The notes under the pieces: generated by a model | Told to the model about the DNA's origin: nothing | The model's input: only the letters and a program-made list of their open reading frames with translations | The model's database searches: none | Assembly: GCF_021246445.1 (NCBI RefSeq) | Contig: NZ_JAJQXW010000002.1 | Span: forward strand, 496,001 to 560,000 | Direction of reading: 5' to 3' | Length of the DNA stretch: 64,000 nucleotides | DNA from: Rhabdothermincola salaria | GTDB taxonomy: Bacteria; Actinomycetota; Acidimicrobiia; Acidimicrobiales; Acidimicrobilacustridaceae | Translations under genes and position numbers: made by a program | In this document: piece after piece, positions 1-64,000 of the stretch | Numbering within the stretch: position 1 is the first letter of the stretch | Layout: the number at the start of each line of letters is the position of its first letter

Positions 1-682
1 CACCGTCGATCGCGTGCTTGAGGCGGACGTAGCACTCGGCGAGCTGCTGAGCCGAGAGGTGGCCGACCACCTCGGCCGCCGCCCGGTACTCGTTCTCCAT
101 GCTGCCCCCGACGTCGATGCCGACCTGGGCCACCGCCGCCTCGGCCGCGTCCGGACCCCGCTGTTCCTCCACCGATGCCGCCAGCTGGACGACGAGGGCG
201 CGTAGGAAGGGCTCGCGGCCGAAGCCGCCATCGGGACGGGCCTCGTCGGGAGCGGGCAGGGCGTCGATGCGGTGGCGGGGGGGATCGAGGTCCGCGGCGG
301 TGGGCCGGTTGACGGGCAGGGTGGCGCTCACGTGGGAGCCGCGGTGGCTGCGGCGACGCACCGCCAGGCCCCGGGACAACCGATCGGCCAGGAACAGCCC
401 GCGGCCACCCACCGAGAGGTGGTCTTCGGGGAGGGCCGCCTGCAGGTCGAAGCCGGGGCCCAGGTCCTGGACGGAGAGCAGCGGGTTGGTGCCGCTCCAG
501 GTGAGCGACACCCAGGCCACGCCTTCGGTGTGGCGCTCGACGTTGGAGAGCAGCTCGGAGATGGTGATCTCCGCCCCGGCGAAGTCGTCGGCGGGGTCGC
601 CGTGGCGTTGCAGGTAGTCCATGACCTGGTGGCGGAGATCGGAGCCGGAGCCGGCGACCCGGGTGTCGAGGAACCACTCCAT
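1..682 (-). CDS. ATP-binding (HATPase, RsbW-like) signalling protein, 3' end beyond left edge
   Basis: The frame opens at ATG 682 and has no stop before the left edge, so the C-terminus is missing; 227 codons are visible. The N-terminal ~125 residues carry the boxes of GHKL/serine-kinase-type ATPases: an N box (ELLSNVERH), a G1 box (DLGPGFD) and a G2-like GGRGLFLADRLS. This resembles anti-sigma-factor kinases such as RsbW. The rest is helical, with no family I recognise (ends ...AECYVRLKHAIDG). A TACCGT -10-like box ends exactly 8 nt before the ATG, suggesting leaderless expression. It is divergent from the dehydrogenase at 827. A role in partner switching or phosphorelay is inference from the fold; no receiver or phosphatase domain is visible. 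Confidence 0.72.
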   Translation of the reverse strand, partial: MEWFLDTRVAGSGSDLRHQVMDYLQRHGDPADDFAGAEITISELLSNVERHTEGVAWVSLTWSGTNPLLSVQDLGPGFDLQAALPEDHLSVGGRGLFLADRLSRGLAVRRRSHRGSHVSATLPVNRPTAADLDPPRHRIDALPAPDEARPDGGFGREPFLRALVVQLAASVEEQRGPDAAEAAVAQVGIDVGGSMENEYRAAAEVVGHLSAQQLAECYVRLKHAIDG

Positions 683-690
683 GAGTCGCC

Positions 691-696
691 ACGGTA
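691..696 (-). promoter_or_regulatory. -10 box TACCGT, leaderless promoter of the HATPase gene
   Basis: On the minus strand TACCGT (fits TAnnnT) lies 8 nt upstream of ATG 682. No good Shine-Dalgarno sequence precedes that ATG. The spacing matches five other genes of the window. Confidence 0.45.
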
Positions 697-784
697 GGCC
701 TGTCGCGCCCCTCCTCGTCGATCCACTCGGCGGTGCGGCGGGAGGTCGGCGACGTCCGGCTCGGCGCCTCTGCCAAACAGGCGT

Positions 785-803
785 TAGGGTGATGCCGATC
801 ACC
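785..803 (+). promoter_or_regulatory. -10 box TAGGGT overlapping a perfect inverted repeat (putative repressor operator)
   Basis: TAGGGT at 785-790 overlaps the perfect dyad GGTGATGCCGATCACC at 788-803 (6-bp arms, 4-nt centre). It lies 24 nt before the dehydrogenase ATG, so a bound repressor would cover the -10 and the expected start site. I could not assign a -35. The operator role is inferred from symmetry and position. Confidence 0.4.
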
Positions 804-826
804 ACGTCTGCTCGGAGGAGCTCGCC

Positions 827-1585
827 ATGGGGCAGTTCGACGGCAAAGTGGTCCTCGTCACGGGGGCCGCGTCAGGCATCGGACGAGCCTCGGTGCGGCT
901 CTTCGCCGGTGAGGGTGCCCAGGTCGTGGCAGCCGACATCGACCTCGACGGGGCCGAGCAGACTGCCGAGCTCGTGCGCGCGGCCGGGGGTGATGCGCTG
1001 GCCGTGCCGGTCGACGTGGCCGACAGCGCGGCGGTGGCCGAGATGGTGGCGCGCACCGTGGAGACCTACGGGCGTCTGGACGTGGCCCACAACAACGCCG
1101 GCATCATGGGCGCCGGCGCCGACGTCGCCGACATGGACGACGACGTGTGGCAGCGGGGCATCGACGTCATGCTCAGCGGCGTCTTCTACTGCATGAAGCA
1201 CGAGATCCCGCACCTCGAGGCCGCCGGCGGCGGTGCCATCGTGAACACCTCGTCAGGAGCCGGCCTCATCGGTTTCCCCGGCCAGGCCAACTACGTGGCG
1301 GCCAAGCACGGGGTCATCGGCCTCACCCGGTCGGTGGCCCTCGAGGTCATCGGCAAGGGCATCCGCGTCAACGCCATCTGTCCGGGCACCGCCCGCTCCC
1401 GCATGGTCGACGAGTGGATGCAGGGCAGCGCCGAGGCCGAGGCCGAGATCGCCGGCCTGCACCCCATCGGGCGCATCGCCGAGCCCGAGGAGATCGCCCA
1501 GGCCGCCGTCTGGCTGGCCTCCCCCGCCGCCTCGTTCGTGGTGGGCGTGGCCCTGCCCGTCGACGGCGGCTACACGGTCCCCTGA
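827..1585 (+). CDS. Short-chain dehydrogenase/reductase (SDR), NAD(P)-dependent
   Basis: A 252-residue classical SDR oxidoreductase. The Rossmann cofactor motif TGAASGIG is at residues 12-19, NNAG at 89-92, the catalytic Ser near 142-143 (NTSSGAG), and Tyr156/Lys160 in the YVAAK motif. The ending PVDGGYTVP is the usual SDR C-terminus, and the length is typical of the classical subfamily. The ATG has a strong ribosome site (GGAGGAG about 6 nt upstream). An acidic residue after beta-2 (ADID) favours NAD(H) over NADP(H); that is inference. The next gene is an amidohydrolase 82 bp downstream on the same strand, with a possible hairpin between. Substrate unknown; oxidation of a hydroxylated lipid or steroid-like compound would fit, but nothing here proves it. 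Confidence 0.9.
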   Translation: MGQFDGKVVLVTGAASGIGRASVRLFAGEGAQVVAADIDLDGAEQTAELVRAAGGDALAVPVDVADSAAVAEMVARTVETYGRLDVAHNNAGIMGAGADVADMDDDVWQRGIDVMLSGVFYCMKHEIPHLEAAGGGAIVNTSSGAGLIGFPGQANYVAAKHGVIGLTRSVALEVIGKGIRVNAICPGTARSRMVDEWMQGSAEAEAEIAGLHPIGRIAEPEEIAQAAVWLASPAASFVVGVALPVDGGYTVP

Positions 1586-1588
1586 CCG

Positions 1589-1614
1589 GCTGCCGCCCTG
1601 GCCCGCCCGGCAGC
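1589..1614 (+). terminator. Possible hairpin terminator after the SDR gene
   Basis: GCTGCCG (1589-1595) and CGGCAGC (1608-1614) form a 7-bp stem with a 12-nt loop just after the SDR stop. There is no U-tract, so it may be a weak terminator or attenuator before the amidohydrolase gene. Confidence 0.3.
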
Positions 1615-1667
1615 GCGCCGAGACCGACCATCCCCGCTCCATCCCTCCGTCTCACCCAGGAGTCCCC

Positions 1668-3131
1668 GTGACCTCGGAATCGCAGCAGATCCGCGAGCAG
1701 CTCGACCACCCGATCATCGATGCGGACGGCCACGTGCAGGAGTATCTGCCGGCCGCCATGCCCTACCTGCGCGAGGCGCTGGGGCCGAAGAAGTTCGAGG
1801 AGTACCGGGCCCAGACCAGCCAGCACGACAGCATCATCGGTGGCCACGACTGGGAGCGCCGTCAGCGCACCCGCACACCGCAGAGCGCCTGGTGGGGCAC
1901 GCCGGGCAACACCCGCGACCTCGCCACGGCCGCCATCCCGGGCCTGCTGCACGAGCGCATGGACGAGTTCGGCATCGACTACTCGATCCTCTTCCCGTCC
2001 AAGGCCCTCGGCATCGCCGGCCACGACGACGACGAGATGCGCAACGGCCTGTGCCGGGGGTTCAACGACTTCCTCTTCGACACCTACCGGCCCTACGCCG
2101 ACCGGCTCACCGCCGGTGCGGTGATCCCGATGCACACGCCCGACGAGGCGTTGGTCGAGCTCGACCGTTGCGCGGCCAACGGCGTCAAGGTGGTGAGCTT
2201 CCCCGAGGGGGTGCTGCGGCCCATCGAGGAGCCGGGAGCGGCCTCGCCGTGGTTGCTGCCCGGCCAGACCCACTGGTTCGACACGTTCGGCCTCGACAGC
2301 GCCCACGACTACGACCCGGTGTGGGCCAAGTGCGTGGAGCACGGGTTCGCGGTCACCTTCCACGGCGGTCTGGGCGACCTCGCTCCCTTCACGTTCACCT
2401 CGATCAGCAGCTACGTCTACAACCACATCGGGTTCTTCGCCGAGCGCATGAACCGGCTCTGCAAGAGCCTCTTCATGGGTGGTGTCACCAACCGCTTCCC
2501 GACCCTCAACATCGCCTTCCTCGAGTGCGGCGTGGGGTGGGCGTCCAGCTTGCTCATCGACTTCATCGAGCACTGGGAGAAGCGCAACCTCGAAGCGCTC
2601 GAAGGCAACCTCGACCCGGCCCTGGTCGACCTCGACGAGTTCGAGCGGCTCATGACCTCCTACGGCGCCGACCTGCTGGTCAAGGCGGGCGACGTCGACG
2701 TGAAGGCCACCCTGCGCGACATGATCGCGGTCGGGGTCGAGCCGCCCCACCGTGACGAGTTCCGCTTCATGGGCATCGAGAAGAAGTCCGACATCCGCGA
2801 CAAGTTCGTGCCCCGGTTCTTCTTCGGCTGCGAGGCCGACGACCGGGCCATCGCCTTCGCCTTCTCCGAGGCCAACGCCTTCGGCGCCCGCCTCCAGCCC
2901 ATCTTCAGCTCGGACCTGGCCCACTGGGACGTCGAGGACATGGCCGGCGTGGTCGACGAGGCGCACGGCCTCGTGCGCAAGGGGTTGCTCACCGACGCCG
3001 ACTTCGCCGACTTCACGTTCCACAACCCGGTGAAGCTCTTCACCCAGGGCAACCCGGGGTTCTTCGACGGCACCGTCGTCGAGTCGGCCGCCCGCAAGGC
3101 CATCGAGTCGGGAGCGGTCTCCACCGCCTGA
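1668..3131 (+). CDS. Metal-dependent amidohydrolase (amidohydrolase-2 / ACMSD-like TIM-barrel family)
   Basis: A 487-residue protein with a GTG start preceded by AGGAG at 5 nt spacing. The N-terminus has DADGH (residues 18-22), the variant first metal motif seen in many actinobacterial amidohydrolase-2 proteins where HxH is expected. Later conserved pieces include VTFHGGLGD (candidate ligand His), FLECGVGW and a C-terminal FSSDLAHWDVEDM segment that supplies the candidate catalytic Asp. The fold is expected to be a TIM barrel performing hydrolysis or decarboxylation. It sits directly behind the dehydrogenase and may share its pathway. The LuxR regulator starts 64 bp later on the same strand but looks like a separate unit. 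Substrate cannot be assigned. Confidence 0.82.
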   Translation: MTSESQQIREQLDHPIIDADGHVQEYLPAAMPYLREALGPKKFEEYRAQTSQHDSIIGGHDWERRQRTRTPQSAWWGTPGNTRDLATAAIPGLLHERMDEFGIDYSILFPSKALGIAGHDDDEMRNGLCRGFNDFLFDTYRPYADRLTAGAVIPMHTPDEALVELDRCAANGVKVVSFPEGVLRPIEEPGAASPWLLPGQTHWFDTFGLDSAHDYDPVWAKCVEHGFAVTFHGGLGDLAPFTFTSISSYVYNHIGFFAERMNRLCKSLFMGGVTNRFPTLNIAFLECGVGWASSLLIDFIEHWEKRNLEALEGNLDPALVDLDEFERLMTSYGADLLVKAGDVDVKATLRDMIAVGVEPPHRDEFRFMGIEKKSDIRDKFVPRFFFGCEADDRAIAFAFSEANAFGARLQPIFSSDLAHWDVEDMAGVVDEAHGLVRKGLLTDADFADFTFHNPVKLFTQGNPGFFDGTVVESAARKAIESGAVSTA

Positions 3132-3195
3132 TCCAGCGCCGCGCCCCGAAGGCGGGATGTGGGAGCATCGGATTCTGGACGACACGGCGGGAAGC

Positions 3196-5931
3196 ATGAG
3201 CAGCGACGATGAGCCGACCCACCACGGCGGAGGGGTTGCCCTGCTGGGCCGCCACGTCGTGACGGCGGAGCTGGCCGCGGGATGGCAGCGCACGCAGGCG
3301 GGCGGCGGGCAGGTCGTCGTCGTCGTCGCCGATGCGGCGATGGGCAAGTCCAGCCTCCTGCGCTGGCTCCGGGCTCACATCGGTCCCGATGGGGGGACCG
3401 TCGTGGAGGTGGTTGGGCGCGGCGGCGACCTCGCCCGTCCGCTGTCGTCGTTGGGTGAGCTCCTGGGGCGACTCCCGGACGCCGATCCCTTCGTCGCCCG
3501 CCTGGACGCGGTCGACGAGGTCGATCCGATCGTCGCCGGCCACGTCCTGCGCGAGGCGCTCGAGAGCGCGGCGCGCCTCCGACCGTTGGTTGTGCTGGTG
3601 GACGACGTCCACGACATGGACCCGGCCAGTCGCACGGCGGTGAACCTGGCCCTGAGGGGCGCCGTCGCCCCATGCCTGCTGGCCGTGGCGGCCGGCCGAC
3701 CCACCGACGCGGTGATGGCCTTTGCCGAGGGCTTCCGGACCCTCCGAGTGGAGGGCTTGGAGGATGCCGACGCCCGCCGGTTGCTGCTGGCATCGGCATC
3801 GACGCAGGTGGCCGATGCGGTCCTGGTGCGCCTCCTGGAGGTCTCGCAGGGGAACCCCTTGGCCTTGCGGTCCCTGCCCGACCACCTCGAGCCGGGACAC
3901 CTCGACGGCACGCAGCTCCTTCCCGAGCCGATCCCGGTGGCGGGCGACCTCCGCGATGCCTTCGAGCGACCGCTCGCCTCGCTCACCCCTCCGGCGCGTG
4001 AGCTGATCGAGCTGGCGGCCGTGAGCGCCGACGGGTCGATGGCGGTCATCGGGGCAGCCGTGCCCGGATCGATCGACGAGCTCGTGGCCGAGGTGGAGGC
4101 CGCCGGTCTCGGACACCTCGACGACGGTCGCCTCGTGTTCACCCACCCGCTGGTGCGTTCCGCGGCGGTGGTGGCGATGTCGCGGCGCCGTCGCCGAGAG
4201 CTGAACGGTCGCCTGGCGGAGGTCGCGCAGATCCCGGTCGAGACCCGTCTGCTGCACCGGGCGCACAGCATCCTCGGCCCGGACGAGGTGCTGGTCGACG
4301 CACTCGAGGACGCGGCGCGGCGCCAACGGGCTCGCGGAGGGGCCGAGGGCGCCGCCCGTCTCCTCGAGCGAGCCGTCGCCCTCTCGGGCGACGCCGACCG
4401 GTGCCAGAGGATGCGCATCGACTCCGCCGACGTGCTCGCCGTGTCCGGCAGCCACCTCGCGGCGCGCCGTCAGCTCGAGACCGTTCACGACGGGCCCGAG
4501 GACAGGGTCGGGGCGGCGCGGTGGCGGGCGATGGCCTCGATCCGGCTGGCCCGCATCGAGGCGTTGAACGGCGATCCGCTCGGCGCCTGGCAGCGGCTGC
4601 GGGAGTGCGTGGCGGTCGCCCCGGAGGCCGAGGTCGGGGTCGTCCACTCCACGATGGCCGTTCCGCTGGGGATGCTGGGCCTGGTCCGCGAGATCGAGGT
4701 CCAGGCCGCGCTCGCCATCGAGCACACCGAGCCCGGGACGGTGCCCCGCCACGTGGCGGACGTGGTGCACGCCCACGCCGTCGGAGCGACGGCGGAGGGT
4801 CGTGGTCGGCACCTCGTGGAGGCCCTCCCCGAGATCGACCTGCTGGACGCGCTCGACCACGATCCTCAGCTGGGCCTTCACCTCGGTCGCTCGTTCGGTC
4901 TGGCCGAGCGGATCGACGACGGCGTCGAGGCGCTGACGGCGCTGGCTGCCCGGGGCCGGGGTGAGCGGGCCCGGGCCTCGCTGGCCATGACCTACGGCAC
5001 CTTGGGCGAGCTGCACGTCCGGGGTTGCCGCTACGACGAGGCGATCGCCAACCTCGACGAGGCGTTGGTGCTGAGCCTGGCGACCGGGCAGCGGGCGTTC
5101 GCGCCGTTCTGGTTCGCGCTCAGGGCCCGGGTTCGCTCCGTGCGCGGGGACCACGACGGGGCCAAGGCCGACCTCGACGCCGGTCTGGGCATCGCCGACG
5201 AGCTCACCCTCCTGGGGGCGCGGTACTTCCTCCTGGGGGCGGCAGGGATGGACGCCCTCACCCGGGACGCCCCGGCCGAGGCGGTCGGGTTCCTCGAGGA
5301 GTGCCGCTTCTTCGAGAACGCTGGTGGGGTCCTGTCCCCCAACCTCGGACGGTGGCGCCCCGACCTGGTGAGCGCCCACCTGGCACGCGGTGACGACGAC
5401 CTGGCGTCGGAGGTGCTGGGGCCGCTGACCGACGCCGCAGCTGCGCCGGGGGCGAGCCGATGGACGCGTGGTTCGGCCGCATGGTCGGCCGGCTTGGTCG
5501 CTGCCCGCCGAGACCCGGTCGCGGGTGACCGGCTGCTGCAGGAGGCGGTCGAGATCCTCGACCCCGTGGCCGACTGCTTCGACCGCGCTCGTGCGCTGCT
5601 CGACCTGGCCCGGCTCCGGAGTCGTCGGGGTACGGCGGCCTCCGAGGAGGTGGCGGCGGAAGCCCGCTACGCCTTCCGTCGCCTCGGCTCGGTCCCCTGG
5701 GAGGACAAGGTCGCCGTCCATCGGCGAGCCGATGGTGCCGGCGGGATCGCGGAGCTGAGCCCGGCGGAGCTGCGGGTGCTGTCGGCGGTCAGCCGCGGGG
5801 CCACCAACCAGCAGATCGCGGTGCAGCTGGGGGTGAGCCCCAAGACGGTGGCCAACCACCTCTCGGCGATCTACCGGAAGCTGTCGGTGTCGTCGAGGAC
5901 CGAAGCCGCACACCGCTATCTCGACCGCTGA
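3196..5931 (+). CDS. LuxR-family ATPase/TPR transcriptional regulator (module copy 1)
   Basis: A 911-residue LAL/MalT-like regulator. Residues ~1-330 form a STAND-type ATPase with a P-loop (ADAAMGKSS, GKS at 50-52) and Walker B (LVVLVDDVHD, near 133-142). The middle ~500 residues are helical TPR-like repeats, for example around RASLAMTYGTLGEL. The C-terminal ~60 residues are a LuxR helix-turn-helix (LSPAELRVLSAVSRGATNQQ, then SPKTVANHLSAIYRKL). I chose ATG 3196 (MSSDDEP) over an upstream in-frame ATG at 3157 because the paralogue at 37703 begins at the matching point (MSDTAQ). The giant surface-protein gene follows 136 bp downstream, and the same pairing recurs at 37703-50931. That makes this the likely regulator of the giant gene; the regulation is inference. 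Confidence 0.85.
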   Translation: MSSDDEPTHHGGGVALLGRHVVTAELAAGWQRTQAGGGQVVVVVADAAMGKSSLLRWLRAHIGPDGGTVVEVVGRGGDLARPLSSLGELLGRLPDADPFVARLDAVDEVDPIVAGHVLREALESAARLRPLVVLVDDVHDMDPASRTAVNLALRGAVAPCLLAVAAGRPTDAVMAFAEGFRTLRVEGLEDADARRLLLASASTQVADAVLVRLLEVSQGNPLALRSLPDHLEPGHLDGTQLLPEPIPVAGDLRDAFERPLASLTPPARELIELAAVSADGSMAVIGAAVPGSIDELVAEVEAAGLGHLDDGRLVFTHPLVRSAAVVAMSRRRRRELNGRLAEVAQIPVETRLLHRAHSILGPDEVLVDALEDAARRQRARGGAEGAARLLERAVALSGDADRCQRMRIDSADVLAVSGSHLAARRQLETVHDGPEDRVGAARWRAMASIRLARIEALNGDPLGAWQRLRECVAVAPEAEVGVVHSTMAVPLGMLGLVREIEVQAALAIEHTEPGTVPRHVADVVHAHAVGATAEGRGRHLVEALPEIDLLDALDHDPQLGLHLGRSFGLAERIDDGVEALTALAARGRGERARASLAMTYGTLGELHVRGCRYDEAIANLDEALVLSLATGQRAFAPFWFALRARVRSVRGDHDGAKADLDAGLGIADELTLLGARYFLLGAAGMDALTRDAPAEAVGFLEECRFFENAGGVLSPNLGRWRPDLVSAHLARGDDDLASEVLGPLTDAAAAPGASRWTRGSAAWSAGLVAARRDPVAGDRLLQEAVEILDPVADCFDRARALLDLARLRSRRGTAASEEVAAEARYAFRRLGSVPWEDKVAVHRRADGAGGIAELSPAELRVLSAVSRGATNQQIAVQLGVSPKTVANHLSAIYRKLSVSSRTEAAHRYLDR

Positions 5932-5991
5932 CGCGCTCCTCGCCGGAGCGGCGCCGATCACCCGCCTCGTCGCCGGCGGGGGTCGCGATGC

Positions 5992-6012
5992 GGGAGTCGG
6001 GAGTCGGGAGTC
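5992..6012 (+). repeat. Three tandem copies of GGGAGTC upstream of giant gene 1
   Basis: A 7-bp unit is repeated exactly three times at 5992-5998, 5999-6005 and 6006-6012. It ends 10 bp before the promoter block of the giant gene. Copy 2 lacks it. It could be a regulator-binding array or slippage; undecided. Confidence 0.6.
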
Positions 6013-6022
6013 GCTAGGTGAT

Positions 6023-6059
6023 ATGTCCTACTGACCGGGTCGAGCGCGCTCCGTAGCTT
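6023..6059 (+). promoter_or_regulatory. Promoter of giant gene 1 (conserved with copy 2), leaderless
   Basis: The -35 element CTGACC is at 6031-6036 and the -10 element TAGCTT at 6054-6059, with a 17-bp spacer. The spacer contains the perfect palindrome GAGCGCGCTC (6042-6051). ATGTCC lies at 6023-6028. Only 8 nt separate the -10 from GTG 6068, so the transcript should start at or next to the start codon. The block aligns with 40510-40546 upstream of giant gene 2, with the same ATGTCC-to--10 distance (31 bp), spacer and -10-to-GTG gap. Confidence 0.65.
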
Positions 6060-6067
6060 TTGTTGCC

Positions 6068-9000
6068 GTGGAGATCCTGGGCGGAGAAGGACTGATCGCA
6101 CGCGCACCGAGAGGGCGGGTGCGACTCTGGTGGGCGGTGGCCATGGCGGTGGTGGTGGCCGCGGCCGCGACCGGGGTGGCGGCGATCGTCGGCGCCGACG
6201 AACCGGTGTGGGACGCCGAGGACGTGCTGGTCGTCGCGGCGGTCGACGTCGACACCACGAGCGGGTCGCGAGCGGTGAGCGTGACGTGGCCGACCCCCGG
6301 GGGCACGATCGACGGCTTCGAGCTGCTCCGCGACGGTGCCGTCGTGGCCACGGCCGGCGGTGATGCGCGCGCGCTGGTCGATCCTGCCGCGCCCGAGGGC
6401 GGAGACATGGCCTACTCGGTGCGGGCCATGGCCGAGGGGAGGGAGCTGGCCGAGCTCCGAGGCCCGGAGGTCCGGATCACGGCGGACACCCTGGACTGCA
6501 CCATCACCTGGACCGGTGCCGCCGGCGACGGGTGGGGTGACGATCGGAACTGGGCTCCCGTGCTGGTCGATGCCAAGGGGGATCCGACCCTGCGCAGCCC
6601 CGGGCCCGCCGACGCGGCGTGCGTCGAGGCCAACCACAACCTGCCGATCAGCATCTCGGAGAAGGAGCCGGCCGTGGGTTCGCTCGCCGCTCCGGCTGGA
6701 TCGGCCGCGGCCGGGCCGTTGCGCATGGTCGACGGCGGCGGGCTCGAGGTGCTGGGGTCCTTCGACGCGCGGAACCTCCGGATCGATGGCGGGGACCTGG
6801 CGTTGCGGGCCGGCGGCGTGATCAGGGCGACCTCGACGGTGGACCTGTCGTTGCGGGGTGGCTCGCTCGACATCACCGGCACCCTGGCGGTGACCAACGG
6901 CCTGAACGGCGACGTCCGGGTGTACGACGGGGCCGTCGTCTCTCTGCACGGCGGTCGACTCCTCGTCGACGAGCTCACCATCGGGCCCCCTCGGATCGGC
7001 CTGCCCGCCGACGCCTCGCTCGTGGCCAGCGGGGGCCACGTGCTCGAGGCCTCGCGCACCTCCGTCAACGGTCGAGGCGATCTGTCCGTGGCCGGCGACG
7101 GCGGGACGCTACGCACTGGTTCGCTCGACGTGTGGCGCAACGACGGCGACGGGCGCACCTCCGTGGCCTGGGCGGTCGGTGGCGTGGGCGATGCGCTGAC
7201 CCCGGACTCGATCCGCTCGCGTGCCGACAACGAGCTCGTCCTCGGCGACCTGCTGGCGATCGACGCCGGTGACGACGTCCTCGAGGGCGTCGAGCTCGAC
7301 GTCGAGGGCCGTCTCGTGCTGGGCGAGAAGGTCGGGGCCATCGGCGACCTGACCCTCCAGGGCCCTGACGCCGAGCTCCTCACCGGCGGGTCGGCGGTAC
7401 CGAACGCCGGCGTCGAGCACGTGGACCGTCTGAACGTGTGGTCCACTTCGACGGTCTGGCCGGGCGACCTGTCCAGTGAAGCGATCAGCCTCGACGACGC
7501 CGAGCTGTCCGTGCAGGGCGCTCTCACCGACGGGCCGGCGGACGGGTTCGAGCTGGAGATGCGCAGATCCACGCTGCGGGTCGGCGACCCGCTGGTGATC
7601 CCGCCCGGGCGGGAGCTGGCGCTGTACTTCGGGCCCTCGGTCTTCGACGGCGACCTCGTGCTCGACGGTCGGCTCCCTCTCGACCAGGCGATCGACGGGA
7701 CCGAGTTCCCCTCGCTCACCGTCTCGGGTGATGTCCAGGTCCGCGACGGGGGCGAGATCACCCTGCTCCACGGCCAGGACGCACTCGAGGTCCAGGGCCG
7801 TCTCACCGTCGACCCGGATGGCGTGATCAGCGTGTGGCTGGACGAGGCACCCGATGGCCCCGTGCTGCTCGTGCCCGCCGGTGGGGCGGTGGCCGATCCT
7901 CGATCGATCGCGCTCACCGGTCCGGGCGCCGACAAGGCCGTCGTCGAGGTGCGCAACGATGGTCTCTGGGCCGTGCCCGGCGACCCCGGCGACCCCGGCG
8001 ACCCGGGCGACCCGGGTGATCCGGGTGATCCGGGTGATCCGGGTGATCCGGGTGATCCGGGTGATCCGGGTGATCCGGGTGATCCGGGTGAGAAGTGCAC
8101 CGAGGCCCTCCCCGGGGTCCTGGGCCTGTCGTTGACCGGGTGCTGGAGCGACCGCGGCGAGGGCGTCTACGCCGCCGGCGTGGCGGTGGCCCCGGACGGG
8201 GATCTGCCCGGCATCGGAGGGATCGTGTTCGAGCCCTCGGCGGGGGTCGAGCTCCTGCTCGACCTGTCCGAGCCCACCCAGCCTCGCCTCCGTTCGGTGC
8301 TGTCGGCCGACGAGTCCCAGCTCGGCGACACCTCGGTCACGGTCCCGCTGATCGGGCGCGACGGCGGCGACGTGGATGGTGCGTCGTTCCCCGCCTCCGA
8401 CGGCTCGTCCATCGATCTGGGGACCTTCGGCGTCGACTGGCGCCTGGACCAGCCCATCGACCTCGCCTCCGTCGCCGACCTGTTCGGGCTCCCGCTGCCG
8501 GACGGCATGACCCTCCAGGTCGTGAACGACGCCTGGCTCCTCGGCGCGCCGATCCCGTTGCCGGCGGTGGTCGGTGGCCAGACGGCGGACTTCGCGGCGG
8601 TGATCAGCGACCTGGGCATCGATCCGGCCGACCTCTCCCTCGAGGGGATCGAGGACGCCGTGTTCGCCGAGCTGGCCGCCCTCCAGGACCTGGCCCTCAC
8701 CTGGGCGGGCGACACCACCTGGCGCATCGTCTCGGCCATCGGCGATCCCTTCGCCATCGACGGTGAGCTCGACTACGACGGGGACCTGACGGCGGGCACC
8801 CTGGTCGTGTCCGGCCTGAGCGTGGCCGGCCTCGGTGATCCCGACGCCACCGTCACCCTCGAGTTCGACCGGTCCCAGGGCCGGTGGTCCGGCCAGTACG
8901 AGGTGGCCGACGGCCAGAGGGTGGACGTCGAGCTCGACACCGACGGCACCTCGCTGGTGGGCGGCACCGTGGCCCTCGCCGACGTCGCGTTCGGCCTGGC

Positions 9001-12000
9001 CACCGTCGAGGACTTCGAGATGACCTACCGGGCGGGCGTCTGGGCGTTGACGGGGACGGTGACCCACCTCGGGGGCACCGACAGCCTCATGGGGGCCCTG
9101 GTGACCGACGAGGGCGAGATCGTGAACCTGGAGGTGACGTTGACGGCCTCGTACGGTCCGTTCGGGCGCCTCGACCCGTTCTCGCTGAGCTACGCGGGTG
9201 AGGACGCCACCCTCCCGGACGGCAGCCCGGCGCCGGAGGGGGCCGAGGTCTACGCGGTGGCCGCCACGATGCACAGCGGCGGCGAGACGAGCTCGGTGGA
9301 CGGGTTCATGGCCTTCGACGGCGGCGTGGTGCTCGCCGACCTCTCGGTCGACGTGGCCCTGGGCGAGCTGGCGAGCCTCGACGGTCGCCTCTCGTACGAC
9401 CCGGCCAAGTCCCCGGACTGGGTGCTCGGGGGCACCGACGGCTCGGAGATGGCCACCCTGACCTGCGGCACGGGCCAGAGCGAGATCGGCGGCGCGCTGC
9501 GACTCGACGACGGGGCGCCGGTGGCCGGCCGGCTGCGGGCCACCGGCCTGTGCGTCGGCGTGGCTCAGCTCACCGAGATCGAGCTCCTGGTGGCACCCGA
9601 CGAGGGCGGCACCGCCTTCGACCTCACGGCCCGGGTGGCCCAGGCGACCGACGAGGACGCGGTGGTCACCGGCCGTCTCCACTTCGTGGAGGGACGCATC
9701 GAGGAAGGCGCGCTGGCCATCCCCGAGACGACCATCGAGGGCCTCGTCACCCTCCCCGAGACCTTCCTCGCCGTCACCCGCGACGGGGACGTCGAGCGCT
9801 GGGAAGCCACGATCCGGGGCGGGCCCCTGCGTGAGCTGGAGCTGGCCTTCGACGACGGCGCCCTGGTCGCCGGCGACCTGTGGCTCGCACCCGAGGACGA
9901 CGACGGACCCCCCGTGGTCTCGTGGGGCGACTGGCTCGCGGTGGAGTCGCTGCGGCTCACGTTCGACGGGGACGCCGGGACGTGGGCGGTCGAGGGGAAC
10001 CTGGCCGAGCCCGACGCCGAGATCACCGGCGAGCTGGTGGTCGACGACGGACGGGTGCTGAGCGGCGCCCTGCAGATCGACGGGGTCGAGATCGGCCCCC
10101 TCGCCCAGGTCGACCTCACCCTCACCGTCGACGCGGTGGTGGACCGCCGCCTGGCCCTCACCGGAGAGGTGCGCGGCAAGGCCTTCGAAGGCGATCGGGC
10201 CGTCAGCGGCGAGCTGGTGTTCACCTCCGGCGGGCAGCTCGAGTCCGGGTTCCTGAGCCTGTCGGCGCTGCCCATCGGTGAGCTGGCCACCGTGGAAGAC
10301 GTCGAGATCGCCTTCACCCTCGGCACCTCGTGGGCCCTGTCCGGGACGATCCTCGACGCCAACGGGAAGCTCCTCAACGACGTGGAGGGCCTGCTCGAGT
10401 ACGACGAGGGCTTCCTGACGGCCGCCGAGCTGGAGGTGGGCACCCTCTCGCTGGGCGTGGCCACCATCGACGACCTCGAGCTCGAGCTGACCCGCTCGCA
10501 GGACGACACCAACCGCACCGGTTCCTACGCCATCTCCGGGCTGGTCGACGTCCCCGCCGTCACCACCCCGGACAAGGGCCTCGAAGCCGGCCCGCCCGAG
10601 CCGGTGACCGGCTCGCTCACCATGGTCGACGGCCGCATCGAGTCCATGCAGCTCGGCGTGCCCATGCTCCAGCTCGGCGGCCTGGCCTACCTCGAGGACC
10701 TGGAGCTGGGCTACGACCACGACGAGGCCGACGACCTCGCAACCGTCTCCGGCGCCGCCGGGCTCGTCACCGCCGGCGACCTCCCACGCGTCGATGCCAG
10801 CCTCGGGCTCACCTTCCGTGACGGTCGCATCGTCGACGCCACGGTCGAGGCCGACGGCCTGCCCCTCGGTGGTCTCTTCAAGCTCTCCGACCTGAGCCTC
10901 ACCACCGATGCGGCGCTCACCGAGTGCCCGGGACTCGAGCGCGAGGTCCCCGACCCCGCTCGTCCCGAGCTGCGCCTCTGGGCGGTGAGCGCCGTCGTCG
11001 GCCAGGACGAGGTGCCGGTGACGGGCTGCCTGGGCATCGAGGACGGCACCCTCGTCGCCGCCCAGCTCGGCCTCGGTTCGGTGGAGCTCACCGAGCTCTT
11101 CCGCTTCGAGGACCTGCTCCTCACCTACGAGGGCTTGGAACAGGCGACGCTGCCCACCACGGAGGGTGGGGAGGCCGTGCTCGACCGCACCGTGCTCGCC
11201 CTCTCCGGCACCGTGATCACCGGCGAGAGCGACACCCGCACGTTCGCCGGCCAGGCGGCGGTCATGGACGGCGGTCTCGAGTCGCTCGAGCTCTCCATGT
11301 CGACGTTGCCGTTGGTCGGCGGCGTCGAGCTGCGCCAGCTCCGCATCGCCTACGACCAGAGCGGCCGCTGGGACGGCGAGAGCGACACCACCTTCGCCCT
11401 CAGCGGCCAGGCCGTGCACGGGGGCGGCACCACCGCGGTGTCGGGCAGCTTCAGCCTGGCGCCCGAAGGCCGTGGTGGCCGGGTGCAGGCCGCCTCGATC
11501 GACATCCACGAGCTGCCGGTCGGGCCCCTCCTGCTCAACCGCTTCGGACTCGTCTACACCGCGGACGAGGGTGGGTCGGGCTGGGCCATCGGCGGTTCGG
11601 TGACCGTTCCCGGCGGCGAGACCTTCGCCATCGACGGTGAGGCGGTCGTGGCCGAGGGCCGGCTGGTGTCGGCCACCATGACCATCCCGCGCCTGCCGAT
11701 CTACGACCAGCTCCAGCTCGCCGACATGGAGTTCGCCTACTCCTTCGACGACAAGACCGGTCTCACCAGCTGGTCGGGATCGGGGGAGGTGGAGGGCTTC
11801 GGCAGCGGGAAGGGGCCCGCGGCCAGCGTGGATCTGGTCATCGACGGGCAGGGCCGTCTGGTCGACGGCGAGATCCTCGCCGAGCGCGTCGAGTGGGACG
11901 GGTTGCTCACCCTCGAGCAGTTCCGGCTCATCACCGCCGACACCGACGACGGGCGGATCTGGGATGTGTCCGCCGCAGTGCTCTCGCCCCAGGGGGCATC

Positions 12001-15000
12001 GAGCTCGCTGACCGGCAGCGTCACGCTCGAGGACGGCCGCGTCATGGCCGGGAACCTCTCGGTGACGGGCCTCTCCATCGCCGGGCTGGTGGAGGTCGAG
12101 GAGCTGTCGCTCTCCGCCTCCACCGAAGGGGACACCACCACCTGGGCCGGCGCCCTGCTGGCGCGCAGCGGCGGCTTCGAGGCGGAGGGGTCGGCCACCA
12201 TGACCTGGGCGGACGGTCGCCTCGCCGAGGCCAGCCTGGCGCTGGGCGACGTGCGCCTCGGCGAGACCCTCACCATCGAGCAGTTCCAGCTCGACTTCCC
12301 CGCCGACGTCGACGGGTTGCCCGGGTGGGCGGCCAAGGGCAGCGTGCGCCACGAGGGCGGGCTCAGCACCCTCGGGGGTGAGCTGGCCTTCGTGGACGGC
12401 CTGCCCCACCGCGGCGAACTGGTCGCCGAGAACCTCCAGTTCGGCCCGCTGGCCCTCGACGACTTCTCCCTCGCGGTGACCGACGGCGAGGTGGACTCCT
12501 GCGACACGACCGTCGGCGCCGACGCGGGAAGCGTGGTCTACGCCCTCGGGGCCACCATCGGCTACGGCGACGGGAACACCTCCAGCGCCGGCGGCCACAT
12601 GGAGCTCACCGACGGCCGGATGACCGACGCCGCCCTCTGCGGCGACGGGATCCGCATGACCGAGCTGGCCGTGCTCGACGACGTGCACCTGTCCTACCGC
12701 GCGGCGACCGTCGACCGTCCGCTGGAGCGCTGGAGCGGTGCGGCCACCGTGCGCGACGGAGAGGGCGGGCTCGCCACCGCGTCGCTGGACTTCGCCATCC
12801 TCGACCGCCAGCTCCAGTCGCTGCACCTGCAGGCCGGTGGGATCGAACTGGCCGGGATGCTCGACCTGCGCGACGTGGAGATCGCGTACGACCGTTCCGC
12901 CACGGGCACGGACTGGTTCCTCGCCGCCCATCTCGCCCGCCCGGGCCAGGCCGGTTCGCAGGTCGCGGGCTCGCTGGCCGTGGAGCGGGGCACCATCGTC
13001 GGTGGCTCCATCCAGATCGACAGCCTGCCCCTCGGCGACCTCACCGTGCTCGAGGACCTCTCCATCGACTACGTCGGCCGTCGGATACCGCGGATTCTGC
13101 CGCTGGAAGCCGAATCGGCACCGTTCGGGATGATGGGCGGCACCACCGAGTGCTCCCAGGTCCCGACGGGGCCCAACGTGCCGGGTGGGCAGCCGACCAC
13201 CGAAGGGGCCGAGTCCTACTACGCGGTCAGCACCTCGGTCACCCACGACGGCGAGACCTACCAAGGGCGGGGCTCGCTCGGGTTCGCCGACGGACGCCTG
13301 TCCGGGTTCGACGTGTCGGTGGCCTGCCTGCCCATCGGCGACTTCGTGCGGCTGGAGAACGCCCGGGTGGCCTTCACCCAGGAGGGCTCCTTCCGCCTCG
13401 GTGGTCGTGTGGGCCTCGAGGACCGCCTGGTCACCTTCTACGGGTCGATGACCTTCGACGAGGGCCGGGTGGTCGGTGGCGGCCTCAAGATCGGACACGT
13501 ACCGCTGGGGGTCACCACCATCGAGCTGCTCGAGTTCCAGGTCGGACAGAACCCCGACGGCAGCTCCACGTGGGCGGCCGGGCTCAGCATCTCCGGGCCG
13601 GAGGGCAACACCATCGGGGGGTCGGGCTCGATCGAGATGGACGAGGGCCGCATGACCGGCGGCTCGTTGACGATCGACGAGCTCCCGGTGGCCGGCCTGT
13701 TCACCATCGAGGACCTCGGGGTCTCCTTCGAGGAGACGCCCGACGGCACCAGGCTGTCGGGCAACGGTGGCGTGGCCCGGGCCGGGAGCTCCGAGCCGTC
13801 CACCCTCGCCTTCAGCCTCGACTTCGACGGTGGGCGGGTGGTCGGCGGCTCCCTGGCGGCCCAGAACATCCTCTTCTTCGACGCGCTGCCCATCCACTCG
13901 TTCTCGATGGGCTTCAGCCCCGACGGCGGCTGGCAGGGCTCCATCGGCACGGCGGTGGACAACCTGCCCTGGGCGCCCTCGATCGTGGTGGGGATGGACG
14001 TCGTCGACGGTCGTCTCATCGGCGGCGAGCTCGGCTTCGATGCCGACGGTGACGACGAGCCGGACCCGCCGAGCGCCAACGGCGTCCCGGCGTCGGGCAA
14101 CGGCGCGCTCACGGCGTTCCCGCTCAAGGGCCTCTACATCAGCCTCTGTCCCGACGGGTCGACCCGAGCCGGTTGCGACGGCGAGGGCGACGTGTGGGAG
14201 GGCGCCATCGCCATCGAGCTGCCCACCCCCAACCCGGTGGGCATCGCCGGCTCGATCCGCCTTCGCGACAACAAGCTGGTGGGGGCCTCGCTCTCGGCCA
14301 GCGGGCTGGGCCTGCCGCTGTTCCCCGGGGTGACGCTCGACAGCGTCGGCGCCACGCTCAGGAAGGACCCCAACCTGTTCCTGCAGGGCGACATGGGCGC
14401 CCGGGTCGGACCGCCGGCGGTGCCGTTCATGCAGCTCGACGGCTCGGTCAGCCTCGAGGAGCAGCCCGACTGGGACCCGTCCACGCCCTACGACGAGTAC
14501 CAGGCCGAATGGCTGGAGTTCATGCTGCGGGCCAACGCCGAGCTCTTCGGCCTGCCGGTCGACGCCCAGGGCTACATCAAGATCCAGACCCGCGGCTTCG
14601 TCGGCATGGGTGGCCGCGTCGTGGCCCAGCCGGTGGCGCCGATCACCATCTTCGGCCAGGTCGACGCATCGGTGTTCCGCTCCCAGGCCATCGGCGCCAC
14701 CAACCCCGACACGGGCGAACCGCTCAGAGGCTTCGGGTTCCAGGCCGAGGGCTCGGTGGGCGCCACCCTCTTCGGTTGGGAGGTGGCCGGGGCGGGCGTG
14801 CTGATCAACACCGTGGGCCTGGGCGCCTGCGCCTCGTTGGGCGGTGAACAGGGCCTGAACGTCGGCGGCGGCTTCTACTGGGACCGTCCGCTGCGTTCGC
14901 TGCGCTTCAAGTGCGACATGGGTCGCTACCTCATCGTGGAGGCGGCCGAGCTCAGCGAGTTCTCCAGCAACCAGGTGCAGGGCAACCAGGTGCAGAGCGA

Positions 15001-16447
15001 GCTGGTCTCGACCCCGCAGAACGAGGCGCCGACCCACGCCTTCGCCATCGGGCCGGACGAGAAGATGCTCGGCGTGCAGCTCTTCAGCGACGCCGGCGTG
15101 CCCGACTACGCCCTCGTGGCCCCTGACGGCACCCGCTACGAGGACGTCACCGACGGCGCCCCCGACGAGGAGGGCTACCTGCTCTTCCGGGGTGACCGCC
15201 AACAGCACGTCCTGGTGCTCGAGCCGGCGGAGGGCACGTGGACCCTGGTGCCTCGGGAGGGCTCCGCCGAGGTGGCCGAGGTGGTCACGTCGGCCGCTCT
15301 GCCGCCCGTGGACGTGACGAGCACCATCGAGGCCCTCGACGGCCGCCACGCGATCGACTACCGCATCGGCCGCATCGAGGGCCAGGAGGTGGCGTTCTTC
15401 GAACGCACCAAGGATCCCGACGACGAGTTCATCGCCCCGCTCGGCGGGGTGAAGGCCGGCTCCGACGGTGCCCGGCCGGCGGCGTCGGCGCCGGCGGCGG
15501 TGAACGGGGCGGTCCCGATGATCCCGGCGGCCACCGGTGATGAGCTGGGCGACGAGGTCGGTCGGCTCGAGTTCACGCCGACCGGGTCGGCCGAGGCCTC
15601 CGAACGAGAGGTCGTGGCGGTGATCTCCCAGGACGGGATCCCGCGCGAGGAGGTGGTGGTCGGCAGCTACACGGCGCCGGCAGCCACCCCGGCGGGTGCC
15701 CCCACCGATCTGGAGGTCACCGAGGTCGAGGGCGGGGTGCAGGTGCGCTGGTCGCCGCCGACCGACGACGGGGGCCGGCTGGTCCTCGGCTACCGGATCC
15801 AGTCCGATGTCGGGCTCAGCGTCGGCACCGAGGCGGACCAGACCGAGGTCTTCCTGCCCGTCCCGGCCATGGCCCCGGGCAAGGAGGTGCCCGTGGCCGT
15901 CGAGGCGGTCACCGGTGCAGGGTTCGGCGAGCCGGCCATCACGAGCTTCGTGGCCACCCAGACCACCGAGCTGCAGTACATCTCCCTGGCCACGAGCCAG
16001 CCCACCGATCCGACGGACCCCACCGACCCCACCGACCCCACCGACCCCACGGACCCCACCGACCCCACGGACCCCACCGACCCGACGGATCCGACCGATC
16101 CGACGGATCCGACCGATCCGACCGATCCGACCGATCCGACCGACCCGACGGTTCCGGGGCCCACCGACCCGGGCCCGTCGACACCGGCCCCCGGTGACCC
16201 ACCGGCCGGTGGGGGCGCCCCCCGGGTCCCCGGGCCCGACGAGCTCGCCCTGGGCGAGACGCCTCCGACGGGGAGCAGCGGCCCGTTGTCGATGCCGGCC
16301 GAGGCTCGCCGGAGCTCCGGTGACCTGGTCGTCACCGGTTCCTCGGGCACCGTCCCGGTGCTGCTGGTGGCCCTGGCCCTGATGATGGGCGGCGGCGTGG
16401 TCGCCGTCGTCGCCTGGTGGCGGCGCGACCCTCTCGAGGTCGACTGA
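6068..16447 (+). CDS. Giant secreted repeat protein with LxxTG-like wall anchor (module copy 1)
   Basis: A 3,459-residue protein with a GTG start. Residues ~20-42 are a basic-then-hydrophobic signal/anchor segment (after RGRVRLWW). Next come an Fn3-like domain (~55-138); a W-x-G...W...NW motif (TITWTGAAGDGWGDDRNW, ~142) opening a beta-helix-like region to ~635; twelve Gly-Asp-Pro triplets; and a long array of roughly 85-110-residue degenerate repeats built on G-x-L-x-x-x-DGR...LPLG-x-L...DL-x-L-x-Y. A core at ~2685-2957 is the part best conserved with the paralogue. A lipase/protease-tail-like beta domain follows, then Fn3 (~3212-3305), sixteen Asp-Pro-Thr repeats and LVVTG (3420-3424) before a membrane helix and WWRRD tail. 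Paired cysteines suggest disulphides outside the cell. I do not recognise the family. A surface fibre or adhesin is inference; function unknown. Confidence 0.82.
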   Translation: MEILGGEGLIARAPRGRVRLWWAVAMAVVVAAAATGVAAIVGADEPVWDAEDVLVVAAVDVDTTSGSRAVSVTWPTPGGTIDGFELLRDGAVVATAGGDARALVDPAAPEGGDMAYSVRAMAEGRELAELRGPEVRITADTLDCTITWTGAAGDGWGDDRNWAPVLVDAKGDPTLRSPGPADAACVEANHNLPISISEKEPAVGSLAAPAGSAAAGPLRMVDGGGLEVLGSFDARNLRIDGGDLALRAGGVIRATSTVDLSLRGGSLDITGTLAVTNGLNGDVRVYDGAVVSLHGGRLLVDELTIGPPRIGLPADASLVASGGHVLEASRTSVNGRGDLSVAGDGGTLRTGSLDVWRNDGDGRTSVAWAVGGVGDALTPDSIRSRADNELVLGDLLAIDAGDDVLEGVELDVEGRLVLGEKVGAIGDLTLQGPDAELLTGGSAVPNAGVEHVDRLNVWSTSTVWPGDLSSEAISLDDAELSVQGALTDGPADGFELEMRRSTLRVGDPLVIPPGRELALYFGPSVFDGDLVLDGRLPLDQAIDGTEFPSLTVSGDVQVRDGGEITLLHGQDALEVQGRLTVDPDGVISVWLDEAPDGPVLLVPAGGAVADPRSIALTGPGADKAVVEVRNDGLWAVPGDPGDPGDPGDPGDPGDPGDPGDPGDPGDPGDPGDPGEKCTEALPGVLGLSLTGCWSDRGEGVYAAGVAVAPDGDLPGIGGIVFEPSAGVELLLDLSEPTQPRLRSVLSADESQLGDTSVTVPLIGRDGGDVDGASFPASDGSSIDLGTFGVDWRLDQPIDLASVADLFGLPLPDGMTLQVVNDAWLLGAPIPLPAVVGGQTADFAAVISDLGIDPADLSLEGIEDAVFAELAALQDLALTWAGDTTWRIVSAIGDPFAIDGELDYDGDLTAGTLVVSGLSVAGLGDPDATVTLEFDRSQGRWSGQYEVADGQRVDVELDTDGTSLVGGTVALADVAFGLATVEDFEMTYRAGVWALTGTVTHLGGTDSLMGALVTDEGEIVNLEVTLTASYGPFGRLDPFSLSYAGEDATLPDGSPAPEGAEVYAVAATMHSGGETSSVDGFMAFDGGVVLADLSVDVALGELASLDGRLSYDPAKSPDWVLGGTDGSEMATLTCGTGQSEIGGALRLDDGAPVAGRLRATGLCVGVAQLTEIELLVAPDEGGTAFDLTARVAQATDEDAVVTGRLHFVEGRIEEGALAIPETTIEGLVTLPETFLAVTRDGDVERWEATIRGGPLRELELAFDDGALVAGDLWLAPEDDDGPPVVSWGDWLAVESLRLTFDGDAGTWAVEGNLAEPDAEITGELVVDDGRVLSGALQIDGVEIGPLAQVDLTLTVDAVVDRRLALTGEVRGKAFEGDRAVSGELVFTSGGQLESGFLSLSALPIGELATVEDVEIAFTLGTSWALSGTILDANGKLLNDVEGLLEYDEGFLTAAELEVGTLSLGVATIDDLELELTRSQDDTNRTGSYAISGLVDVPAVTTPDKGLEAGPPEPVTGSLTMVDGRIESMQLGVPMLQLGGLAYLEDLELGYDHDEADDLATVSGAAGLVTAGDLPRVDASLGLTFRDGRIVDATVEADGLPLGGLFKLSDLSLTTDAALTECPGLEREVPDPARPELRLWAVSAVVGQDEVPVTGCLGIEDGTLVAAQLGLGSVELTELFRFEDLLLTYEGLEQATLPTTEGGEAVLDRTVLALSGTVITGESDTRTFAGQAAVMDGGLESLELSMSTLPLVGGVELRQLRIAYDQSGRWDGESDTTFALSGQAVHGGGTTAVSGSFSLAPEGRGGRVQAASIDIHELPVGPLLLNRFGLVYTADEGGSGWAIGGSVTVPGGETFAIDGEAVVAEGRLVSATMTIPRLPIYDQLQLADMEFAYSFDDKTGLTSWSGSGEVEGFGSGKGPAASVDLVIDGQGRLVDGEILAERVEWDGLLTLEQFRLITADTDDGRIWDVSAAVLSPQGASSSLTGSVTLEDGRVMAGNLSVTGLSIAGLVEVEELSLSASTEGDTTTWAGALLARSGGFEAEGSATMTWADGRLAEASLALGDVRLGETLTIEQFQLDFPADVDGLPGWAAKGSVRHEGGLSTLGGELAFVDGLPHRGELVAENLQFGPLALDDFSLAVTDGEVDSCDTTVGADAGSVVYALGATIGYGDGNTSSAGGHMELTDGRMTDAALCGDGIRMTELAVLDDVHLSYRAATVDRPLERWSGAATVRDGEGGLATASLDFAILDRQLQSLHLQAGGIELAGMLDLRDVEIAYDRSATGTDWFLAAHLARPGQAGSQVAGSLAVERGTIVGGSIQIDSLPLGDLTVLEDLSIDYVGRRIPRILPLEAESAPFGMMGGTTECSQVPTGPNVPGGQPTTEGAESYYAVSTSVTHDGETYQGRGSLGFADGRLSGFDVSVACLPIGDFVRLENARVAFTQEGSFRLGGRVGLEDRLVTFYGSMTFDEGRVVGGGLKIGHVPLGVTTIELLEFQVGQNPDGSSTWAAGLSISGPEGNTIGGSGSIEMDEGRMTGGSLTIDELPVAGLFTIEDLGVSFEETPDGTRLSGNGGVARAGSSEPSTLAFSLDFDGGRVVGGSLAAQNILFFDALPIHSFSMGFSPDGGWQGSIGTAVDNLPWAPSIVVGMDVVDGRLIGGELGFDADGDDEPDPPSANGVPASGNGALTAFPLKGLYISLCPDGSTRAGCDGEGDVWEGAIAIELPTPNPVGIAGSIRLRDNKLVGASLSASGLGLPLFPGVTLDSVGATLRKDPNLFLQGDMGARVGPPAVPFMQLDGSVSLEEQPDWDPSTPYDEYQAEWLEFMLRANAELFGLPVDAQGYIKIQTRGFVGMGGRVVAQPVAPITIFGQVDASVFRSQAIGATNPDTGEPLRGFGFQAEGSVGATLFGWEVAGAGVLINTVGLGACASLGGEQGLNVGGGFYWDRPLRSLRFKCDMGRYLIVEAAELSEFSSNQVQGNQVQSELVSTPQNEAPTHAFAIGPDEKMLGVQLFSDAGVPDYALVAPDGTRYEDVTDGAPDEEGYLLFRGDRQQHVLVLEPAEGTWTLVPREGSAEVAEVVTSAALPPVDVTSTIEALDGRHAIDYRIGRIEGQEVAFFERTKDPDDEFIAPLGGVKAGSDGARPAASAPAAVNGAVPMIPAATGDELGDEVGRLEFTPTGSAEASEREVVAVISQDGIPREEVVVGSYTAPAATPAGAPTDLEVTEVEGGVQVRWSPPTDDGGRLVLGYRIQSDVGLSVGTEADQTEVFLPVPAMAPGKEVPVAVEAVTGAGFGEPAITSFVATQTTELQYISLATSQPTDPTDPTDPTDPTDPTDPTDPTDPTDPTDPTDPTDPTDPTDPTDPTDPTVPGPTDPGPSTPAPGDPPAGGGAPRVPGPDELALGETPPTGSSGPLSMPAEARRSSGDLVVTGSSGTVPVLLVALALMMGGGVVAVVAWWRRDPLEVD
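7979..8086 (+). repeat. 9-bp tandem repeat encoding 12 Gly-Asp-Pro triplets
   Basis: Twelve 9-bp units encode Gly-Asp-Pro. The first four use GAC codons with mixed wobble bases; the last eight are identical GGTGATCCG units, consistent with recent slippage. Gly at every third residue is collagen-like, here perhaps a stiff linker between the beta-helix region and the repeat array. Confidence 0.85.
16007..16150 (+). repeat. 9-bp tandem repeat encoding 16 Asp-Pro-Thr triplets (stalk)
   Basis: Sixteen imperfect 9-bp units encode Asp-Pro-Thr just before the C-terminal anchor, where wall-anchored proteins usually carry a Pro-rich wall-spanning stalk. Early units favour GACCCCACC and late units GATCCGACC. 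Giant gene 2 has 12 such units in the same place. Confidence 0.85.
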
Positions 16448-16477
16448 CCGGCTCCGGGCCGCGGCCTCCCACCGATG

Positions 16478-16511
16478 CCCGCACGGCGACCCGGACCGGT
16501 CGTCGTGCGGG
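16478..16511. terminator. Strong bidirectional terminator hairpin between convergent genes
   Basis: CCCGCACGGCGACC (16478-16491) pairs with GGTCGTCGTGCGGG (16498-16511): 14 bp including one G-U wobble, with a 6-nt loop. It lies 30 bp after the giant gene 1 stop and before the end of the oppositely oriented deacylase gene, so it can serve both. Confidence 0.75.
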
Positions 16512-16534
16512 GCCGGTGGTGCCAGGGCGGAGGT

Positions 16535-18235
16535 TCAGGCGAAGTCGCGCAGCAGGCCGCCCGGGCGCACGCCGTCGAGGTCGCGCCCGTCGCGCCGGAT
16601 GGCGGTCCCGTTGACCCACACGTGCTCGATGCCGGTGCTGTGGGCCACCAGGCGGTCGGCTCCGCCGGGGAAGTCGGTGACGCGCTCGGATGGGCCGGTG
16701 CCCACGGTGGCGGGGTCGAAGGCGACCAGGTCGGCCGCCCGGCCCTCGGCGATGCGGCCCCGGTCGGCCAGCCCGTAGACCTCGGCCGGTTGGCCGGTGA
16801 GGCGCCAGACGGCCTGCTCGAGGGTGAGGTCGCCGCGAGCGCGGTGGAACTCGGCCAGGAGGTGGGTGGAGAAGTTGGCGTCGCACAGCTGGCTGGTGTG
16901 CGCTCCGGCGTCGGAGAGCCCCAGCAGGAAGGTCGGGTTCTGCAGCAACGTGGCGATCTGGTCGTCGTCGTCGTTGACCATGATCATGCGGAAACGGGTC
17001 TGGAGGTCCTCGGCGAGGGCGAGGTCGGCCATGACCGACACCGGGTTGCCGTCGCCCTCGGCGGCCATCTCGCCGAGGGTGGGGCCGTCGACGAGCTCGT
17101 GGTGCACCGAGGTCTCGGCGACCGTGACGTCGAGGAGCTTGTTGCCCCAGCGGGCCTGCATCCCCTCCCACGCCCGGTCGCGCCAGGCGGCGTCGGCGTA
17201 CAGGGCGGGGCGGTCGGCGCGCTCGAGGCCGAGGATCTCCTCGAACGCGGGCACGTTGGCGAACGGGGCCGGATCGGACAGCTGGAGCTGGATCATGATC
17301 GGCCGGCACGACACCTGGGGGTGCACCGGCCCACCGGCGGCGGCCACGCGAGCCACCACGTCGTCGGTGTAGGCGGGGTTCTCCTTCACGGTCATCAGCG
17401 CCGCCCACGACACCGGACGGTCGATGTCCTTGGCGATCTCGGCGAACTCCTCCACGAACAGGTCCGGGCCCCAGGTGGACTCGAAGGTGCCCTTGTCCTT
17501 GTCGCCCAGGACCCCCGCGAGGGTGCGGATCTCGTCGAGGTCGGCCAGGCGGCTGGGGACGGGCTTGCCGTAGGCGCCGATGTGGGACTCGGTTCGTGAG
17601 CTGGACAGGCCGACGGCCCCGGCGTCGATGCCTTCGGCCAGCAGCGCTCGCATCTGCTCGACCTCCTCGGGGGTGGCGGCCCGTTCGGTGGCGTCGGTGC
17701 CCATCACGTAGAAGCGCAGCGGCGTGTGCCCGAACAGGGCGGCCAGGTTCAGCCGCGTGGGGGCGGCGTCGAGGGCGTCGAGGTACTCCGGGAACGTCTC
17801 GAACGTCCACGGCAGACCTTCCTCGAGGGCGGACAACGTCATCCCCTCGACGTTCTCCAGCGTGCGCAGGATGATCTCGCGGTGCTCGGGCCGGGTCGGC
17901 GCGATGCCGAACCCGCAGTTGCCCATGATCACGGTGGTGACGCCGTGCCAGGAGGAGGGGGTGACGTCGCGATCCCACAGGACCTGGGCGTCGTAGTGGG
18001 TGTGGGGGTCGATGAAGCCGGGGCTGAGCACCAGCCCGGTGAGGTCGACGGTCTCGGTCGCGGCCACGTCGAGATCGGGGCCGACGGCCACGATGCGGCC
18101 GTCGCGCACGGCGACGTCGCCCGGTCGGGCCGGGCCTCCGGTGCCATCCACCAGCGTCGCCCCGGTGAGCAACAGGTCCACGGATTCGGGCACGGTGTCC
18201 CCCTCGTCGTCGGTGTGGGCGGCGGGTTCCGCCAC
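16535..18235 (-). CDS. N-acyl-D-amino-acid deacylase family amidohydrolase (D-aminoacylase-like)
   Basis: A 566-residue amidohydrolase. It has the composite beta-sandwich N-terminus (DLLLTGATLVDGTG), the metal motif GFIDPHTHYDAQ (His78, His80), the GNCGFG segment with the metal-bridging-type Cys of D-aminoacylases, and a late DAGAHTSQLCDANFS segment carrying the catalytic-type Asp. The family removes acyl groups from N-acyl-D-amino acids or handles related cyclic amides; the exact substrate is not visible. GTG 18235 lies 9 nt after a TAGGGT -10-like box and may be leaderless. A second in-frame GTG at 18193 has a GAGGGGG ribosome site and is the alternative start, giving 552 residues. It is divergent from the CoA-transferase gene. 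Confidence 0.85.
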   Translation of the reverse strand: MAEPAAHTDDEGDTVPESVDLLLTGATLVDGTGGPARPGDVAVRDGRIVAVGPDLDVAATETVDLTGLVLSPGFIDPHTHYDAQVLWDRDVTPSSWHGVTTVIMGNCGFGIAPTRPEHREIILRTLENVEGMTLSALEEGLPWTFETFPEYLDALDAAPTRLNLAALFGHTPLRFYVMGTDATERAATPEEVEQMRALLAEGIDAGAVGLSSSRTESHIGAYGKPVPSRLADLDEIRTLAGVLGDKDKGTFESTWGPDLFVEEFAEIAKDIDRPVSWAALMTVKENPAYTDDVVARVAAAGGPVHPQVSCRPIMIQLQLSDPAPFANVPAFEEILGLERADRPALYADAAWRDRAWEGMQARWGNKLLDVTVAETSVHHELVDGPTLGEMAAEGDGNPVSVMADLALAEDLQTRFRMIMVNDDDDQIATLLQNPTFLLGLSDAGAHTSQLCDANFSTHLLAEFHRARGDLTLEQAVWRLTGQPAEVYGLADRGRIAEGRAADLVAFDPATVGTGPSERVTDFPGGADRLVAHSTGIEHVWVNGTAIRRDGRDLDGVRPGGLLRDFA

Positions 18236-18244
18236 CGCCCATCC

Positions 18245-18250
18245 ACCCTA
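18245..18250 (-). promoter_or_regulatory. -10 box TAGGGT of the deacylase gene
   Basis: On the minus strand TAGGGT lies 9 nt upstream of GTG 18235, inside GCGTTAGGGTG, an 11-bp string also found at the -10 of the SDR gene (781-791). No clear -35. Confidence 0.4.
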
Positions 18251-18379
18251 ACGCTCATTTGGTCGCGCTGCTGAGGCGCGGCCCGGGCGCGGCCGTGTCG
18301 TCAGGACGGTGGCACGACGCCCCGGTTCGTGATCGGATGCCCAGGGGCCGTCGGGGGACGGCCAGCGAAGGGGGACCAC

Positions 18380-20794
18380 GTGGGCGACACCACCAAGGGC
18401 ACGACCTGGCCATCGGGAGCGGCGGCGCCGCTCGGGCATCTGCGGGTCGTCGAGGGGGCGCTCGGCATCGCCGGCGGCTACGCCGGGAAGCTGTTCGCCG
18501 ATGCCGGGGCCGAGGTGATCAAGGTGGAGCCCGAGGGCGGCGACCCGCTGCGGCGGTGGTCGGCCACGGGCGCCGAGCTGGGGAGCGCCGACGGCGCCCT
18601 GTTCCAGCACCTGGCGGCCGGCAAGCGGTCGGTCGTGGGCGCTGTCGGCGACCCCGGGGTGGAGGACCTGTTGGCCTCGGCCGACCTCTTCATCGATGGT
18701 GGCGAGGTCGACGTCGAGGCCGTGCGGTCCCGCCACCCGCACCTCGTCGTGCTCACCGTGACGCCCTACGGCCGCACCGGCCCCTATGCATCGCGCCCGG
18801 CCACCGAGTTCACGGTGCAGGCCGAGTGCGGGTCGCTGGCGGCGCGGGGCGCCCCCGAGCGACCCCCCGTCCAGGCCGGGGGCCGCATCGCCGAGTGGGC
18901 GGGCGGGCTCTACGGCGCGCCGGCCGCCCTCGCCGCGATCGGGGAGGCCCGCCGCACCGGGGAGGGCGCGGTGATCGACGCCTCCTGGGTGGAGGCCATG
19001 ACCCTTTCCACCAACCTGTTCGCCGATCCCATGTTCTCGATCATGGGCATGGTCCCGCCCATGGTCCCCCGCAACGTGGAGACGCCGTCCATCCACCCCA
19101 CGGCCGACGGGTGGGTGGGGTTCAACACCAACGGACCCAACCACGCCGAGGCCTTCCTCCGCCTCATCGAGCGCCCCGAGCTCATCGACGACGGTTTCGT
19201 GAACGCCGCCCAGCGCATGGCCGACCGGGCGACCTTCGAGAGCTGGGTCAACGAGTGGACCTCGGTGCGCACCACGGCCGAGGTGCTCGATGCCGCCGCC
19301 GCCCTCCGGGTGCCTGCGGCGCGGGTGAACGACGCCCGCACGATCCTCGACGAGGAGCAGCTCGTCGCTCGTGACTTCTTCCGCCCCTCGGCGAACGGCG
19401 ACTTCCGGGCGCCGAGCCCCCACTACCTGTTCGACGGCGAACGACCGCCCACCGGTCGACCGGTTCCGGGCGTGGGAGCCGACGACGGAGCCGTGGCCGA
19501 CCGGGACCGACCGGAGCCGACCGAGCCCGACGGCCCGGCGCGGCTCCCCCTCGAGGGCCTCAAGGTCCTCGACGTCACCTTCTGGTGGGCCGGTCCCTCG
19601 AACACCCAGCTGCTCGGCGCCCTCGGGGCCGACGTCGTGCACGTCGAGTCGATCGCCCACCCCGATCCGATGCGCTACGCCGCCGCGGTGATGTTCCTCG
19701 ACCGCGAGCGGTGGTGGGAGCTCAGCTCGTTCTACCTCACCATCAACACCGACAAGCGGGGCATCACCCTCGATCTCGGCGACCCGGAGGGCGTGGCCCT
19801 GGCCGAGCGCCTCATCGAGTGGGCCGATGTGGTGGTCGAGAACTACACGCCGCGCGTCATGCCCAAGTTCGGCCTCGGGTGGGACGTGGTCCACGCGCTG
19901 AACCCCCGGGCGATCATGGTGCGGATGCCGGCCTTCGGTCTCGACGGCCCCTGGGCCGAACGTCTGGGCTTCGCCCAGAACATGGAGCAGATGTCGGGCA
20001 TGGCCACTGTCACCGGTCATCCCGACGCCGAGCCTCTCGTCCCGCGCGGGCCGTGCGATCCGCTCGGTGGGGCCCATGCCGCCTTCGCCACCCTGGCTGC
20101 GCTCGCTCGCCGGGAGCAGACCGGGGAGGGCCTGCTGGTCGAGGTGCCGCTGATCGAAGGGGCGCTCAACCTCACCGCCGAACAGGTCGTCGAGTACACC
20201 AGCAACGGAGGTCTGCTCGGTCGGGAGGGCAACCGGTCGCCGCACTGCGCCCCACAGGGCATCTACCCCGGTGCCGACCACGGCCGGTCCGACACTCCCG
20301 GCGGCGAGGACTGGGTGGCGGTGTCCGTCGCCACCGACGAGCAGTGGTCGACCCTGTGCCGTCTGATCGGTCGCGACGACTGGGCGACCGACGCAGCGTT
20401 GGCCACGCTCGCCGGCCGGCGGGCCCGCCACGACGAGCTCGACGAAGGCCTCCGGGCGTGGATCGAGACCCGCCCCTCGGCGGTGGCGGTCGACGAGTTG
20501 GTGGCGGCGGGCGTGCCCGCGGCCACCCTGGCCGACCCGCGATCGGTGCACACCCACCCCCACCTGGTCGACCGGGGCTTCATCGAGACCGTCCCCCACG
20601 TCACCCAGGGCAGCCTCGAGCTCTTCTCCATGCCGTTTCGCATGTCCGGGGTCGGCCACTGGATCACCCGGCCGGCACCGACCATGGGGGAGCACAACTC
20701 CGAGATCCTCGGCGGCCTCCTGGGCCTCGACGACGCCGAGCTGGGCCGTCTCACCGAGGCCGGGGTCATCGGCGACCGGCCGGCGGGCACCTGA
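18380..20794 (+). CDS. Tandem-domain CaiB/BaiF family III CoA-transferase
   Basis: An 804-residue protein made of two family III CoA-transferase domains (~1-370 and ~395-804). Each starts with the typical LRVVEGALGIAGGYAGKLFA / LKVLDVTFWWAGPSNTQLLG strand-helix and a later GADVV...ES segment. Such enzymes move CoA between carboxylic acids through an Asp-bound anhydride. The Asp of the G-x-G-x-x-x-D motif is present in half 1 (GEGAVIDASWVEA), while half 2 has Glu (GEGLLVEVPLIEG), so half 2 may be non-catalytic. GTG 18380 has a GAAGGGGG ribosome site and is preferred over an in-frame upstream ATG at 18329 with none. Donor and acceptor acids are unknown. Confidence 0.85.
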   Translation: MGDTTKGTTWPSGAAAPLGHLRVVEGALGIAGGYAGKLFADAGAEVIKVEPEGGDPLRRWSATGAELGSADGALFQHLAAGKRSVVGAVGDPGVEDLLASADLFIDGGEVDVEAVRSRHPHLVVLTVTPYGRTGPYASRPATEFTVQAECGSLAARGAPERPPVQAGGRIAEWAGGLYGAPAALAAIGEARRTGEGAVIDASWVEAMTLSTNLFADPMFSIMGMVPPMVPRNVETPSIHPTADGWVGFNTNGPNHAEAFLRLIERPELIDDGFVNAAQRMADRATFESWVNEWTSVRTTAEVLDAAAALRVPAARVNDARTILDEEQLVARDFFRPSANGDFRAPSPHYLFDGERPPTGRPVPGVGADDGAVADRDRPEPTEPDGPARLPLEGLKVLDVTFWWAGPSNTQLLGALGADVVHVESIAHPDPMRYAAAVMFLDRERWWELSSFYLTINTDKRGITLDLGDPEGVALAERLIEWADVVVENYTPRVMPKFGLGWDVVHALNPRAIMVRMPAFGLDGPWAERLGFAQNMEQMSGMATVTGHPDAEPLVPRGPCDPLGGAHAAFATLAALARREQTGEGLLVEVPLIEGALNLTAEQVVEYTSNGGLLGREGNRSPHCAPQGIYPGADHGRSDTPGGEDWVAVSVATDEQWSTLCRLIGRDDWATDAALATLAGRRARHDELDEGLRAWIETRPSAVAVDELVAAGVPAATLADPRSVHTHPHLVDRGFIETVPHVTQGSLELFSMPFRMSGVGHWITRPAPTMGEHNSEILGGLLGLDDAELGRLTEAGVIGDRPAGT

Positions 20795-20882
20795 GCCGGC
20801 CCGGCCGTCGGTGTGCCCGACGTCATGGGGTTAGGTCCCGGCCTCCGGGAAGGGTCGGCGGGACCGTGGGGTTGCAGGACCC

Positions 20883-21161
20883 ATGAGCGAGACCAACCCT
20901 GCCGCGCCCGAGTTCACCGTCTACTGGCGCCCCGGCTGCGGGTTCTGCTCCCGGCTCTTCCGCCAGCTCCAGACGCGCGACCTCGACCCGGTGGTGCGCA
21001 ACATCTGGGACGACGACGAGGCCCGTCGCTTCCTGAACGACCGCATCGGTTCCGAGACCGTGCCCACCGTGGTGGTGGGTGGCTCGGTGCTGGTCAACCC
21101 CGACATCGGCGAGGTGCTCGACGCCCTCGCCGGGGTGAACCCCACCGCGGCCGGTCGGTGA
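20883..21161 (+). CDS. Mycoredoxin / glutaredoxin-like thioredoxin-fold protein
   Basis: A 92-residue protein with a glutaredoxin fold and a CGFC active site (Cys19-Cys22) in YWRPGCGFC, followed by TVPTVVVGG, the cis-Pro strand. Actinobacteria use such proteins (Mrx1) with mycothiol to reduce mixed disulphides; Mrx1 itself has CGYC. The length is normal. The ATG follows GCAGGACCC, a modest ribosome site. The stop lies only 4 bp from the stop of the oppositely oriented WS/DGAT gene. Cytoplasmic redox repair is the likely role, from family knowledge. Confidence 0.85.
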   Translation: MSETNPAAPEFTVYWRPGCGFCSRLFRQLQTRDLDPVVRNIWDDDEARRFLNDRIGSETVPTVVVGGSVLVNPDIGEVLDALAGVNPTAAGR

Positions 21162-21165
21162 CGGA

Positions 21166-22551
21166 TCAGCCCGTCGAGTCGAGCAGGGCCGCGAAAGCCG
21201 CCTCGATCCCGTCGACGAGCACGGCGGCGTCCGGGCAGGCGTCGGGGTCGACGGTGACGCCGACGTCGAGCTGGCCGTCGTAGGACAAGATGGCCACGCC
21301 CACGGTGGTGTTGGCCCCGAGCGGCACGTAGGGCTGGAACTCGAGCATCCGGGCGCCACGCAGGTAGAGCGGCGTGGGCGAGCCGCGCACGTTGGTGACG
21401 ACGAGGTTGACGACGGGCTGGCGGTTCACGGTCAGCTCGCTCAGCACGGTGACCAACGGCAGCGGGAGCCAATCAGCGGTGCCGAGCAGCGCCGCGAACA
21501 GCTCGACCTCATGGCCCTCCTTGTGGGCGTCCATGTCCGCCCGGACCTGGCGCAGGCACTCGAGGGGGTCGACGTGGGTGAGCGGGAGGGTGGCCAGCAC
21601 GCCGCTCACGCGGTTGCCCAGTCCGAGCATCTCGTCGGCGCCCCGGGTGGACACCGGGACCAGGGCCGTGAGGTGGTCGAGGCCGGCCAGCTCGCCCCGG
21701 CCGGCCAGCAGGGCTCGCAGGCCGCCGGTCACCGCGGTGAGGGCCACGTCGTTCACCGTCGTGCCCGTGGCGTGGGCGATGTGCTTGGCATCGGCCAGCG
21801 ACCAGCGCACCACCCGGTGGTCCCGCCGGGCACCGACTGCCGCGTTGAGCGAGCACCGGGGCGCAGGACGCCGGGTGCGCAACGTCTCGGCCGCAGTGCC
21901 CAGGAGAGCGGCGAGGGCGGCCGGGTCGCGCACCAGGTCGACGGTGCCCCGGGCGGCGTCGACCGGCAGGCGGGCGGCTCGGCGGAGCTCGTCGAGCAGC
22001 CGGTGGGCGGTGGCCGGGGCCGGGCTGGGTGCCCACGGGGCCGGCACGGCTGGGGGTGCTGCCGGGTCGCGGTCGAGCATGGTGATGAACGACTCCGAGC
22101 CGGAGACGCCGTCGACCAGCGCGTGGTGGGCCTTGTCGACGAGCGCCACCGAGCCGTCGGCCAGCCCGTCGACGAAGGTCAGCTCCCAGAGGGGACGATC
22201 GCGTGGCAACGGCTGGGCCTGCAGCGCCATGGCCAGGCGGTGGAGGTCGTCCTCGAGGCCGGGTGCCGGCACCCGGCGGGTGCGGACGTGTTCGGTGATG
22301 TCGAAGCCGTCGTCGTCGCACCAGCGGGGCAGTCCGAGCCCGCCGGCGGCAGGGCGGAGGCGTTGCCGGAAGCGGGGGATGGCCGCCAGGTGGGCCTCGA
22401 CCACCGCCCGGATGTCGTCGAGGCGCAACCGGCCGTCGTCGTCGAGGAGGGGGCCGCCCTCGAAGCGGGCCACGCCGCCGATGTGCAACGGCACCTCCGG
22501 CCGTTCGGCGGCGAGGAAGCTGGCGTCGAGGGCGCTGAGGTTGTCGGCCAC
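21166..22551 (-). CDS. Wax ester synthase / diacylglycerol acyltransferase (WS/DGAT family)
   Basis: A 461-residue acyltransferase beginning VADNLSALDASFLAAE, the usual WS/DGAT opening. The catalytic motif HHxxxDG is present (KAHHALVDGVSG), and the C-terminal half carries the second-domain motifs (NLVVTNVRGSPTPLYLRGA, and VGVAILSYDGQLDVGV). The family joins acyl-CoA to long-chain alcohols or diacylglycerol, forming wax esters or triacylglycerol at the membrane. I chose GTG 22551 because the frame's upstream extension to GTG 22665 (38 extra residues) has no family counterpart and 461 residues is the normal length; the ribosome site is poor, so the start is uncertain. It is divergent from the adenylation/acyltransferase fusion. 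Confidence 0.87.
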   Translation of the reverse strand: MADNLSALDASFLAAERPEVPLHIGGVARFEGGPLLDDDGRLRLDDIRAVVEAHLAAIPRFRQRLRPAAGGLGLPRWCDDDGFDITEHVRTRRVPAPGLEDDLHRLAMALQAQPLPRDRPLWELTFVDGLADGSVALVDKAHHALVDGVSGSESFITMLDRDPAAPPAVPAPWAPSPAPATAHRLLDELRRAARLPVDAARGTVDLVRDPAALAALLGTAAETLRTRRPAPRCSLNAAVGARRDHRVVRWSLADAKHIAHATGTTVNDVALTAVTGGLRALLAGRGELAGLDHLTALVPVSTRGADEMLGLGNRVSGVLATLPLTHVDPLECLRQVRADMDAHKEGHEVELFAALLGTADWLPLPLVTVLSELTVNRQPVVNLVVTNVRGSPTPLYLRGARMLEFQPYVPLGANTTVGVAILSYDGQLDVGVTVDPDACPDAAVLVDGIEAAFAALLDSTG

Positions 22552-22667
22552 CCCTCGATGCTGCGGCCATGTCACCGATGTCACAAGGGCCGAGGGTCCC
22601 GTTCTCACCCAGTGGGGCCCCGTCCGCCGCGATGTCAGGGGGAGCAAGGCCACCGTCGTCGCCACAC

Positions 22668-22697
22668 TTGGCGAAATTGGATAGGTCTACCTAACAT
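22668..22697 (+). promoter_or_regulatory. Promoter with dyad operator upstream of the adenylation/acyltransferase fusion
   Basis: TTGGCG (22668-22673), an 18-bp spacer and TAACAT (22692-22697) make a sigma-70-like promoter in an unusually AT-rich patch. The dyad TAGGT-CT-ACCTA (22682-22693) overlaps the -10. Because it sits between divergent genes, one regulator could govern both. Inferred from sequence only. Confidence 0.42.
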
Positions 22698-22747
22698 CTT
22701 TCCGTAGGCGCCCATGGGTCGGTGGTGCCAGGGAGACGACGGTTGCG

Positions 22748-25396
22748 GTGACACCCCCAGTGGCGACAGACGTGCGGACCCGGCGGCCGGTGCGTTTCGC
22801 CGCGTCCCTGGCCGATCACGGGAACCGCCCGGCCCTGTTCACCGCGGACGGGCCGGTTCGCTACGTGGAGCTCGCCGAGCGGGTGGCCGCGGTCGCGGAC
22901 GAGCTGGGAGCAGCGCGTCGCGTCGTCCTGGTGGAGGGCGGCAACCACCTCGGTGCCGTGGTCACCTACCTGGCCGCCCTGGCCGGTGGTCACCCGGTGC
23001 TGCTGGCGCCGCCGGACCGGGTCGAGCCGCTCGCGGCGGTGTGGGAGCCGGACGTGGGGGCCGTCGCCGCCGCGCAGTGGGCGCCGACCGAGCGTGCGGG
23101 CGTCGAGCACCAGCTGCACCCGGACCTGGCGCTGCTGCTCACCACCTCCGGGTCCACCGGCTCCCCGAAGCTGGTCCGCCTCAGCCACACCAACCTCGAG
23201 GCCAACGCCGCGTCGATCGCCCGGTACCTGCGCCTCGGGCCGGACGACCGGTCGATCACCTCGCTGCCGCTGCACTACTGCTACGGGCTCTCGGTCCTGC
23301 ACAGCCACCTCCTGGTCGGGGGCGCGGTGGCCCTCACCGACCTCTCCGTCACCGATCCGTGCTTCTGGGCCCAGGCCCGCGAGGCACGCGTGACCGGCCT
23401 GGCGGGGGTGCCCTACACGTTCGACATGCTCGACCGGGTGGGCTTCGCCGACATGGACCTCGGCCACCTGCGGTACCTCACCCAGGCGGGGGGCCGCATG
23501 AGCCCCGAGAAGGTGCGGGCCTACGCCGAGCTGGGCCGGCGCCGGGGGTTCGAGCTCTTCGTCATGTACGGCCAGACCGAGGCCACGGCCCGCATGGCCT
23601 ACCTGCCGCCCGAGCTGGCCACCACCGCACCCGACGCCATCGGTATCGCCGTCCCCGGCGGCTCGTTCCACCTCGAGCCCGGCGCCGAGGACCCAGCTGG
23701 GCCCAACGAGACGTCGGGGCCGGACGAGGCGTCGCCCAGCGGTGAGCTCGTCTACCGAGGCCCCAACGTCATGATGGGCTACGCCGAGACCCCGGCCGAC
23801 CTGGCCCGAGGCCCCGAGCTCGACGAGCTGCGCACCGGCGACCTGGCCCGGCTCGGCGACGACGGCCTCTATCGCATCACCGGGCGGGCCAGCCGCTTCC
23901 TGAAGCTCTTCGGGCTGCGCGTGGACCTCGATCGCGTCGAGCGGCTCCTGGCCGACGCCGGTCTGTCGGCGGTCTGCACCGGCGACGACGACGGGCTGGT
24001 GATCGCCCTCGAAGGTGGTTGCGAGGCCCAGGCCCGAGCAGCGGTCGCCACGGTCGTCACCGAGGTCGGCCTGCCCCGCTCGGCGGTCACGGCCTGGGTC
24101 GTCGACGAGCTCCCCCGCCTGGCGAACGGCAAGCCCGATCACGTCGGCATCCGGGCCCGGGCCGCCGCCCGACCGGCGGTCGAGCCCGAGCAATCGGCGG
24201 CCGGAACCGGTGCGACCTCGCCGTCGGCGGCCACCGCGGTGCGCGCCGTCCTCGCCGAGGCCCTCGACCTGCGCCCCGACGACATCGGCCCCGACGACAC
24301 GTTCGTCGCCCTCGGCGGCGACTCCCTCAGCTACGTGGAGGTGTCGGTCGCCCTCGAGGGCGCCCTCGGCCGTCTCCCCGAGGCGTGGCACCTCCTGCCG
24401 GTGGCCGAGCTCGAGGCCATCGGCGCGGGGGCCGAGCCGGCCACGGGGCCGCGCTGGTTCCACGCCATGGAGACCAACGTGGTGCTCCGGGCCCTGTCCA
24501 TCGCACTGGTCGTGGGCTCGCACGCCGGCAGCTACCTCGTGCTCGGCGGAGCCCACGTGCTGTTGGTGATCGCCGGGTTCAACTTCGCCCGCTTCCGCCT
24601 CCCGGCCGTCGAGGTGACCCATCCCACCCGCAAGGCCCTGGCCAGCATCGCCCGCATCGCGGTGCCCGTCGGGCTCTGGGCCGCGTTCCAGGTCACCTAT
24701 GCGGAGGCCTTCCGGCCGTCGAGGCTGTTCTTCGCCAACAACTACCTGGGCAGCGGGTTCTGGGTCTACTGGTACGTCGAGGTGCTCCTGCAGCTGCTCG
24801 TGGTGCTCACCTTGGTCTTCGCCTTCGCTCGGGTGCGGGCGCTCGAACGGCGTCACCCCGAGGCCTTCGCCTTCGGGGTGCTGGCGGCCGGCCTGGCGTT
24901 GCGGTTCGCCGTCGAGGCCACCTTCGACCGTCACGTCGAGGCGATGCACATGACCGACACCCTGGTGTGGTGCTTCGCGCTCGGATGGGCCGCCCAGCGG
25001 ACGTCCCGCCTGTGGTCTCGACTGGCCCTCAGCGCCATCGCCTGGTGGTCGATCAGCGGGTTCTTCTACGGCGTGGAGCACGACGCCGTGGTGCTGGTCG
25101 GGGTGCTCGCCCTCATCTGGGTGCCCCACCTGCCGGTCCTGCGGGGCCTCGACCGCCTCGTGGCTGCCGTGGCGGCTGCGTCGCTCTACATCTACCTGGT
25201 GCACTTCGCCGTGCTGCGCGAGCTGCGCGGCGACGTCGGGCCATGGGTGCTGACCGGGCTCGGCCTCGCCGCCGGCTGGGCGGCGTTCGTCGGTGCCGGA
25301 CGGGTCGAGGGCGCGCTCGTGGCGGCGTGGCGACGCCGGCCCCGGCGCCGCGACGGTCAGTCGGCGTCGACGTCGGTGACGGCCGCCGCGAACTGA
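22748..25396 (+). CDS. Adenylation - carrier - membrane acyltransferase-3 fusion
   Basis: An 882-residue three-part protein with a GTG start. Residues ~15-480 are an AMP-forming acyl/aminoacyl-activating domain: LTTSGSTGSPK (131-141), MYGQTEA, RTGDLARLGDDGLYRITGR and NGKPD with the C-terminal Lys. Residues ~490-560 are a phosphopantetheine carrier domain with LGGDSLSY (Ser526). From ~575 there are about ten hydrophobic segments starting VVGSHAGSYLVLGGAH...IAGFNFARF, the pattern of acyltransferase-3 membrane enzymes with the early His. The likely sequence is activation of an acid, loading on the carrier and transfer across or at the membrane. Acid and acceptor are unknown. The last 40 bp overlap, tail to tail, the end of the ABC exporter gene. 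Confidence 0.83.
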   Translation: MTPPVATDVRTRRPVRFAASLADHGNRPALFTADGPVRYVELAERVAAVADELGAARRVVLVEGGNHLGAVVTYLAALAGGHPVLLAPPDRVEPLAAVWEPDVGAVAAAQWAPTERAGVEHQLHPDLALLLTTSGSTGSPKLVRLSHTNLEANAASIARYLRLGPDDRSITSLPLHYCYGLSVLHSHLLVGGAVALTDLSVTDPCFWAQAREARVTGLAGVPYTFDMLDRVGFADMDLGHLRYLTQAGGRMSPEKVRAYAELGRRRGFELFVMYGQTEATARMAYLPPELATTAPDAIGIAVPGGSFHLEPGAEDPAGPNETSGPDEASPSGELVYRGPNVMMGYAETPADLARGPELDELRTGDLARLGDDGLYRITGRASRFLKLFGLRVDLDRVERLLADAGLSAVCTGDDDGLVIALEGGCEAQARAAVATVVTEVGLPRSAVTAWVVDELPRLANGKPDHVGIRARAAARPAVEPEQSAAGTGATSPSAATAVRAVLAEALDLRPDDIGPDDTFVALGGDSLSYVEVSVALEGALGRLPEAWHLLPVAELEAIGAGAEPATGPRWFHAMETNVVLRALSIALVVGSHAGSYLVLGGAHVLLVIAGFNFARFRLPAVEVTHPTRKALASIARIAVPVGLWAAFQVTYAEAFRPSRLFFANNYLGSGFWVYWYVEVLLQLLVVLTLVFAFARVRALERRHPEAFAFGVLAAGLALRFAVEATFDRHVEAMHMTDTLVWCFALGWAAQRTSRLWSRLALSAIAWWSISGFFYGVEHDAVVLVGVLALIWVPHLPVLRGLDRLVAAVAAASLYIYLVHFAVLRELRGDVGPWVLTGLGLAAGWAAFVGAGRVEGALVAAWRRRPRRRDGQSASTSVTAAAN

Positions 25397-27234
25397 GCCA
25401 TGAACAACGTGGCGTAGGCCCCCTCGCGGGCCAGCAGCTCGTCGTGGTCGCCCTGTTCGACGATGCGGCCGTCCTCCATGACCAAGATGGCATCGGCGTC
25501 GCGGATGGTGGACAGGCGATGGGCGATCACGAAGCTGGTGCGATCCGAGCGCAGGGCGGCCATGGCGTGCTGGATGAGGACCTCGGTGCGGGTGTCGACC
25601 GAGGAGGTGGCCTCGTCGAGGATGAGGATGGCGGGATCGGCCAGGAACGCCCGAGCGATGGTGATGAGCTGCTTCTCTCCCGCGCTCACGCTGCCGTGCT
25701 GGTCGTCGAGGATGGTGTCGTAGCCGTCGGGGAGCGAGCCGACGAAGCGATCGACGTAGGTGGCGCGGGCGGCTTCGAGCACCTGGTCGTCGGTGGCCGC
25801 CGGGTTGCCGTAGCGGATGTTCTCGCGGATGGTGCCGCCGAAGAGCCAGGTGTCCTGCAGGACCATCCCGAACTGCGAGCGCAGGTCGTGGCGGCGCATG
25901 CCGGCGATGTCGCGCCCGTCGACGGTGATGTGGCCCCCGTCGAGCTCGTAGAAGCGCATGAGCAGGTTGACCAAGGTGGTCTTGCCGGCGCCGGTGGGGC
26001 CGACGATGGCGATCGTCTGACCCGGCTCGGCCACCAGCGAGAGCTCGGTGATGAGGGGTGTGTCGGGCAGGTAGGAGAAGGACACGTCGTCGAACACCAC
26101 CCGGCCCCGCACCGGCCCGGCGAGCGGCTCAGCGGTGGCGTCGGAGCTCTGCTCCTCGGCGTCGAGCAGGTCGAAGACGCGCTCGGCCGACGCGATGCCC
26201 GACTGGAAGACGTTGAACATCGAGGCCACCTGGGTGAGCGGCATCGAGAACTGGCGGGAGTACTGGATGAAGGCCTGGATGCCGCCCAGGCTGAGCTGGC
26301 CCGACGCCACCTGCAGCCCGCCGAGGACGGCGACGATCACGAAGTTGAGGTTGCCGATCATGAACATGATCGGCTGGATGATCCCGGCCATGAACTGGGC
26401 GCTCCAGCTGGCCTGGTAGAGCTCGTCGTTGGTCTGGCGGAAGCGCTCCTCGACCTCCGGGGCCCGGCCGAAGGCCTTCACCACGGCGTGGCCGGTGATC
26501 GACTCCTCGACCTGGGCGTTGAGCGAGCCGGTGTGGCCCCACTGGCGCACGAAGCGCTTCTTCGAACGGGCGGCGATGAACTTCACGACGCCGATCGACA
26601 CCGGGATGGTGATGATGGCGACCAGCGACAGCAGTGGCGAGATGAGGACCATCATCGAGATCACGCCGACGAGCGTGAGGACGGCCACGACCATCTGGCT
26701 CAGCGTCTGCTGGAGGCTCTGGGCGATGTTGTCGATGTCGTTGGTGACGCGGCTCAAGAGATCGCCGCGCGGCGTGCGGTCGACGTAGGAGAGGGGGAGC
26801 CGGTCGAGCTTGTGCTCGACGTCGGTGCGCAGGTCGCGCATCGCACCCTGCACGACCCCGGCCAACAACCACGCCTGCAGGTAGTTCAGGCCCGATGCGC
26901 CGATGTAGAGACCCAGCGCCAGGCCCAGCCAGGCGTGCAACGCTCCCCAGTCGATGCCGCCATCGGGGTCGGTGACGCCGTCGACCAGCACGTTGGTGGC
27001 GGCGCCGAGGATGCGGGGCCCCACGACCTGCATGCCCACGGCCAGCACCGTGAGGGTGAAGATCACCATGAGAGGGGTGCGCTGGCGTCGGAGGCGGCCG
27101 AAGAGGCGTCGGGTGGCCGAGCCGAAGTCGCGGATCTCCTCCACGGGGACCCCCGCGCCCCGAGGGCGCGACAGCGGGGAGTTGTCGCCTGCGGTGGGCG
27201 GTGGGGCCTTCACGCCGGGCTCGTCGCCGCTCAT
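25357..27234 (-). CDS. ABC exporter half-transporter, subunit 2 of a heterodimer
   Basis: A 625-residue type-1 ABC exporter half: six-helix membrane domain (~50-350), then an ATPase domain with Walker A GPTGAGKTT, Walker B ILILDEATSSVD (catalytic Glu present) and switch His (IAHRLS). The signature motif is degenerate: VSAGEKQ instead of LSGGQ. The ATG overlaps the partner's stop by ATGA, so the two are co-translated. The partner has a degenerate Walker B, and both defects fall in the same composite ATP site, as known for heterodimeric exporters (TM287/288, BmrCD type). The N-terminal ~45 residues are hydrophilic and not conserved. Substrate (drug, lipid or peptide) is not evident; membrane location is certain. 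Confidence 0.92.
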   Translation of the reverse strand: MSGDEPGVKAPPPTAGDNSPLSRPRGAGVPVEEIRDFGSATRRLFGRLRRQRTPLMVIFTLTVLAVGMQVVGPRILGAATNVLVDGVTDPDGGIDWGALHAWLGLALGLYIGASGLNYLQAWLLAGVVQGAMRDLRTDVEHKLDRLPLSYVDRTPRGDLLSRVTNDIDNIAQSLQQTLSQMVVAVLTLVGVISMMVLISPLLSLVAIITIPVSIGVVKFIAARSKKRFVRQWGHTGSLNAQVEESITGHAVVKAFGRAPEVEERFRQTNDELYQASWSAQFMAGIIQPIMFMIGNLNFVIVAVLGGLQVASGQLSLGGIQAFIQYSRQFSMPLTQVASMFNVFQSGIASAERVFDLLDAEEQSSDATAEPLAGPVRGRVVFDDVSFSYLPDTPLITELSLVAEPGQTIAIVGPTGAGKTTLVNLLMRFYELDGGHITVDGRDIAGMRRHDLRSQFGMVLQDTWLFGGTIRENIRYGNPAATDDQVLEAARATYVDRFVGSLPDGYDTILDDQHGSVSAGEKQLITIARAFLADPAILILDEATSSVDTRTEVLIQHAMAALRSDRTSFVIAHRLSTIRDADAILVMEDGRIVEQGDHDELLAREGAYATLFMAQFAAAVTDVDAD

Positions 27235-28964
27235 GCCCCCACCCCCTGTGCCGCCTGGGACTCGACGATCTCCTGGTAGGTCGGACAGGTCTCGAGGAGC
27301 TCGGTGTGGGTCCCCAACCCGACCGTGCGGCCCTCCTCCAGCACCAGGATCTGGTCGGCGTCGGCGATGGTGGACACCCGTTGGGCCACCACGATCACGG
27401 TGGCGTCCCGGGTCCAGGGACGCAACGCGGCGCGCAGCCGGGCGTCGGTGGCCAGGTCGAGGGCCGAGAACGAGTCGTCGAACAGGTAGACCTCGGGGCG
27501 GCGGACGAGCGCCCGGGCGATGGCCAGACGCTGGCGTTGCCCGCCCGAGACGTTGCCGCCGCCCTGGGCGATGCGGGCCTCGAGGCCCCCGGCCATGGCC
27601 GCCACGAAGTCGGCGGCCTGGGCCACCTCCAACGCGGCCCACATCTCGTCGTCGGTGGCATCGGGCTTGCCGTAGCGCAGGTTCGACGCCACCGTGCCCG
27701 AGAAGAGGAAGGGCTTCTGGGGCACCAGGCCGACCCGGTCCCAGAGCAGCTGGGTGTCGAGGTCGCGCACGTCCACGCCGTCGAGGAGCACCGCGCCGCC
27801 GGTGACGTCGTAGAGGCGAGGGACCAGGTTGAGCAGCGTGCTCTTGCCCGAGCCGGTGCTGCCGATGACCGCCGTGGTCCGGCCCGGCAGGGAGCGGAAG
27901 CTGACCTCGGAGACCACGGGCTCGGCCGCGCCCGGATAGGAGAAGCTCACGGCGCGGAACTCGACGAGGCCGTGCTCGTCGAGTTGGCGGACCGGCTCGG
28001 CGGCCTGGCGGACCGAGGTGTCGGTGTCGAGGACCTCGACGATGCGCTCGGCGCTGACGGCCGCTCGGGGGGCGAGCAGGGCCACGAACGTCGCCATCAT
28101 GATCGACATCAAGATGATGGTGAAGTAGCTGATGAAGGCGATCATGTCGCCGAGCGAGAGGTCCCCCGAGTCGACCCGGATGGACCCGAACCAGATCACC
28201 CCGACCGTGGAGGCGTTGACCACCAGCATCACCACCGGGAACATCAGCGCCATCAACCGGCCGGCTATCAACGACGTGTGGGTGAGCTTGTCGTTGACGT
28301 CGGCGAAGCGGGCCGACTCCTCGGGCTCGCGCACGAAGGCCCGCACCACCCGCATGCCGGTGATCTGCTCGCGCAGCACCCGGTTCACCCCGTCGATGCG
28401 GGTCTGCATGAGCCGGAACTGCGGGACCATGCGCGAGATGATGAACAGCAGCACCACCAGCAGCGCCGGGATGCTGACGATCAGCAGCGACGACAGGCCC
28501 ACGTCGGTCGTGATGGCCATCACGATGCCGCCGATGGCGATGATGGGGGCGCCGATCGCCATGGTCATGGTCATGACCACGAGCATCTGGACCTGTTGCA
28601 CGTCGTTGGTGATGCGGTTGATCAACGACGGGGCGCCGAGCAGGTCGACCTCTTGTTGGGAGAAGGACGTGACCCGGTGGAAGAGGTCGCGGCGCACGTC
28701 GCGCCCGAAGCCCATGGCCACCCGGGCGCCCACGAACACCGCGGTGATCGAGACCGCGATCTGGGCCAGCGAGACGGCCAGCATCAAGCCGCCCATGCGC
28801 CAGATGTAGTCGGTGTCCCCGGTCAGCACGCCGTCGTCGATGATCAGCGCGTTGATGCGGGGCAGGAACAGGTTGGCCGCGGCCTGCCCGGCCTGGAGGA
28901 GCAGGATCAGCACCAGCAGCCGGCGGTACGGGCGCAGGTGGGTTCGGAGGAGTCGGACGAGCAA
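27231..28964 (-). CDS. ABC exporter half-transporter, subunit 1 of a heterodimer
   Basis: A 577-residue ABC half-exporter: six membrane helices (~15-310), Walker A GSTGSGKST, intact signature VSGGQRQR, Walker B VYLFDDSFSALD and AQRVS at the switch position. In Walker B the catalytic Glu is replaced by Asp (DDS), and the switch His is Gln. This half therefore supplies the degenerate ATP site together with the altered signature of its partner, while the partner's Glu with this half's signature makes the active site. TTG 28964 has GAGGG just upstream and is the best start I can find; no in-frame ATG or GTG sits nearby upstream. It is first in the two-gene operon, with a 4-bp overlap. Confidence 0.92.
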   Translation of the reverse strand: MLVRLLRTHLRPYRRLLVLILLLQAGQAAANLFLPRINALIIDDGVLTGDTDYIWRMGGLMLAVSLAQIAVSITAVFVGARVAMGFGRDVRRDLFHRVTSFSQQEVDLLGAPSLINRITNDVQQVQMLVVMTMTMAIGAPIIAIGGIVMAITTDVGLSSLLIVSIPALLVVLLFIISRMVPQFRLMQTRIDGVNRVLREQITGMRVVRAFVREPEESARFADVNDKLTHTSLIAGRLMALMFPVVMLVVNASTVGVIWFGSIRVDSGDLSLGDMIAFISYFTIILMSIMMATFVALLAPRAAVSAERIVEVLDTDTSVRQAAEPVRQLDEHGLVEFRAVSFSYPGAAEPVVSEVSFRSLPGRTTAVIGSTGSGKSTLLNLVPRLYDVTGGAVLLDGVDVRDLDTQLLWDRVGLVPQKPFLFSGTVASNLRYGKPDATDDEMWAALEVAQAADFVAAMAGGLEARIAQGGGNVSGGQRQRLAIARALVRRPEVYLFDDSFSALDLATDARLRAALRPWTRDATVIVVAQRVSTIADADQILVLEEGRTVGLGTHTELLETCPTYQEIVESQAAQGVGA

Positions 28965-29150
28965 GAGGCCCTCGCGCGGATGGTGGATCGACGTGCGGTG
29001 CGGGCGAGCCGTGGCGGTTCCGACACCTTCTGTTCACCATTCTCCCTCGTTCGGCGCCGTGGTGCGTCAACCGGCCGCTCCGCGGGTCTGCGCCCCTCGG
29101 TGCCGAGCGTCGTGGTCGCCCGAGGTGCGGGCGGTGGGCGCCGGGTGCGC

Positions 29151-30965
29151 TCAGTCGCCGGCCGGGGGCACCATCACGATCGCGAGGGGCACCCCGTCGC
29201 GCTGCAGCTCGTCCCGGCGCGCCACCAGGTCGGGGTCGACCCCGGGGGTCACGGTCGCCTCCCAGAGGCCGTTGCCGTCGTCGAGGACGGCGACCAGGTC
29301 GTCGCGCCCGGCCGCCAGCAACTGGGCTCGCAGCGTCGCGGTGACCTCCGCCCGTTCTTCGGCCAACGACGGGGGGAGGGGATCCCATCGGGCGATGGCC
29401 ACGGCGTCGGGTCGGGCCAGGGCCTCGTCGATGGTGGGCCCGGTGGCCACGACGAGCTCCGGGGTGCCCGGTGGCGCGGGCTCGGAGCGCTGGGTTCCGA
29501 ACTTGTGGCGCTGCTCGGGCGGGGTGCGCACCTCGATGCCGGCATCGTCGAGGACGGCGGTGACGGCGTCGGTGAGCCACCCGGCGAGCGGCCCGGTGCC
29601 CGACAGGGTGACGCTGTCGACGTCGTCGTCGCGGAGCGCCGCGACCATGGGATCGGACACGGAGAGGATCGCCGGCACGAAGTCACCGTTGGGCACGGCG
29701 TCCCGGTCGATGGCCCGCACCGTGGACAGACCGGCCGGGACGACGACCACCAGCGAGGCGGCGGCCAGCACCACCGGTACCCGGAACCGGTCGGGCAGGG
29801 CGCCCCACAGCGTGAGGGCCACCGCCACGGTGCCGAGCATGGCGATGATCCACCACCACCGAAGGAGGTAGTCGAAGGGCTCCCCGGTGAGGCGTGCGAC
29901 CGACACCCAGCCGAGCAGGGTGGCGAGGGCGACCACGCCGAGCAACCGCAGGGCGGTGGTGCACTCCCGCCAGACCGCGAGGGCGACGGTGGCGACGGCG
30001 ACGGCGATCGGCCCCAGCAGGGCAACCGCTTCTCGGCCCCGCGTGCCGCCGCCCACCGGGTTGGTGGGCTCAGCCCCGCCGAGCCAGGGCGGACGCCAAC
30101 CGGCCAGCTCGCGGCTCGTGATCTCGACGGCCGGGCCCCAACCGAGGGGCTCATCGGAGCCGCTGGTGAAGTGCTCGGCGAGGTCGACGGCGTTGCCGAC
30201 GCCGAAGAGCTGGTCGAGCAGCACCGGGATCCAGGCGATCGCGAGGATCAGGGCGGGCACCGCCCACCACCGCTCGCCGCGCCGCTGCCGCGCGGTCGCC
30301 ACCACGGCGAGGCCCAGGAGCCCGGCCACCAGCACCCCGAAGCCCACGTGGGCCTGCACGATGTACGAACCGGCGGCGACGGCGATCGCCAAGCCGGCGC
30401 GGTCGCCGTCGACCGCCGCCCAGGTGGCCACCACGACGACGCCGAAGGGCAGCAGCGTCAACCAGGGGTTCCAGGGGTCCCACAGCTGCCCGGCGGGGAG
30501 GTTGGCGGCGAGCACGGCGACACCGGCCGAGAGCAGGGCGACGGCGGCCAGCCCGCCGCGACGCCAGGCCAACCAGAGCATGGCGGAGGCGGCGCCCAGG
30601 TTGACGGCGGCGGCGGCGGTGAGCAGACCCCACGGGTTCGAGCCGAGCAGGCGGTAGGGGCCGGCCAGGAGCCAGAAGAACCAGGGGCCGGGATGGTTCC
30701 ACCCGTAGCGGGAGTAGGGGCCGAGCAGGGGGGTGAGGGTGGTTCCGACGTCGCGTGTGCGCAGCTCGATGACGGCCCAGTCGCCGGCGGCCCGCCAGTC
30801 GATGCCGATGCTCGCGGCCGTCGTGACGGCCAAGGGGGCGAGGGCCAGCAGGGCCACGATCCATGCCGCGGTGCGCTCGTGGCGGGCCCACCGCCGAGGG
30901 GCGAGGACGTCACCCGAGCGCCCGGACGGGACGGTCGCGTCGACGGCGAGGGCATCGGTGGGCAC
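29151..30965 (-). CDS. Polytopic membrane protein (possible GT-C-type glycosyltransferase)
   Basis: A 604-residue integral membrane protein. About ten hydrophobic segments span residues ~40-430, followed by a ~170-residue soluble C-terminal domain. The first extracytoplasmic loop contains RYGWNHPGPWFFWLLAGPYR, which recalls the D/E-containing first loop and aromatic-rich helix of GT-C lipid-linked glycosyltransferases, but I cannot place the catalytic Asp with confidence. GTG 30965 is preceded by a TAGCGT -10-like box at 8 nt, indicating leaderless expression; the frame remains open upstream but without sense. It lies 186 bp upstream of the ABC exporter pair on the same strand, so co-function with the exporter in envelope assembly is possible. 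Confidence 0.7.
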   Translation of the reverse strand: MPTDALAVDATVPSGRSGDVLAPRRWARHERTAAWIVALLALAPLAVTTAASIGIDWRAAGDWAVIELRTRDVGTTLTPLLGPYSRYGWNHPGPWFFWLLAGPYRLLGSNPWGLLTAAAAVNLGAASAMLWLAWRRGGLAAVALLSAGVAVLAANLPAGQLWDPWNPWLTLLPFGVVVVATWAAVDGDRAGLAIAVAAGSYIVQAHVGFGVLVAGLLGLAVVATARQRRGERWWAVPALILAIAWIPVLLDQLFGVGNAVDLAEHFTSGSDEPLGWGPAVEITSRELAGWRPPWLGGAEPTNPVGGGTRGREAVALLGPIAVAVATVALAVWRECTTALRLLGVVALATLLGWVSVARLTGEPFDYLLRWWWIIAMLGTVAVALTLWGALPDRFRVPVVLAAASLVVVVPAGLSTVRAIDRDAVPNGDFVPAILSVSDPMVAALRDDDVDSVTLSGTGPLAGWLTDAVTAVLDDAGIEVRTPPEQRHKFGTQRSEPAPPGTPELVVATGPTIDEALARPDAVAIARWDPLPPSLAEERAEVTATLRAQLLAAGRDDLVAVLDDGNGLWEATVTPGVDPDLVARRDELQRDGVPLAIVMVPPAGD

Positions 30966-30973
30966 GGCGGACG

Positions 30974-30979
30974 ACGCTA
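30974..30979 (-). promoter_or_regulatory. -10 box TAGCGT, leaderless promoter of the membrane-protein gene
   Basis: On the minus strand TAGCGT lies exactly 8 nt before GTG 30965, within GTTAGCGT. No Shine-Dalgarno sequence is present, so the box decides the start. Confidence 0.5.
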
Positions 30980-31107
30980 ACGCCGCCCGCTGTCGTCCTC
31001 GGCGCGGCGGACCTCGACGTACCGTGCGCCGCGCGACGCCGGGCGCGTGGCAGGCTGCCGCTCCCCCGCCGGCGGCCGAGCCGGTCCCGATCCGAACGGA
31101 GAGACGG

Positions 31108-31620
31108 ATGTCGAGAGGCGACGAAGCGGCCCTGGCCGCGGAGGCCACCCGGGTGCTGACGGCGGCCCGCCCCGGTGACGACGAGGTGCTGGCGGCCGGG
31201 GTGTTCGGCCTGCAGGATCTGATGTGGGCCCAGGTCGGGGGCGGCACGGTCGGAGCCCTCGGGGGTGACCTCGTGGCCGGCACGGCCGGGATGGCGGTCG
31301 GGGCTGCCCTGGGGGGCTACGCGGCCAAGCTGGCGGCCTGCAAGGCCGAGGGCATCACCCTGCAGCTGCTGGTGGCGGTCACCCCGTCCACCATCCACGT
31401 GCTCAACCGCGACCCCGATGGCGAGCTCGAGCCGGTGGTGGCCAGCTTCCCGCGCTCGTCGACCGAGGTGCAGATCACCAAGTTCGGGCTCTCCCGCCTG
31501 GTGCGCCTCCACGATCGGGACAGCGATGTGGCGATGACCCTGCACGGCACGGCCGCGCCCTTCCTGGCACAGTCGAAGCCGGACGCCGTCGTGTTGCACC
31601 TGTTGGCCGCCTCCGAGTGA
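31108..31620 (+). CDS. Hypothetical protein with glycine-rich hydrophobic segment
   Basis: A 170-residue protein of no family I recognise. The ATG has a GGAGAGA ribosome site. Residues ~36-70 are Gly/Ala-rich and hydrophobic (VGALGGDLVAGTAGMAVGAA), too Gly-rich to be sure of membrane insertion. The C-terminal half is alternating beta-like (LQLLVAVTPSTIHVLNRD, then SSTEVQITKFG), recalling small PH-like or WD-like folds that act on nucleotide or lipid, but no motif proves this. Divergent from the membrane protein at 30965, convergent with the iron-enzyme gene downstream. Cytoplasmic by default. Confidence 0.7.
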   Translation: MSRGDEAALAAEATRVLTAARPGDDEVLAAGVFGLQDLMWAQVGGGTVGALGGDLVAGTAGMAVGAALGGYAAKLAACKAEGITLQLLVAVTPSTIHVLNRDPDGELEPVVASFPRSSTEVQITKFGLSRLVRLHDRDSDVAMTLHGTAAPFLAQSKPDAVVLHLLAASE

Positions 31621-31724
31621 TCCGGGGCTCAGGGCGACCCGAGCAGCGGCGCGGCGCCTCGCAGGGCCCAGCCGGCCGCACCTGGTCACGACCGCCCGAC
31701 CGGCACCCGGCCGCGACGGAGGGT

Positions 31725-32867
31725 TCAGGCTGACCCGGCGACCGCGGCTCCCGGGTCCAACGTGGTGGCGCGGGCGGCACCGGCGACCTCCGGGTGCCCG
31801 GAGCCGTGTCGGTGAGGGGCTCCCAGCGGGATCCGCAAGCTCGAGCGGCCTCGGTCCCAGGCGGTTCGGAGGTGCTCGGCCAGCCGGCGCTCGACGAGGT
31901 CGAGCGCGGCGGCGCCGAAGACGATCTCGGCACCGCAGCCGGGGTCCTGGGCGAGGAGGCCCCCCACGAGGTGGTTGCGGGCCAGGGGCCCGTGGTGGTC
32001 GTCGGCCTGGACGTGCACGTCGAAGAAGCGTCGGGCCTCGGGTCCGAGGGCCAGACGGTCGCACAGCTCGGCGTAGCGGCCCATGGGCCCGACCGACGTC
32101 ATCTCGAACAGGGCCAGGTGCCCGGCGAGGGCGGGGACGAGCCGGCGGGCCGAACCCAGGTGCGAGATCAGGTTGGTCGTGGCCAGGGTGACCGCGGGGA
32201 CGTGGTCGACCCAGGCCCCGTAGGCGTCGTCGAGGCCGGCGGAGCGCAGGGTGGCGGCGAAGAGGTCGGCGTGTGCCTGCCCGGGCCGCCCCTCCCCGTA
32301 CTCGTCGCTCTGGATCTCGACCATGGCCGCCTTGGGCAGCCCGGCCAGCCGGGGCAACCCCCAGCTGTGGGGGTCGGCCTCTTTGGACTGGTAGGGGGCC
32401 CGGTGGGCCAGGAACTCGAGGAACCAGTCGAGGCGTTCGGCGGCCAGCAGGTGGGCCGACAGGGAGGGGCCGTCGCCGCCGCTGGTGAGCTCGTCGAGGT
32501 AGCGCAGCGGATCGGTGCCGGCCGCGGCGGTGAGCTCCCGCAGGGCCCCTTCGATCTGTCCGCCGAGGTCGCGCCGGAGCTCGAAGGTCGTGGTGCTCTC
32601 CTCCCACCCCGGGTGCACGCCGGCGAAGCCCCGGTAGGACAGCTCCCAGCAGCAGTAGAGGGCGAGCTGCAGGTCATCGTCGCTCAGAGGGTCGTCGACC
32701 GCGAGCGAGGGGAGCGGGGGGAGCGCGCCGTTCGGTGGGTGGCCCAGCCAGAGCTCGAACAGCGAGGCGGTGAGCGGTCCGCGGGGCGCAGGCAAGCGGG
32801 CCGGTCGGGCCGGGGCCGACGGTCGCGTCGGGTCCGACAGAGCTGAGGGGAGATGGGCGTCCGCCAC
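31725..32867 (-). CDS. Iron-containing redox enzyme, haem-oxygenase-like fold
   Basis: A 380-residue protein of the iron-containing redox (haem-oxygenase-like diiron) family. Landmark segments are ALYCCWELSYRGF, HRAPYQSKEADPHSWGLPRL, KAAMVEIQSDEYGEG, EMTSVGPMGRYA and RRFFDVHVQADDHH. These supply the Glu, Asp and His residues that bind a non-haem di-iron cofactor in family members oxidising fatty acids or amino-acid derivatives. GTG 32867 has AGGAGG at 5 nt and is preferred over the in-frame GTG at 32888. The ~35 residues after the start are Pro/Arg-rich and variable; the C-terminal ~40 are also poorly ordered. Substrate unknown. It is convergent with the preceding hypothetical gene. Confidence 0.8.
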   Translation of the reverse strand: MADAHLPSALSDPTRPSAPARPARLPAPRGPLTASLFELWLGHPPNGALPPLPSLAVDDPLSDDDLQLALYCCWELSYRGFAGVHPGWEESTTTFELRRDLGGQIEGALRELTAAAGTDPLRYLDELTSGGDGPSLSAHLLAAERLDWFLEFLAHRAPYQSKEADPHSWGLPRLAGLPKAAMVEIQSDEYGEGRPGQAHADLFAATLRSAGLDDAYGAWVDHVPAVTLATTNLISHLGSARRLVPALAGHLALFEMTSVGPMGRYAELCDRLALGPEARRFFDVHVQADDHHGPLARNHLVGGLLAQDPGCGAEIVFGAAALDLVERRLAEHLRTAWDRGRSSLRIPLGAPHRHGSGHPEVAGAARATTLDPGAAVAGSA

Positions 32868-32992
32868 GAGGCCTCCTGGGAGTGGCACGCCGCTCTCCTA
32901 CCCCGGCTCGGACGTCGGGGGACCTGGGTGCAGGCGGTGCGTCGGACGGGTCCGATCGATGCCCTCGATCGCGGATGTGACCAAAGGCCCCA

Positions 32993-33023
32993 CAGATCGT
33001 GTGTAGGCCGCCACGGATCGTGT
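32993..33023 (+). promoter_or_regulatory. Direct repeat C(A/G)GATCGTGT upstream of the CAP-domain gene
   Basis: CAGATCGTGT (32993-33002) and CGGATCGTGT (33014-33023) are 21 bp apart, two helical turns, in the 5' region of the CAP gene. A regulator site is possible. GC-rich hairpins follow at 33040-33080, but I could not match them to a known riboswitch. Confidence 0.28.
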
Positions 33024-33096
33024 CGATACCTCAGGTACACCACGGGCCGCAAGGGCCCGGGACACGAAGTCCGAATCCCGCCCGAGGAGGCCGGTC

Positions 33097-33573
33097 ATGG
33101 CTGCTCCCACAACCACCACCACCACGAAGCGCTCACCGCACCGCCGCACCGTCCGCACCGCCGCTGCTGCGGCCGGCGTGGCCCTGCTGCTCGGCCTGGG
33201 TGCCGCGTGCACCCCCGAGGCCAACCACGCCGCCAACCTGGTCAACCAGACGAGGGCCTCCAACGGCCTCCCGGCGCTGCAGTTCAACACCATGCTCTAC
33301 CTGAAGGCTCAGGGCTGGGCCGGGCACATGGCCAGCCAGGGCCGTCTGTCGCACTCGCGGCTGGCCGATGCCAACTGGTCGACCACCTGGACCAAGCTGG
33401 GCGAGAACGTCGGTGTGGCCTACAGCATCGAGGGCGTCCACAACGCCTTCATGAACTCGCCGACGCACAAGGCCAACATCGTGGACCGCACCTACAACAA
33501 GATCGGCACCGGCGTGCACGTCAGCGCCGACGGGCGGGTCTGGGTCGTCCAGGAGTTCATGCACGAGTGGTGA
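33097..33573 (+). CDS. Secreted CAP/SCP-domain protein
   Basis: A 158-residue exported protein with a basic N-terminus (KRSPHRRTVR), a hydrophobic segment (~20-36) and Cys38 in LGLGAACTP, which could be a weak lipobox or lie just past a normal signal cleavage site. Residues ~45-156 are a CAP domain: LVNQTRASNGLPALQFN, then HMASQGRLSHS, GENVG, NSPTHKANIVD and a final VWVVQEF strand, as in bacterial YkwD-type proteins. The ribosome site GAGGAGG precedes the ATG. A perfect terminator hairpin follows. Bacterial CAP proteins are exported, but their biochemical role is poorly defined. Confidence 0.88.
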   Translation: MAAPTTTTTTKRSPHRRTVRTAAAAAGVALLLGLGAACTPEANHAANLVNQTRASNGLPALQFNTMLYLKAQGWAGHMASQGRLSHSRLADANWSTTWTKLGENVGVAYSIEGVHNAFMNSPTHKANIVDRTYNKIGTGVHVSADGRVWVVQEFMHEW

Positions 33574-33596
33574 GCGACTGACCGGCTTCCACCACG

Positions 33597-33625
33597 ACCG
33601 CCGCCCCCGTCGAGGGGGCGGCGGT
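33597..33625. terminator. Perfect 12-bp bidirectional terminator hairpin
   Basis: ACCGCCGCCCCC (33597-33608) and GGGGGCGGCGGT (33614-33625) pair perfectly around the 5-nt loop GTCGA. It lies midway between the CAP gene stop (33573) and the oppositely oriented cupredoxin gene stop (33643). Confidence 0.85.
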
Positions 33626-33642
33626 GTCGCGTTCGGGAGAGG

Positions 33643-34032
33643 TCACTGCACGACGATCTCGCCGGTCATGCCCTCGCCGCTGTGGATGGCGCAGAAGTAG
33701 GGATGGGTGCCGGGCTCGTCGAAGGTGACGTCCACGCTCTCGCCCTGGGCGAGATCGTGGTCGAAGTCGTCGGCGGGCTCGTCCCTCGTCCCTGCGGTCA
33801 CCGTGTGGGTGGTGTCGTCGAGGTTCTCGAAGGTGACGGTGGTGCCCGCCTCCACCTCCAGCGGGTCGGGGCTGAAGATGAAGGTGTCGATGGTGACCTC
33901 TGCGACGGTCGTCGCCGAGTCGTCACCGGTGGTGGCGTCGGTGGAGGTGGCGTCATCGGATGCGCACCCACCGAGGCCGATGGCCGCGACCAGGAAGGTC
34001 GCGGCCATCGAACGCTTCAGCAGCGGCGTCAT
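33643..34032 (-). CDS. Cupredoxin (blue-copper) lipoprotein
   Basis: A 129-residue lipoprotein. The signal peptide ends in the lipobox LGGC (Cys23), followed by a Thr/Asp/Ser-rich linker and a small cupredoxin domain (~45-129). The copper ligands are all visible: His76 (TTHTVTAG), Cys114 and His117 (YFCAIHSG) and Met122 (GEGMTGEI). It is a plastocyanin/amicyanin-like single-electron carrier or copper-binding protein on the outer face of the membrane. Its ATG shares one base with the stop of the upstream gene (TGATG), so translation is coupled to the duplicated-domain lipoprotein, implying a joint task, probably with copper or redox. Confidence 0.87.
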   Translation of the reverse strand: MTPLLKRSMAATFLVAAIGLGGCASDDATSTDATTGDDSATTVAEVTIDTFIFSPDPLEVEAGTTVTFENLDDTTHTVTAGTRDEPADDFDHDLAQGESVDVTFDEPGTHPYFCAIHSGEGMTGEIVVQ

Positions 34033-35306
34033 CAGCTACCGAACTGGTCGGGCATCTGGGCCACGATCGCCCCGGACAGGGCCTGGGCGGTGGAGGGCAT
34101 GTGCTGCGCCGCGGTCCGCAGCTCCGGGAACACCTCGGGGCTGCCGGCGACGAGGGCGTCGATGGCGGCGACGAGGGTGTCGATGTGCATCTGCAGGTTC
34201 TCGGAGGTGGTCTCGGCGGCGAGCTCGCCGTCGGTGGCGCTGTCGATGAACGCCGCGAACTCGTCCTTGTAGCTGTCGAGCTCGGCCTTGGCCTCGTCGG
34301 CGGCAGCCTGGTCGCCACCGGCGGAGGCGGCGGTGTAGTCGACGAACATGGTGATGTGGTCACGCCACAGGGCGAGGAACTGCTCTCCGGCTTCGTCGCC
34401 GTAGATGCCGGCGATGGCTTCGGACAGGGCCACCGAGTTGGCGTCGAGGGTCTCGACGGCGGCCGTGGTGGAGGGGGCCTCGAGGCCGTCGCCCACCGCG
34501 GTGCTGATGGCGATGCCCGCCAGGTAGACGTGCTCCTGGAGCAGCGCGGTCAGCCCGGCCCGCAGCTCGGCGGCGGGGGCGTCGACCTCACCGTCGAACT
34601 CGTCGGGCATCTGGGTCACGATCGCCCCGGACAGGGCCGCAGCCGTGGTGGACATGTGCCCGGCGGCCGTCTGCAGCAGGCCGAAGGCCTCGGGGCTGCC
34701 GGCGACGACGGCGTCGATGGCGGCGACGAGGGTGTCGATGTGCATCTGCAGGTTCTCGGAGGTGGTCTCGGCGGCGAGCTCGCCGTCGGTGGCGCTGTCG
34801 ATGAACGCCGCGAACTCGTCCTTGTAGCTGTCGAGCTCGGCCTTGGCCTCGTCGGCGGCAGCCTGGTCGCCACCGGCGGAGGCGGCGGTGTAGTCGACGA
34901 ACATGGTGATGTGGTCACGCCACAGGGCGAGGAACTGCTCTCCGGCTTCGTCGCCGTAGATGCCGGCGATGGCTTCGGACAGGGCCACCGAGTTGGCGTC
35001 GAGGGTCTCGACGGCGGCCGTGGTGGAGGGGGCCTCGAGGCCGTCGCCCACCGCGGTGCTGATGGCGATGCCCGCCAGGTAGACGTGCTCCTGGAGCAGG
35101 TTGGTGAGGGCGCTGCGCAACTCCGACGCACCCGTGTCGATGCCCATGGGCAAGGCGTCCATGTCCATCCCGTCCATCGTGGTGCTGCTCTCGCTGGCCA
35201 CCGTGGTGGTGGTGCTGGCGGCGTCGTCGCTCTCGCTGGCGCACGCGGCGCCGACCAGGGACAGGGCGGCTGCGACGCCGACGATTCGTAGACCGTTTCG
35301 CTTCAT
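34032..35306 (-). CDS. Lipoprotein with two near-identical helical domains
   Basis: A 424-residue lipoprotein: signal peptide with lipobox VGAAC, a Thr/Ser linker, a Met-rich patch (TTMDGMDMDALPMG) and two ~170-residue helical domains (LLQEHVYLAGIAISTAV..., LWRDHITMFVDYTAA...) joined by a short linker. Over ~137 residues the copies are almost identical. I do not know the name of this domain, but its EHV, YGDEAG and RDHI spacing recalls a widespread small four-helix protein of unknown role. ATG 35306 has GGAGGATC about 8 nt upstream and is preferred over an in-frame upstream start. The Met-rich patch and coupling to a cupredoxin hint at copper handling; inference only. Confidence 0.78.
   Translation of the reverse strand: MKRNGLRIVGVAAALSLVGAACASESDDAASTTTTVASESSTTMDGMDMDALPMGIDTGASELRSALTNLLQEHVYLAGIAISTAVGDGLEAPSTTAAVETLDANSVALSEAIAGIYGDEAGEQFLALWRDHITMFVDYTAASAGGDQAAADEAKAELDSYKDEFAAFIDSATDGELAAETTSENLQMHIDTLVAAIDAVVAGSPEAFGLLQTAAGHMSTTAAALSGAIVTQMPDEFDGEVDAPAAELRAGLTALLQEHVYLAGIAISTAVGDGLEAPSTTAAVETLDANSVALSEAIAGIYGDEAGEQFLALWRDHITMFVDYTAASAGGDQAAADEAKAELDSYKDEFAAFIDSATDGELAAETTSENLQMHIDTLVAAIDALVAGSPEVFPELRTAAQHMPSTAQALSGAIVAQMPDQFGS
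34133..34544. repeat. 412-bp direct repeat, copy A
   Basis: Matches 34688-35099 at a 555-bp offset (185 codons, in frame). I found one base difference by eye. It encodes most of the second helical domain of the lipoprotein. Such identity, including third codon positions, means very recent duplication or gene conversion. Confidence 0.92.
34688..35099. repeat. 412-bp direct repeat, copy B
   Basis: Partner of the repeat at 34133-34544; it encodes most of the first helical domain of the same lipoprotein. Confidence 0.92.
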
Positions 35307-35324
35307 GGGGTGATCCTCCGTGTT

Positions 35325-35333
35325 GGGGGGGGG
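35325..35333. repeat. Run of nine G upstream of the duplicated lipoprotein gene
   Basis: A homopolymer of nine G (nine C on the coding strand) lies about 18 bp upstream of ATG 35306, just outside the ribosome site. Its length may vary by slippage and could alter spacing in the 5' region. Confidence 0.7.
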
Positions 35334-35525
35334 CTTTGGTCCCACTCCGCGGCCACCGGAGGATCCGGATCACGAGATCGAGCGTGGACCCCGAGAGGTC
35401 TCCTGCGGCCTCCTCTGTCCATCGGGGCATCGCCGCAGACCGTCGGCCTTCACGGGCGACGTCGATGCCACGCACCGTCGAGCGGTGCCGTGCCATCGGT
35501 CGCGAGGGGCGCCTCCGGATCGGCA

Positions 35526-35543
35526 CTGCCCCGCAGGAGGCAG
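35526..35543 (-). terminator. Weak hairpin after the ABC1 kinase gene
   Basis: CTGCC (35526-35530) and GGCAG (35539-35543) flank an 8-nt loop 13 bp beyond the kinase stop. Short stem, no U-tract. The remaining intergenic stretch down to 35334 shows nothing else I can name. Confidence 0.25.
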
Positions 35544-35555
35544 CTCCAACCTCTT

Positions 35556-37589
35556 CTAGGTTCGACCGTCGCGGAGCACGCCGGCCACGATGCGCAGCGT
35601 CAGCACCGCGGCGACGGCCAGGCCGATGTAGCCCAGGACCTCGTCGAGCACGAGCTCCTTGCCGTCGCCCTCGACGCTCAACAACAGCACCGAGCCGATG
35701 CCGAGCGACGCCGCCAGGACCGCCAGAACGGTGCGGTTCACCAGCGAGGTGATCGTGTCGACGTCGCGCTGGTCGTTGAGCAGCGACATGCGCAACGAGA
35801 GCCTCCCCTGCGCGGCCTGGCCGAGCAGGTCGTCGATGCGTTGGGGCAGCCGACGCAGGCGCGGGAGCTGGGTGAGCGCCTCGGCCTCGGCCACCCGGCG
35901 CAGCGAGCTGACGTCGAGGTCGGGGCCCAGCATGTCCTTGGCCTCGTCCATCGCCGCATCGACCAGCGAGAACGACGGGTCGACGGTGGTGAGCGTGCCC
36001 TCCAGGGTCACGAACATCCGGCCGAGCGATGCCATCCAGCGCGGAGGCTGCATGCCGTAGCGGGCGAGCATGGTCAGCAGGTCCTCGAACAAGCCGGCGT
36101 CGAGCCCTCCGGCCCCAGCGGCGTGCACGGCGATGAACTCGTCGATGGACCGGTCGAGGGCGGCCAGGTCGACGCCGTCGCCGACCACGCCGGCTGCCTC
36201 GAGTGACTGGCGCATCAACGACGGATCGCCGGTGGTGGCGCCGATCAGCACCTGCATGACCACGTCGCGCTGCTGCTTGGTGAGGCGGCCCATGGCCCCC
36301 AGGTCGATGAGGACGATGGTGCCGTCGTCCTCGACGAGCACGTTGCCCGGGTGCGGGTCGGCGTGGAAGACGCCGGCTCGGAACAGGTGGTGCAAGGTGG
36401 TGGACAGCAGCCGACGGGCCAGCAGGGCGGGGTCGTGGCCGGCGGCCCGCATGGCGGCGGTGTCGTCGATGGAGTAGCCGTGGACGCGCTCTTCGACCAG
36501 CAGCGTGCGGTCGCTCATGGTGGGGTACACGGCCGGGATGCGGACCCCGCAGTCGTCGGGGGTGGCGGCGGCGAGGGCGAGGGCGTTGGCCACCTCGGCG
36601 GTGAAGTCCAGCTCGGCGCGGATGCCGTCGAGGAACTCGCCGGCCAGGCCGGTGGGGCTGAGGTTGAGCCCCAACGTGGTGCGCCGTTCCAACAGCCCGG
36701 CCAGCTGCATGAGGGCGATGGTGTCGCGCTCGATCAGGGTGTCGAGGCCCGGGCGTTGGACCTTGACCACGACCTCGTCGCCGGTGGGCAGGGTGGCCGC
36801 GTAGACCTGGGCGATGGAGGCGCTGGCGAGGGGCTCCCACACGAACCCGGGGAACACCTCCTCGACCGGCCGGCCGAAGTGGGCCTCGACCTCGGGGCGG
36901 ACCACCTCGGTGGGGGCGGGCTCCGCGCCGGAGCGGAGCTGGGCCAGCTCGTCGCACAGCGCCGGGGGCAGCAGGTCCGAGCGGGTGGAGGCGACCTGGC
37001 CGATCTTCACGAACAGCCCGCCGGCCTGTTCGAGGGTGGCCCGCAGCGCGGGACCCATCCACGTGGCGGACGTCGGGTCGGTGAGGTCGATGCGGCGCGA
37101 GAGCAACCCGTTGCGCCGGGCCAGCCCGACGAGCTCGCGATAGCGGCTCACGGGGGACCAGGCGGTCGAGATCCGTCGCTTGCGCCCGATGGCGATGAGG
37201 CCGGCGGCGTTGCCCTGGGCGAGGGTGCCGGGTGCCGCGATGAGGTCCTGTCCCACCGCGAAGACCATCGTGAGCAGCGTGCCGAACACCATGGTGAGCC
37301 CGACCATCTCCCAGCTGCGCCACAGCCAGTCGGTCATGGCCCCGGCCAGCACCAGCCCGACGGTGAACCCGGCGACACCGGACGCGAGCAGGGCCAGCCA
37401 GCCGCGACGGGCCCCGAGGAGGCGACCTCCGAGCCAGGTGACCGCAGTGCCGGCGATGGGGAAGAGCAGCACCCACAGCACCACCGTGCCGGCGTCGACC
37501 GCGGCCAGCACCGGCCCGCTCAGTTCTTGGGCACGGCCCAGCACGACGCCTGGTCCCTCGAACCCCTGGAATGCGATCAACGCCTCCAC
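35556..37589 (-). CDS. ABC1/AarF/UbiB family atypical kinase, membrane-linked
   Basis: A 677-residue protein. About four hydrophobic segments lie in residues ~20-140, then an ABC1 kinase-like domain with the family's KIGQ motif (FVKIGQVASTRSDLLPP), the Ala-rich ASASIAQVYAA loop that replaces the usual glycine loop, catalytic-type Lys (VVVKVQRPG), HADPHPGNVLV and LIDLGAMG. Two further hydrophobic segments close the C-terminus (~605-670). UbiB/ADCK-type proteins use ATP to support lipid or quinone metabolism at membranes. GTG 37589 with GGAGAG upstream, following a TAGCGT -10 at 37618-37623, fixes the start. It is divergent from the second LuxR-type regulator (113 bp between), so a shared control region is possible. 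Confidence 0.88.
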   Translation of the reverse strand: MEALIAFQGFEGPGVVLGRAQELSGPVLAAVDAGTVVLWVLLFPIAGTAVTWLGGRLLGARRGWLALLASGVAGFTVGLVLAGAMTDWLWRSWEMVGLTMVFGTLLTMVFAVGQDLIAAPGTLAQGNAAGLIAIGRKRRISTAWSPVSRYRELVGLARRNGLLSRRIDLTDPTSATWMGPALRATLEQAGGLFVKIGQVASTRSDLLPPALCDELAQLRSGAEPAPTEVVRPEVEAHFGRPVEEVFPGFVWEPLASASIAQVYAATLPTGDEVVVKVQRPGLDTLIERDTIALMQLAGLLERRTTLGLNLSPTGLAGEFLDGIRAELDFTAEVANALALAAATPDDCGVRIPAVYPTMSDRTLLVEERVHGYSIDDTAAMRAAGHDPALLARRLLSTTLHHLFRAGVFHADPHPGNVLVEDDGTIVLIDLGAMGRLTKQQRDVVMQVLIGATTGDPSLMRQSLEAAGVVGDGVDLAALDRSIDEFIAVHAAGAGGLDAGLFEDLLTMLARYGMQPPRWMASLGRMFVTLEGTLTTVDPSFSLVDAAMDEAKDMLGPDLDVSSLRRVAEAEALTQLPRLRRLPQRIDDLLGQAAQGRLSLRMSLLNDQRDVDTITSLVNRTVLAVLAASLGIGSVLLLSVEGDGKELVLDEVLGYIGLAVAAVLTLRIVAGVLRDGRT

Positions 37590-37617
37590 CTCTCTCCGTG
37601 TGTGCGAGGAGCGACCG

Positions 37618-37623
37618 ACGCTA
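37618..37623 (-). promoter_or_regulatory. -10 box TAGCGT of the ABC1 kinase gene
   Basis: On the minus strand TAGCGT lies 28 nt before GTG 37589, giving a leader of about 20 nt that contains the GGAGAG ribosome site. Confidence 0.4.
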
Positions 37624-37702
37624 CCCGGGCAACGATTCCGGGGAGGGAAAGGTCCTCGTCCGACGGTCGGGCACGCGTCGGCGGTGTGGGACGATCGACG
37701 CC

Positions 37703-40447
37703 GTGAGCGACACGGCACAGCGGTCCGGACCCGCGGCCGGGGGCTCGGCGTGCTCGTCCACCGGCTTCGTGGGACGCGAGTCGCTGACCCGGTCCTTGGA
37801 GATGGCCTGGGATCGAACGCGACGGGGTGAGGGGACGACCCTCGCCCTCCTCGGCGGCGCCGCCATCGGCAAGTCGACACTCCTCTCTCATCTGGCGCGC
37901 CACGTCGGGGGCGACGACCGGGCCCCCGTGGTGTGGGTGGTCGGTCGGGGTGGCGACCTGTGTCGCCCGCTGGCGGCTGTCGAAGACCTGTGCCGACAGC
38001 TCCTGGGTGACCCCGCCGAACCGGGTGAGGCGGAGTCGTTCTCAGTCGACGAGGTCGAGCCGGTGGCGGCGGGCCACTGCCTGCGTGACGCACTGGAGCG
38101 AGCGAGCCGCCGCCGCCCTCTCGCGTTGTTGGTCGACGACGTCCACGATCTGGACCCGGCGAGCCGAACCGCCCTGAGCCTGGCCCTGCGCGGGGTGCAG
38201 GCCCCGCGGTTGCTCGCGGTGGTCGCCGGTCGGCCGGTCGAGCCGGTGCTGCGCTTCACCGAGGGCTTCCCGGCCATGGAGGTGTCCGCCCTCGCGACAC
38301 CGCAGGCCCGTCGGCTCCTGCGCGAGAGCGCCGGTCGCTCGATCGCTCCCGACGTCGAACGCCGGTTGCTGGCGGTGGCGCAGGGGAACCCGCTCGCCCT
38401 GCGGACGTTGCCGAACCTGCTCGAGCCCGCCCACCTCGACGGGACCCGCCTGCTCCCCGAGCCGGTCCCGATCGCCGGCGACCTCCGGGTGGCGTTCGAG
38501 CGGCCGCTCGCGAGCCTCACCCGGCCCGCCCGGGACCTCGTCGAGCTGGCGGCGGTCAGCGCCGACGGCGGCTGGACCGCGATCGAGGCGGCCACAGACG
38601 GCCGGGCCGGTGAGGCCCTGGGCGAGGTCGAGGCCGGCGGCCTCGGTCGGCTGGTCGACGGGAAGCTCGTCTTCACCCATCCGCTCGTCCGGTCGGCCGC
38701 CATCGCCGCGATGTCCGATCATCGACGACGGAGCCTGAACCGGCGGTTGGCGGACGTGGCATCGCTCCCCGACAGCACCCGTCTCCTGCACCGAGCTCAC
38801 GCCGTCGCCGGTCCCGACGAGGACCTGGTCGATGCCCTGGTGGACGCAGCGAAGGGGTGGCGTGAGCGAGGGGGCGTCGAAGCCGCCGCCCGGCTGCTCG
38901 AACGGGCAGTGGTGCTGACCGGCGACGACGCCCGACGCCGGGTGCTGCGCGTCGAGGCCTCCGAAGTGCTCGCGCTGTCCGGCGCGGCCAGTGCCGCCCG
39001 TGAGCACCTGGAGGCGGTCGTGGCCGTCCCCGGCCCGGGTTCGGTGGGCGCCGAGGTGCAGTTGGCGCGCCTCGAGGCGCTGCAGGGCGACCCTTTCGGC
39101 GCCTGGCAGCGTCTGCGCGAGTGCGCCACGCTGGCGACGGGCGCGGAGCTGGGGTCCGTGCTCACGTCGATGGCGGTGCCGCTGGGCATGCTCGGCCTCG
39201 TCGGCGAGGTCGAGGCCCAGGCCTCGCTGGCCATGGACGTCCTCGACGCCGGTTCCGTCGCCCACCAGGTCGCGACCGTCATCCACGCCCATGCGGTGGT
39301 GTCGCTCGACGAGGGCCGAGGCGCGCCGCTGGTGGCCGGGCTGCCCGAGCTCGACGCGCTCGCCGCGGTGGACCACGACCCGCAGCTCGGGCTCCACCTG
39401 GGGCGAGCCCAGGGCCTGGCCGAACGTTGCCCTGCCGGGGTCGACATGCTGACCGCGCTCATCGCCCGGGGGCGGGGCGAGGGGGCGCGCGCCTCGCTGG
39501 CCATGACCTACGGGACGCTCGGAGACGTGTTGGTGCGGTCCTGCCGCTACGACGAAGCCGTCACCGCCCTCGACGAGTCGTTGGCGCTCAGCGTGGCGAC
39601 CGGCCAGCGAGCTTTCGCTCCCTTCTGGTACGCCCTGCGGGCCCGGGTCCGGGCGATCCGCGGCGACGCGACCGGCGCCCGTGGCGATCTCGACGCCGGG
39701 TTCGGCCTCGCCGACGAGTTCTCGGTGCCGGGCGCCCGGTACTTCCTGCTCGGAGCGGCCGGCCTGGCCGCGCTGGCGCGACAGGACCACCTGTCGGCGC
39801 GCGAGAACCTCGAGGAGTGCCGCTTCTTCGAGGAGGCGGCCGGGCCGCTGTCCCCCAACCTGGGCCGCTGGGTTCCGGATCTGGTCGAGACCCACATCGC
39901 CCTGGGACGAGACGACCTCGCCCGCTCCGCGGCGGTGGGCCTCCTCGAGGCGACCGCGGCCCCCGGGACCGCCCGCTGGACGCGCGCGGCGGCCGCCCGT
40001 TGCCGGGGACTCCTCGCGCAGGGCGACGACCCCCGGGCCGCGGTCGAGGCGTTCGAGGAGGCGGTGAGAACGTTCGACGCGACGGTGGATGCCTTCGATC
40101 GCGCCCGTGCCCTCCTCGATCTGGCCCGGGCGCGCTCGCGCTCAGGGGTCGCCGATTCCGACGCCGCGGCCATGGAGGCTCGCTACGCGTTCCGCCGCTT
40201 GGGGGCCGACGCCTGGGAGGCGCAGGTCGACGACGGGGTCGGGCGTGCGGAGGATCCCGGGCTGGCATCCCTGACCCCCGCGGAGCTGCGGATCCTCGTG
40301 GAGGTCAGCCATGGGGCGACGAACCACCAGATCGCCAGGCGACTCCACCTCAGTCCGAAGACGGTGGCCAACCAGCTGTCCCGCGTCTACCGCAAGCTGG
40401 GGGTGTCGTCGCGCACCGAGGCGGCCCACCGCTACCTCTCGCGCTGA
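37703..40447 (+). CDS. LuxR-family ATPase/TPR transcriptional regulator (module copy 2)
   Basis: A 914-residue paralogue of the regulator at 3196, alike along its whole length (for example GRGE-ARASLAMTYGTLG and ATGQRAFAPFWxALRARVR in both). P-loop GGAAIGKST (GKS 56-58), Walker B LALLVDDVHDLD, TPR-like middle, C-terminal LuxR helix-turn-helix (LTPAELRILVEVSHGATNHQ, SPKTVANQLSRVYRKLG). I start it at GTG 37703; the frame runs further upstream only as low-complexity Arg/Ser sequence. Giant gene 2 begins 107 bp downstream. Differences in the recognition-helix neighbourhood (ANQLSRVYRKLG against ANHLSAIYRKLS) are small, so cross-regulation between the two modules is possible. Signal unknown; the STAND ATPase suggests ATP-gated activation. 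Confidence 0.86.
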   Translation: MSDTAQRSGPAAGGSACSSTGFVGRESLTRSLEMAWDRTRRGEGTTLALLGGAAIGKSTLLSHLARHVGGDDRAPVVWVVGRGGDLCRPLAAVEDLCRQLLGDPAEPGEAESFSVDEVEPVAAGHCLRDALERASRRRPLALLVDDVHDLDPASRTALSLALRGVQAPRLLAVVAGRPVEPVLRFTEGFPAMEVSALATPQARRLLRESAGRSIAPDVERRLLAVAQGNPLALRTLPNLLEPAHLDGTRLLPEPVPIAGDLRVAFERPLASLTRPARDLVELAAVSADGGWTAIEAATDGRAGEALGEVEAGGLGRLVDGKLVFTHPLVRSAAIAAMSDHRRRSLNRRLADVASLPDSTRLLHRAHAVAGPDEDLVDALVDAAKGWRERGGVEAAARLLERAVVLTGDDARRRVLRVEASEVLALSGAASAAREHLEAVVAVPGPGSVGAEVQLARLEALQGDPFGAWQRLRECATLATGAELGSVLTSMAVPLGMLGLVGEVEAQASLAMDVLDAGSVAHQVATVIHAHAVVSLDEGRGAPLVAGLPELDALAAVDHDPQLGLHLGRAQGLAERCPAGVDMLTALIARGRGEGARASLAMTYGTLGDVLVRSCRYDEAVTALDESLALSVATGQRAFAPFWYALRARVRAIRGDATGARGDLDAGFGLADEFSVPGARYFLLGAAGLAALARQDHLSARENLEECRFFEEAAGPLSPNLGRWVPDLVETHIALGRDDLARSAAVGLLEATAAPGTARWTRAAAARCRGLLAQGDDPRAAVEAFEEAVRTFDATVDAFDRARALLDLARARSRSGVADSDAAAMEARYAFRRLGADAWEAQVDDGVGRAEDPGLASLTPAELRILVEVSHGATNHQIARRLHLSPKTVANQLSRVYRKLGVSSRTEAAHRYLSR

Positions 40448-40509
40448 GGTCCCGACTCGACGAGGAGGCTCCCCGGTCTCCGCCGACGGGGGGGTGGAGG
40501 AAGGGAAGA

Positions 40510-40546
40510 ATGTCCCCATGACCGCGGCGGAGCGCGTCCGTACCAT
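40510..40546 (+). promoter_or_regulatory. Promoter of giant gene 2 (conserved with copy 1), leaderless
   Basis: The -35 element ATGACC is at 40518-40523, the spacer is 17 bp, and the -10 element TACCAT is at 40541-40546, 8 nt before GTG 40555. The spacer contains GGAGCGCGTCC (40529-40539), an imperfect dyad matching GAGCGCGCTC of copy 1. ATGTCC is at 40510-40515, 31 bp before the -10 as in copy 1. Confidence 0.65.
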
Positions 40547-40554
40547 CCCGTCAC

Positions 40555-43500
40555 GTGGAGCCCCTGGACCCAGCCCGTGACCTGACCGCGCGCGCCCGAG
40601 GGGCTCGAGCCCGCCTCTGGTGGGCGTTCGCGGCGCTGGCCGCAGTCGGCGTGCTGTCACTCGTGGCGGGCGTGGCGGGCGGTAGCCGTTCGACGTGGGG
40701 CGAGGGCGACGTGCCCACCGTCGCCGCCATCGAGGTCGGCACCGACGGGAGCCGGGCGGTGCGGGTGACGTGGCCGACGCCGTCGGCGACCCCCGAGACG
40801 ATCGAGCTCGTGCGCGTGGTCGGCATCACCACGACCGTGGTGGCCACCGGGCCGGGCGACGTCAGGGAGCTGGTGGATCCGTCGGTGCCCGAAGGCCAGC
40901 AGGTCGCCTACCAGGTGCGGGCGATCATGGAGGGCCAGCAGGCCGGACTGCTTCGTGGCCCCGTCGTCATCGTGGGTGCCGATGCCGTGCGCTGCACCAT
41001 CGCGTGGACGGGGGCCGCCGGCGACGCTTGGGGCGACGTCCGCAACTGGGCCCCCGTGCTCGTCGACGGACAGGGTGACCCGACCCCTCGCCTGCCGCAG
41101 GCCTCCGACGCCGCCTGCATCCACGCCCGCCACAACCTGCCGGTCACCGTCGCCGGATCCCAGCCCTCGGTGGGCTCCCTGGACGCGCCGGCGGGCATCA
41201 CCGAAGCGGTGCTGTCGATGGCGTCCGGTGATCTCGAGGTCCTCGGGGAGTTCGACGCGCAGCGGGTCCACATGGACGGTGGGACCCTCGCGTTGCGCTC
41301 GGGGGGACGCATCCTCGCCAGCGCGGGCGTCAACCTGGCCCTGCAGGGCGGCACCCTCGAGCTGGGCGGCACCCTGCAGGTGAGCAACGGCAACAACGGC
41401 GAGGTCCGCCTCGACGACGGCGCGGACGTGGCGGTCGTCGGTGGACGCCTGCTCGTCGACGACCTGCGCATCGGCCCGCCCACCGCCGGCCTTCCGGCCG
41501 ACGCCACGCTGCTCGCCGCGGGCGGTCACGTGCTCGAGGTCGACGATGCCCGGATCAACGGCCGGGTCGACCTGGTCGTGGGCGACGGAGGCGCCACGCT
41601 GGGCGCTCGCGACCTCGACGTCTACCGCAACGGCGGTGACGGTCGGGTGACGATCGGGTGGTCGGTGGCCGGGCGAGGCACCTCCGCCACGCCCGCCACG
41701 ATCCGGGTGCGCGACACCAGCGAGCTGAACCTGACCGACATGGCCGCGCTGGGTGGTGGCGACGACCACCTCGAGGACGTGGCCCTCGAGGTCGAGGGGC
41801 CCCTGCGGTTCGATGAGCCGGTCGGATCGATCGACCGTCTCACCCTCACCGGTGCTGCCGCGCAGGTCTCCTCGGGTGGAGCTCCGACGCCCTACGCCGG
41901 TCTGGCCGAGGTGGGGCACCTCACCGCGTTCTCCGCGACCGCGGCCTGGCCGGGCGACCTCGCCGTCGACCGCTTGGAGGTGTACGGCTCGGAGCTGTTG
42001 GTCGCCGGCACGTTGGGCGACCGACCGGGCGGTGGTTTCGCCCTCACGACGTTCGAATCCGTCCTCGGCTCGTCCACGCCGCTGGTGCTCCCGGTCGACG
42101 CCGCGCTCGACATGGGCTTCGGCGAGTCGGTGTTCGAGGGAGACCTCGTGGTCGAGGGTGTGCTCCCCCTCGATCGCCTGGTGGACTTCACCCAGCCGCC
42201 GTTCCTGCGGGTCCGGGGCGACGTGACCGTGCGCCCGGGCGGTGAGGTGGCGATCGTCGAGGGCAAGGGGGGCCTCGAAGTCCTCGGCGATCTCTCGTTG
42301 GACGACGGGTCGACCCTGCGCGCCACGCTCGAGACCGCGCTCGCCGCCGACGAGGAGCGTCGTCTGGTCGCGGCCGGGTCGGTCGAAGGCGACGTTCGTT
42401 CGGTCGTGCTGCAGGGCCCCGGGGCCGACGTCGCCGACGCCGAGCTTCGCGGCGATGGCATCTGGGTGGTGGGTTCCACCGGTGATCCGGGCGGTCCGGG
42501 CGGTCCGGGCGGTCCGGGTGATCCGGGTGATCCGGGTGATCCGGGCGGTCCGGGTGATCCGGGTGATCCGGGTGATCCGGGTGATCCGGAGTGCACCCGT
42601 GATCTGCCGTCGGTGGTGGGGCTCGGATTGCAGGGCTGCTGGGCCGACAGGGGTGACGGCACCTACGTCGCCGGCATCGTGGCCGCCCCCGACGGGGCCC
42701 TTCCGGGGATCGGGGGCATCGTGATCGAGCCCTCGGCGTCGGCGGCGCTGCTCCTCGACCTGCGCGACCCCGCGGCACCCACCCTGCGTTCGGTGCTGCG
42801 GGCCGACGAGGCCCAGCTGGGCGAAGCGTCGGTCACCGTGCCCATCTTGGGGGCCGGGAACGACGGTGCCGCCGTCGAGGGGACGTCCGGCCCTGCATCG
42901 GGACCCGCGTCCATCGACCTCGGCACCTTCGGCATCGACTGGGACCTCGCCGAGATCATCGACCTCGACGCGGTGGGCGCCCTGCTGGGTGTCCCTGTTC
43001 CCGACGGGGTGAAGCTCTGGGTGGAGCAGGGGGCCTGGCGCCTCGCGGCCTCGCTCGGTCTGCCCGACGTCCTCGGTGGCGGCCGCGCCGACCTGGTGGC
43101 CCCGATCGCTCCGGACGGCCTCGACCCCGCCGACCTCGGTGTCGAGGGGATCGCCGAGGCGGTCCTCGCCGAGCTCGGCGGGCTCCGCGACCTCGCCCTC
43201 ACCTGGGTGGGCGACACCACCTGGGCCATCGTGTCGGCGGTGGGCGACCCGTTCGCCATCGACGGCCAGGTCACCTACGACGGCGGTCTCTCCGCCGGCA
43301 CCCTCGTCGTGTCCGGCCTCACGGTGGCCGGCATGGGCGACCCCGACGCCGAGGTCACCCTCACCTTCGACCGCACCGAGGGAACGTGGTCGGGCCTCTA
43401 CGTGGTCCCTTCGGGCGAGCGCCTGTCCGTGGAGCTCACCACCGACGGCACCTCGTTGGTGGCCGGCAGCGTCGAGCTCGCCGGCCTCGAGCTCGGCGTC

Positions 43501-46500
43501 GCCACCGTCGAGGACCTGATGCTGTCGTGGGCTGGCTCCAGCTGGGCGGTGAGCGGCTCGGTCACCACCCTCGACGGTGGCGGCACCCTCAGCGGCACGC
43601 TCGACGTCGACGACGGCGAGGTGCGCACCGTCGAGCTCACCCTCGTGGCCTCCCTCGGGCCGCTGGGGCGAGTCGAACCGTTCGCTTTCAGCTACGTGGC
43701 CGACGCCGAGGTGCTCCCCGACGGCACCGAGCTGGCCGAGGGCTCCGACCTCTACCTCCTCGACGGCACCGTGCACAGCGGTGGTGAGACCAGCACGCTG
43801 ACCGGCTACCTCGTGATGCAGGGCGGGCAGACCGCGCGGGCCGAGCTCGACGCCGACCTCGCCCTGGGCGAGCTCGCCGGCCTCGACGGCCTGCTCTCCT
43901 TCGATCCGGCCGAGAGCCCCGACTGGCTCCTCACCGGTCGTGACGGCGCGCGCAGCGCCACTCTCACCTGTGGGGGCGGGCAGAGCGAGATCTTCGGATC
44001 GCTGCGCCTGTCCGCCGGCGGTCCCACCGCCGGTCGGCTCGAAGCCGACGGCCTCTGCTTCGGGTTCGCCCAGCTCACCTCCGTGGTGCTCGACATCGCC
44101 CCCGAGGAAGACGGGACCGCCTTCGACCTCACGGCCCGACTGGCCCAGCAGAGCGACGACGACGCCGAGGTGACCGGCCGCCTCCACCTCGTCGAGGGGC
44201 GCATCGAGGAGGCGGTCCTGGTGACCCCCGAGGCCACCCTCGAGGGCCTGGTCACCGTTCCGGCCGCCCAGCTGACCCTCACCCGGGAAGGCGACGTCGA
44301 GCGCTGGGAGGCCCGCATCGACGCCGGCTCCGGCGCGCTGCGCCACCTCGAGCTGGCCTGGCGTGACGGCAGCCTCGTGGGGGCCGAGGTGCACCTCGGC
44401 CCCGACGGCGAGGACGGGTCCCCCGTGGCCTCCTGGGGTTGGCTCAGCGTGGCCGAGCTCCACCTCGTGTACGACGGGGTGGCCGAGGAGTGGCTCGTCG
44501 ACGGCCGCTTGGCCACCCCCGACGTGGCCGTGACCGGGGAGCTCGATCTGCTCGACGGCCGCCTCGTCTCCGGTGAGCTGCACGTGGACGGGGCCCAGCT
44601 CGGCCCCATCGCCACCATGGACCTCACCATGACCGTGGACGCCACCATCGACCGCCGGCTGGCTCTGAGCGGCTCGCTGGTCGGGCCCGCCTTCGACGGG
44701 GCCCGCGCCCTCGACGGCGAGCTGGTGTTCACCCCGACCGGGGCGCTCGACTCCGGTCGCCTCGGCATCCCGCTGCTCCCGGTCGGCGAGCTGGCCACCA
44801 TCACCGACCTCGAGATGGCGTTCGAGGTCGGTGGGCTGTGGTCCCTCGCCGGTTCCATCGTCGGCGGCGACGGCAGGCCGCTGAACACGGTGGCCGGCAG
44901 CCTGGAGGTCGACGACGGCGAAGTGGTCGCGGCCCACCTCGCCCTCGGTCGCCTCTCACTCGGCCCCGCGTCGATCGAGGACCTCGAGCTGTCCCTCCTG
45001 CGCCGAACCGGCGACGACAACCGCACCGGCCAGTGGGCGGTCTCGGGCGTCGTCGACGCCCCGGTCACCATCGAACCGGACAGGGACCCCACGGCCGATC
45101 CCGAACCGGTGGCCGGCCGGCTCACGCTGCGCGATGGGCGGGTGACCGGCTTCGAGATGCAGGTGCCGTTCCTCGAGATCGGTGGGCTGGCCTACCTGCG
45201 CGACCTGGAGCTCGGCTACTCCTACGACGCCGATGACGACCTGGCCACGGTGTCCGGCGGCGCCGAGCTGGCCACCGCCGACGACCTCGGGCCGGTCGAT
45301 GCCTCGTTCTCGGTGTCGTTGCGCGACGGGCGCATCGTCGACGCGTCGGTGGCCGCCGACGGGCTGCCGCTCGGAGGCCTGTTCACGCTCACCGACCTGC
45401 TGCTCACCACCGACGCCGTGGACCCGCTCACCACGTGCCCGGGCCTCGAGGGCCCGGTGCCGGACCCGGACCGGCCCGACCTGCGCATCTGGGCCCTGAG
45501 CGCCACGGTCGGCCAGGACCAGGTGCCGGTGTCGGGGTGCGTCGGCATCGACGACGGCGTCCTCGTCGCCGCCGACATCCAACTCGGCTCGGTGCAGCTC
45601 ACCGATCTCTTCCGCTTCGAGGACGTCGGCCTCACCTACGACTCCCTCGAGCAGGTCCCCCTCGAGGGGACCGACCGCGTCCTCACCCGCACGACGCTCG
45701 ACGTGTCCGCCACCGTGATCGCCGGCACCAACGACCCCCTCGTGGTGGGTGGTCAGGCCACCGTCATGGACGGAGGGCTCGAGAGCTTCGGCGTGGGTAT
45801 CGGGACCCTCCCGCTCGTCGGCGGCGTCGAGCTGCGCCAGCTCCGGGTGGACTACGCCCAGCCCGGTCGTTGGGACGGCGAGAGCGACACCACCTTCGCC
45901 CTCAGCGGCGCGGCCCTCCACGAGGGCGGCACCACCGCGGTGGAGGGCTCGTTCCGCTTGGCCGCCGCCGGCCTGGGCGGGCGGGTGCTCGAGGCGTCGG
46001 TCGAGATCCTCGACCTCCCCGTCGGCCCCATGACCCTGGACCGCTTCGCCGTCGAGTACCTCGACGACGACGGTGCCACCTCGTGGGGCATCGGTGGCGA
46101 GGTCACCGTGGCCGACGGCGAGACCTACGGCATCGACGGCGCCGCCGCCGTCGCCGACGGCCGGCTCCAGTCCGCCTCGCTCACCATCCCGCGCCTGCCG
46201 ATCTACGACCAGCTGCTGTTGCAGGACCTCTCGTTCGCCTACGACCTCGACCCCGACAGCGGGTCGGCCCAGTGGTCCGGCACCGGCAGCGTGGCCGGAA
46301 CCCGAGGCGGAGGCGGCGGCGCCCCCACCGCTTCGGTCGACCTGCTCATCGATGACCAAGGGCGCCTCGTCGACGGCGAGATCACCGCCGGCAACGTGGC
46401 GTGGGGTGGGCTGTTCGCGCTCGAGGACTTCACCCTCACGACCACCGCCGGTCCTCCGGGCGACCGGTTCTGGACCGCAGCGGCGTCGGTGTCGGTGAGC

Positions 46501-49500
46501 GGCGGCGAGCCCGGCAGCCTCTCCGGACTGCTCCGTCTCGAGGGCGGCCAGGTCGCCGAAGGAGGCCTCGCCATCTCCGGCGTGCAGGTGGCAGGCCTCG
46601 TGACCATCGACGAGCTCGAGCTCGCCGTGGACATCCGCGACGAACAGCTCGGCTGGACCGGCGCCGCCCAGGTGACGAGCGGGGGCACCACCATCTCGGG
46701 GCAGGTGGCCATGAGCTGGGAGGAGGGCACCCTGGTGGCGGCCGACCTCGGGTTGGGCACGGTCCCGCTCAGCCAGGGACTCGCCCTCGAGAGCTTCCAG
46801 CTGACCTACCCGGCCACGGTCTCGGGCCTCGACGGCTGGGCGGCCGGTGGCTCGGTCCGTCACGAGGGCGGGCTCTCCGCGCTGTCGGGCTCGCTGGCCT
46901 TCGTCGACGGCCGCCCCACCCGCGGGTCGCTCACCGCCGAGGGCGTGCAGTTCGGTCCGTTGGCCCTCGACCAGTTCGCCCTCGCCGTCACCGAGGACGA
47001 GCTCGAATCCTGTGGCGCCACCGTCCCGGCCTCGGCCAGCGGCGCGGTCACCTACGCCCTGTCCGCCACGGTCGGCCACGGCGACGGCACCACCGCGTCG
47101 CTGGGTGGGCACTTCACCATCGACGGCGGCCGCCTCACCGGCGGCTCGGCCTGCGGCAGTGGCATCCGCATCGCCGAGATCGCCGTGCTCGACGACGCCC
47201 ACTTCGCCTACACGGGCCCCTCGCCCGGCGATCCGGTCGAGCGGTGGAGTGGCGGGGCCAGCCTGCGCAACACCGACGGGGCCCTCGCCTCGGCGTCGGT
47301 GGCCTTCGGCCTCGACGAGGGACGCCTGGACTCGTTCGCCCTCGAAGCCGGCGGTCTTCGCCTCGGCGACATCCTCGACCTGCGCGACCTCGAGATCACC
47401 TACGACGGCTCTCGCCAGGCCAGCGAGTGGTTCGTCGCCGCCGACGTGGCCCGCCCGGGCGACGACGGCACCCAGCTGACGGGCGCCCTCATCGTCGACC
47501 GGGGTGTGGCCGTGGCCGGGGGGTTCCAGGTGGCCAACCTCCCGCTGGGCAACCTCACCACCCTCGACGACCTCTCCTTCGAGTACGTGGGACGCCGGGC
47601 GCCCCAGTCCCTCCCGCAGGTGGGTGAGGGCACCGGGTTCGCCCTGACCGGCACGCCCGAGTGCTCCTCCATCCCCAGCAGTGCCATCAACGTCCCCACC
47701 GGACCGCCCACCACGGAGGGCTCCGAGGCCTACTTCGCGGCGTCGGCCAGCGTCACCCACAAGGGCGACACCTACGCCGCTCGCGGCTCGTTGGGTCTCG
47801 ACGACGGCCGCCTCTCGGCGTTCGACCTCACGATCGCCTGCCTGCCCGTCGGCGACATGGTGCGCCTCGAGGACGTCCGCCTCGCCCTCACCCAGGAGGG
47901 ATCCTTCCGACTCGGTGGTCGCCTCGGGCTGGAGGACGAGCTGGTCACCTTCTACGGGTCCATGACCTTCGACGACGGCCGGCTGGTGGGCGGGGGCCTG
48001 AAGCTGGGCGGCGTGCCCTTCGGTCCCGTCACCCTCGAGCTGCTCGAGTTCTCCCTCGGCCAGGACCTCGACGGCACCTCGACCTGGGGTGCGGGCCTGG
48101 CGGTGAGCGGCCCCGACGGCAACACCATCGGGGGCAGCGGATCGGTCACCGTCGACGACGGGCGCATCGTGGCCGGATCGGTGACGGTGTCGCAGCTGCC
48201 CGTGTTCGGGCTGGTCACCATCTCCGATCTCCAACTGGCCTTCGCCGACACCGCCGAGGGGCTCGAGCTCAGCGGCTCGGGCGGGGTCAAGACCATCGGT
48301 GGGCAGACCTCCAGCATGGATGTGGAGCTCGAGTTCGAACGGGGGCGTCTCGTCGGGGGCTCGCTGGCGGCGGACAACCTGCTGTTCTTCGACGCACTGC
48401 CGATCAAGGCCTTCTCGATCGGCTTCAGCCCCGACGGTGGCTGGGAGGGCTCGGTGAGCACCGCCCTCGACGACCTCCCGAGCGGTCCCTCGATCGTGGT
48501 CGCCATCGAGACCGATGGCCAGCGCCTCACCGGCGGGGCCCTCGGCTTCGACGCCGATGGGGACGGCAACCCGGACATGCCCACCGGCAACAACGTCCCG
48601 GCCTCGGGCAACGGCACCCTGGCGGTCTTTCCCCTCAAGGCCTTCTACATCAGCTACTGCCCCGACGGCTCCACCCGGGAGGGCTGCGACGGCTTCGGCG
48701 ACGTCTGGGAGGGCGCCCTCGCCATCGAGCTGCCCACCCCCAACCCCGTCGGCATCGCCGGGTCGGTCACCATCCGCGACAACCGCCTGGTCGGGGCGTC
48801 GCTGTCGGCGACGGGGCTCGGCATCCCGCTCTTCACCGGGGTCACCCTCGACAGCGTGGGGGCCGGGTTCTCCAAGGACCCGAACCTGATCATGACCGGC
48901 TCGATGGGTGCGAGGGTGGGGCCGCCGGCGGTGCCCTTCATGCAGCTCGACGGCTCGCTGCAGTTTTCCGAGCAGCCCGACTGGGACCCGTCGACCCCCT
49001 ACGACGAGTACCAGGCCCAGTGGCTCCGCTTCCTGTTGCGGGCCAACGCCACCTTCTTCGGTCTGCCCGTCACCGCTGGCGGCTACATCGACATCGACAC
49101 CCGGGGCTACGCCGGGTTCGGTGGCCGGGTGAGCGCCAAGCCGATCAAGCAGATCGAGATCCTCGGCATGGTCCGGGCCGCGGTGTTCAACGCCAACAAC
49201 ATGGACCTCACCAACCCGGACACCGGTCAGCCCCTCACCGGGGTCGGCTTCCAGGCCGAGGGCACGGTGGAGGTCACCGCCTTCGGCCTCGGGCCCGCCG
49301 GCGGCACCGTGTTGATCAACAACGTCGGCCTCGGCGCCTGTGCCTACCTCGGCCAGAACCACCGGATCGGCGGCGGCTTCTACTGGGACCGGCCCGTCCG
49401 GTCGTTGCGCTTCCGCTGCGACATGGGTCGCTACGAGATCGTCGGCGTGTTCAACGACGACGTCTTCGATCCCGCAGCCGGGGTGTCGCTCGCGTCCACC

Positions 49501-50931
49501 GCCGACCTGCCGGAGGGACGGTCGGGGGTCGCCTCCGGGCAGGTCACCCACCGCTTCGAGGTCGGGCCCGGTGAACCCCTCATCGGCATCCAGATCTTCA
49601 CCGACGACGGCGTGCCCGACTACGCCGTCATCGCCCCGGACGGCACCCGCTACGAGAACCCGACGACCGGCGACTTCGACCGCGAGGGCCACCTGCTGGT
49701 CCGCGACGACGAAGGTCAGCACGTCCTCATCGAGGACCCCCAGGAAGGCATCTGGCTCCTCGAGCGGCGCGACGGCTCGCCGATGGCCGCCGAGGTGGTG
49801 ACCTCCGCGGTGCTCCCGGACGTCGAGGTCGACACCCAGCTCACCCAGGAGGACGACCGGGTGCGGGTGGGATACAGCGTCGGTCGCATCGACGGCCAAG
49901 AGGTGCTGTTCATCGAGCGCAGCTCCGACCCCGACGACGAGTACCAGGCGGTCGTCGGGGGCATCAAGGCCGAGGGTGGCGCTCTGGGCCCGTCCAGCAC
50001 CCAGCCGGGGGAGCCTCGGGGCATGGGCATCGCCTCGGTGGACGGCTACGAGGAGGGGACCATCGAGTTCACGCCCGGGGGTTCCCCTGCGGCCTCCGAG
50101 CGGGAGCTGGTGGCGGTGGTGATGCAGGACGGCATCCCCCGCGAGACGATCGTGGTGGACACCTTCACCGCCCCCGCCGCCGATCCGGCCTCGGCCCCCA
50201 CCGGCCTCCAGGTGACCGAGGTCGAGGGCGGGGCGCTCGTGCGCTGGTCGCCGCCGGCCGACGACGGCGGTCGCCAGATCGTCGGCTACCGCATCCAGTC
50301 CGACCTGGGCCTCAGCGTGGGCGCCGGCCCCGACGGGACCGAGGTGGTCCTGCCCATCCCGGCCATGGCCCCGGGCAAGGAGGTGCCCGTGGTGGTCCAG
50401 GCCGTCACCGGCGCCGGGCACGGTGCCCCCGTGGTGGGGTCGTTCGTGGCCACCCAGACCACCGACCTCCAGTACATCCCGCTGGGCGCCACCGGAGGTC
50501 CCGGCGACCCGACCGATCCGACCGATCCCACCGATCCGACCGATCCGACCGATCCGACCGATCCGACCGATCCGACCGATCCGACCGATCCGACCGATCC
50601 GACCGATCCGACCGATCCGGGTGGTCCAGCCGACCCGACGGATCCGGGGGGCCCCACGGAGCCGGGCCCGACCGATCCGGGCGACCCGGGCGATCCGGGC
50701 GTCCGGGACGACCCCGGTCCGACCGACCCGGCCCAGCCCGTGGCGCCGGGCCCCGACGTCGGATCGACCGGAGCCCAGGACGACACCGGTGAGGGCCGCG
50801 AACAAGCCGGAACGCTTGCCTACACCGGTTCGTCGGACCCCACGCCGCTCATCCTGGTCGGGGTGCTGCTGTTGTCGCTCGGGGCCGGCGTGGCCATGGT
50901 CGGCCTCCGCCGCGGCCGCACCGAGGAGTGA
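40555..50931 (+). CDS. Giant secreted repeat protein with LAYTG wall-sorting signal (module copy 2)
   Basis: A 3,458-residue paralogue of the giant at 6068, one residue different in length and colinear throughout. Signal/anchor segment (~20-44, after ARARLWW), Fn3-like domain, TIAWTGAAGDAWGDVRNW opening the beta-helix-like region, twelve Gly-Asp/Gly-Pro triplets, the same array of degenerate beta-rich repeats, and the best-conserved core (CPDGSTREGCDGFGDVWEG, then PNPVGIAGS, MGARVGPPAVPFMQLDG, PDWDPSTPYDEYQAQW). Then Fn3, twelve Asp-Pro-Thr repeats, a Pro/Gly-rich stretch, LAYTG (3421-3425), a membrane helix and RRGRTEE. LAxTG is the class E sortase signal of actinobacteria, so covalent wall attachment is likely. 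Cysteine positions match copy 1. Role unknown; adhesin, surface layer or predation/defence fibre are all open. Confidence 0.84.
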   Translation: MEPLDPARDLTARARGARARLWWAFAALAAVGVLSLVAGVAGGSRSTWGEGDVPTVAAIEVGTDGSRAVRVTWPTPSATPETIELVRVVGITTTVVATGPGDVRELVDPSVPEGQQVAYQVRAIMEGQQAGLLRGPVVIVGADAVRCTIAWTGAAGDAWGDVRNWAPVLVDGQGDPTPRLPQASDAACIHARHNLPVTVAGSQPSVGSLDAPAGITEAVLSMASGDLEVLGEFDAQRVHMDGGTLALRSGGRILASAGVNLALQGGTLELGGTLQVSNGNNGEVRLDDGADVAVVGGRLLVDDLRIGPPTAGLPADATLLAAGGHVLEVDDARINGRVDLVVGDGGATLGARDLDVYRNGGDGRVTIGWSVAGRGTSATPATIRVRDTSELNLTDMAALGGGDDHLEDVALEVEGPLRFDEPVGSIDRLTLTGAAAQVSSGGAPTPYAGLAEVGHLTAFSATAAWPGDLAVDRLEVYGSELLVAGTLGDRPGGGFALTTFESVLGSSTPLVLPVDAALDMGFGESVFEGDLVVEGVLPLDRLVDFTQPPFLRVRGDVTVRPGGEVAIVEGKGGLEVLGDLSLDDGSTLRATLETALAADEERRLVAAGSVEGDVRSVVLQGPGADVADAELRGDGIWVVGSTGDPGGPGGPGGPGDPGDPGDPGGPGDPGDPGDPGDPECTRDLPSVVGLGLQGCWADRGDGTYVAGIVAAPDGALPGIGGIVIEPSASAALLLDLRDPAAPTLRSVLRADEAQLGEASVTVPILGAGNDGAAVEGTSGPASGPASIDLGTFGIDWDLAEIIDLDAVGALLGVPVPDGVKLWVEQGAWRLAASLGLPDVLGGGRADLVAPIAPDGLDPADLGVEGIAEAVLAELGGLRDLALTWVGDTTWAIVSAVGDPFAIDGQVTYDGGLSAGTLVVSGLTVAGMGDPDAEVTLTFDRTEGTWSGLYVVPSGERLSVELTTDGTSLVAGSVELAGLELGVATVEDLMLSWAGSSWAVSGSVTTLDGGGTLSGTLDVDDGEVRTVELTLVASLGPLGRVEPFAFSYVADAEVLPDGTELAEGSDLYLLDGTVHSGGETSTLTGYLVMQGGQTARAELDADLALGELAGLDGLLSFDPAESPDWLLTGRDGARSATLTCGGGQSEIFGSLRLSAGGPTAGRLEADGLCFGFAQLTSVVLDIAPEEDGTAFDLTARLAQQSDDDAEVTGRLHLVEGRIEEAVLVTPEATLEGLVTVPAAQLTLTREGDVERWEARIDAGSGALRHLELAWRDGSLVGAEVHLGPDGEDGSPVASWGWLSVAELHLVYDGVAEEWLVDGRLATPDVAVTGELDLLDGRLVSGELHVDGAQLGPIATMDLTMTVDATIDRRLALSGSLVGPAFDGARALDGELVFTPTGALDSGRLGIPLLPVGELATITDLEMAFEVGGLWSLAGSIVGGDGRPLNTVAGSLEVDDGEVVAAHLALGRLSLGPASIEDLELSLLRRTGDDNRTGQWAVSGVVDAPVTIEPDRDPTADPEPVAGRLTLRDGRVTGFEMQVPFLEIGGLAYLRDLELGYSYDADDDLATVSGGAELATADDLGPVDASFSVSLRDGRIVDASVAADGLPLGGLFTLTDLLLTTDAVDPLTTCPGLEGPVPDPDRPDLRIWALSATVGQDQVPVSGCVGIDDGVLVAADIQLGSVQLTDLFRFEDVGLTYDSLEQVPLEGTDRVLTRTTLDVSATVIAGTNDPLVVGGQATVMDGGLESFGVGIGTLPLVGGVELRQLRVDYAQPGRWDGESDTTFALSGAALHEGGTTAVEGSFRLAAAGLGGRVLEASVEILDLPVGPMTLDRFAVEYLDDDGATSWGIGGEVTVADGETYGIDGAAAVADGRLQSASLTIPRLPIYDQLLLQDLSFAYDLDPDSGSAQWSGTGSVAGTRGGGGGAPTASVDLLIDDQGRLVDGEITAGNVAWGGLFALEDFTLTTTAGPPGDRFWTAAASVSVSGGEPGSLSGLLRLEGGQVAEGGLAISGVQVAGLVTIDELELAVDIRDEQLGWTGAAQVTSGGTTISGQVAMSWEEGTLVAADLGLGTVPLSQGLALESFQLTYPATVSGLDGWAAGGSVRHEGGLSALSGSLAFVDGRPTRGSLTAEGVQFGPLALDQFALAVTEDELESCGATVPASASGAVTYALSATVGHGDGTTASLGGHFTIDGGRLTGGSACGSGIRIAEIAVLDDAHFAYTGPSPGDPVERWSGGASLRNTDGALASASVAFGLDEGRLDSFALEAGGLRLGDILDLRDLEITYDGSRQASEWFVAADVARPGDDGTQLTGALIVDRGVAVAGGFQVANLPLGNLTTLDDLSFEYVGRRAPQSLPQVGEGTGFALTGTPECSSIPSSAINVPTGPPTTEGSEAYFAASASVTHKGDTYAARGSLGLDDGRLSAFDLTIACLPVGDMVRLEDVRLALTQEGSFRLGGRLGLEDELVTFYGSMTFDDGRLVGGGLKLGGVPFGPVTLELLEFSLGQDLDGTSTWGAGLAVSGPDGNTIGGSGSVTVDDGRIVAGSVTVSQLPVFGLVTISDLQLAFADTAEGLELSGSGGVKTIGGQTSSMDVELEFERGRLVGGSLAADNLLFFDALPIKAFSIGFSPDGGWEGSVSTALDDLPSGPSIVVAIETDGQRLTGGALGFDADGDGNPDMPTGNNVPASGNGTLAVFPLKAFYISYCPDGSTREGCDGFGDVWEGALAIELPTPNPVGIAGSVTIRDNRLVGASLSATGLGIPLFTGVTLDSVGAGFSKDPNLIMTGSMGARVGPPAVPFMQLDGSLQFSEQPDWDPSTPYDEYQAQWLRFLLRANATFFGLPVTAGGYIDIDTRGYAGFGGRVSAKPIKQIEILGMVRAAVFNANNMDLTNPDTGQPLTGVGFQAEGTVEVTAFGLGPAGGTVLINNVGLGACAYLGQNHRIGGGFYWDRPVRSLRFRCDMGRYEIVGVFNDDVFDPAAGVSLASTADLPEGRSGVASGQVTHRFEVGPGEPLIGIQIFTDDGVPDYAVIAPDGTRYENPTTGDFDREGHLLVRDDEGQHVLIEDPQEGIWLLERRDGSPMAAEVVTSAVLPDVEVDTQLTQEDDRVRVGYSVGRIDGQEVLFIERSSDPDDEYQAVVGGIKAEGGALGPSSTQPGEPRGMGIASVDGYEEGTIEFTPGGSPAASERELVAVVMQDGIPRETIVVDTFTAPAADPASAPTGLQVTEVEGGALVRWSPPADDGGRQIVGYRIQSDLGLSVGAGPDGTEVVLPIPAMAPGKEVPVVVQAVTGAGHGAPVVGSFVATQTTDLQYIPLGATGGPGDPTDPTDPTDPTDPTDPTDPTDPTDPTDPTDPTDPTDPGGPADPTDPGGPTEPGPTDPGDPGDPGVRDDPGPTDPAQPVAPGPDVGSTGAQDDTGEGREQAGTLAYTGSSDPTPLILVGVLLLSLGAGVAMVGLRRGRTEE
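42481..42588 (+). repeat. 9-bp tandem repeat encoding 12 Gly-(Asp/Gly)-Pro triplets
   Basis: Twelve 9-bp units: eight GGTGATCCG-type (Gly-Asp-Pro) and four GGCGGTCCG-type (Gly-Gly-Pro), interspersed. Same place and same number of triplets as in giant gene 1, but a different internal order. Confidence 0.85.
50506..50613 (+). repeat. 9-bp tandem repeat encoding 12 Asp-Pro-Thr triplets (stalk)
   Basis: Twelve nearly uniform GATCCGACC units before the LAYTG signal; giant gene 1 has sixteen. Followed by a looser Asp-Pro-Gly/Thr segment to about 50700. Confidence 0.85.
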
Positions 50932-51017
50932 TGGTCGGCGGCCACGTCTCGTCGACAGGCCGAGCGCCTCCTCCTCGGGCAGGCGGGACGCGACGCTGAC
51001 CGGCGACGATGATCCTG

Positions 51018-52115
51018 TCAGCCGAGCTCGGCGAAGAACGCCCTCACGTCGTCCACGAAGACCGCCGGTGCCTCCATGGCCGCGAAGTGGCCACCGCGTG
51101 CCGGGTGGGACCAGCGCACCACCTCGTAGGCGGCGTCCACCCAGGCGCGGGGTGGGTAGCTGATCTCCCCGGGGAACTGGGCCACCGCCGTGGGTACCTC
51201 GATCCGTCGTTGCGGCGAGGCCCCGGGGCCGGCCTGGCGGGCCTCCCAGTAGATCCGCAGCGACGAGGTGGCGGTGGCCGTCACCCAATAGGCGGTGATG
51301 TTGTCGAGGAGGCGGTCCATGGTGAAGGCCCCCTCCAGGTCGGCGTCGCTCCACTCGCGAAACTTCTCGACGATCCACGCCGCCAGCGCGGCAGGTGAGT
51401 CCTCGAGGCCGTAGCCCAGCGACTGCGGCCGCGTGCCCTGGATCTCCTGGTAGCCCTGCCCGGTGCGACGCCACTCGCGTACCCGCTGCTTCATGGCCTG
51501 CTCTTCGGCCGTGAGCTCGACGTCGCGCAGCACCGGAACCCCCGCCACCATGGTCAGGTGCAGGCCCACCACCCGTTCGGGGTGCAGGTCGGCGAGGTTG
51601 GCCGACACCATCGAGCCCCAGTCGCCGCCCTGCAGCCCGTAGCGGGGGTAGCCGAGGCGCTCCATGATCTGGGCGAAGGCGGCCGCGATGCGGCGCGGAT
51701 GCCAGCCTCGCCGCGTGGTCGGGCCCGAGAACGTGAACCCGGGCAGCGACGGCGCCACCACGTGGAAGTCCTCGGTGAGGGGGTCGAGCACGTCGAGGAA
51801 CTCCATCACCGAGCCCGGCCACCCGTGCGTGAGCAGGAGCGGCACGGCCTCCGGGTTGGAGGACCGGGTGTGGACCAGGTGGACGCGCTGGCCCTCCACC
51901 TCGGTGACGAGCTGGGGGAAGGCGTTGAGCCGGGCTTCCGTGGCCCGCCAGTCGTAGCGGCTCTGCCAGTGCTCGAGCAGCGACCCCAGGTACTCGCGTT
52001 CGGTGCCCTGCTCCCAGCCGACGCCCTCCACCTGGTTCGGCAGCCGGGTCCGGGCGAGGCGGGCCCGGAGATCGTCGAGGACCGGGTCGGGTACCGCCAC
52101 CGTGAAGGCCTGCAT
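51018..52115 (-). CDS. Epoxide hydrolase, alpha/beta-hydrolase fold (EHN family)
   Basis: A 365-residue protein with the epoxide hydrolase N-terminal lid region (DDLRARLARTRLPN...) followed by an alpha/beta-hydrolase core: oxyanion motif HGWPGS (97-102), nucleophile Asp165 in GGDWGS, and the catalytic-type His near residue 350 in SHPARGGHFAAME. The nucleophile context and N-terminus are those of microsomal-like bacterial epoxide hydrolases, which open epoxides to diols. ATG 52115 has no ribosome site but is preceded at 8 nt by a TAGCGT -10-like box, so leaderless translation is likely. Divergent from the thioesterase gene. Substrate unknown, perhaps a fatty-acid or terpenoid epoxide. Confidence 0.9.
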   Translation of the reverse strand: MQAFTVAVPDPVLDDLRARLARTRLPNQVEGVGWEQGTEREYLGSLLEHWQSRYDWRATEARLNAFPQLVTEVEGQRVHLVHTRSSNPEAVPLLLTHGWPGSVMEFLDVLDPLTEDFHVVAPSLPGFTFSGPTTRRGWHPRRIAAAFAQIMERLGYPRYGLQGGDWGSMVSANLADLHPERVVGLHLTMVAGVPVLRDVELTAEEQAMKQRVREWRRTGQGYQEIQGTRPQSLGYGLEDSPAALAAWIVEKFREWSDADLEGAFTMDRLLDNITAYWVTATATSSLRIYWEARQAGPGASPQRRIEVPTAVAQFPGEISYPPRAWVDAAYEVVRWSHPARGGHFAAMEAPAVFVDDVRAFFAELG

Positions 52116-52123
52116 GACCCGGG

Positions 52124-52129
52124 ACGCTA
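52124..52129 (-). promoter_or_regulatory. -10 box TAGCGT, leaderless promoter of the epoxide hydrolase gene
   Basis: On the minus strand TAGCGT ends exactly 8 nt before ATG 52115; no Shine-Dalgarno sequence is present. Confidence 0.48.
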
Positions 52130-52227
52130 CCGATCAGCCACGGTGGGTGGGGTTCCGCGGGGTGGGAGGGGTGGGACCCGACGCCTGCCTTTTGTGGGGG
52201 TCTCGTGGTCGCGGCCAAGGTGACCGG

Positions 52228-53037
52228 GTGGAAGAGCCTGCTCTGTACCTGCCCGACGGCGACGCCTTCGTGGGCACCAACCTCATCCAAGGCGGGTGGA
52301 ACCCCGACGAAGCCAACGGGGCCGCCGTGCTGGCCCTGCTCGGGCACTGCCTCGAGGACGTCCCCACTCTGGTGCCGATGACCGTGAGTCGTTTCACCGC
52401 CGATCTCGTTCGTCCGGTGCCGCTGGGCCGTCCGTTGCGGGTCACGACATCGATCCGGCGGGAGGGCAAGAAGATCCAGGTGGTGGAGCTGCAGCTGCTC
52501 GTCGGAGAGGTGGAGCACGTCCGGGCCACGGTCCTGCGCCTGCGCGACGCCGACCTGACCGGCGGTCGTCTCCCGGCCAGCACCACCGATGCCCGCCCGG
52601 CTGACGCGCTCGTGCCGGTGGAAGCGGTGTCGGGCCCTCGAGAGGCCCACCCCGACGGTCCGGGCTACCTGCCGGGGTTCCTCCAGGGCATCGACCTGCG
52701 TCGGGCGCCCACGGTCGACGGCACGTCGTTCGGGAGTTGGGTGCGCCTCGAGGCGAGCGTCGTGGCCGGTGAGCCGATCCGGTCGACGTCACGGCTCACC
52801 GTGGGGTTCGACTTCGCCAACCTCATCGGGGTGAACGACCACGTCCCGACGGTGACGATGATCAACCCCGACGTGACCGCGCACGTGCTGCGGGCCCCCG
52901 TCGACGACTGGATCGCCGTCACCGGCGACACCCGGTTCAACCCGGCGATGGGCCGGGGTGTGTCGTCGGCTGCGCTGAGCGACAGCCAGGGCGTGTTCGC
53001 CACGGCCTCGGTGTCCCAGCTGCTCCAGTACCGCTGA
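52228..53037 (+). CDS. Acyl-CoA thioesterase-like protein (double hotdog)
   Basis: A 269-residue protein with two hotdog-like halves, as in TesB-type thioesterases. Half 1 contains NLIQGGWNPDEANGAAVLAL and TADLVRPVPLGRPLRV; half 2 contains SFGSWVRLEASV, GFDFANLIGVNDHVPTVTMIN and a closing SQGVFATASVSQLLQYR. The Asn-His-Asp-type sites are compatible with CoA-thioester hydrolysis, but I cannot fix all catalytic residues. GTG 52228 follows CCAAGGTGACC, a moderate ribosome site. Its stop is 13 bp from the stop of the oppositely oriented transporter. A role in acyl-CoA turnover fits the other lipid genes nearby. Confidence 0.75.
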   Translation: MEEPALYLPDGDAFVGTNLIQGGWNPDEANGAAVLALLGHCLEDVPTLVPMTVSRFTADLVRPVPLGRPLRVTTSIRREGKKIQVVELQLLVGEVEHVRATVLRLRDADLTGGRLPASTTDARPADALVPVEAVSGPREAHPDGPGYLPGFLQGIDLRRAPTVDGTSFGSWVRLEASVVAGEPIRSTSRLTVGFDFANLIGVNDHVPTVTMINPDVTAHVLRAPVDDWIAVTGDTRFNPAMGRGVSSAALSDSQGVFATASVSQLLQYR

Positions 53038-53050
53038 GCGGGCGCGGGTC

Positions 53051-54367
53051 TCAGCTCTCGAGGTCGACGTCGGTGGGCAGCGGCACCCGCTCGTGGCGAG
53101 GGTGGGTCTCGTACATGCGGACCAGGACCACCGCACCCGAGGCGGCGGTGAGGGCGGCGACGGCCCAGATGGCGATCCGCACGTTGAACACGTCGGCGAG
53201 GATGCCGGCCATCAGGGCACCGACGGCGTAGCCCATGTCGCGCCAGAGCCGGTAGATGCCCACGGCGCGGGCCCGCCAGGTGGGGTGGGCCACGTCACCG
53301 ATGGCGGCCAGCAGCGTCGGGTACACCATGGCGGTGCCGGCGCCGAGCAGTATGGCTCCGGCGGCCCAGGGCCCGAAGCCCTCGGTGGCGGCGATCCACC
53401 CGATGGCCACGGCCTGGGTGAGCATGCCGCCGACGATGAGCGGCTTGCGGCCGATGCGGTCCGACAACCCGCCGGTGATCAGCTGCCCGAGGCCCCACAC
53501 CGCGGGGTAGAGGGCGGCGAGCACGCCGATGCGACCCACCGAGAGCCCGGCCGCGGCGAAGTAGAGGGGGAACAGCCCCCAGGCGAGGCCGTCGTTGAGG
53601 TTGTTGACCAACCCGGCCTGCGAGCAGGACGACAGCGCCTTCTCGCGGAACGAGGTGAGCACGAAGATGCGCCGGGTGGTGAGCGCATCGTGGAGCTCGC
53701 TGTTCGTGGTGGTGTGGTTGGCGGCCTCGTGGCGGGCATGGCCGTGGGTCTCGCGCACGAACGCCACGGACAGCCCGAGGCCGAGCGCGGCGAAGGCGAT
53801 GCCCAGGTAGAAGGGCTCCGGGCGAAGCCCGTACTCGGCGGCGATGAACCCGGTGGCCAGGGCCGCCAAGGCCACTGCGCCGTAGCCGGCGGCCTCGTTG
53901 AAGCCCATGGCCAGACCTCGTCGGGCGGGGCCGACGAGGTCGATCTTCATGATGACGGTGGTCGACCAGGTCAGCCCCTGGTTGATGCCGAGCAGGACGT
54001 TGGCGAACACCACCCAGCCCCACGACGGTGCCCAGATGATCATCAACGGCACGGGGATGGCGATGATCCAGCCGACGACGAGGACCGGCTTGCGGCCGAA
54101 GCGGTCCGAGAGGGTGCCGGCGAAGAAGTTGGTGATGGCCTTCACCAGGCCGAAGGCCATGATGAACGTGAGGGTCGTGGAGAAGGCGGTGAGGCCGAAG
54201 GCCTCCTCGGCCAACAGGGGCAGGACGGTGCGCTCCTGGCCGATCATGCCGCCCACGAGGGCGTTCACCGCGACGAGGAGGAGGAACTGGCCCAGGTTCT
54301 CCCGGAGGCCGAGGCGGATGCCGGGCCGCGGGCCCGTGCCCGGCGCCGGGGTGGCGGGAATCGTCAT
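53051..54367 (-). CDS. Major facilitator superfamily transporter
   Basis: A 438-residue MFS protein with about twelve hydrophobic helices. The loop 2-3 motif is TLSDRFGRKPVL, and the same motif recurs in the second half (GLSDRIGRKPLI), the classical internal repeat. A hydrophilic central loop (HGHARHEAANHTTTNSE) lies between the halves and is His-rich. ATG 54367 overlaps by ATGA the stop of a 14-codon leader reading frame; an in-frame ATG at 54400 is an alternative. Divergent from an ArsR-rhodanese regulator with two matching operators between, so expression should respond to the ligand or thiol state sensed by that regulator. Substrate unknown; a metal, metalloid or sulphur compound would fit the regulator type. 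Confidence 0.88.
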   Translation of the reverse strand: MTIPATPAPGTGPRPGIRLGLRENLGQFLLLVAVNALVGGMIGQERTVLPLLAEEAFGLTAFSTTLTFIMAFGLVKAITNFFAGTLSDRFGRKPVLVVGWIIAIPVPLMIIWAPSWGWVVFANVLLGINQGLTWSTTVIMKIDLVGPARRGLAMGFNEAAGYGAVALAALATGFIAAEYGLRPEPFYLGIAFAALGLGLSVAFVRETHGHARHEAANHTTTNSELHDALTTRRIFVLTSFREKALSSCSQAGLVNNLNDGLAWGLFPLYFAAAGLSVGRIGVLAALYPAVWGLGQLITGGLSDRIGRKPLIVGGMLTQAVAIGWIAATEGFGPWAAGAILLGAGTAMVYPTLLAAIGDVAHPTWRARAVGIYRLWRDMGYAVGALMAGILADVFNVRIAIWAVAALTAASGAVVLVRMYETHPRHERVPLPTDVDLES

Positions 54368-54408
54368 CGCCGGCCCCCGACGCGGTGTCCTCCGACCCAT
54401 GCGGCCAT
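54364..54408 (-). CDS. Possible 14-residue leader peptide coupled to the MFS gene
   Basis: ATG 54408, preceded by a perfect AGGAGG (54418-54423) at 9 nt, opens 14 codons (MAAWVGGHRVGGRR) whose stop overlaps the MFS start as ATGA. The strong ribosome site sits here rather than before the MFS ATG, so translational coupling is plausible. It may equally be chance, with the site serving the MFS ATG at 54400. Confidence 0.38.
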   Translation of the reverse strand: MAAWVGGHRVGGRR

Positions 54409-54427
54409 CGACGTCAGCCTCCTGATG

Positions 54428-54445
54428 CTCAAATGATGGTTTGAG
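54428..54445. promoter_or_regulatory. ArsR-type operator 1 (covers the MFS -10 and start site)
   Basis: CTCAAATGATGGTTTGAG is a perfect dyad (6-bp arms, 6-nt centre). It overlaps the MFS -10 TATCCT. Its partner lies 40 bp away, four helical turns. Confidence 0.65.
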
Positions 54446-54472
54446 GATAAGGGTGGAGCGGCGAAGAATCAA
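54444..54472 (-). promoter_or_regulatory. Promoter of the MFS transporter gene
   Basis: On the minus strand TTGATT (54472-54467), a 17-bp spacer and TATCCT (54449-54444). The -35 lies inside operator 2, the -10 touches operator 1. Confidence 0.55.
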
Positions 54473-54485
54473 ACGATAACTTGAG
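54468..54485. promoter_or_regulatory. ArsR-type operator 2 (covers the regulator's own -10)
   Basis: ATCAAACGATAACTTGAG matches operator 1 at 13 of 18 positions, keeping the TCAAA and TTGAG arms. It covers TAACTT (54477-54482), a -10 only 6 nt before the regulator's ATG 54489, suggesting autoregulation of a nearly leaderless transcript. Confidence 0.6.
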
Positions 54486-54488
54486 GAC

Positions 54489-55175
54489 ATGTCGGAGCAT
54501 CCGAGGAGGGAGGCCAAGAACGAGCTGTTCGACGCCTTCGCATCGGTGGCCAAGGCCCTGAGCAGCGGGCGCCGGGTCGAGATCGTCGACCTGCTGGCCC
54601 AGGGCGAACGATCGGTCGAGGAGGTCGCCCGCGAGATCGACCAGAGCGTGGCCAACACCTCCCACCACCTGCGCAGCCTGGCCACCTCCGGTCTGGTGCG
54701 ATCGCGCCGTGACGGACAGCGCATCATCTATCGCCTCGCCAGCGACCGGGTGGCCGAGCTGTGGGCGGCCATGCGAGACGTGGCCGCCACCCACGTCGCC
54801 GACATCGAGGTGCTCGCCGAGGCCTACCTGGGGGCGCGCGACGAGGTGCAGGAGGTCACCGCCGACGAGTTGGCGCGACGCGTCCGCCGAGGCCGGGCGA
54901 TCGTGATCGACGTCCGCCCCACGACGGAGTACCAGGCCGGGCACATCGCCGGGGCCCGTTCGATCCCTCTCGACCGACTGGCCGACGTGGTCGACGACCT
55001 GCCGGACGATCGCGACGTGATCGCCTACTGCCGCGGTCCGTACTGCGTGTACGCCGACGACGCCGTCCGACTTCTCACCGCTCGTGGGATCTCGAGTCGC
55101 CGCCTCGACGTCGGCTACCCGGAGTGGGTGCGTGACGGACGCCCGATCGAGAGCAGCGACGAGCGCATCGCCTGA
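54489..55175 (+). CDS. ArsR-family repressor fused to a rhodanese domain
   Basis: A 228-residue protein. Residues ~12-100 are an ArsR winged helix (ALSSGRRVEIVDLLAQGERS, QSVANTSHHLRSLATSGLV, RRDGQRIIYRL). Residues ~122-220 are a rhodanese domain with the active-site loop YCRGPYCVYAD (Cys181, with Cys186 close by), DVRPTTEYQAGHI and GYPEWV. Rhodaneses carry sulphur as a persulphide on this Cys, so the DNA binding may respond to sulphane sulphur, reactive thiol chemistry or metals. No classical ArsR metal-site cysteines are visible in the helix-turn-helix part. Divergent MFS gene and two operators in between indicate control of both genes. This fusion is known in actinobacteria and proteobacteria; its ligand here is inferred only. 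Confidence 0.9.
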   Translation: MSEHPRREAKNELFDAFASVAKALSSGRRVEIVDLLAQGERSVEEVAREIDQSVANTSHHLRSLATSGLVRSRRDGQRIIYRLASDRVAELWAAMRDVAATHVADIEVLAEAYLGARDEVQEVTADELARRVRRGRAIVIDVRPTTEYQAGHIAGARSIPLDRLADVVDDLPDDRDVIAYCRGPYCVYADDAVRLLTARGISSRRLDVGYPEWVRDGRPIESSDERIA

Positions 55176-55218
55176 ACGTGCTCGCCGTCTGACGACCGGT
55201 GGTGGGCCGCCGTCGGGG

Positions 55219-56103
55219 TCAGGCCAGGCTGCCGGAGGCGATGGGGGTGCTGGAGGGGGCGGTGCTGCCCCCCACGGGCTCCTCGGAGATGGCCAGCTGC
55301 CGGCTGGACCCGGCCGCCACCACCGCGACCTGTGGGTTCGCGCCGAGCAGGCCCAGCGACACCGGCGTGGCACCGTCCACCGACCAGAGCTGGTAGGTGC
55401 GGTCGTCGGCCAGCGCGGGCAGGTCGTCGCCCAGGACGAAGGCCCGTCCGTCGGGGTCGACCACCACCTCGATCTCGGCCCCGTCGGCCCCCTCGAGCAC
55501 GCCGCGTCGGCTTCCTGGCTCCTCGGCGGCCCGTTCGGCGGCCGCGGTGAGGCGCTGGGCGAGATCGCCGTTGCCCGAGCCCTCGTCGCGGACCACCACG
55601 ATGCCGAGCACGAGGGCCACCGCGGCGGCGACGCCGGCGACGGCGGCGAGGACGCGTGTCGTGGTGGGTGACGCTCCCGCGCGTCGGGCTCGTCGCTGGG
55701 CCAGCTCGTCGGTGCGGTCGGCGGCCAGAGGGGCGGGGGTGCCGGTCGGGGCGGCCGGGGGTGCGACGGCGTCGGACCCGGTCGGGGTGCTCGCGACGGT
55801 CGGCGTCGCGGGCGGGTCCTCAGGGGTCGTCGTGACCTCGGGGGCGGTGTCCCGGGGCGGAAGGCTGGCGGCGATCTGGTCCCACAGGGCCGGAGGCGGC
55901 TCCACGGCCTGTGCCGCGGTCAGCTCGTCGATGGCGTGCGTGAGGCGGTCGGCCTCGCGGCGGGCGTCCGGGTCGTGGGCGAGGCGGGCCTCGACCGCGG
56001 CTCGTTCGTCGGCGTCGAGGGCGTCGAGGGCGTACGCGCCGAGCAGGTCGTCGATCTCGTCGGCGGAGCCGTCGTCGGAGGATCGTGGGATGTCGGGGGT
56101 CAT
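55219..56103 (-). CDS. Anti-sigma-K-factor-like (RskA) membrane protein
   Basis: A 294-residue type II membrane protein. The N-terminal cytoplasmic anti-sigma domain has the hallmark LLGAYALDALDADERAAVEA (~20-39). A long Pro/Thr/Ala-rich linker follows, then one membrane helix (VLAAVAGVAAAVALVLGIVV) and an extracytoplasmic RskA domain (DRTYQLWSVDGATPVSLGLL...). It should hold the adjacent ECF sigma factor inactive until cleavage or redox release. ATG 56103 overlaps the sigma stop by ATGA, typical for such pairs. No CXXC zinc motif in the N-terminal domain, in line with the RskA group. Confidence 0.88.
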   Translation of the reverse strand: MTPDIPRSSDDGSADEIDDLLGAYALDALDADERAAVEARLAHDPDARREADRLTHAIDELTAAQAVEPPPALWDQIAASLPPRDTAPEVTTTPEDPPATPTVASTPTGSDAVAPPAAPTGTPAPLAADRTDELAQRRARRAGASPTTTRVLAAVAGVAAAVALVLGIVVVRDEGSGNGDLAQRLTAAAERAAEEPGSRRGVLEGADGAEIEVVVDPDGRAFVLGDDLPALADDRTYQLWSVDGATPVSLGLLGANPQVAVVAAGSSRQLAISEEPVGGSTAPSSTPIASGSLA

Positions 56104-56678
56104 GGCGTCGTCCCCAGGCCGGCGTCGGACAGGGCGTTGCTGAGCTTGTTGAGGCCCAGACGGATGCGGCTCTTCACCGTGCCTTCGGGCAACGACAGCA
56201 TCGCAGCCACCTCCCGGTAGGTGTGGCCACCGAAGTAGGCGAGCTCGATGGCCTGCCGTTCCCCGTCGGAGAGCTCGGCGAGCGCGTCGCGCACGATCTC
56301 GGAACGGATGAGCGCCCAGACCTCGCGGTCGACGTCGTCGTGCTGGAGGTTCACGGGGTCGCGCCGGTGGTCGTCGTCCTCGCGCCGGGCTCGCGCCTGT
56401 TCCGATCGGATGCGCTCGATGGAGCGGCTCTGGGTCTCGCGGTAGAGGAAGGACCGCAAGGCCCCTCGGGTCGGGTCGTAGCGCCGGGGTTCGGTCCAGA
56501 GGCGCAGGAACACCTCCTGCACGACTTCCTCGGCCCGGTGCTCGTCGGAGAGCACCCGCCGGGCGAGCGCGTACATGGCGCCGGCGTGACGGTCGTAGAC
56601 CTCGCGCAACGCGGCCTCGGAGCCGTCGACGACGGCGTGCATGAGATCGGCGTCGCCGGTGGCTGGTGGAGGAGACAT
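56100..56678 (-). CDS. ECF RNA polymerase sigma factor (SigK-like)
   Basis: A 192-residue ECF sigma factor. Region 2 (~23-90) carries YDRHAGAMYALARRVLSDEH and EEVVQEVFLRLW; region 4 (~130-180) carries LAELSDGERQAIELAYFGGHT with YREVAAMLSLPEGTVKSRIR, the -35-binding helix-turn-helix. No region 3 or 1. The pairing with the RskA-like gene through a 4-bp overlap defines its regulation. A TAGGGT -10-like box lies 36 nt upstream (56715-56720). Its regulon is not visible, though envelope or redox stress is usual for SigK-type pairs. Confidence 0.9.
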   Translation of the reverse strand: MSPPPATGDADLMHAVVDGSEAALREVYDRHAGAMYALARRVLSDEHRAEEVVQEVFLRLWTEPRRYDPTRGALRSFLYRETQSRSIERIRSEQARARREDDDHRRDPVNLQHDDVDREVWALIRSEIVRDALAELSDGERQAIELAYFGGHTYREVAAMLSLPEGTVKSRIRLGLNKLSNALSDAGLGTTP

Positions 56679-56714
56679 GGGGAGAGAGCGCGTGCCCGGG
56701 GCCGGGACGCGACG

Positions 56715-56720
56715 ACCCTA
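56715..56720 (-). promoter_or_regulatory. -10-like box TAGGGT upstream of the sigma-factor operon
   Basis: On the minus strand TAGGGT lies 36 nt before ATG 56678. Autoregulated ECF promoters usually show another motif, so this may be the housekeeping promoter. Confidence 0.33.
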
Positions 56721-56759
56721 CCGGCGCCGCTCCCGGTCGACCGAGGCGGGGCACGGTGC

Positions 56760-56867
56760 TCAGCCATCGGTGTCGTCGAGCGGGTGGTCGCGGAAGGCGT
56801 CGAAGCCGATGCCCTCGAGGTCGAGGCGTTCGTCGAGTCGATCGGGCACGGGCATCGGCGCAGGCAT
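56760..56867 (-). CDS. Possible 35-residue small protein
   Basis: ATG 56867 is preceded by GGAGA at a good distance and opens 35 codons to TGA at 56762-56760. The product is acidic (MPAPMPVPDRLDERLDLEGI, then GFDAFRDHPLDDTDG), soluble and without recognised domain. It lies between the ClC gene and the sigma gene, in a 304-bp stretch otherwise without genes. Codon third positions are GC-rich like the neighbours. It may be a true small protein or chance. Confidence 0.4.
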   Translation of the reverse strand: MPAPMPVPDRLDERLDLEGIGFDAFRDHPLDDTDG

Positions 56868-56982
56868 GGGGTCTCCTCGCAAGGGTCCGACGGGCGCCGT
56901 GGGTCGTGGCGCGCCAGTGCCCCCACTCCGCGACGGATGCCCCGGGCGGATGTCTGGCCGGCTCCGGGGCCCGACGCGATCG

Positions 56983-58203
56983 TCAGCGGCCGCTGGTGGC
57001 GTCGCCGGCGGGCTCGCCGCCGGTGGCAGTCGGCTCCGGCGGGAGCAGACGGGCCGGCCCGGCGAGGGCCAGCGCGGCCGCGGCGCCGGCGGCGCCGATG
57101 AGGATGACGACGGCGTAGGACGGCGGGGCCACGTACATGGTGAGCAGGAACGCGGCGGCGATGCGTCCCTTCAGGAACACGGCGCTCACCGCTGCGGTGC
57201 CCGCCACCATCACGATGTCGGTCTCGAGTCCGAGCCCGTCGGCGAGGAGCACTGCGGCGGCGGACACCGAGAAGAACAGCGGGAAGACCGGGCCGCCGCG
57301 CCAGCCGGCACCGAGGGCGATCACCAGCGCCACCCACTTGGCGACCACGAGGTAGGCGAGGGTGCCGTAGCCGAGCTCCGGGAGCGACTGGTAGCCGGTC
57401 TGGCCCGAGAACAACACGAGGTGGGTGGGCAGGGCGAGCAGGGCGAACAGCAAGCCGGCGACCATGGCGAAGGGGATGGGCGCCCGTCGGAAGCGAGCGG
57501 CCTCCTCTGCCCGGTTGGCGATGTGGGCGCCCCAGGCGATGGGCAGCGCGGCGAGCGCGCCGAAGCCGAAGGCGACGAGCACCACGCCGACGCCCAGGTC
57601 GCCGTCGAACGTGCCGAAGCGGAAGCTGGTGTCGAGCTGACCGAAGGGCAGCCACCGGTACGTGACCAGCCCGGCGACGGCAGCCAGCCAGTAGGGGAGC
57701 TGGCGCACGGCGCGAGGTAGAGCGTCGTCGTTCTCGGCCCCGAAGGCCTGGCGGACGAGGCGACGAGCCCCGTGCACGCGGTCGCTGATCCAGGTCGCCG
57801 ACCCGCCGAGAAGGCCGGCCAGGGCCGCCTCGAACCCGACGGGGCCGCCGGCGACGAGGGCGAACAACGAGTTGAGCATCGTGGCCGGGATCGTCCTCGG
57901 CTCGACCTGCCCGTGGTTCTTCCACTTGGCCACGACCCGCTCGATGGACTCCGGCTGGTTGCCGAGCAGCATCTGGCCGAGCCCGACGACGAGCCCGCCC
58001 CCGATGAGGATGGCGAACGGCCACCACGAGGAGTACGGGTCGACTCCGGCCCGGTCGGGGAGTGTGTCCCAGACCAGGTCGAGGCCCGATTCGTAGAGCC
58101 AGATGAAGCCGGCGGTGATCAGCGCGGCGAGGGCGCCACCGGCCATCGCCACTGCGAGGAGCGCAGCGACGGAACCCAGCTCACCCGCGCGCCGCCCTCC
58201 CAT
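56983..58203 (-). CDS. ClC-family chloride channel/antiporter-like membrane protein
   Basis: A 406-residue polytopic protein with 10-12 hydrophobic segments. Segments with ClC landmarks: GGPVGFEAALAGLLGG in place of GREGP, and GAGWRGGPVFPLFFSVSAAA in place of the GxFxP filter region, followed by VAGTAAVSAVFLKGRIAAAF, typical of late ClC helices. The GREGP glutamate position is shifted or replaced (GFEAA), so gating or coupling could differ. ATG 58203 has no ribosome site but a TACGGT -10-like box at 8 nt, suggesting leaderless expression. The C-terminal ~25 residues are hydrophilic. Anion transport is the family role; ion not provable here. Confidence 0.78.
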   Translation of the reverse strand: MGGRRAGELGSVAALLAVAMAGGALAALITAGFIWLYESGLDLVWDTLPDRAGVDPYSSWWPFAILIGGGLVVGLGQMLLGNQPESIERVVAKWKNHGQVEPRTIPATMLNSLFALVAGGPVGFEAALAGLLGGSATWISDRVHGARRLVRQAFGAENDDALPRAVRQLPYWLAAVAGLVTYRWLPFGQLDTSFRFGTFDGDLGVGVVLVAFGFGALAALPIAWGAHIANRAEEAARFRRAPIPFAMVAGLLFALLALPTHLVLFSGQTGYQSLPELGYGTLAYLVVAKWVALVIALGAGWRGGPVFPLFFSVSAAAVLLADGLGLETDIVMVAGTAAVSAVFLKGRIAAAFLLTMYVAPPSYAVVILIGAAGAAAALALAGPARLLPPEPTATGGEPAGDATSGR

Positions 58204-58211
58204 GCGGACTC

Positions 58212-58217
58212 ACCGTA
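58212..58217 (-). promoter_or_regulatory. -10 box TACGGT, leaderless promoter of the ClC gene
   Basis: On the minus strand TACGGT ends exactly 8 nt before ATG 58203, with no Shine-Dalgarno sequence. Confidence 0.45.
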
Positions 58218-58274
58218 GTCACCCACCCGAGGGCGGCGGAGCACGCGAGGCGGGGGCTCCGACCTCAGGCGGCG

Positions 58275-58754
58275 TCAACCAGCGGGGGCGGCGGGTGGGC
58301 TGTCGGCCACGGCCAGCTTGGCGTTGGCGAAGCGCTCGTCGTCGGTGACCTCTGCGCCGAAGCCGGGAGGTGGGGTGAAGGCTCGGGAGGCTTCGTCGCT
58401 GTCGAACTCGACCTCGACGACGCTCAGCCCCTCGAGACGTCCGCGGTAGCGATCCAGCTCGGCGACGAGGCCTCCGCTGATCGGCACCCGGTGCCGCACC
58501 TTCTGCAGACGGCTGCCGGCGGTGAGCTCCCACAGCTGGTCGAAGGTCTCGGCGTCGACCGGGATCTCCACCTCGGTGCGGCTGCGCCCCTTGCCTGCCT
58601 TCCAGGTGACCACGTGGTGGTCGCCGTAGCGACGGACGCGGATCTCGACGTCGGGGCCGAAGTACCCCTGGTCGATCTCGTCCGCGCTGGTCTCTTCGTT
58701 GGCGTCCCAGTCGTCGTCCTCGACCAGGAACTTGCGCTCGATCTCGGTGCCCAT
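58275..58754 (-). CDS. CYTH-domain protein (triphosphate tunnel metalloenzyme-like)
   Basis: A 159-residue CYTH protein. It opens with the defining MGTEIERKFLV (ExExK), followed by the paired Lys/Arg strands of the tunnel: EIRVRRYGDHHVVTWKAGKG, then EVEIPV, ELDRYRGRLEGLSVVEVEF. Family members bind triphosphate or polyphosphate with divalent metal in a beta-barrel tunnel. ATG 58754 is chosen because it gives the canonical N-terminus and has GGAG upstream; a longer frame starts at 58787. It is divergent from a CHAD gene, the usual functional partner, here encoded separately. Likely role: inorganic (poly)phosphate or thiamine-triphosphate chemistry. Confidence 0.9.
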   Translation of the reverse strand: MGTEIERKFLVEDDDWDANEETSADEIDQGYFGPDVEIRVRRYGDHHVVTWKAGKGRSRTEVEIPVDAETFDQLWELTAGSRLQKVRHRVPISGGLVAELDRYRGRLEGLSVVEVEFDSDEASRAFTPPPGFGAEVTDDERFANAKLAVADSPPAAPAG

Positions 58755-58947
58755 GGTGCTCCGTCTCCCTGCCCGCGGCGTCGTCATCCGATCACGTCAC
58801 GGCGCCCACGTCACGGCGCCGCCCCTCATCCGGGGAGCCGTGGGCATGATCCGTACCCGGTGCCGCCTCGCGACACACCGGGAGTATGGGCGGGCGCATC
58901 ATCGGGTACGAGCGCACCGAGACACGACGAACCATCGGGATGGGGCC

Positions 58948-60018
58948 ATGGCCTACGCCATCGAACGCGAGAACACAGTCGAGGAGTCGGTGCGAGCCGC
59001 CGCCGCCGAGCAGGTCGACAAGGCCCTCGGTGACCTTCGGGACCTGGGGCGGATCGGCCCGGTCGAGGCGGTCCACGACTGCCGGAAGCGTTGCAAGAAG
59101 CTTCGTGGGCTCGTGCGACTCGTCCGCCCGTCGATGGGCAGCCAGTACGGGGAGGCCAACGCCGTCTTCCGCGACGCAGCCCGCGAGCTCAGCAGCATCC
59201 GGGATGCCCAGTCGCTGCTCGGCACCTTCGACGACGTCGTCGCCGCCAGCTCTGACCAGCTGCCCGACGGTGGGCTCCCCGCAGTGCGCGCCGGGCTGCG
59301 CCGGCGCGCGGTCGCGGCCACCACCGAGATCGAGGGCGACGACGATCGGGTGCAGCGGGCCCGTCGGCTCCTCGAAGAGGGGCGCGATGCGATCGACGGC
59401 TGGTCGTTGGCCGACGACGGTTGGGATGCCATCGGCCCCGGGCTCGCCAAGACCTACGCCCGCGGCCGCAAGGCCATCGCCAGCATCGCCGACGCACCGT
59501 CGCCCGAGAACTTCCACGAGTGGCGCAAGCGCGCCAAGTACACCTGGTACCACGTCCGCCTCGTCGAACGCGCTGCCCCCTCGGTGCTCGTGCCGCTGGG
59601 TGAGCGGTTCCACGATCTGGCTGACGCGCTCGGCGATGCCCACGACCTGGCCGTCCTCGAGCGGCAGCTGACGACCAGCCCCGAGGAGTTCGGCGGCGAC
59701 GAGCAGATCGAAGGCGCTCTCATCGTGCTGCGGGGCCGGCGGATGGCCCTCGAGGCTGCCGCTCGGAGCCTCGGGCCCCGGCTCTACGCCGAGAAGCCCG
59801 GTGCGTTCGTGGATCGTCTCGGCCGCTACTGGGACACGTGGCAGGCCCTGGGCGACGAGCTCCGCGCCGGTGAGATCGCCGACCTGTGCGCGCCCGTCGA
59901 CGGGTTGGAGGAACTGAACGTCGACCGGCTCAGCGCCATGGCCGGGGAGGCCGAGATCCCCGGGCGCTCCGGTATGCGCAAGGCGGACCTGATCGGTGCG
60001 CTCCGGGTTCGAGGCTGA
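58948..60018 (+). CDS. CHAD-domain protein with C-terminal Rho-N/SAP-like motif
   Basis: A 356-residue CHAD protein: two helical bundles with conserved His/Arg/Lys, e.g. VHDCRKRCKKLRGLVRLVRP near residue 40 and NFHEWRKRAKYTWYHVRLVE near 190, plus DAHDLAVLE. CHAD domains bind polyphosphate. The last ~40 residues (LNVDRLSAMAGEAEIPGRS, then GMRKADLIGALRVRG) look like a Rho N-terminal/SAP-type helix pair known to bind nucleic acid, an addition to the plain domain. ATG 58948 gives the usual AYAIERENTVEESVR opening. Divergent from the CYTH gene (193 bp). Confidence 0.87.
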   Translation: MAYAIERENTVEESVRAAAAEQVDKALGDLRDLGRIGPVEAVHDCRKRCKKLRGLVRLVRPSMGSQYGEANAVFRDAARELSSIRDAQSLLGTFDDVVAASSDQLPDGGLPAVRAGLRRRAVAATTEIEGDDDRVQRARRLLEEGRDAIDGWSLADDGWDAIGPGLAKTYARGRKAIASIADAPSPENFHEWRKRAKYTWYHVRLVERAAPSVLVPLGERFHDLADALGDAHDLAVLERQLTTSPEEFGGDEQIEGALIVLRGRRMALEAAARSLGPRLYAEKPGAFVDRLGRYWDTWQALGDELRAGEIADLCAPVDGLEELNVDRLSAMAGEAEIPGRSGMRKADLIGALRVRG

Positions 60019-60138
60019 CCGGACGGCTTCGACCTTCGGTTCCTGTCGACGCAGCTGAGCACCTCCCACCGGACGCGGAGGGCGCACAGCCGGGATCGCC
60101 TCCTCGCCGAGATCGCCGACGGCGACGTCGCGCCGGCG

Positions 60139-60885
60139 TCACCTCCCACGTTGGCGCTCGCCGGTGCGTTCGAGGAAGAAGGCGCCGAGCGAGCCGGCGA
60201 GGGTGGCGAACAGGATCGTGGCGTACAGCGCCAACGTCAGCTCGAGTGTGCCGGCCACCGCTCCGTCCAAGCCGAAGGGCTCTCCGCTGATGGTGGCGAA
60301 GGCCACGTCGTGGAGGGCTTCGGCGTAGGTGACGCCGGGGCCGTACTCGTAGAGGATCTGGCTGCCGCCGAGCACCATGCCGATGGTGGCGGCACCGAGG
60401 TAGGCGACGCGGCTGCCCAACGTGCGTCCGGCGGTCCGGGTGCCGCGCACCGAGGTGGCCACGGCCCGCCCCACCCGTGCACTGCGGGTCAGGGCGCGTA
60501 GGAAGCGCAGGAACGGCAGCACCAGGAAGACGACCTGCCACCAGTTGCGTCGAAGGAAGGCGGCCGTGGAGGGGGCGACCACCATGCGGGCCAGGAACTC
60601 CACCACGAACAGCGACCAGAGGGCCCAGCTGGCGACGTCGAACACCCAGCGCCACTCGGCCGTTGCGGGAGTGAGCCCCTCCGAGACCACGATGAGCACC
60701 AGCAGGATCCCGGCCACCGTGACGGGGACGTCCAGCTCGGCGGCGATGCGCTCGGCCAGCAGCTCCCGGTCCGACGGGGGCCGTTCGCGGAGCGGCACGT
60801 GCCCGGACCGTCGCGACGCCGTTCGTGGTGGTCCTGCCTCGTCGCTCCCGGCGGGCCCTGCACCGGCGGTGTCGGAGTCACCCAT
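60139..60885 (-). CDS. Voltage-sensor-like ion channel with non-canonical pore
   Basis: A 248-residue protein with a hydrophilic N-terminus (~1-50) and six hydrophobic segments of an ion-transport channel subunit. The fourth segment has regularly spaced arginines (RFLRALTRSARVGR, 127-140), as in S4 voltage sensors. The pore-loop region between segments 5 and 6 (~187-208) reads ATISGEPFG instead of the K+ filter TVGYG. Either this is a cation channel of altered selectivity or a sensor without a working pore. ATG 60885. Convergent with the CHAD gene, divergent from the hypothetical gene at 60985. Confidence 0.75.
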   Translation of the reverse strand: MGDSDTAGAGPAGSDEAGPPRTASRRSGHVPLRERPPSDRELLAERIAAELDVPVTVAGILLVLIVVSEGLTPATAEWRWVFDVASWALWSLFVVEFLARMVVAPSTAAFLRRNWWQVVFLVLPFLRFLRALTRSARVGRAVATSVRGTRTAGRTLGSRVAYLGAATIGMVLGGSQILYEYGPGVTYAEALHDVAFATISGEPFGLDGAVAGTLELTLALYATILFATLAGSLGAFFLERTGERQRGR

Positions 60886-60984
60886 CCCGGTGGACCTACC
60901 CTTCTTCGCCGCGAGCGTCCCCGGCGGTTCTCCCACTTGCCGGGGTGCGACGCCTGATCGAAGGCGACGACGTGGAGGAGACCG

Positions 60985-61848
60985 ATGGACGACGCTTCGA
61001 CCGAGCCCGACGAGGCCTACCGCCGGCTGCCAGGGGTCGGGCCGTATGCGCCGCGGCTCGGTGGTGCGCTGATCACCTGGGTGGAACCGATGCCGGAGCA
61101 CGTCGTCGGCTACAACCGCTGGTACGAGGACGATCACATGATCACCGGCGCCATGGCCATGCCGTGGATGTTCTCGTGTCGCCGCTGGGTGGCGCCGCGC
61201 TGGCTCCAGCACCTGCGCGGCCCGTCCGGTTCCCGGGTGGCCGTGCCGCTCGAAGCGGGGAAGTACATCGGGATCTACTGGATCAACGAGGGGCGCATCG
61301 ATGACCACCAGCAGTGGTCCCTCGGTACCAACAACCGCCTCCACGCCGACGGACGGGGCAGCTACCGGGGCGCTGGTCACGATCCCACGGAGGAGCGGCG
61401 CCACGTCTTCACTGCGTTCCACGACTACCTCGGGCCCGTCTACCGCGACGACGATGTGCCCCGCGACGTCCATGCGCTCGTCCAGCCCTATGGAGGGCTC
61501 GTGGTCGAGGTGATCGACGCCGTCGGGGGCGACCGGCCGGCCCTCGACCGCTGGCTGGCGGAGGAGCACCTCCCCACTGTCGTCGGCGGGCCGGTGGCGC
61601 TGTCGACGCGCTTCGGACCGCGCCCGCTCCCGCCGGACAAGTTGGGCCACGTCGCCGAGCTCGAAGGGGTGGAGCACGTCGTGGCGGTGCTGCACTTCCT
61701 CGACGTCGACCCGCGCGAGTGCTGGGAGGAGCACTTCGCCGACAGCGAGGCCCGCATCGCGGCCGGCGGCGTCGGGGCCCTCGCCGTGCAGGCCGCGTTC
61801 GTCCCCACGAAGCACGGCACCGATGCCTACACCGACGAGCTGTTCTAG
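60985..61848 (+). CDS. Hypothetical protein with two dimeric-alpha/beta-barrel-like halves
   Basis: A 287-residue protein of unknown function. GGAGGAG precedes the ATG. The first half has GYNRWYEDDHMITGAMAMPW and the second has LDRWLAEEHLPTVVGGPVAL, each resembling the x-x-W-x-x-x-H start of EthD/Dabb-type ferredoxin-like domains, so an internal duplication is likely. Each half continues to a beta strand pair (LITWVEPM, VAVLHFLDV). Such domains often act as small oxygenases, decarboxylases or binding proteins in degradation pathways. No ligand residue can be assigned with certainty. Convergent with the polyketide synthase gene. Confidence 0.7.
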   Translation: MDDASTEPDEAYRRLPGVGPYAPRLGGALITWVEPMPEHVVGYNRWYEDDHMITGAMAMPWMFSCRRWVAPRWLQHLRGPSGSRVAVPLEAGKYIGIYWINEGRIDDHQQWSLGTNNRLHADGRGSYRGAGHDPTEERRHVFTAFHDYLGPVYRDDDVPRDVHALVQPYGGLVVEVIDAVGGDRPALDRWLAEEHLPTVVGGPVALSTRFGPRPLPPDKLGHVAELEGVEHVVAVLHFLDVDPRECWEEHFADSEARIAAGGVGALAVQAAFVPTKHGTDAYTDELF

Positions 61849-61874
61849 GAGCGCCACCACGAGGTGCAGCCCCC

Positions 61875-61910
61875 GATCGACCGCGACGCGGGTGTCAGCG
61901 GAGGTCGATC
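61875..61910. terminator. Inverted repeat between convergent genes
   Basis: GATCGACC (61875-61882) and GGTCGATC (61903-61910) form an 8-bp stem with a 20-nt loop, overlapping the stop of the polyketide synthase gene. Possible shared terminator; the loop is long. Confidence 0.3.
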
Positions 61911-62952
61911 ACGAGCGCCGGCGGAGGAGGGCGGCGTAGAGGGTGAGGCCGGGGCCGAACGCCATGGCCACCACGTGGTCGCCGTCGTCGAACGAGGACG
62001 TGTCGACCAGCTCTTGGAGGATGACGAGCACGGTCGGGGACGAGCAGTTGCCGTGGTCGCGGAGGACCCGGCGCGATGCGGCGAGGTCGTCCGGGTCCAG
62101 ACCCAGCCGGTCGCCCACGACGTCGACGATCCTGGGCCCGCCGGGGTGGATGGCCCAGCCGGCGACGTCACCGACGGCCAGCGCGTGCGGTGACAGCAGC
62201 TCGCTCACGACGTCGGCGACGTGGCGGGCCAGCGCCGCCGGGACCCGGGGGGAGAGGCCCATGCGGAAGCCGTGGTCGGTGACGTCCCAGGTCATCTGGT
62301 CGGCCCGGGTGGAGTCGGTGCGGGCCACCACGTCGACCATCTCGAACCCGGAGCCTCCGGGCGTCACGGCGACGGCGGCGGCCGCATCGGCGAAGAGGGC
62401 GTGGGCGACGACCTGATCGAGCTGGTCGGAAGGTGGTTGCACGTGGAGGCTGCACAGCTCGAGGCACAGCAGCACGGCCGTCTTGCCCCGTGCGGTGGCC
62501 GCGTCGGCGACGGTGGCGAGTCCCGGGATGGCGGCGTAGCAGCCCATGTGGCCGATGTGGACCCTCTGGGTGGAGACGTCCATGCCGAGGGTGTCGGCCA
62601 GCCTGATGTCGAGCCCGGGCGTGCCGTAGCCGGTGCAGGACACGACGGCGAACAGGTCGACGTCGGTCGGCTCGAGGCCGGCGTCGGCCAGGCAGCCCTG
62701 CACCGCTTCGGCCCCGAGCGGCATCGCCTCCTCCATGAACCGTTCCATGCGGGCGCCGGTGCCCCAGGTGCTCACGTCGGTGTCGGTCGGTACGACGACG
62801 CCGCCCCGGGCCTCGACCCCGGAGTTGGCCCAGACCTGCTCGGCCCCACGGCGCTCGCCGAAGCGAGCCGCGAAGAACCGGTCCCACAGCTCGCCCTGGT
62901 CGGTCGACGGGGGGAACGCCGAACCGAAGCCGGTGACGGTGCCCCTCACCAC
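61909..62952 (-). CDS. Type III polyketide synthase (chalcone/stilbene synthase fold)
   Basis: A 347-residue thiolase-fold enzyme with the type III PKS triad: Cys138 in GHMGCYAA, His269 in WAIHPGG and Asn302 in DHGNCSSPTV. VVSCTGYGTPGLD and FGPGLTLYAALL are further family blocks. It should condense an acyl-CoA starter with malonyl-CoA units into a pyrone or alkylresorcinol-type product; starter unknown. GTG 62952 (or 62949) with GGAGGATC upstream sets the start; it overlaps the preceding acyl-CoA dehydrogenase stop by 7 bp, so both are co-translated. The dehydrogenase may prepare or modify the acyl starter. Confidence 0.9.
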   Translation of the reverse strand: MVRGTVTGFGSAFPPSTDQGELWDRFFAARFGERRGAEQVWANSGVEARGGVVVPTDTDVSTWGTGARMERFMEEAMPLGAEAVQGCLADAGLEPTDVDLFAVVSCTGYGTPGLDIRLADTLGMDVSTQRVHIGHMGCYAAIPGLATVADAATARGKTAVLLCLELCSLHVQPPSDQLDQVVAHALFADAAAAVAVTPGGSGFEMVDVVARTDSTRADQMTWDVTDHGFRMGLSPRVPAALARHVADVVSELLSPHALAVGDVAGWAIHPGGPRIVDVVGDRLGLDPDDLAASRRVLRDHGNCSSPTVLVILQELVDTSSFDDGDHVVAMAFGPGLTLYAALLRRRS

Positions 62953-64000
62953 GGGGGATCCTCCAGCGTGGTGGCGGGATCCAGACCGAGAGCGAGGGTT
63001 CCCAGGTGGTCGGCGCAGACGTCGCTCCGGGGCGGCATGACGGCGCCGAGGCGGGCGTCGCGCAGCATCCGCTCGAGCGGGTGGCCCCGCTGCAGCACCC
63101 GGAGCCCGCAGGCCTCGGCCACCGATCCGGCCGCGTCCATGGCGGCATCGCCGGCGAGCAGCTTGGCCCGGTAGACCCAGCGGTTCGTCTCCGGCTCGCC
63201 GGGTGCCCGGTCGACGGCGAGCGCCGCTCGTTCGACGGCCAGGACGGCCGCCTGAGCCGAGGCATCGGCGCGGCCGAGTCGGGAGCGGACGGCGCTGCTG
63301 ACGCCGGGGCGGTCCGTCAGCTCCTCCGCGCCCAGGCGCACGGCGGCCAGCGCCACGCCGGCGTAGACGGCGGCATAGGACGCGACGAGCCACTGGGGCA
63401 TCAGGTGGGCCAGGGCCACGGCGACGCCCTCGACGCCGAGGAGCGCCTGACGCGGCACCACGGTGTCGAGGGTGACGGTGAGGCTCTCGGTGGCGCGCAT
63501 CCCATGCGGATCCCATACCCCTGCCACCTCCACCCCATCGCCGGCGGGGACCAGGAAGTACGAGATCTTCCGGGGCTCGTCGCTCCGGGATCTCGCTGCC
63601 ACGAGGTAGGCGTCGGCGTGCGACGCCCCCGACGACGGCGACTTCACCCCCTGCAGCAGGTAGCCGTCGGGGTGGGGTTCGTAGGTGGTGCGGACCTGCG
63701 ACAGCCGTGAGCCGATGCCCGGTTCGCTGATGGCGACGGCGTGGAAGGACCCGTCGGCGGCGCGCCGCAGGGCCTGCTCGCGTTGGTCGCTGAAGTGCTC
63801 GTCGGCACCCAAGGCGGCGGCCACCTCGGGCGTGAGCCCGGCGAGGCCACCGGTGACCGACACGTGCATGTTGAACAGCAGGGCCGTGGCCGGGCTGGCT
63901 TCGGCGAGGACCATGGCCACCGCGACGTACTGGGCGAACCCGGCGCCGAGCCCGCCCATCTCCGTGGGCACCATCAGCCCGAGGAGGCCGGCGGCTCGCA
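62946..64000 (-). CDS. Acyl-CoA dehydrogenase-like flavoenzyme, 5' end beyond right edge
   Basis: At least 351 residues visible; the frame stays open to the right edge (…RAAGLLGLMVPTEMGGLGAG), so the N-terminus is missing. Family features: PTEMGGLGAGFAQYV, substrate/FAD loop AISEPGIGSRLSQVRTTYE, VKSPSSGASHADAYLVAARS, GMRATESLTVTLDTVVP, and a helical C-terminal domain. A catalytic Glu at the usual late position is not obvious (CGLRVLQRGHPLERMLRDAR), so the enzyme may be a non-oxidising or monooxygenase-type relative. Overlaps and is co-translated with the type III PKS downstream. Confidence 0.83.
   Translation of the reverse strand, partial: RAAGLLGLMVPTEMGGLGAGFAQYVAVAMVLAEASPATALLFNMHVSVTGGLAGLTPEVAAALGADEHFSDQREQALRRAADGSFHAVAISEPGIGSRLSQVRTTYEPHPDGYLLQGVKSPSSGASHADAYLVAARSRSDEPRKISYFLVPAGDGVEVAGVWDPHGMRATESLTVTLDTVVPRQALLGVEGVAVALAHLMPQWLVASYAAVYAGVALAAVRLGAEELTDRPGVSSAVRSRLGRADASAQAAVLAVERAALAVDRAPGEPETNRWVYRAKLLAGDAAMDAAGSVAEACGLRVLQRGHPLERMLRDARLGAVMPPRSDVCADHLGTLALGLDPATTLEDPPW

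Follow-up and report, generated by a model that had tools for sequence, protein, structure and literature searches.

Background

The LuxR-family regulators of the LAL (MalT) type are defined by their large size, an N-terminal ATPase domain and a C-terminal LuxR helix-turn-helix (HTH), and can be pleiotropic, according to the sections of PMC3282765 that deal with them. Fibrillar adhesin-like proteins are recognized by a known adhesive domain, stalk domains and a C-terminal surface anchor (PMC8286594, in its account of the criteria), and the substrates of class E sortases carry an LAXTG signal (PMC5148588, in its part on class E). The window analysed here, a stretch of 64,000 nucleotides of the Rhabdothermincola salaria genome, contains two copies of a pair of genes that encode a LAL-type regulator and a giant surface protein. 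Each copy may be a regulator-effector module that makes a regulated surface fibre (probability about 0.6).

The duplicated module

Both copies (3196-16447 and 37703-50931) consist of a regulator gene followed by a giant gene on the forward strand, as the first-pass annotation had noticed, and the open reading frames yield regulators of 911 and 914 residues and giants of 3459 and 3458 residues (Table 1). BLASTN comparison of positions 1-25000 with 25001-64000 aligns a single 12.9-kb block, 68.6% identical at the DNA level (3511-16177 versus 38045-50670), the remaining three matches all lying inside the (DPT)n repeat of that block; the claim that neither flank is duplicated thus holds at BLASTN sensitivity. 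The regulators are 60.7% identical over 905 residues by BLASTP (60.5% by global alignment), and the giants 56.1% over 3445 residues (58.6% by global alignment). By a rough Nei-Gojobori estimate, dN/dS is 0.33/0.92 for the regulator paralogues and 0.36/0.67 for the giant paralogues, and both genes look to be under purifying selection. The copies are separated by 21.3 kb, in agreement with the approximately 21 kb of unrelated genes first described. Most of the genes there are of ordinary kinds (amidohydrolase, CoA-transferase, glutaredoxin, WS/DGAT, AMP-binding fusion, two ABC transporters, haem-oxygenase-like, CAP, cupredoxin and ABC1 kinase), and two predicted genes have no Pfam match. The whole genome (3.9 Mb in 7 contigs) encodes two giants, searched for with a 2607-residue piece, and two full-length regulators of the module type; three extra regulator matches cover the HTH portion only. 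A plasmid search with a 678-residue query piece gave no match.

Table 1. Features of the two module copies, in window positions.
Feature	Position	Strand	Basis
Regulator 1, LAL-type, AAA_16 ATPase + LuxR (GerE) HTH, 911 aa	3196..5931	+	domain matches, ORF translation
Promoter-like element ATGTCC-N3-WGACC-N15-CGTA, before giant 1	6023..6055	+	pattern search, alignment
Giant surface protein 1, 3459 aa, GTG start	6068..16447	+	ORF, BLAST comparison
N-terminal hydrophobic (membrane/export) segment, giant 1	6125..6199	+	hydropathy
Collagen-like (GDP)n linker, giant 1	7979..8098	+	Pfam Collagen E 5.5e-8; 9-bp tandem repeat
Tandem beta-meander units, giant 1	8669..14368	+	27 at >=15 bits; AF2 models of 4 and 8 units
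C-terminal module, giant 1, incl. Fn3-like end, common to small relatives	14123..15949	+	hhalign prob 99.9, E 1.6e-32
(DPT)n stretch, giant 1	16001..16149	+	tandem repeat
LVVTG + membrane segment + Arg residues, degenerate sorting signal, giant 1	16325..16447	+	sequence, hydropathy
Regulator 2, LAL-type, 914 aa, canonical Walker A GGAAIGKS	37703..40447	+	domain matches, motif scan
Promoter-like element, second copy, before giant 2	40510..40542	+	pattern search, alignment
Giant surface protein 2, 3458 aa, GTG start	40555..50931	+	ORF, BLAST comparison
GDP/GGP-type collagen-like linker, giant 2	42481..42589	+	9-bp repeat; no Pfam match
Tandem beta-meander units, giant 2	43174..48879	+	27 at >=15 bits
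(DPT)n stretch, giant 2	50505..50619	+	tandem repeat
LAYTG class E sorting signal + membrane segment + RRGR tail, giant 2	50815..50931	+	sequence, hydropathy; LAXTG from PMC5148588

Regulators

The open reading frame of regulator 1 (3157-5931) encodes 924 residues, or 911 from the ATG at 3196, and that of regulator 2 (37571-40447) encodes 958, or 914 from the GTG at 37703. With the corresponding protein of a genome of another genus, G284 (983 residues), they share the LAL-like large size, an AAA_16 domain and a C-terminal GerE HTH (E 2.7e-16, 9.5e-15 and 4.6e-16). Regulator 2 and the G284 regulator have a canonical Walker A motif; a motif scan for it was negative in regulator 1, where the translation, read directly, has a degenerate AxxxxGKS that has lost the first glycine. 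The large middle region gives weak, sub-threshold TPR matches. The HTH is 62-74% identical among the regulators, versus 50-60% in the rest of the protein, and the recognition helix (SPKTVANQLSRVYRKL) is identical in two of the three.

Distribution in related genomes

G284 is the sole further genome found with a full-length giant; its regulator and giant are 54% and 49% identical to those of copy 1. Because the paralogues are closer to each other (61% and 59%) than to G284, both genes were probably duplicated once the G284 lineage had split off, and the related genome suggests that the pairing predates the doubling. The G284 giant adjoins an array of SLH/beta-propeller genes, not the regulator, and the linkage of the two spans an assembly gap, where contigs C99 and C130 both break off within SLH+propeller genes of a single kind.

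Of 37 family genomes, two contain both a close full-length regulator (51% identity or more) and a giant, and the other 35 contain neither (Fisher p 0.0015, a value that ignores relatedness and counts the window genome as one of the two positives). Giant matches in 33/35 genomes of the order and 12/14 of the family comprise the Fn3-like end only (query residue 2397 onward) and were not counted as giants. Surveys of relatives in the order and phylum scored two first-look candidates per genome, by which weaker or extra copies were possibly missed. A regulator homologue in G315 (33% in one search, 28-30% in another) was considered as a further module and rejected, as no giant lies beside it.

Small relatives of the giants, with 0-2 of their repeat units, are found elsewhere in the phylum. 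Eleven of their loci were fetched and examined by six-frame profile search and Walker-motif scan, and again in an unfiltered rerun; ten were informative, apart from the G639 locus (a 3.2-kb contig only), and eight of these show no large ATPase regulator. The rerun recovered a response-regulator HTH at the G419 locus and no additional large regulator at the small-relative loci. A contig-cut LuxR tail lies near the small relative of G677, with one gene intervening, and in G450 a different large STAND-type regulator (with BTAD-type DNA-binding) lies 253 bp upstream of the small relative on the same strand. The first-pass annotation had stated that homologues usually lacking an adjacent LuxR-type ATPase would speak against its proposal: this is the situation in the wider family (8/10 informative loci), but not in the three giants, and the record of co-occurrence that it had asked for in related genomes shows matching presence and absence across the 37 family genomes, with a regulator mostly absent beside the small relatives.

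A conserved promoter-like element

All three giant genes (giant 1, giant 2 and that of G284) are preceded by a promoter-like element with exact spacing, the start codon beginning 45 nt past the first base of the element in both window copies. Using a pattern derived from the same sequences in which it was then searched, matches with no mismatch occur only upstream of giants in the two genomes scanned, where matches with at most two mismatches number nine; the sole one-mismatch match starts ~270 bp after the G284 regulator. The element is set apart from its flanks by two 9-bp blocks with 6-8/9 pairwise matches, versus 1-7, mostly 2-4, in other blocks. A sigma-70 scan found no promoter-like site at the element of either copy. 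An element so exactly spaced offers a direct way to test the proposed regulation.

The earlier view of the LuxR/STAND regulator and the giant as a working pair draws support from their co-duplication, from co-occurrence in the family, from the shared element and from the STAND-type neighbour of the distant small relative in G450, and is weakened by the G284 gene order and by the small relatives, most of which have no regulator. It is possible, although unlikely, that neighbouring genes were merely co-duplicated by chance and that the regulator controls other genes: other genes lie between regulator and giant in G284, no regulator adjoins the majority of small relatives, and the pleiotropy described for LAL regulators (in PMC3282765, as above) would fit, but presence and absence of the two genes match across the 37 family genomes, the element is specific to giants and has a near-copy directly behind the G284 regulator, and a second type of regulator lies beside a distant relative (G450). 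Less probable again is that the copies are alternative surface coats switched under different signals, with each regulator dedicated to its own copy. The two copies are diverged and intact, with dN/dS below one, and each has its own regulator and element; however, the cores of the elements, like the recognition helices, are almost the same, so that cross-talk would be expected rather than insulation.

The giant surface proteins

The giants are built of an N-terminal membrane segment, ~29 tandem units of ~65 residues, a C-terminal module, a (DPT)n stretch and a membrane tail. At domain E<0.01, 31 units are found over the whole of giant 1 and 32 over giant 2, a few of them N-terminal in each protein. 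Unit alignments were made with the non-overlapping groups A4 and A7, some rows being one unit out of step. The units are predicted to be all-beta (AF2 model of four units, pLDDT 90.5). On inspection by eye, the N-terminal region of the giants is beta-helix-like.

Foldseek searches of the PDB with the 4-unit and 8-unit models gave nothing at E<=0.001, and the best VIA rows, with many outer-membrane barrels, OspA and apoB, include no clear fold match. No solved AsmA or TamB is among the VIA rows listed, in which outer-membrane TamA is present; this leaves room for a groove of the AsmA/TamB type. A reading of the beta-meander as an amphipathic sheet for binding or conducting lipids or other hydrophobic ligands, in the style of apoB or a groove-type lipid carrier, rather than as a passive stalk, is the least probable alternative: its strands have one more apolar face in the 4-unit model (the observed value being reached in 30/2000 shuffles) and apoB-100 is among the best VIA rows for the 8-unit model (rank 3, Z 7.3, 342 aligned, rmsd 18.5), but this Z and rmsd are within the noise range given by the tool, rows for the OspA single-layer sheet score equally (Z 7.5), and Foldseek found nothing at its threshold.

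The repeat unit matched no family in Pfam (all three giants) or NCBIfam (giant 2 and the G284 giant). As judged by Pfam, no known adhesive domain of the kind used to recognize fibrillar adhesin-like proteins is present in giant 1 (collagen match only), giant 2 (no match) or the G284 giant (SLH and sub-threshold fn3); as for the stalk domain among the criteria of PMC8286594, the repeat units match no Pfam family and the collagen match of giant 1 is a candidate. Since small relatives with 0-2 units exist in the phylum, the giant probably represents an unnamed family in amplified form, and it seems to have reached its size through a roughly thirtyfold multiplication of one small unit, a direction that we infer from sequence comparison.

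Wall anchors

A C-terminal surface anchor is found in giant 2 (LAYTG and a membrane segment) and in the G284 giant (Pfam SLH, E 2.7e-12). Giant 2 has the full layout of a class E substrate, with LAXTG, a hydrophobic segment and a basic tail; giant 1 departs from it, with LVVTG instead of LAXTG. The window genome has one sortase, the best NCBIfam match of which is class E at 143.7 bits, below the curated cut-off of 160 bits, and SLH has no match in that genome.

Proposed mechanism

If each copy is a regulator-effector module, the LAL/STAND-type ATPase would sense a signal or ligand, perhaps via its large middle region, and the ATP-bound regulator would bind at the element, immediately 5' of the -35 region of the promoter that drives the giant, and turn the giant on. 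Export of the giant would rely on the N-terminal segment, and its C-terminus would be attached to the cell wall by the putative class E sortase in the window genome and by SLH domains in G284. It may form a long fibre with a single-layer beta-meander body, ~50 nm in length if ~29 units of four strands make one extended sheet, and its N-terminal region would lie farthest from the cell and serve adhesion or aggregation. The module was duplicated en bloc, probably after the split from G284, and both copies were retained. A more tentative and broader proposal is that an unnamed actinobacterial superfamily of beta-meander surface proteins was inflated approximately thirtyfold in one Acidimicrobiia lineage and coupled more than once to STAND-type ATPases (LuxR-type here, BTAD-type in G450), to give a signal-controlled giant fibre with a dedicated promoter and exchangeable wall anchors.

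The module leads to a specific hypothesis that links regulator, promoter and effector for a giant surface protein, with evidence that the giant arose from a small secreted protein via amplification of one unit, and with an anchor that differs between two genomes that have different surface systems.

Comparison with known systems

The first-pass annotation knew of no described system of this form, and a literature search found no pairing of a regulator with a giant surface protein in the titles and opening abstract lines of the matches listed; both partners, the giant surface protein and the LAL regulator, nevertheless belong to kinds already known. The window regulators resemble LAL regulators of the MalT type in size, N-terminal ATPase domain and C-terminal LuxR HTH, but differ in the altered Walker A of regulator 1 and in having a giant surface protein as partner; the LAL cases named in the sections of PMC3282765 cited above are regulators of antibiotics or maltose. 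Giant 2 resembles the substrates of class E sortases (PMC5148588, part on class E) in its LAYTG, hydrophobic segment and Arg tail, in a genome with a class-E-like sortase, unlike giant 1 with its LVVTG and the G284 giant with its SLH end. The latter is like other SLH-anchored surface proteins in having SLH at the C-terminus, whereas the window genome lacks an SLH match. Fibrillar adhesins differ from the window giants, whose repeat unit lies outside the Pfam and NCBIfam families scanned, in which no adhesive domain was found, and which adjoin a large regulator; the word 'regulator' is absent from the main text of PMC12863079. The presence of several giants per genome is shared with Giant1-5 of Apilactobacillus kunkeei (PMC12863079, in its description of these proteins), and, like the fibrillar adhesins and giant surface proteins described in the relevant parts of PMC8286594 and PMC12863079, the window giants are very long, repetitive and exported, with a C-terminal anchor; they may work like fibrillar adhesins despite having no known adhesive domain.

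Duplicated modules

Both two-gene modules of the first-pass annotation, each a LAL-type regulator and a giant surface protein, were confirmed in the window (Table). The regulator frames span 924 and 958 aa, which the starts first chosen shorten to 911 and 914 aa; the giants have 3459 and 3458 aa. Copies 1 and 2 are 60.7% identical in the regulators and 56.1% in the giants (BLASTP), and 68.6% identical in DNA over 12.9 kb. The flanks are unduplicated, as had been claimed: the window halves have no further mutual match except the (DPT)n repeat. The 3.9-Mb genome encodes two giants and two full-length regulators, and three additional regulator matches are HTH regions only. Rough dN/dS values are below 1 for regulator and giant. 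The modules arose by segmental duplication, and neither copy is disrupted. Overall, the duplicated module is real and of a recognisable kind; its repeat family was left unnamed by the scans, its promoter link is testable, its history of growth is plausible, and its functions are what we infer.

Coordinates of the modules and of other features in the window and the genomes compared
Feature	Sequence	Coordinates	Strand	Remarks
Module copy 1	window	3196-16447		regulator P0001 and giant
Module copy 2	window	37703-50931		regulator P0003 and giant
Fusion protein, 868 aa	window	22790-25396		AMP-binding, PP-binding and Acyl_transf_3; adjoins WS/DGAT gene
Predicted protein, 604 aa	window	29151-30965	-	no Pfam match
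ECF sigma factor and RskA-type anti-sigma factor	window	55219-56642	-	4.3 kb past second giant, on opposite strand
Paired near copies of a ~47-bp stretch	G284 L053	12020-12160		~84 bp apart, between regulator and element; shared palindromic core GGGTACCC; whole feature seen by eye
One-mismatch element	G284 C99	12231-12263
SLH and beta-propeller genes	G284 L053; L037	12444-15593; 15977-19571		four genes, two of them truncated at contig ends; would separate regulator from giant if contigs adjoin
STAND-type ATPase	L077	12296-15571	-	TPRs, C-terminal BTAD/Trans_reg_C; 253 bp upstream of small relative

Regulators

P0001, P0003 and their orthologue P0006 in G284, a relative of another genus, have an N-terminal AAA_16 domain and a C-terminal GerE domain, which is the LAL/MalT arrangement; TPR matches fell below curated cut-offs. 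Walker A is retained in P0003 and P0006, and P0001 has alanine for the first glycine. Conservation is higher in the HTH (62-74%) than in the remainder of the regulator (50-60%), and P0003 and P0006 have the same recognition helix.

Architecture and predicted fold of the giants

The sole Pfam match of the window giants is one to collagen, at the (GDP)n linker of copy 1, and an NCBIfam scan of copy 2 gave no match. In both, an N-terminal hydrophobic segment is followed by a GDP linker of 9-bp repeats, a long repeat region and a C-terminal module with an Fn3-like end; beyond these lie a (DPT)n stretch, likewise encoded by 9-bp repeats, and a C-terminal hydrophobic segment accompanied by Arg residues. 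With an iterated profile, each of three giants (the window's two and that of G284) yielded 27 units scoring above 15 bits, and 29 unit anchors placed by eye have a mean spacing of ~65 aa.

AlphaFold2 models of four units (18-row alignment of repeats of the window's and G284's giants; pLDDT 90.5, pTM 0.80; 16 strands, no long helix) and eight units (9 rows; pLDDT 83.3, pTM 0.73) were obtained, in which the succession of long strands suggests an antiparallel beta-meander; one strand face of the four-unit model is predicted to be more apolar than shuffles (30 of 2000 reach the observed value). Foldseek with either model returned nothing at E<=0.001. A second look matched four units to porin barrels, with Z values of up to 10, and to OspA single-layer sheets (Z ~9), and eight units to OspA (Z 7.5) and apoB (Z 7.3), near the range of common arrangements. 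Beta-strands are spaced 0.48 nm apart, and one extended sheet, if assumed, would make a fibre of ~50 nm (29 x 4 strands x 0.48 nm).

Full-length relatives and co-occurrence

The giant has matches in 35 of 298 genomes of the order, extending beyond the Fn3-like end only in the window genome and G284; a second, overlapping draw gave 2 of 397 genomes at E<=1e-8. Within the family, 2 of 37 genomes have the giant, and G322, of the same genus, is without it. The G284 contig with the giant (C130) is base-for-base JAFIEP010000063.1 ('MAG: Acidimicrobiia bacterium isolate coassembly_bin.36'), the only contig retrieved with the giant alignment by a scan that uses few peptide patterns; the same kind of scan with a single protein, likewise with few patterns, retrieved none. 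In another genus of the family, open frames of 9,536 and 9,230 aa (L048, G299:C158; L049, G308:C150) have several scattered matches to the Fn3-like end.

The proposal that regulator and giant are a working pair was partly supported within the family, where a close full-length regulator occurs in the same two of 37 genomes (Fisher p 0.0015, with related genomes and the window genome one of the two by construction). G315 has a 33% regulator homologue and no giant; other family matches are shorter or weaker. Among small relatives of the giant, the pairing mostly failed. In the neighbourhoods of 11 such loci, a six-frame profile, phmmer and Walker-motif search, which divergent types could escape, found no large ATPase regulator at eight within about 5 to 10 kb per side (G704, one side). 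In G450 a regulator of 1091 aa (AAA_16-TPR-BTAD) lies 253 bp upstream of the small relative in the same orientation, G677 has a contig-cut LuxR-type tail one gene away, and the G639 relative lies on a 3.2-kb contig; in G419 a small response-regulator-like gene lies 4.8 kb downstream. Among the giants, a large ATPase regulator is thus adjacent in two cases and probably linked in one; in the wider family such coupling is occasional.

Probable origin of the giants

A profile of giant residues 2283-3151 found eight further genomes among 396 of the phylum. A profile of seven of those small proteins (the G639 fragment left out) matched the giants (hhalign probability 99.9, E 1.6e-32, 505 columns). 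Among 395 class genomes the same profile found, apart from that of the window, two of the same family (G205, frame of 812 aa; G226, 808 aa) and G704 (frame of 844 aa); matches in G833, G085 and G941 are confined to its last part, the Fn3-like end. None of the small proteins scanned in Pfam (four) or NCBIfam (three) matched above curated cut-offs; sub-threshold matches were BNR_2, GBD_Hemicentin, choice_anch_O and PDIAV_lipo. At the same threshold, nine small relatives have 0-2 units versus 30-32 in the giants, and the unit region of the small-protein profile aligns to the G284 giant at seven separate positions. From the profile match and these unit counts, the giant is best read as a probable amplified version of a family of small proteins that are secreted or membrane-anchored. 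Since the short form is spread more widely, the change would have run from short to giant.

Probable linkage in G284 and a promoter-like element

The G284 regulator orthologue (about 50%) is on contig C99, followed by SLH/propeller genes (SLH and PD40 by Pfam in the one checked), and the giant on C130 is preceded by such genes. An SLH/propeller gene is cut at both the C99 end and the C130 start, and the best four matches to this gene type, query included, are all on these contigs; therefore C99 and C130 probably adjoin, in the order regulator, SLH/propeller array, giant. No exact overlap was found between the contig ends, and certain other SLH matches near contig ends cover the SLH part only.

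Upstream of the three giants the sequences show little similarity outside ATGTCC-N3-WGACC-N15-CGTA, whose internal spacing does not vary among them; in the window copies its distance to the GTG is also the same. Scanning both genomes at <=2 mismatches gave nine matches: three exact, at the giants and exact by construction, one with one mismatch and five with two. The one-mismatch copy is in G284, 272 bp past the regulator stop and before the array; this near-copy beside the regulator and the absence of other close copies are not by construction. A reversed control pattern gave 1 and 3 matches, and at <=3 mismatches, a looseness at which 2.0 are expected by chance, the window held the two exact sites alone. 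In the simplest history, regulator, element and giant were once adjacent and the array, which may have arrived with an element copy, came between them. Read by eye, TGACC/AGACC, a 17-bp spacing and TANNNT could be candidate -35 and -10 boxes, with the giant start codon close to the expected transcript start; a sigma-70 scan gave no site at the element.

Predicted wall anchors and known systems

The copy 2 giant ends in LAYTG-hydrophobic-RRGR, which fits the class E sortase signal LAXTG as given in an extract of PMC5148588, but copy 1 has LVVTG instead. The window genome has one sortase (top NCBIfam match class E, below the curated cut-off), and a genome search found no SLH domain. The giant of G284, in contrast, has SLH at its C-terminus (Pfam E 2.7e-12), and SLH proteins are numerous there (131 matches to an SLH-propeller query). 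The predicted giant anchor is thus not the same in the two genomes.

A literature search for Acidimicrobiia and giant proteins found none, and no pairing of a LAL/LuxR regulator with a giant surface protein appeared among the matches listed, as excerpted, either for such pairs or for giant genes and SLH/adhesins. Judged from excerpts of the papers found, the closest published example of clustered giants is that of A. kunkeei (PMC12863079), and the nearest class to the giants is the fibrillar adhesins (PMC8286594).
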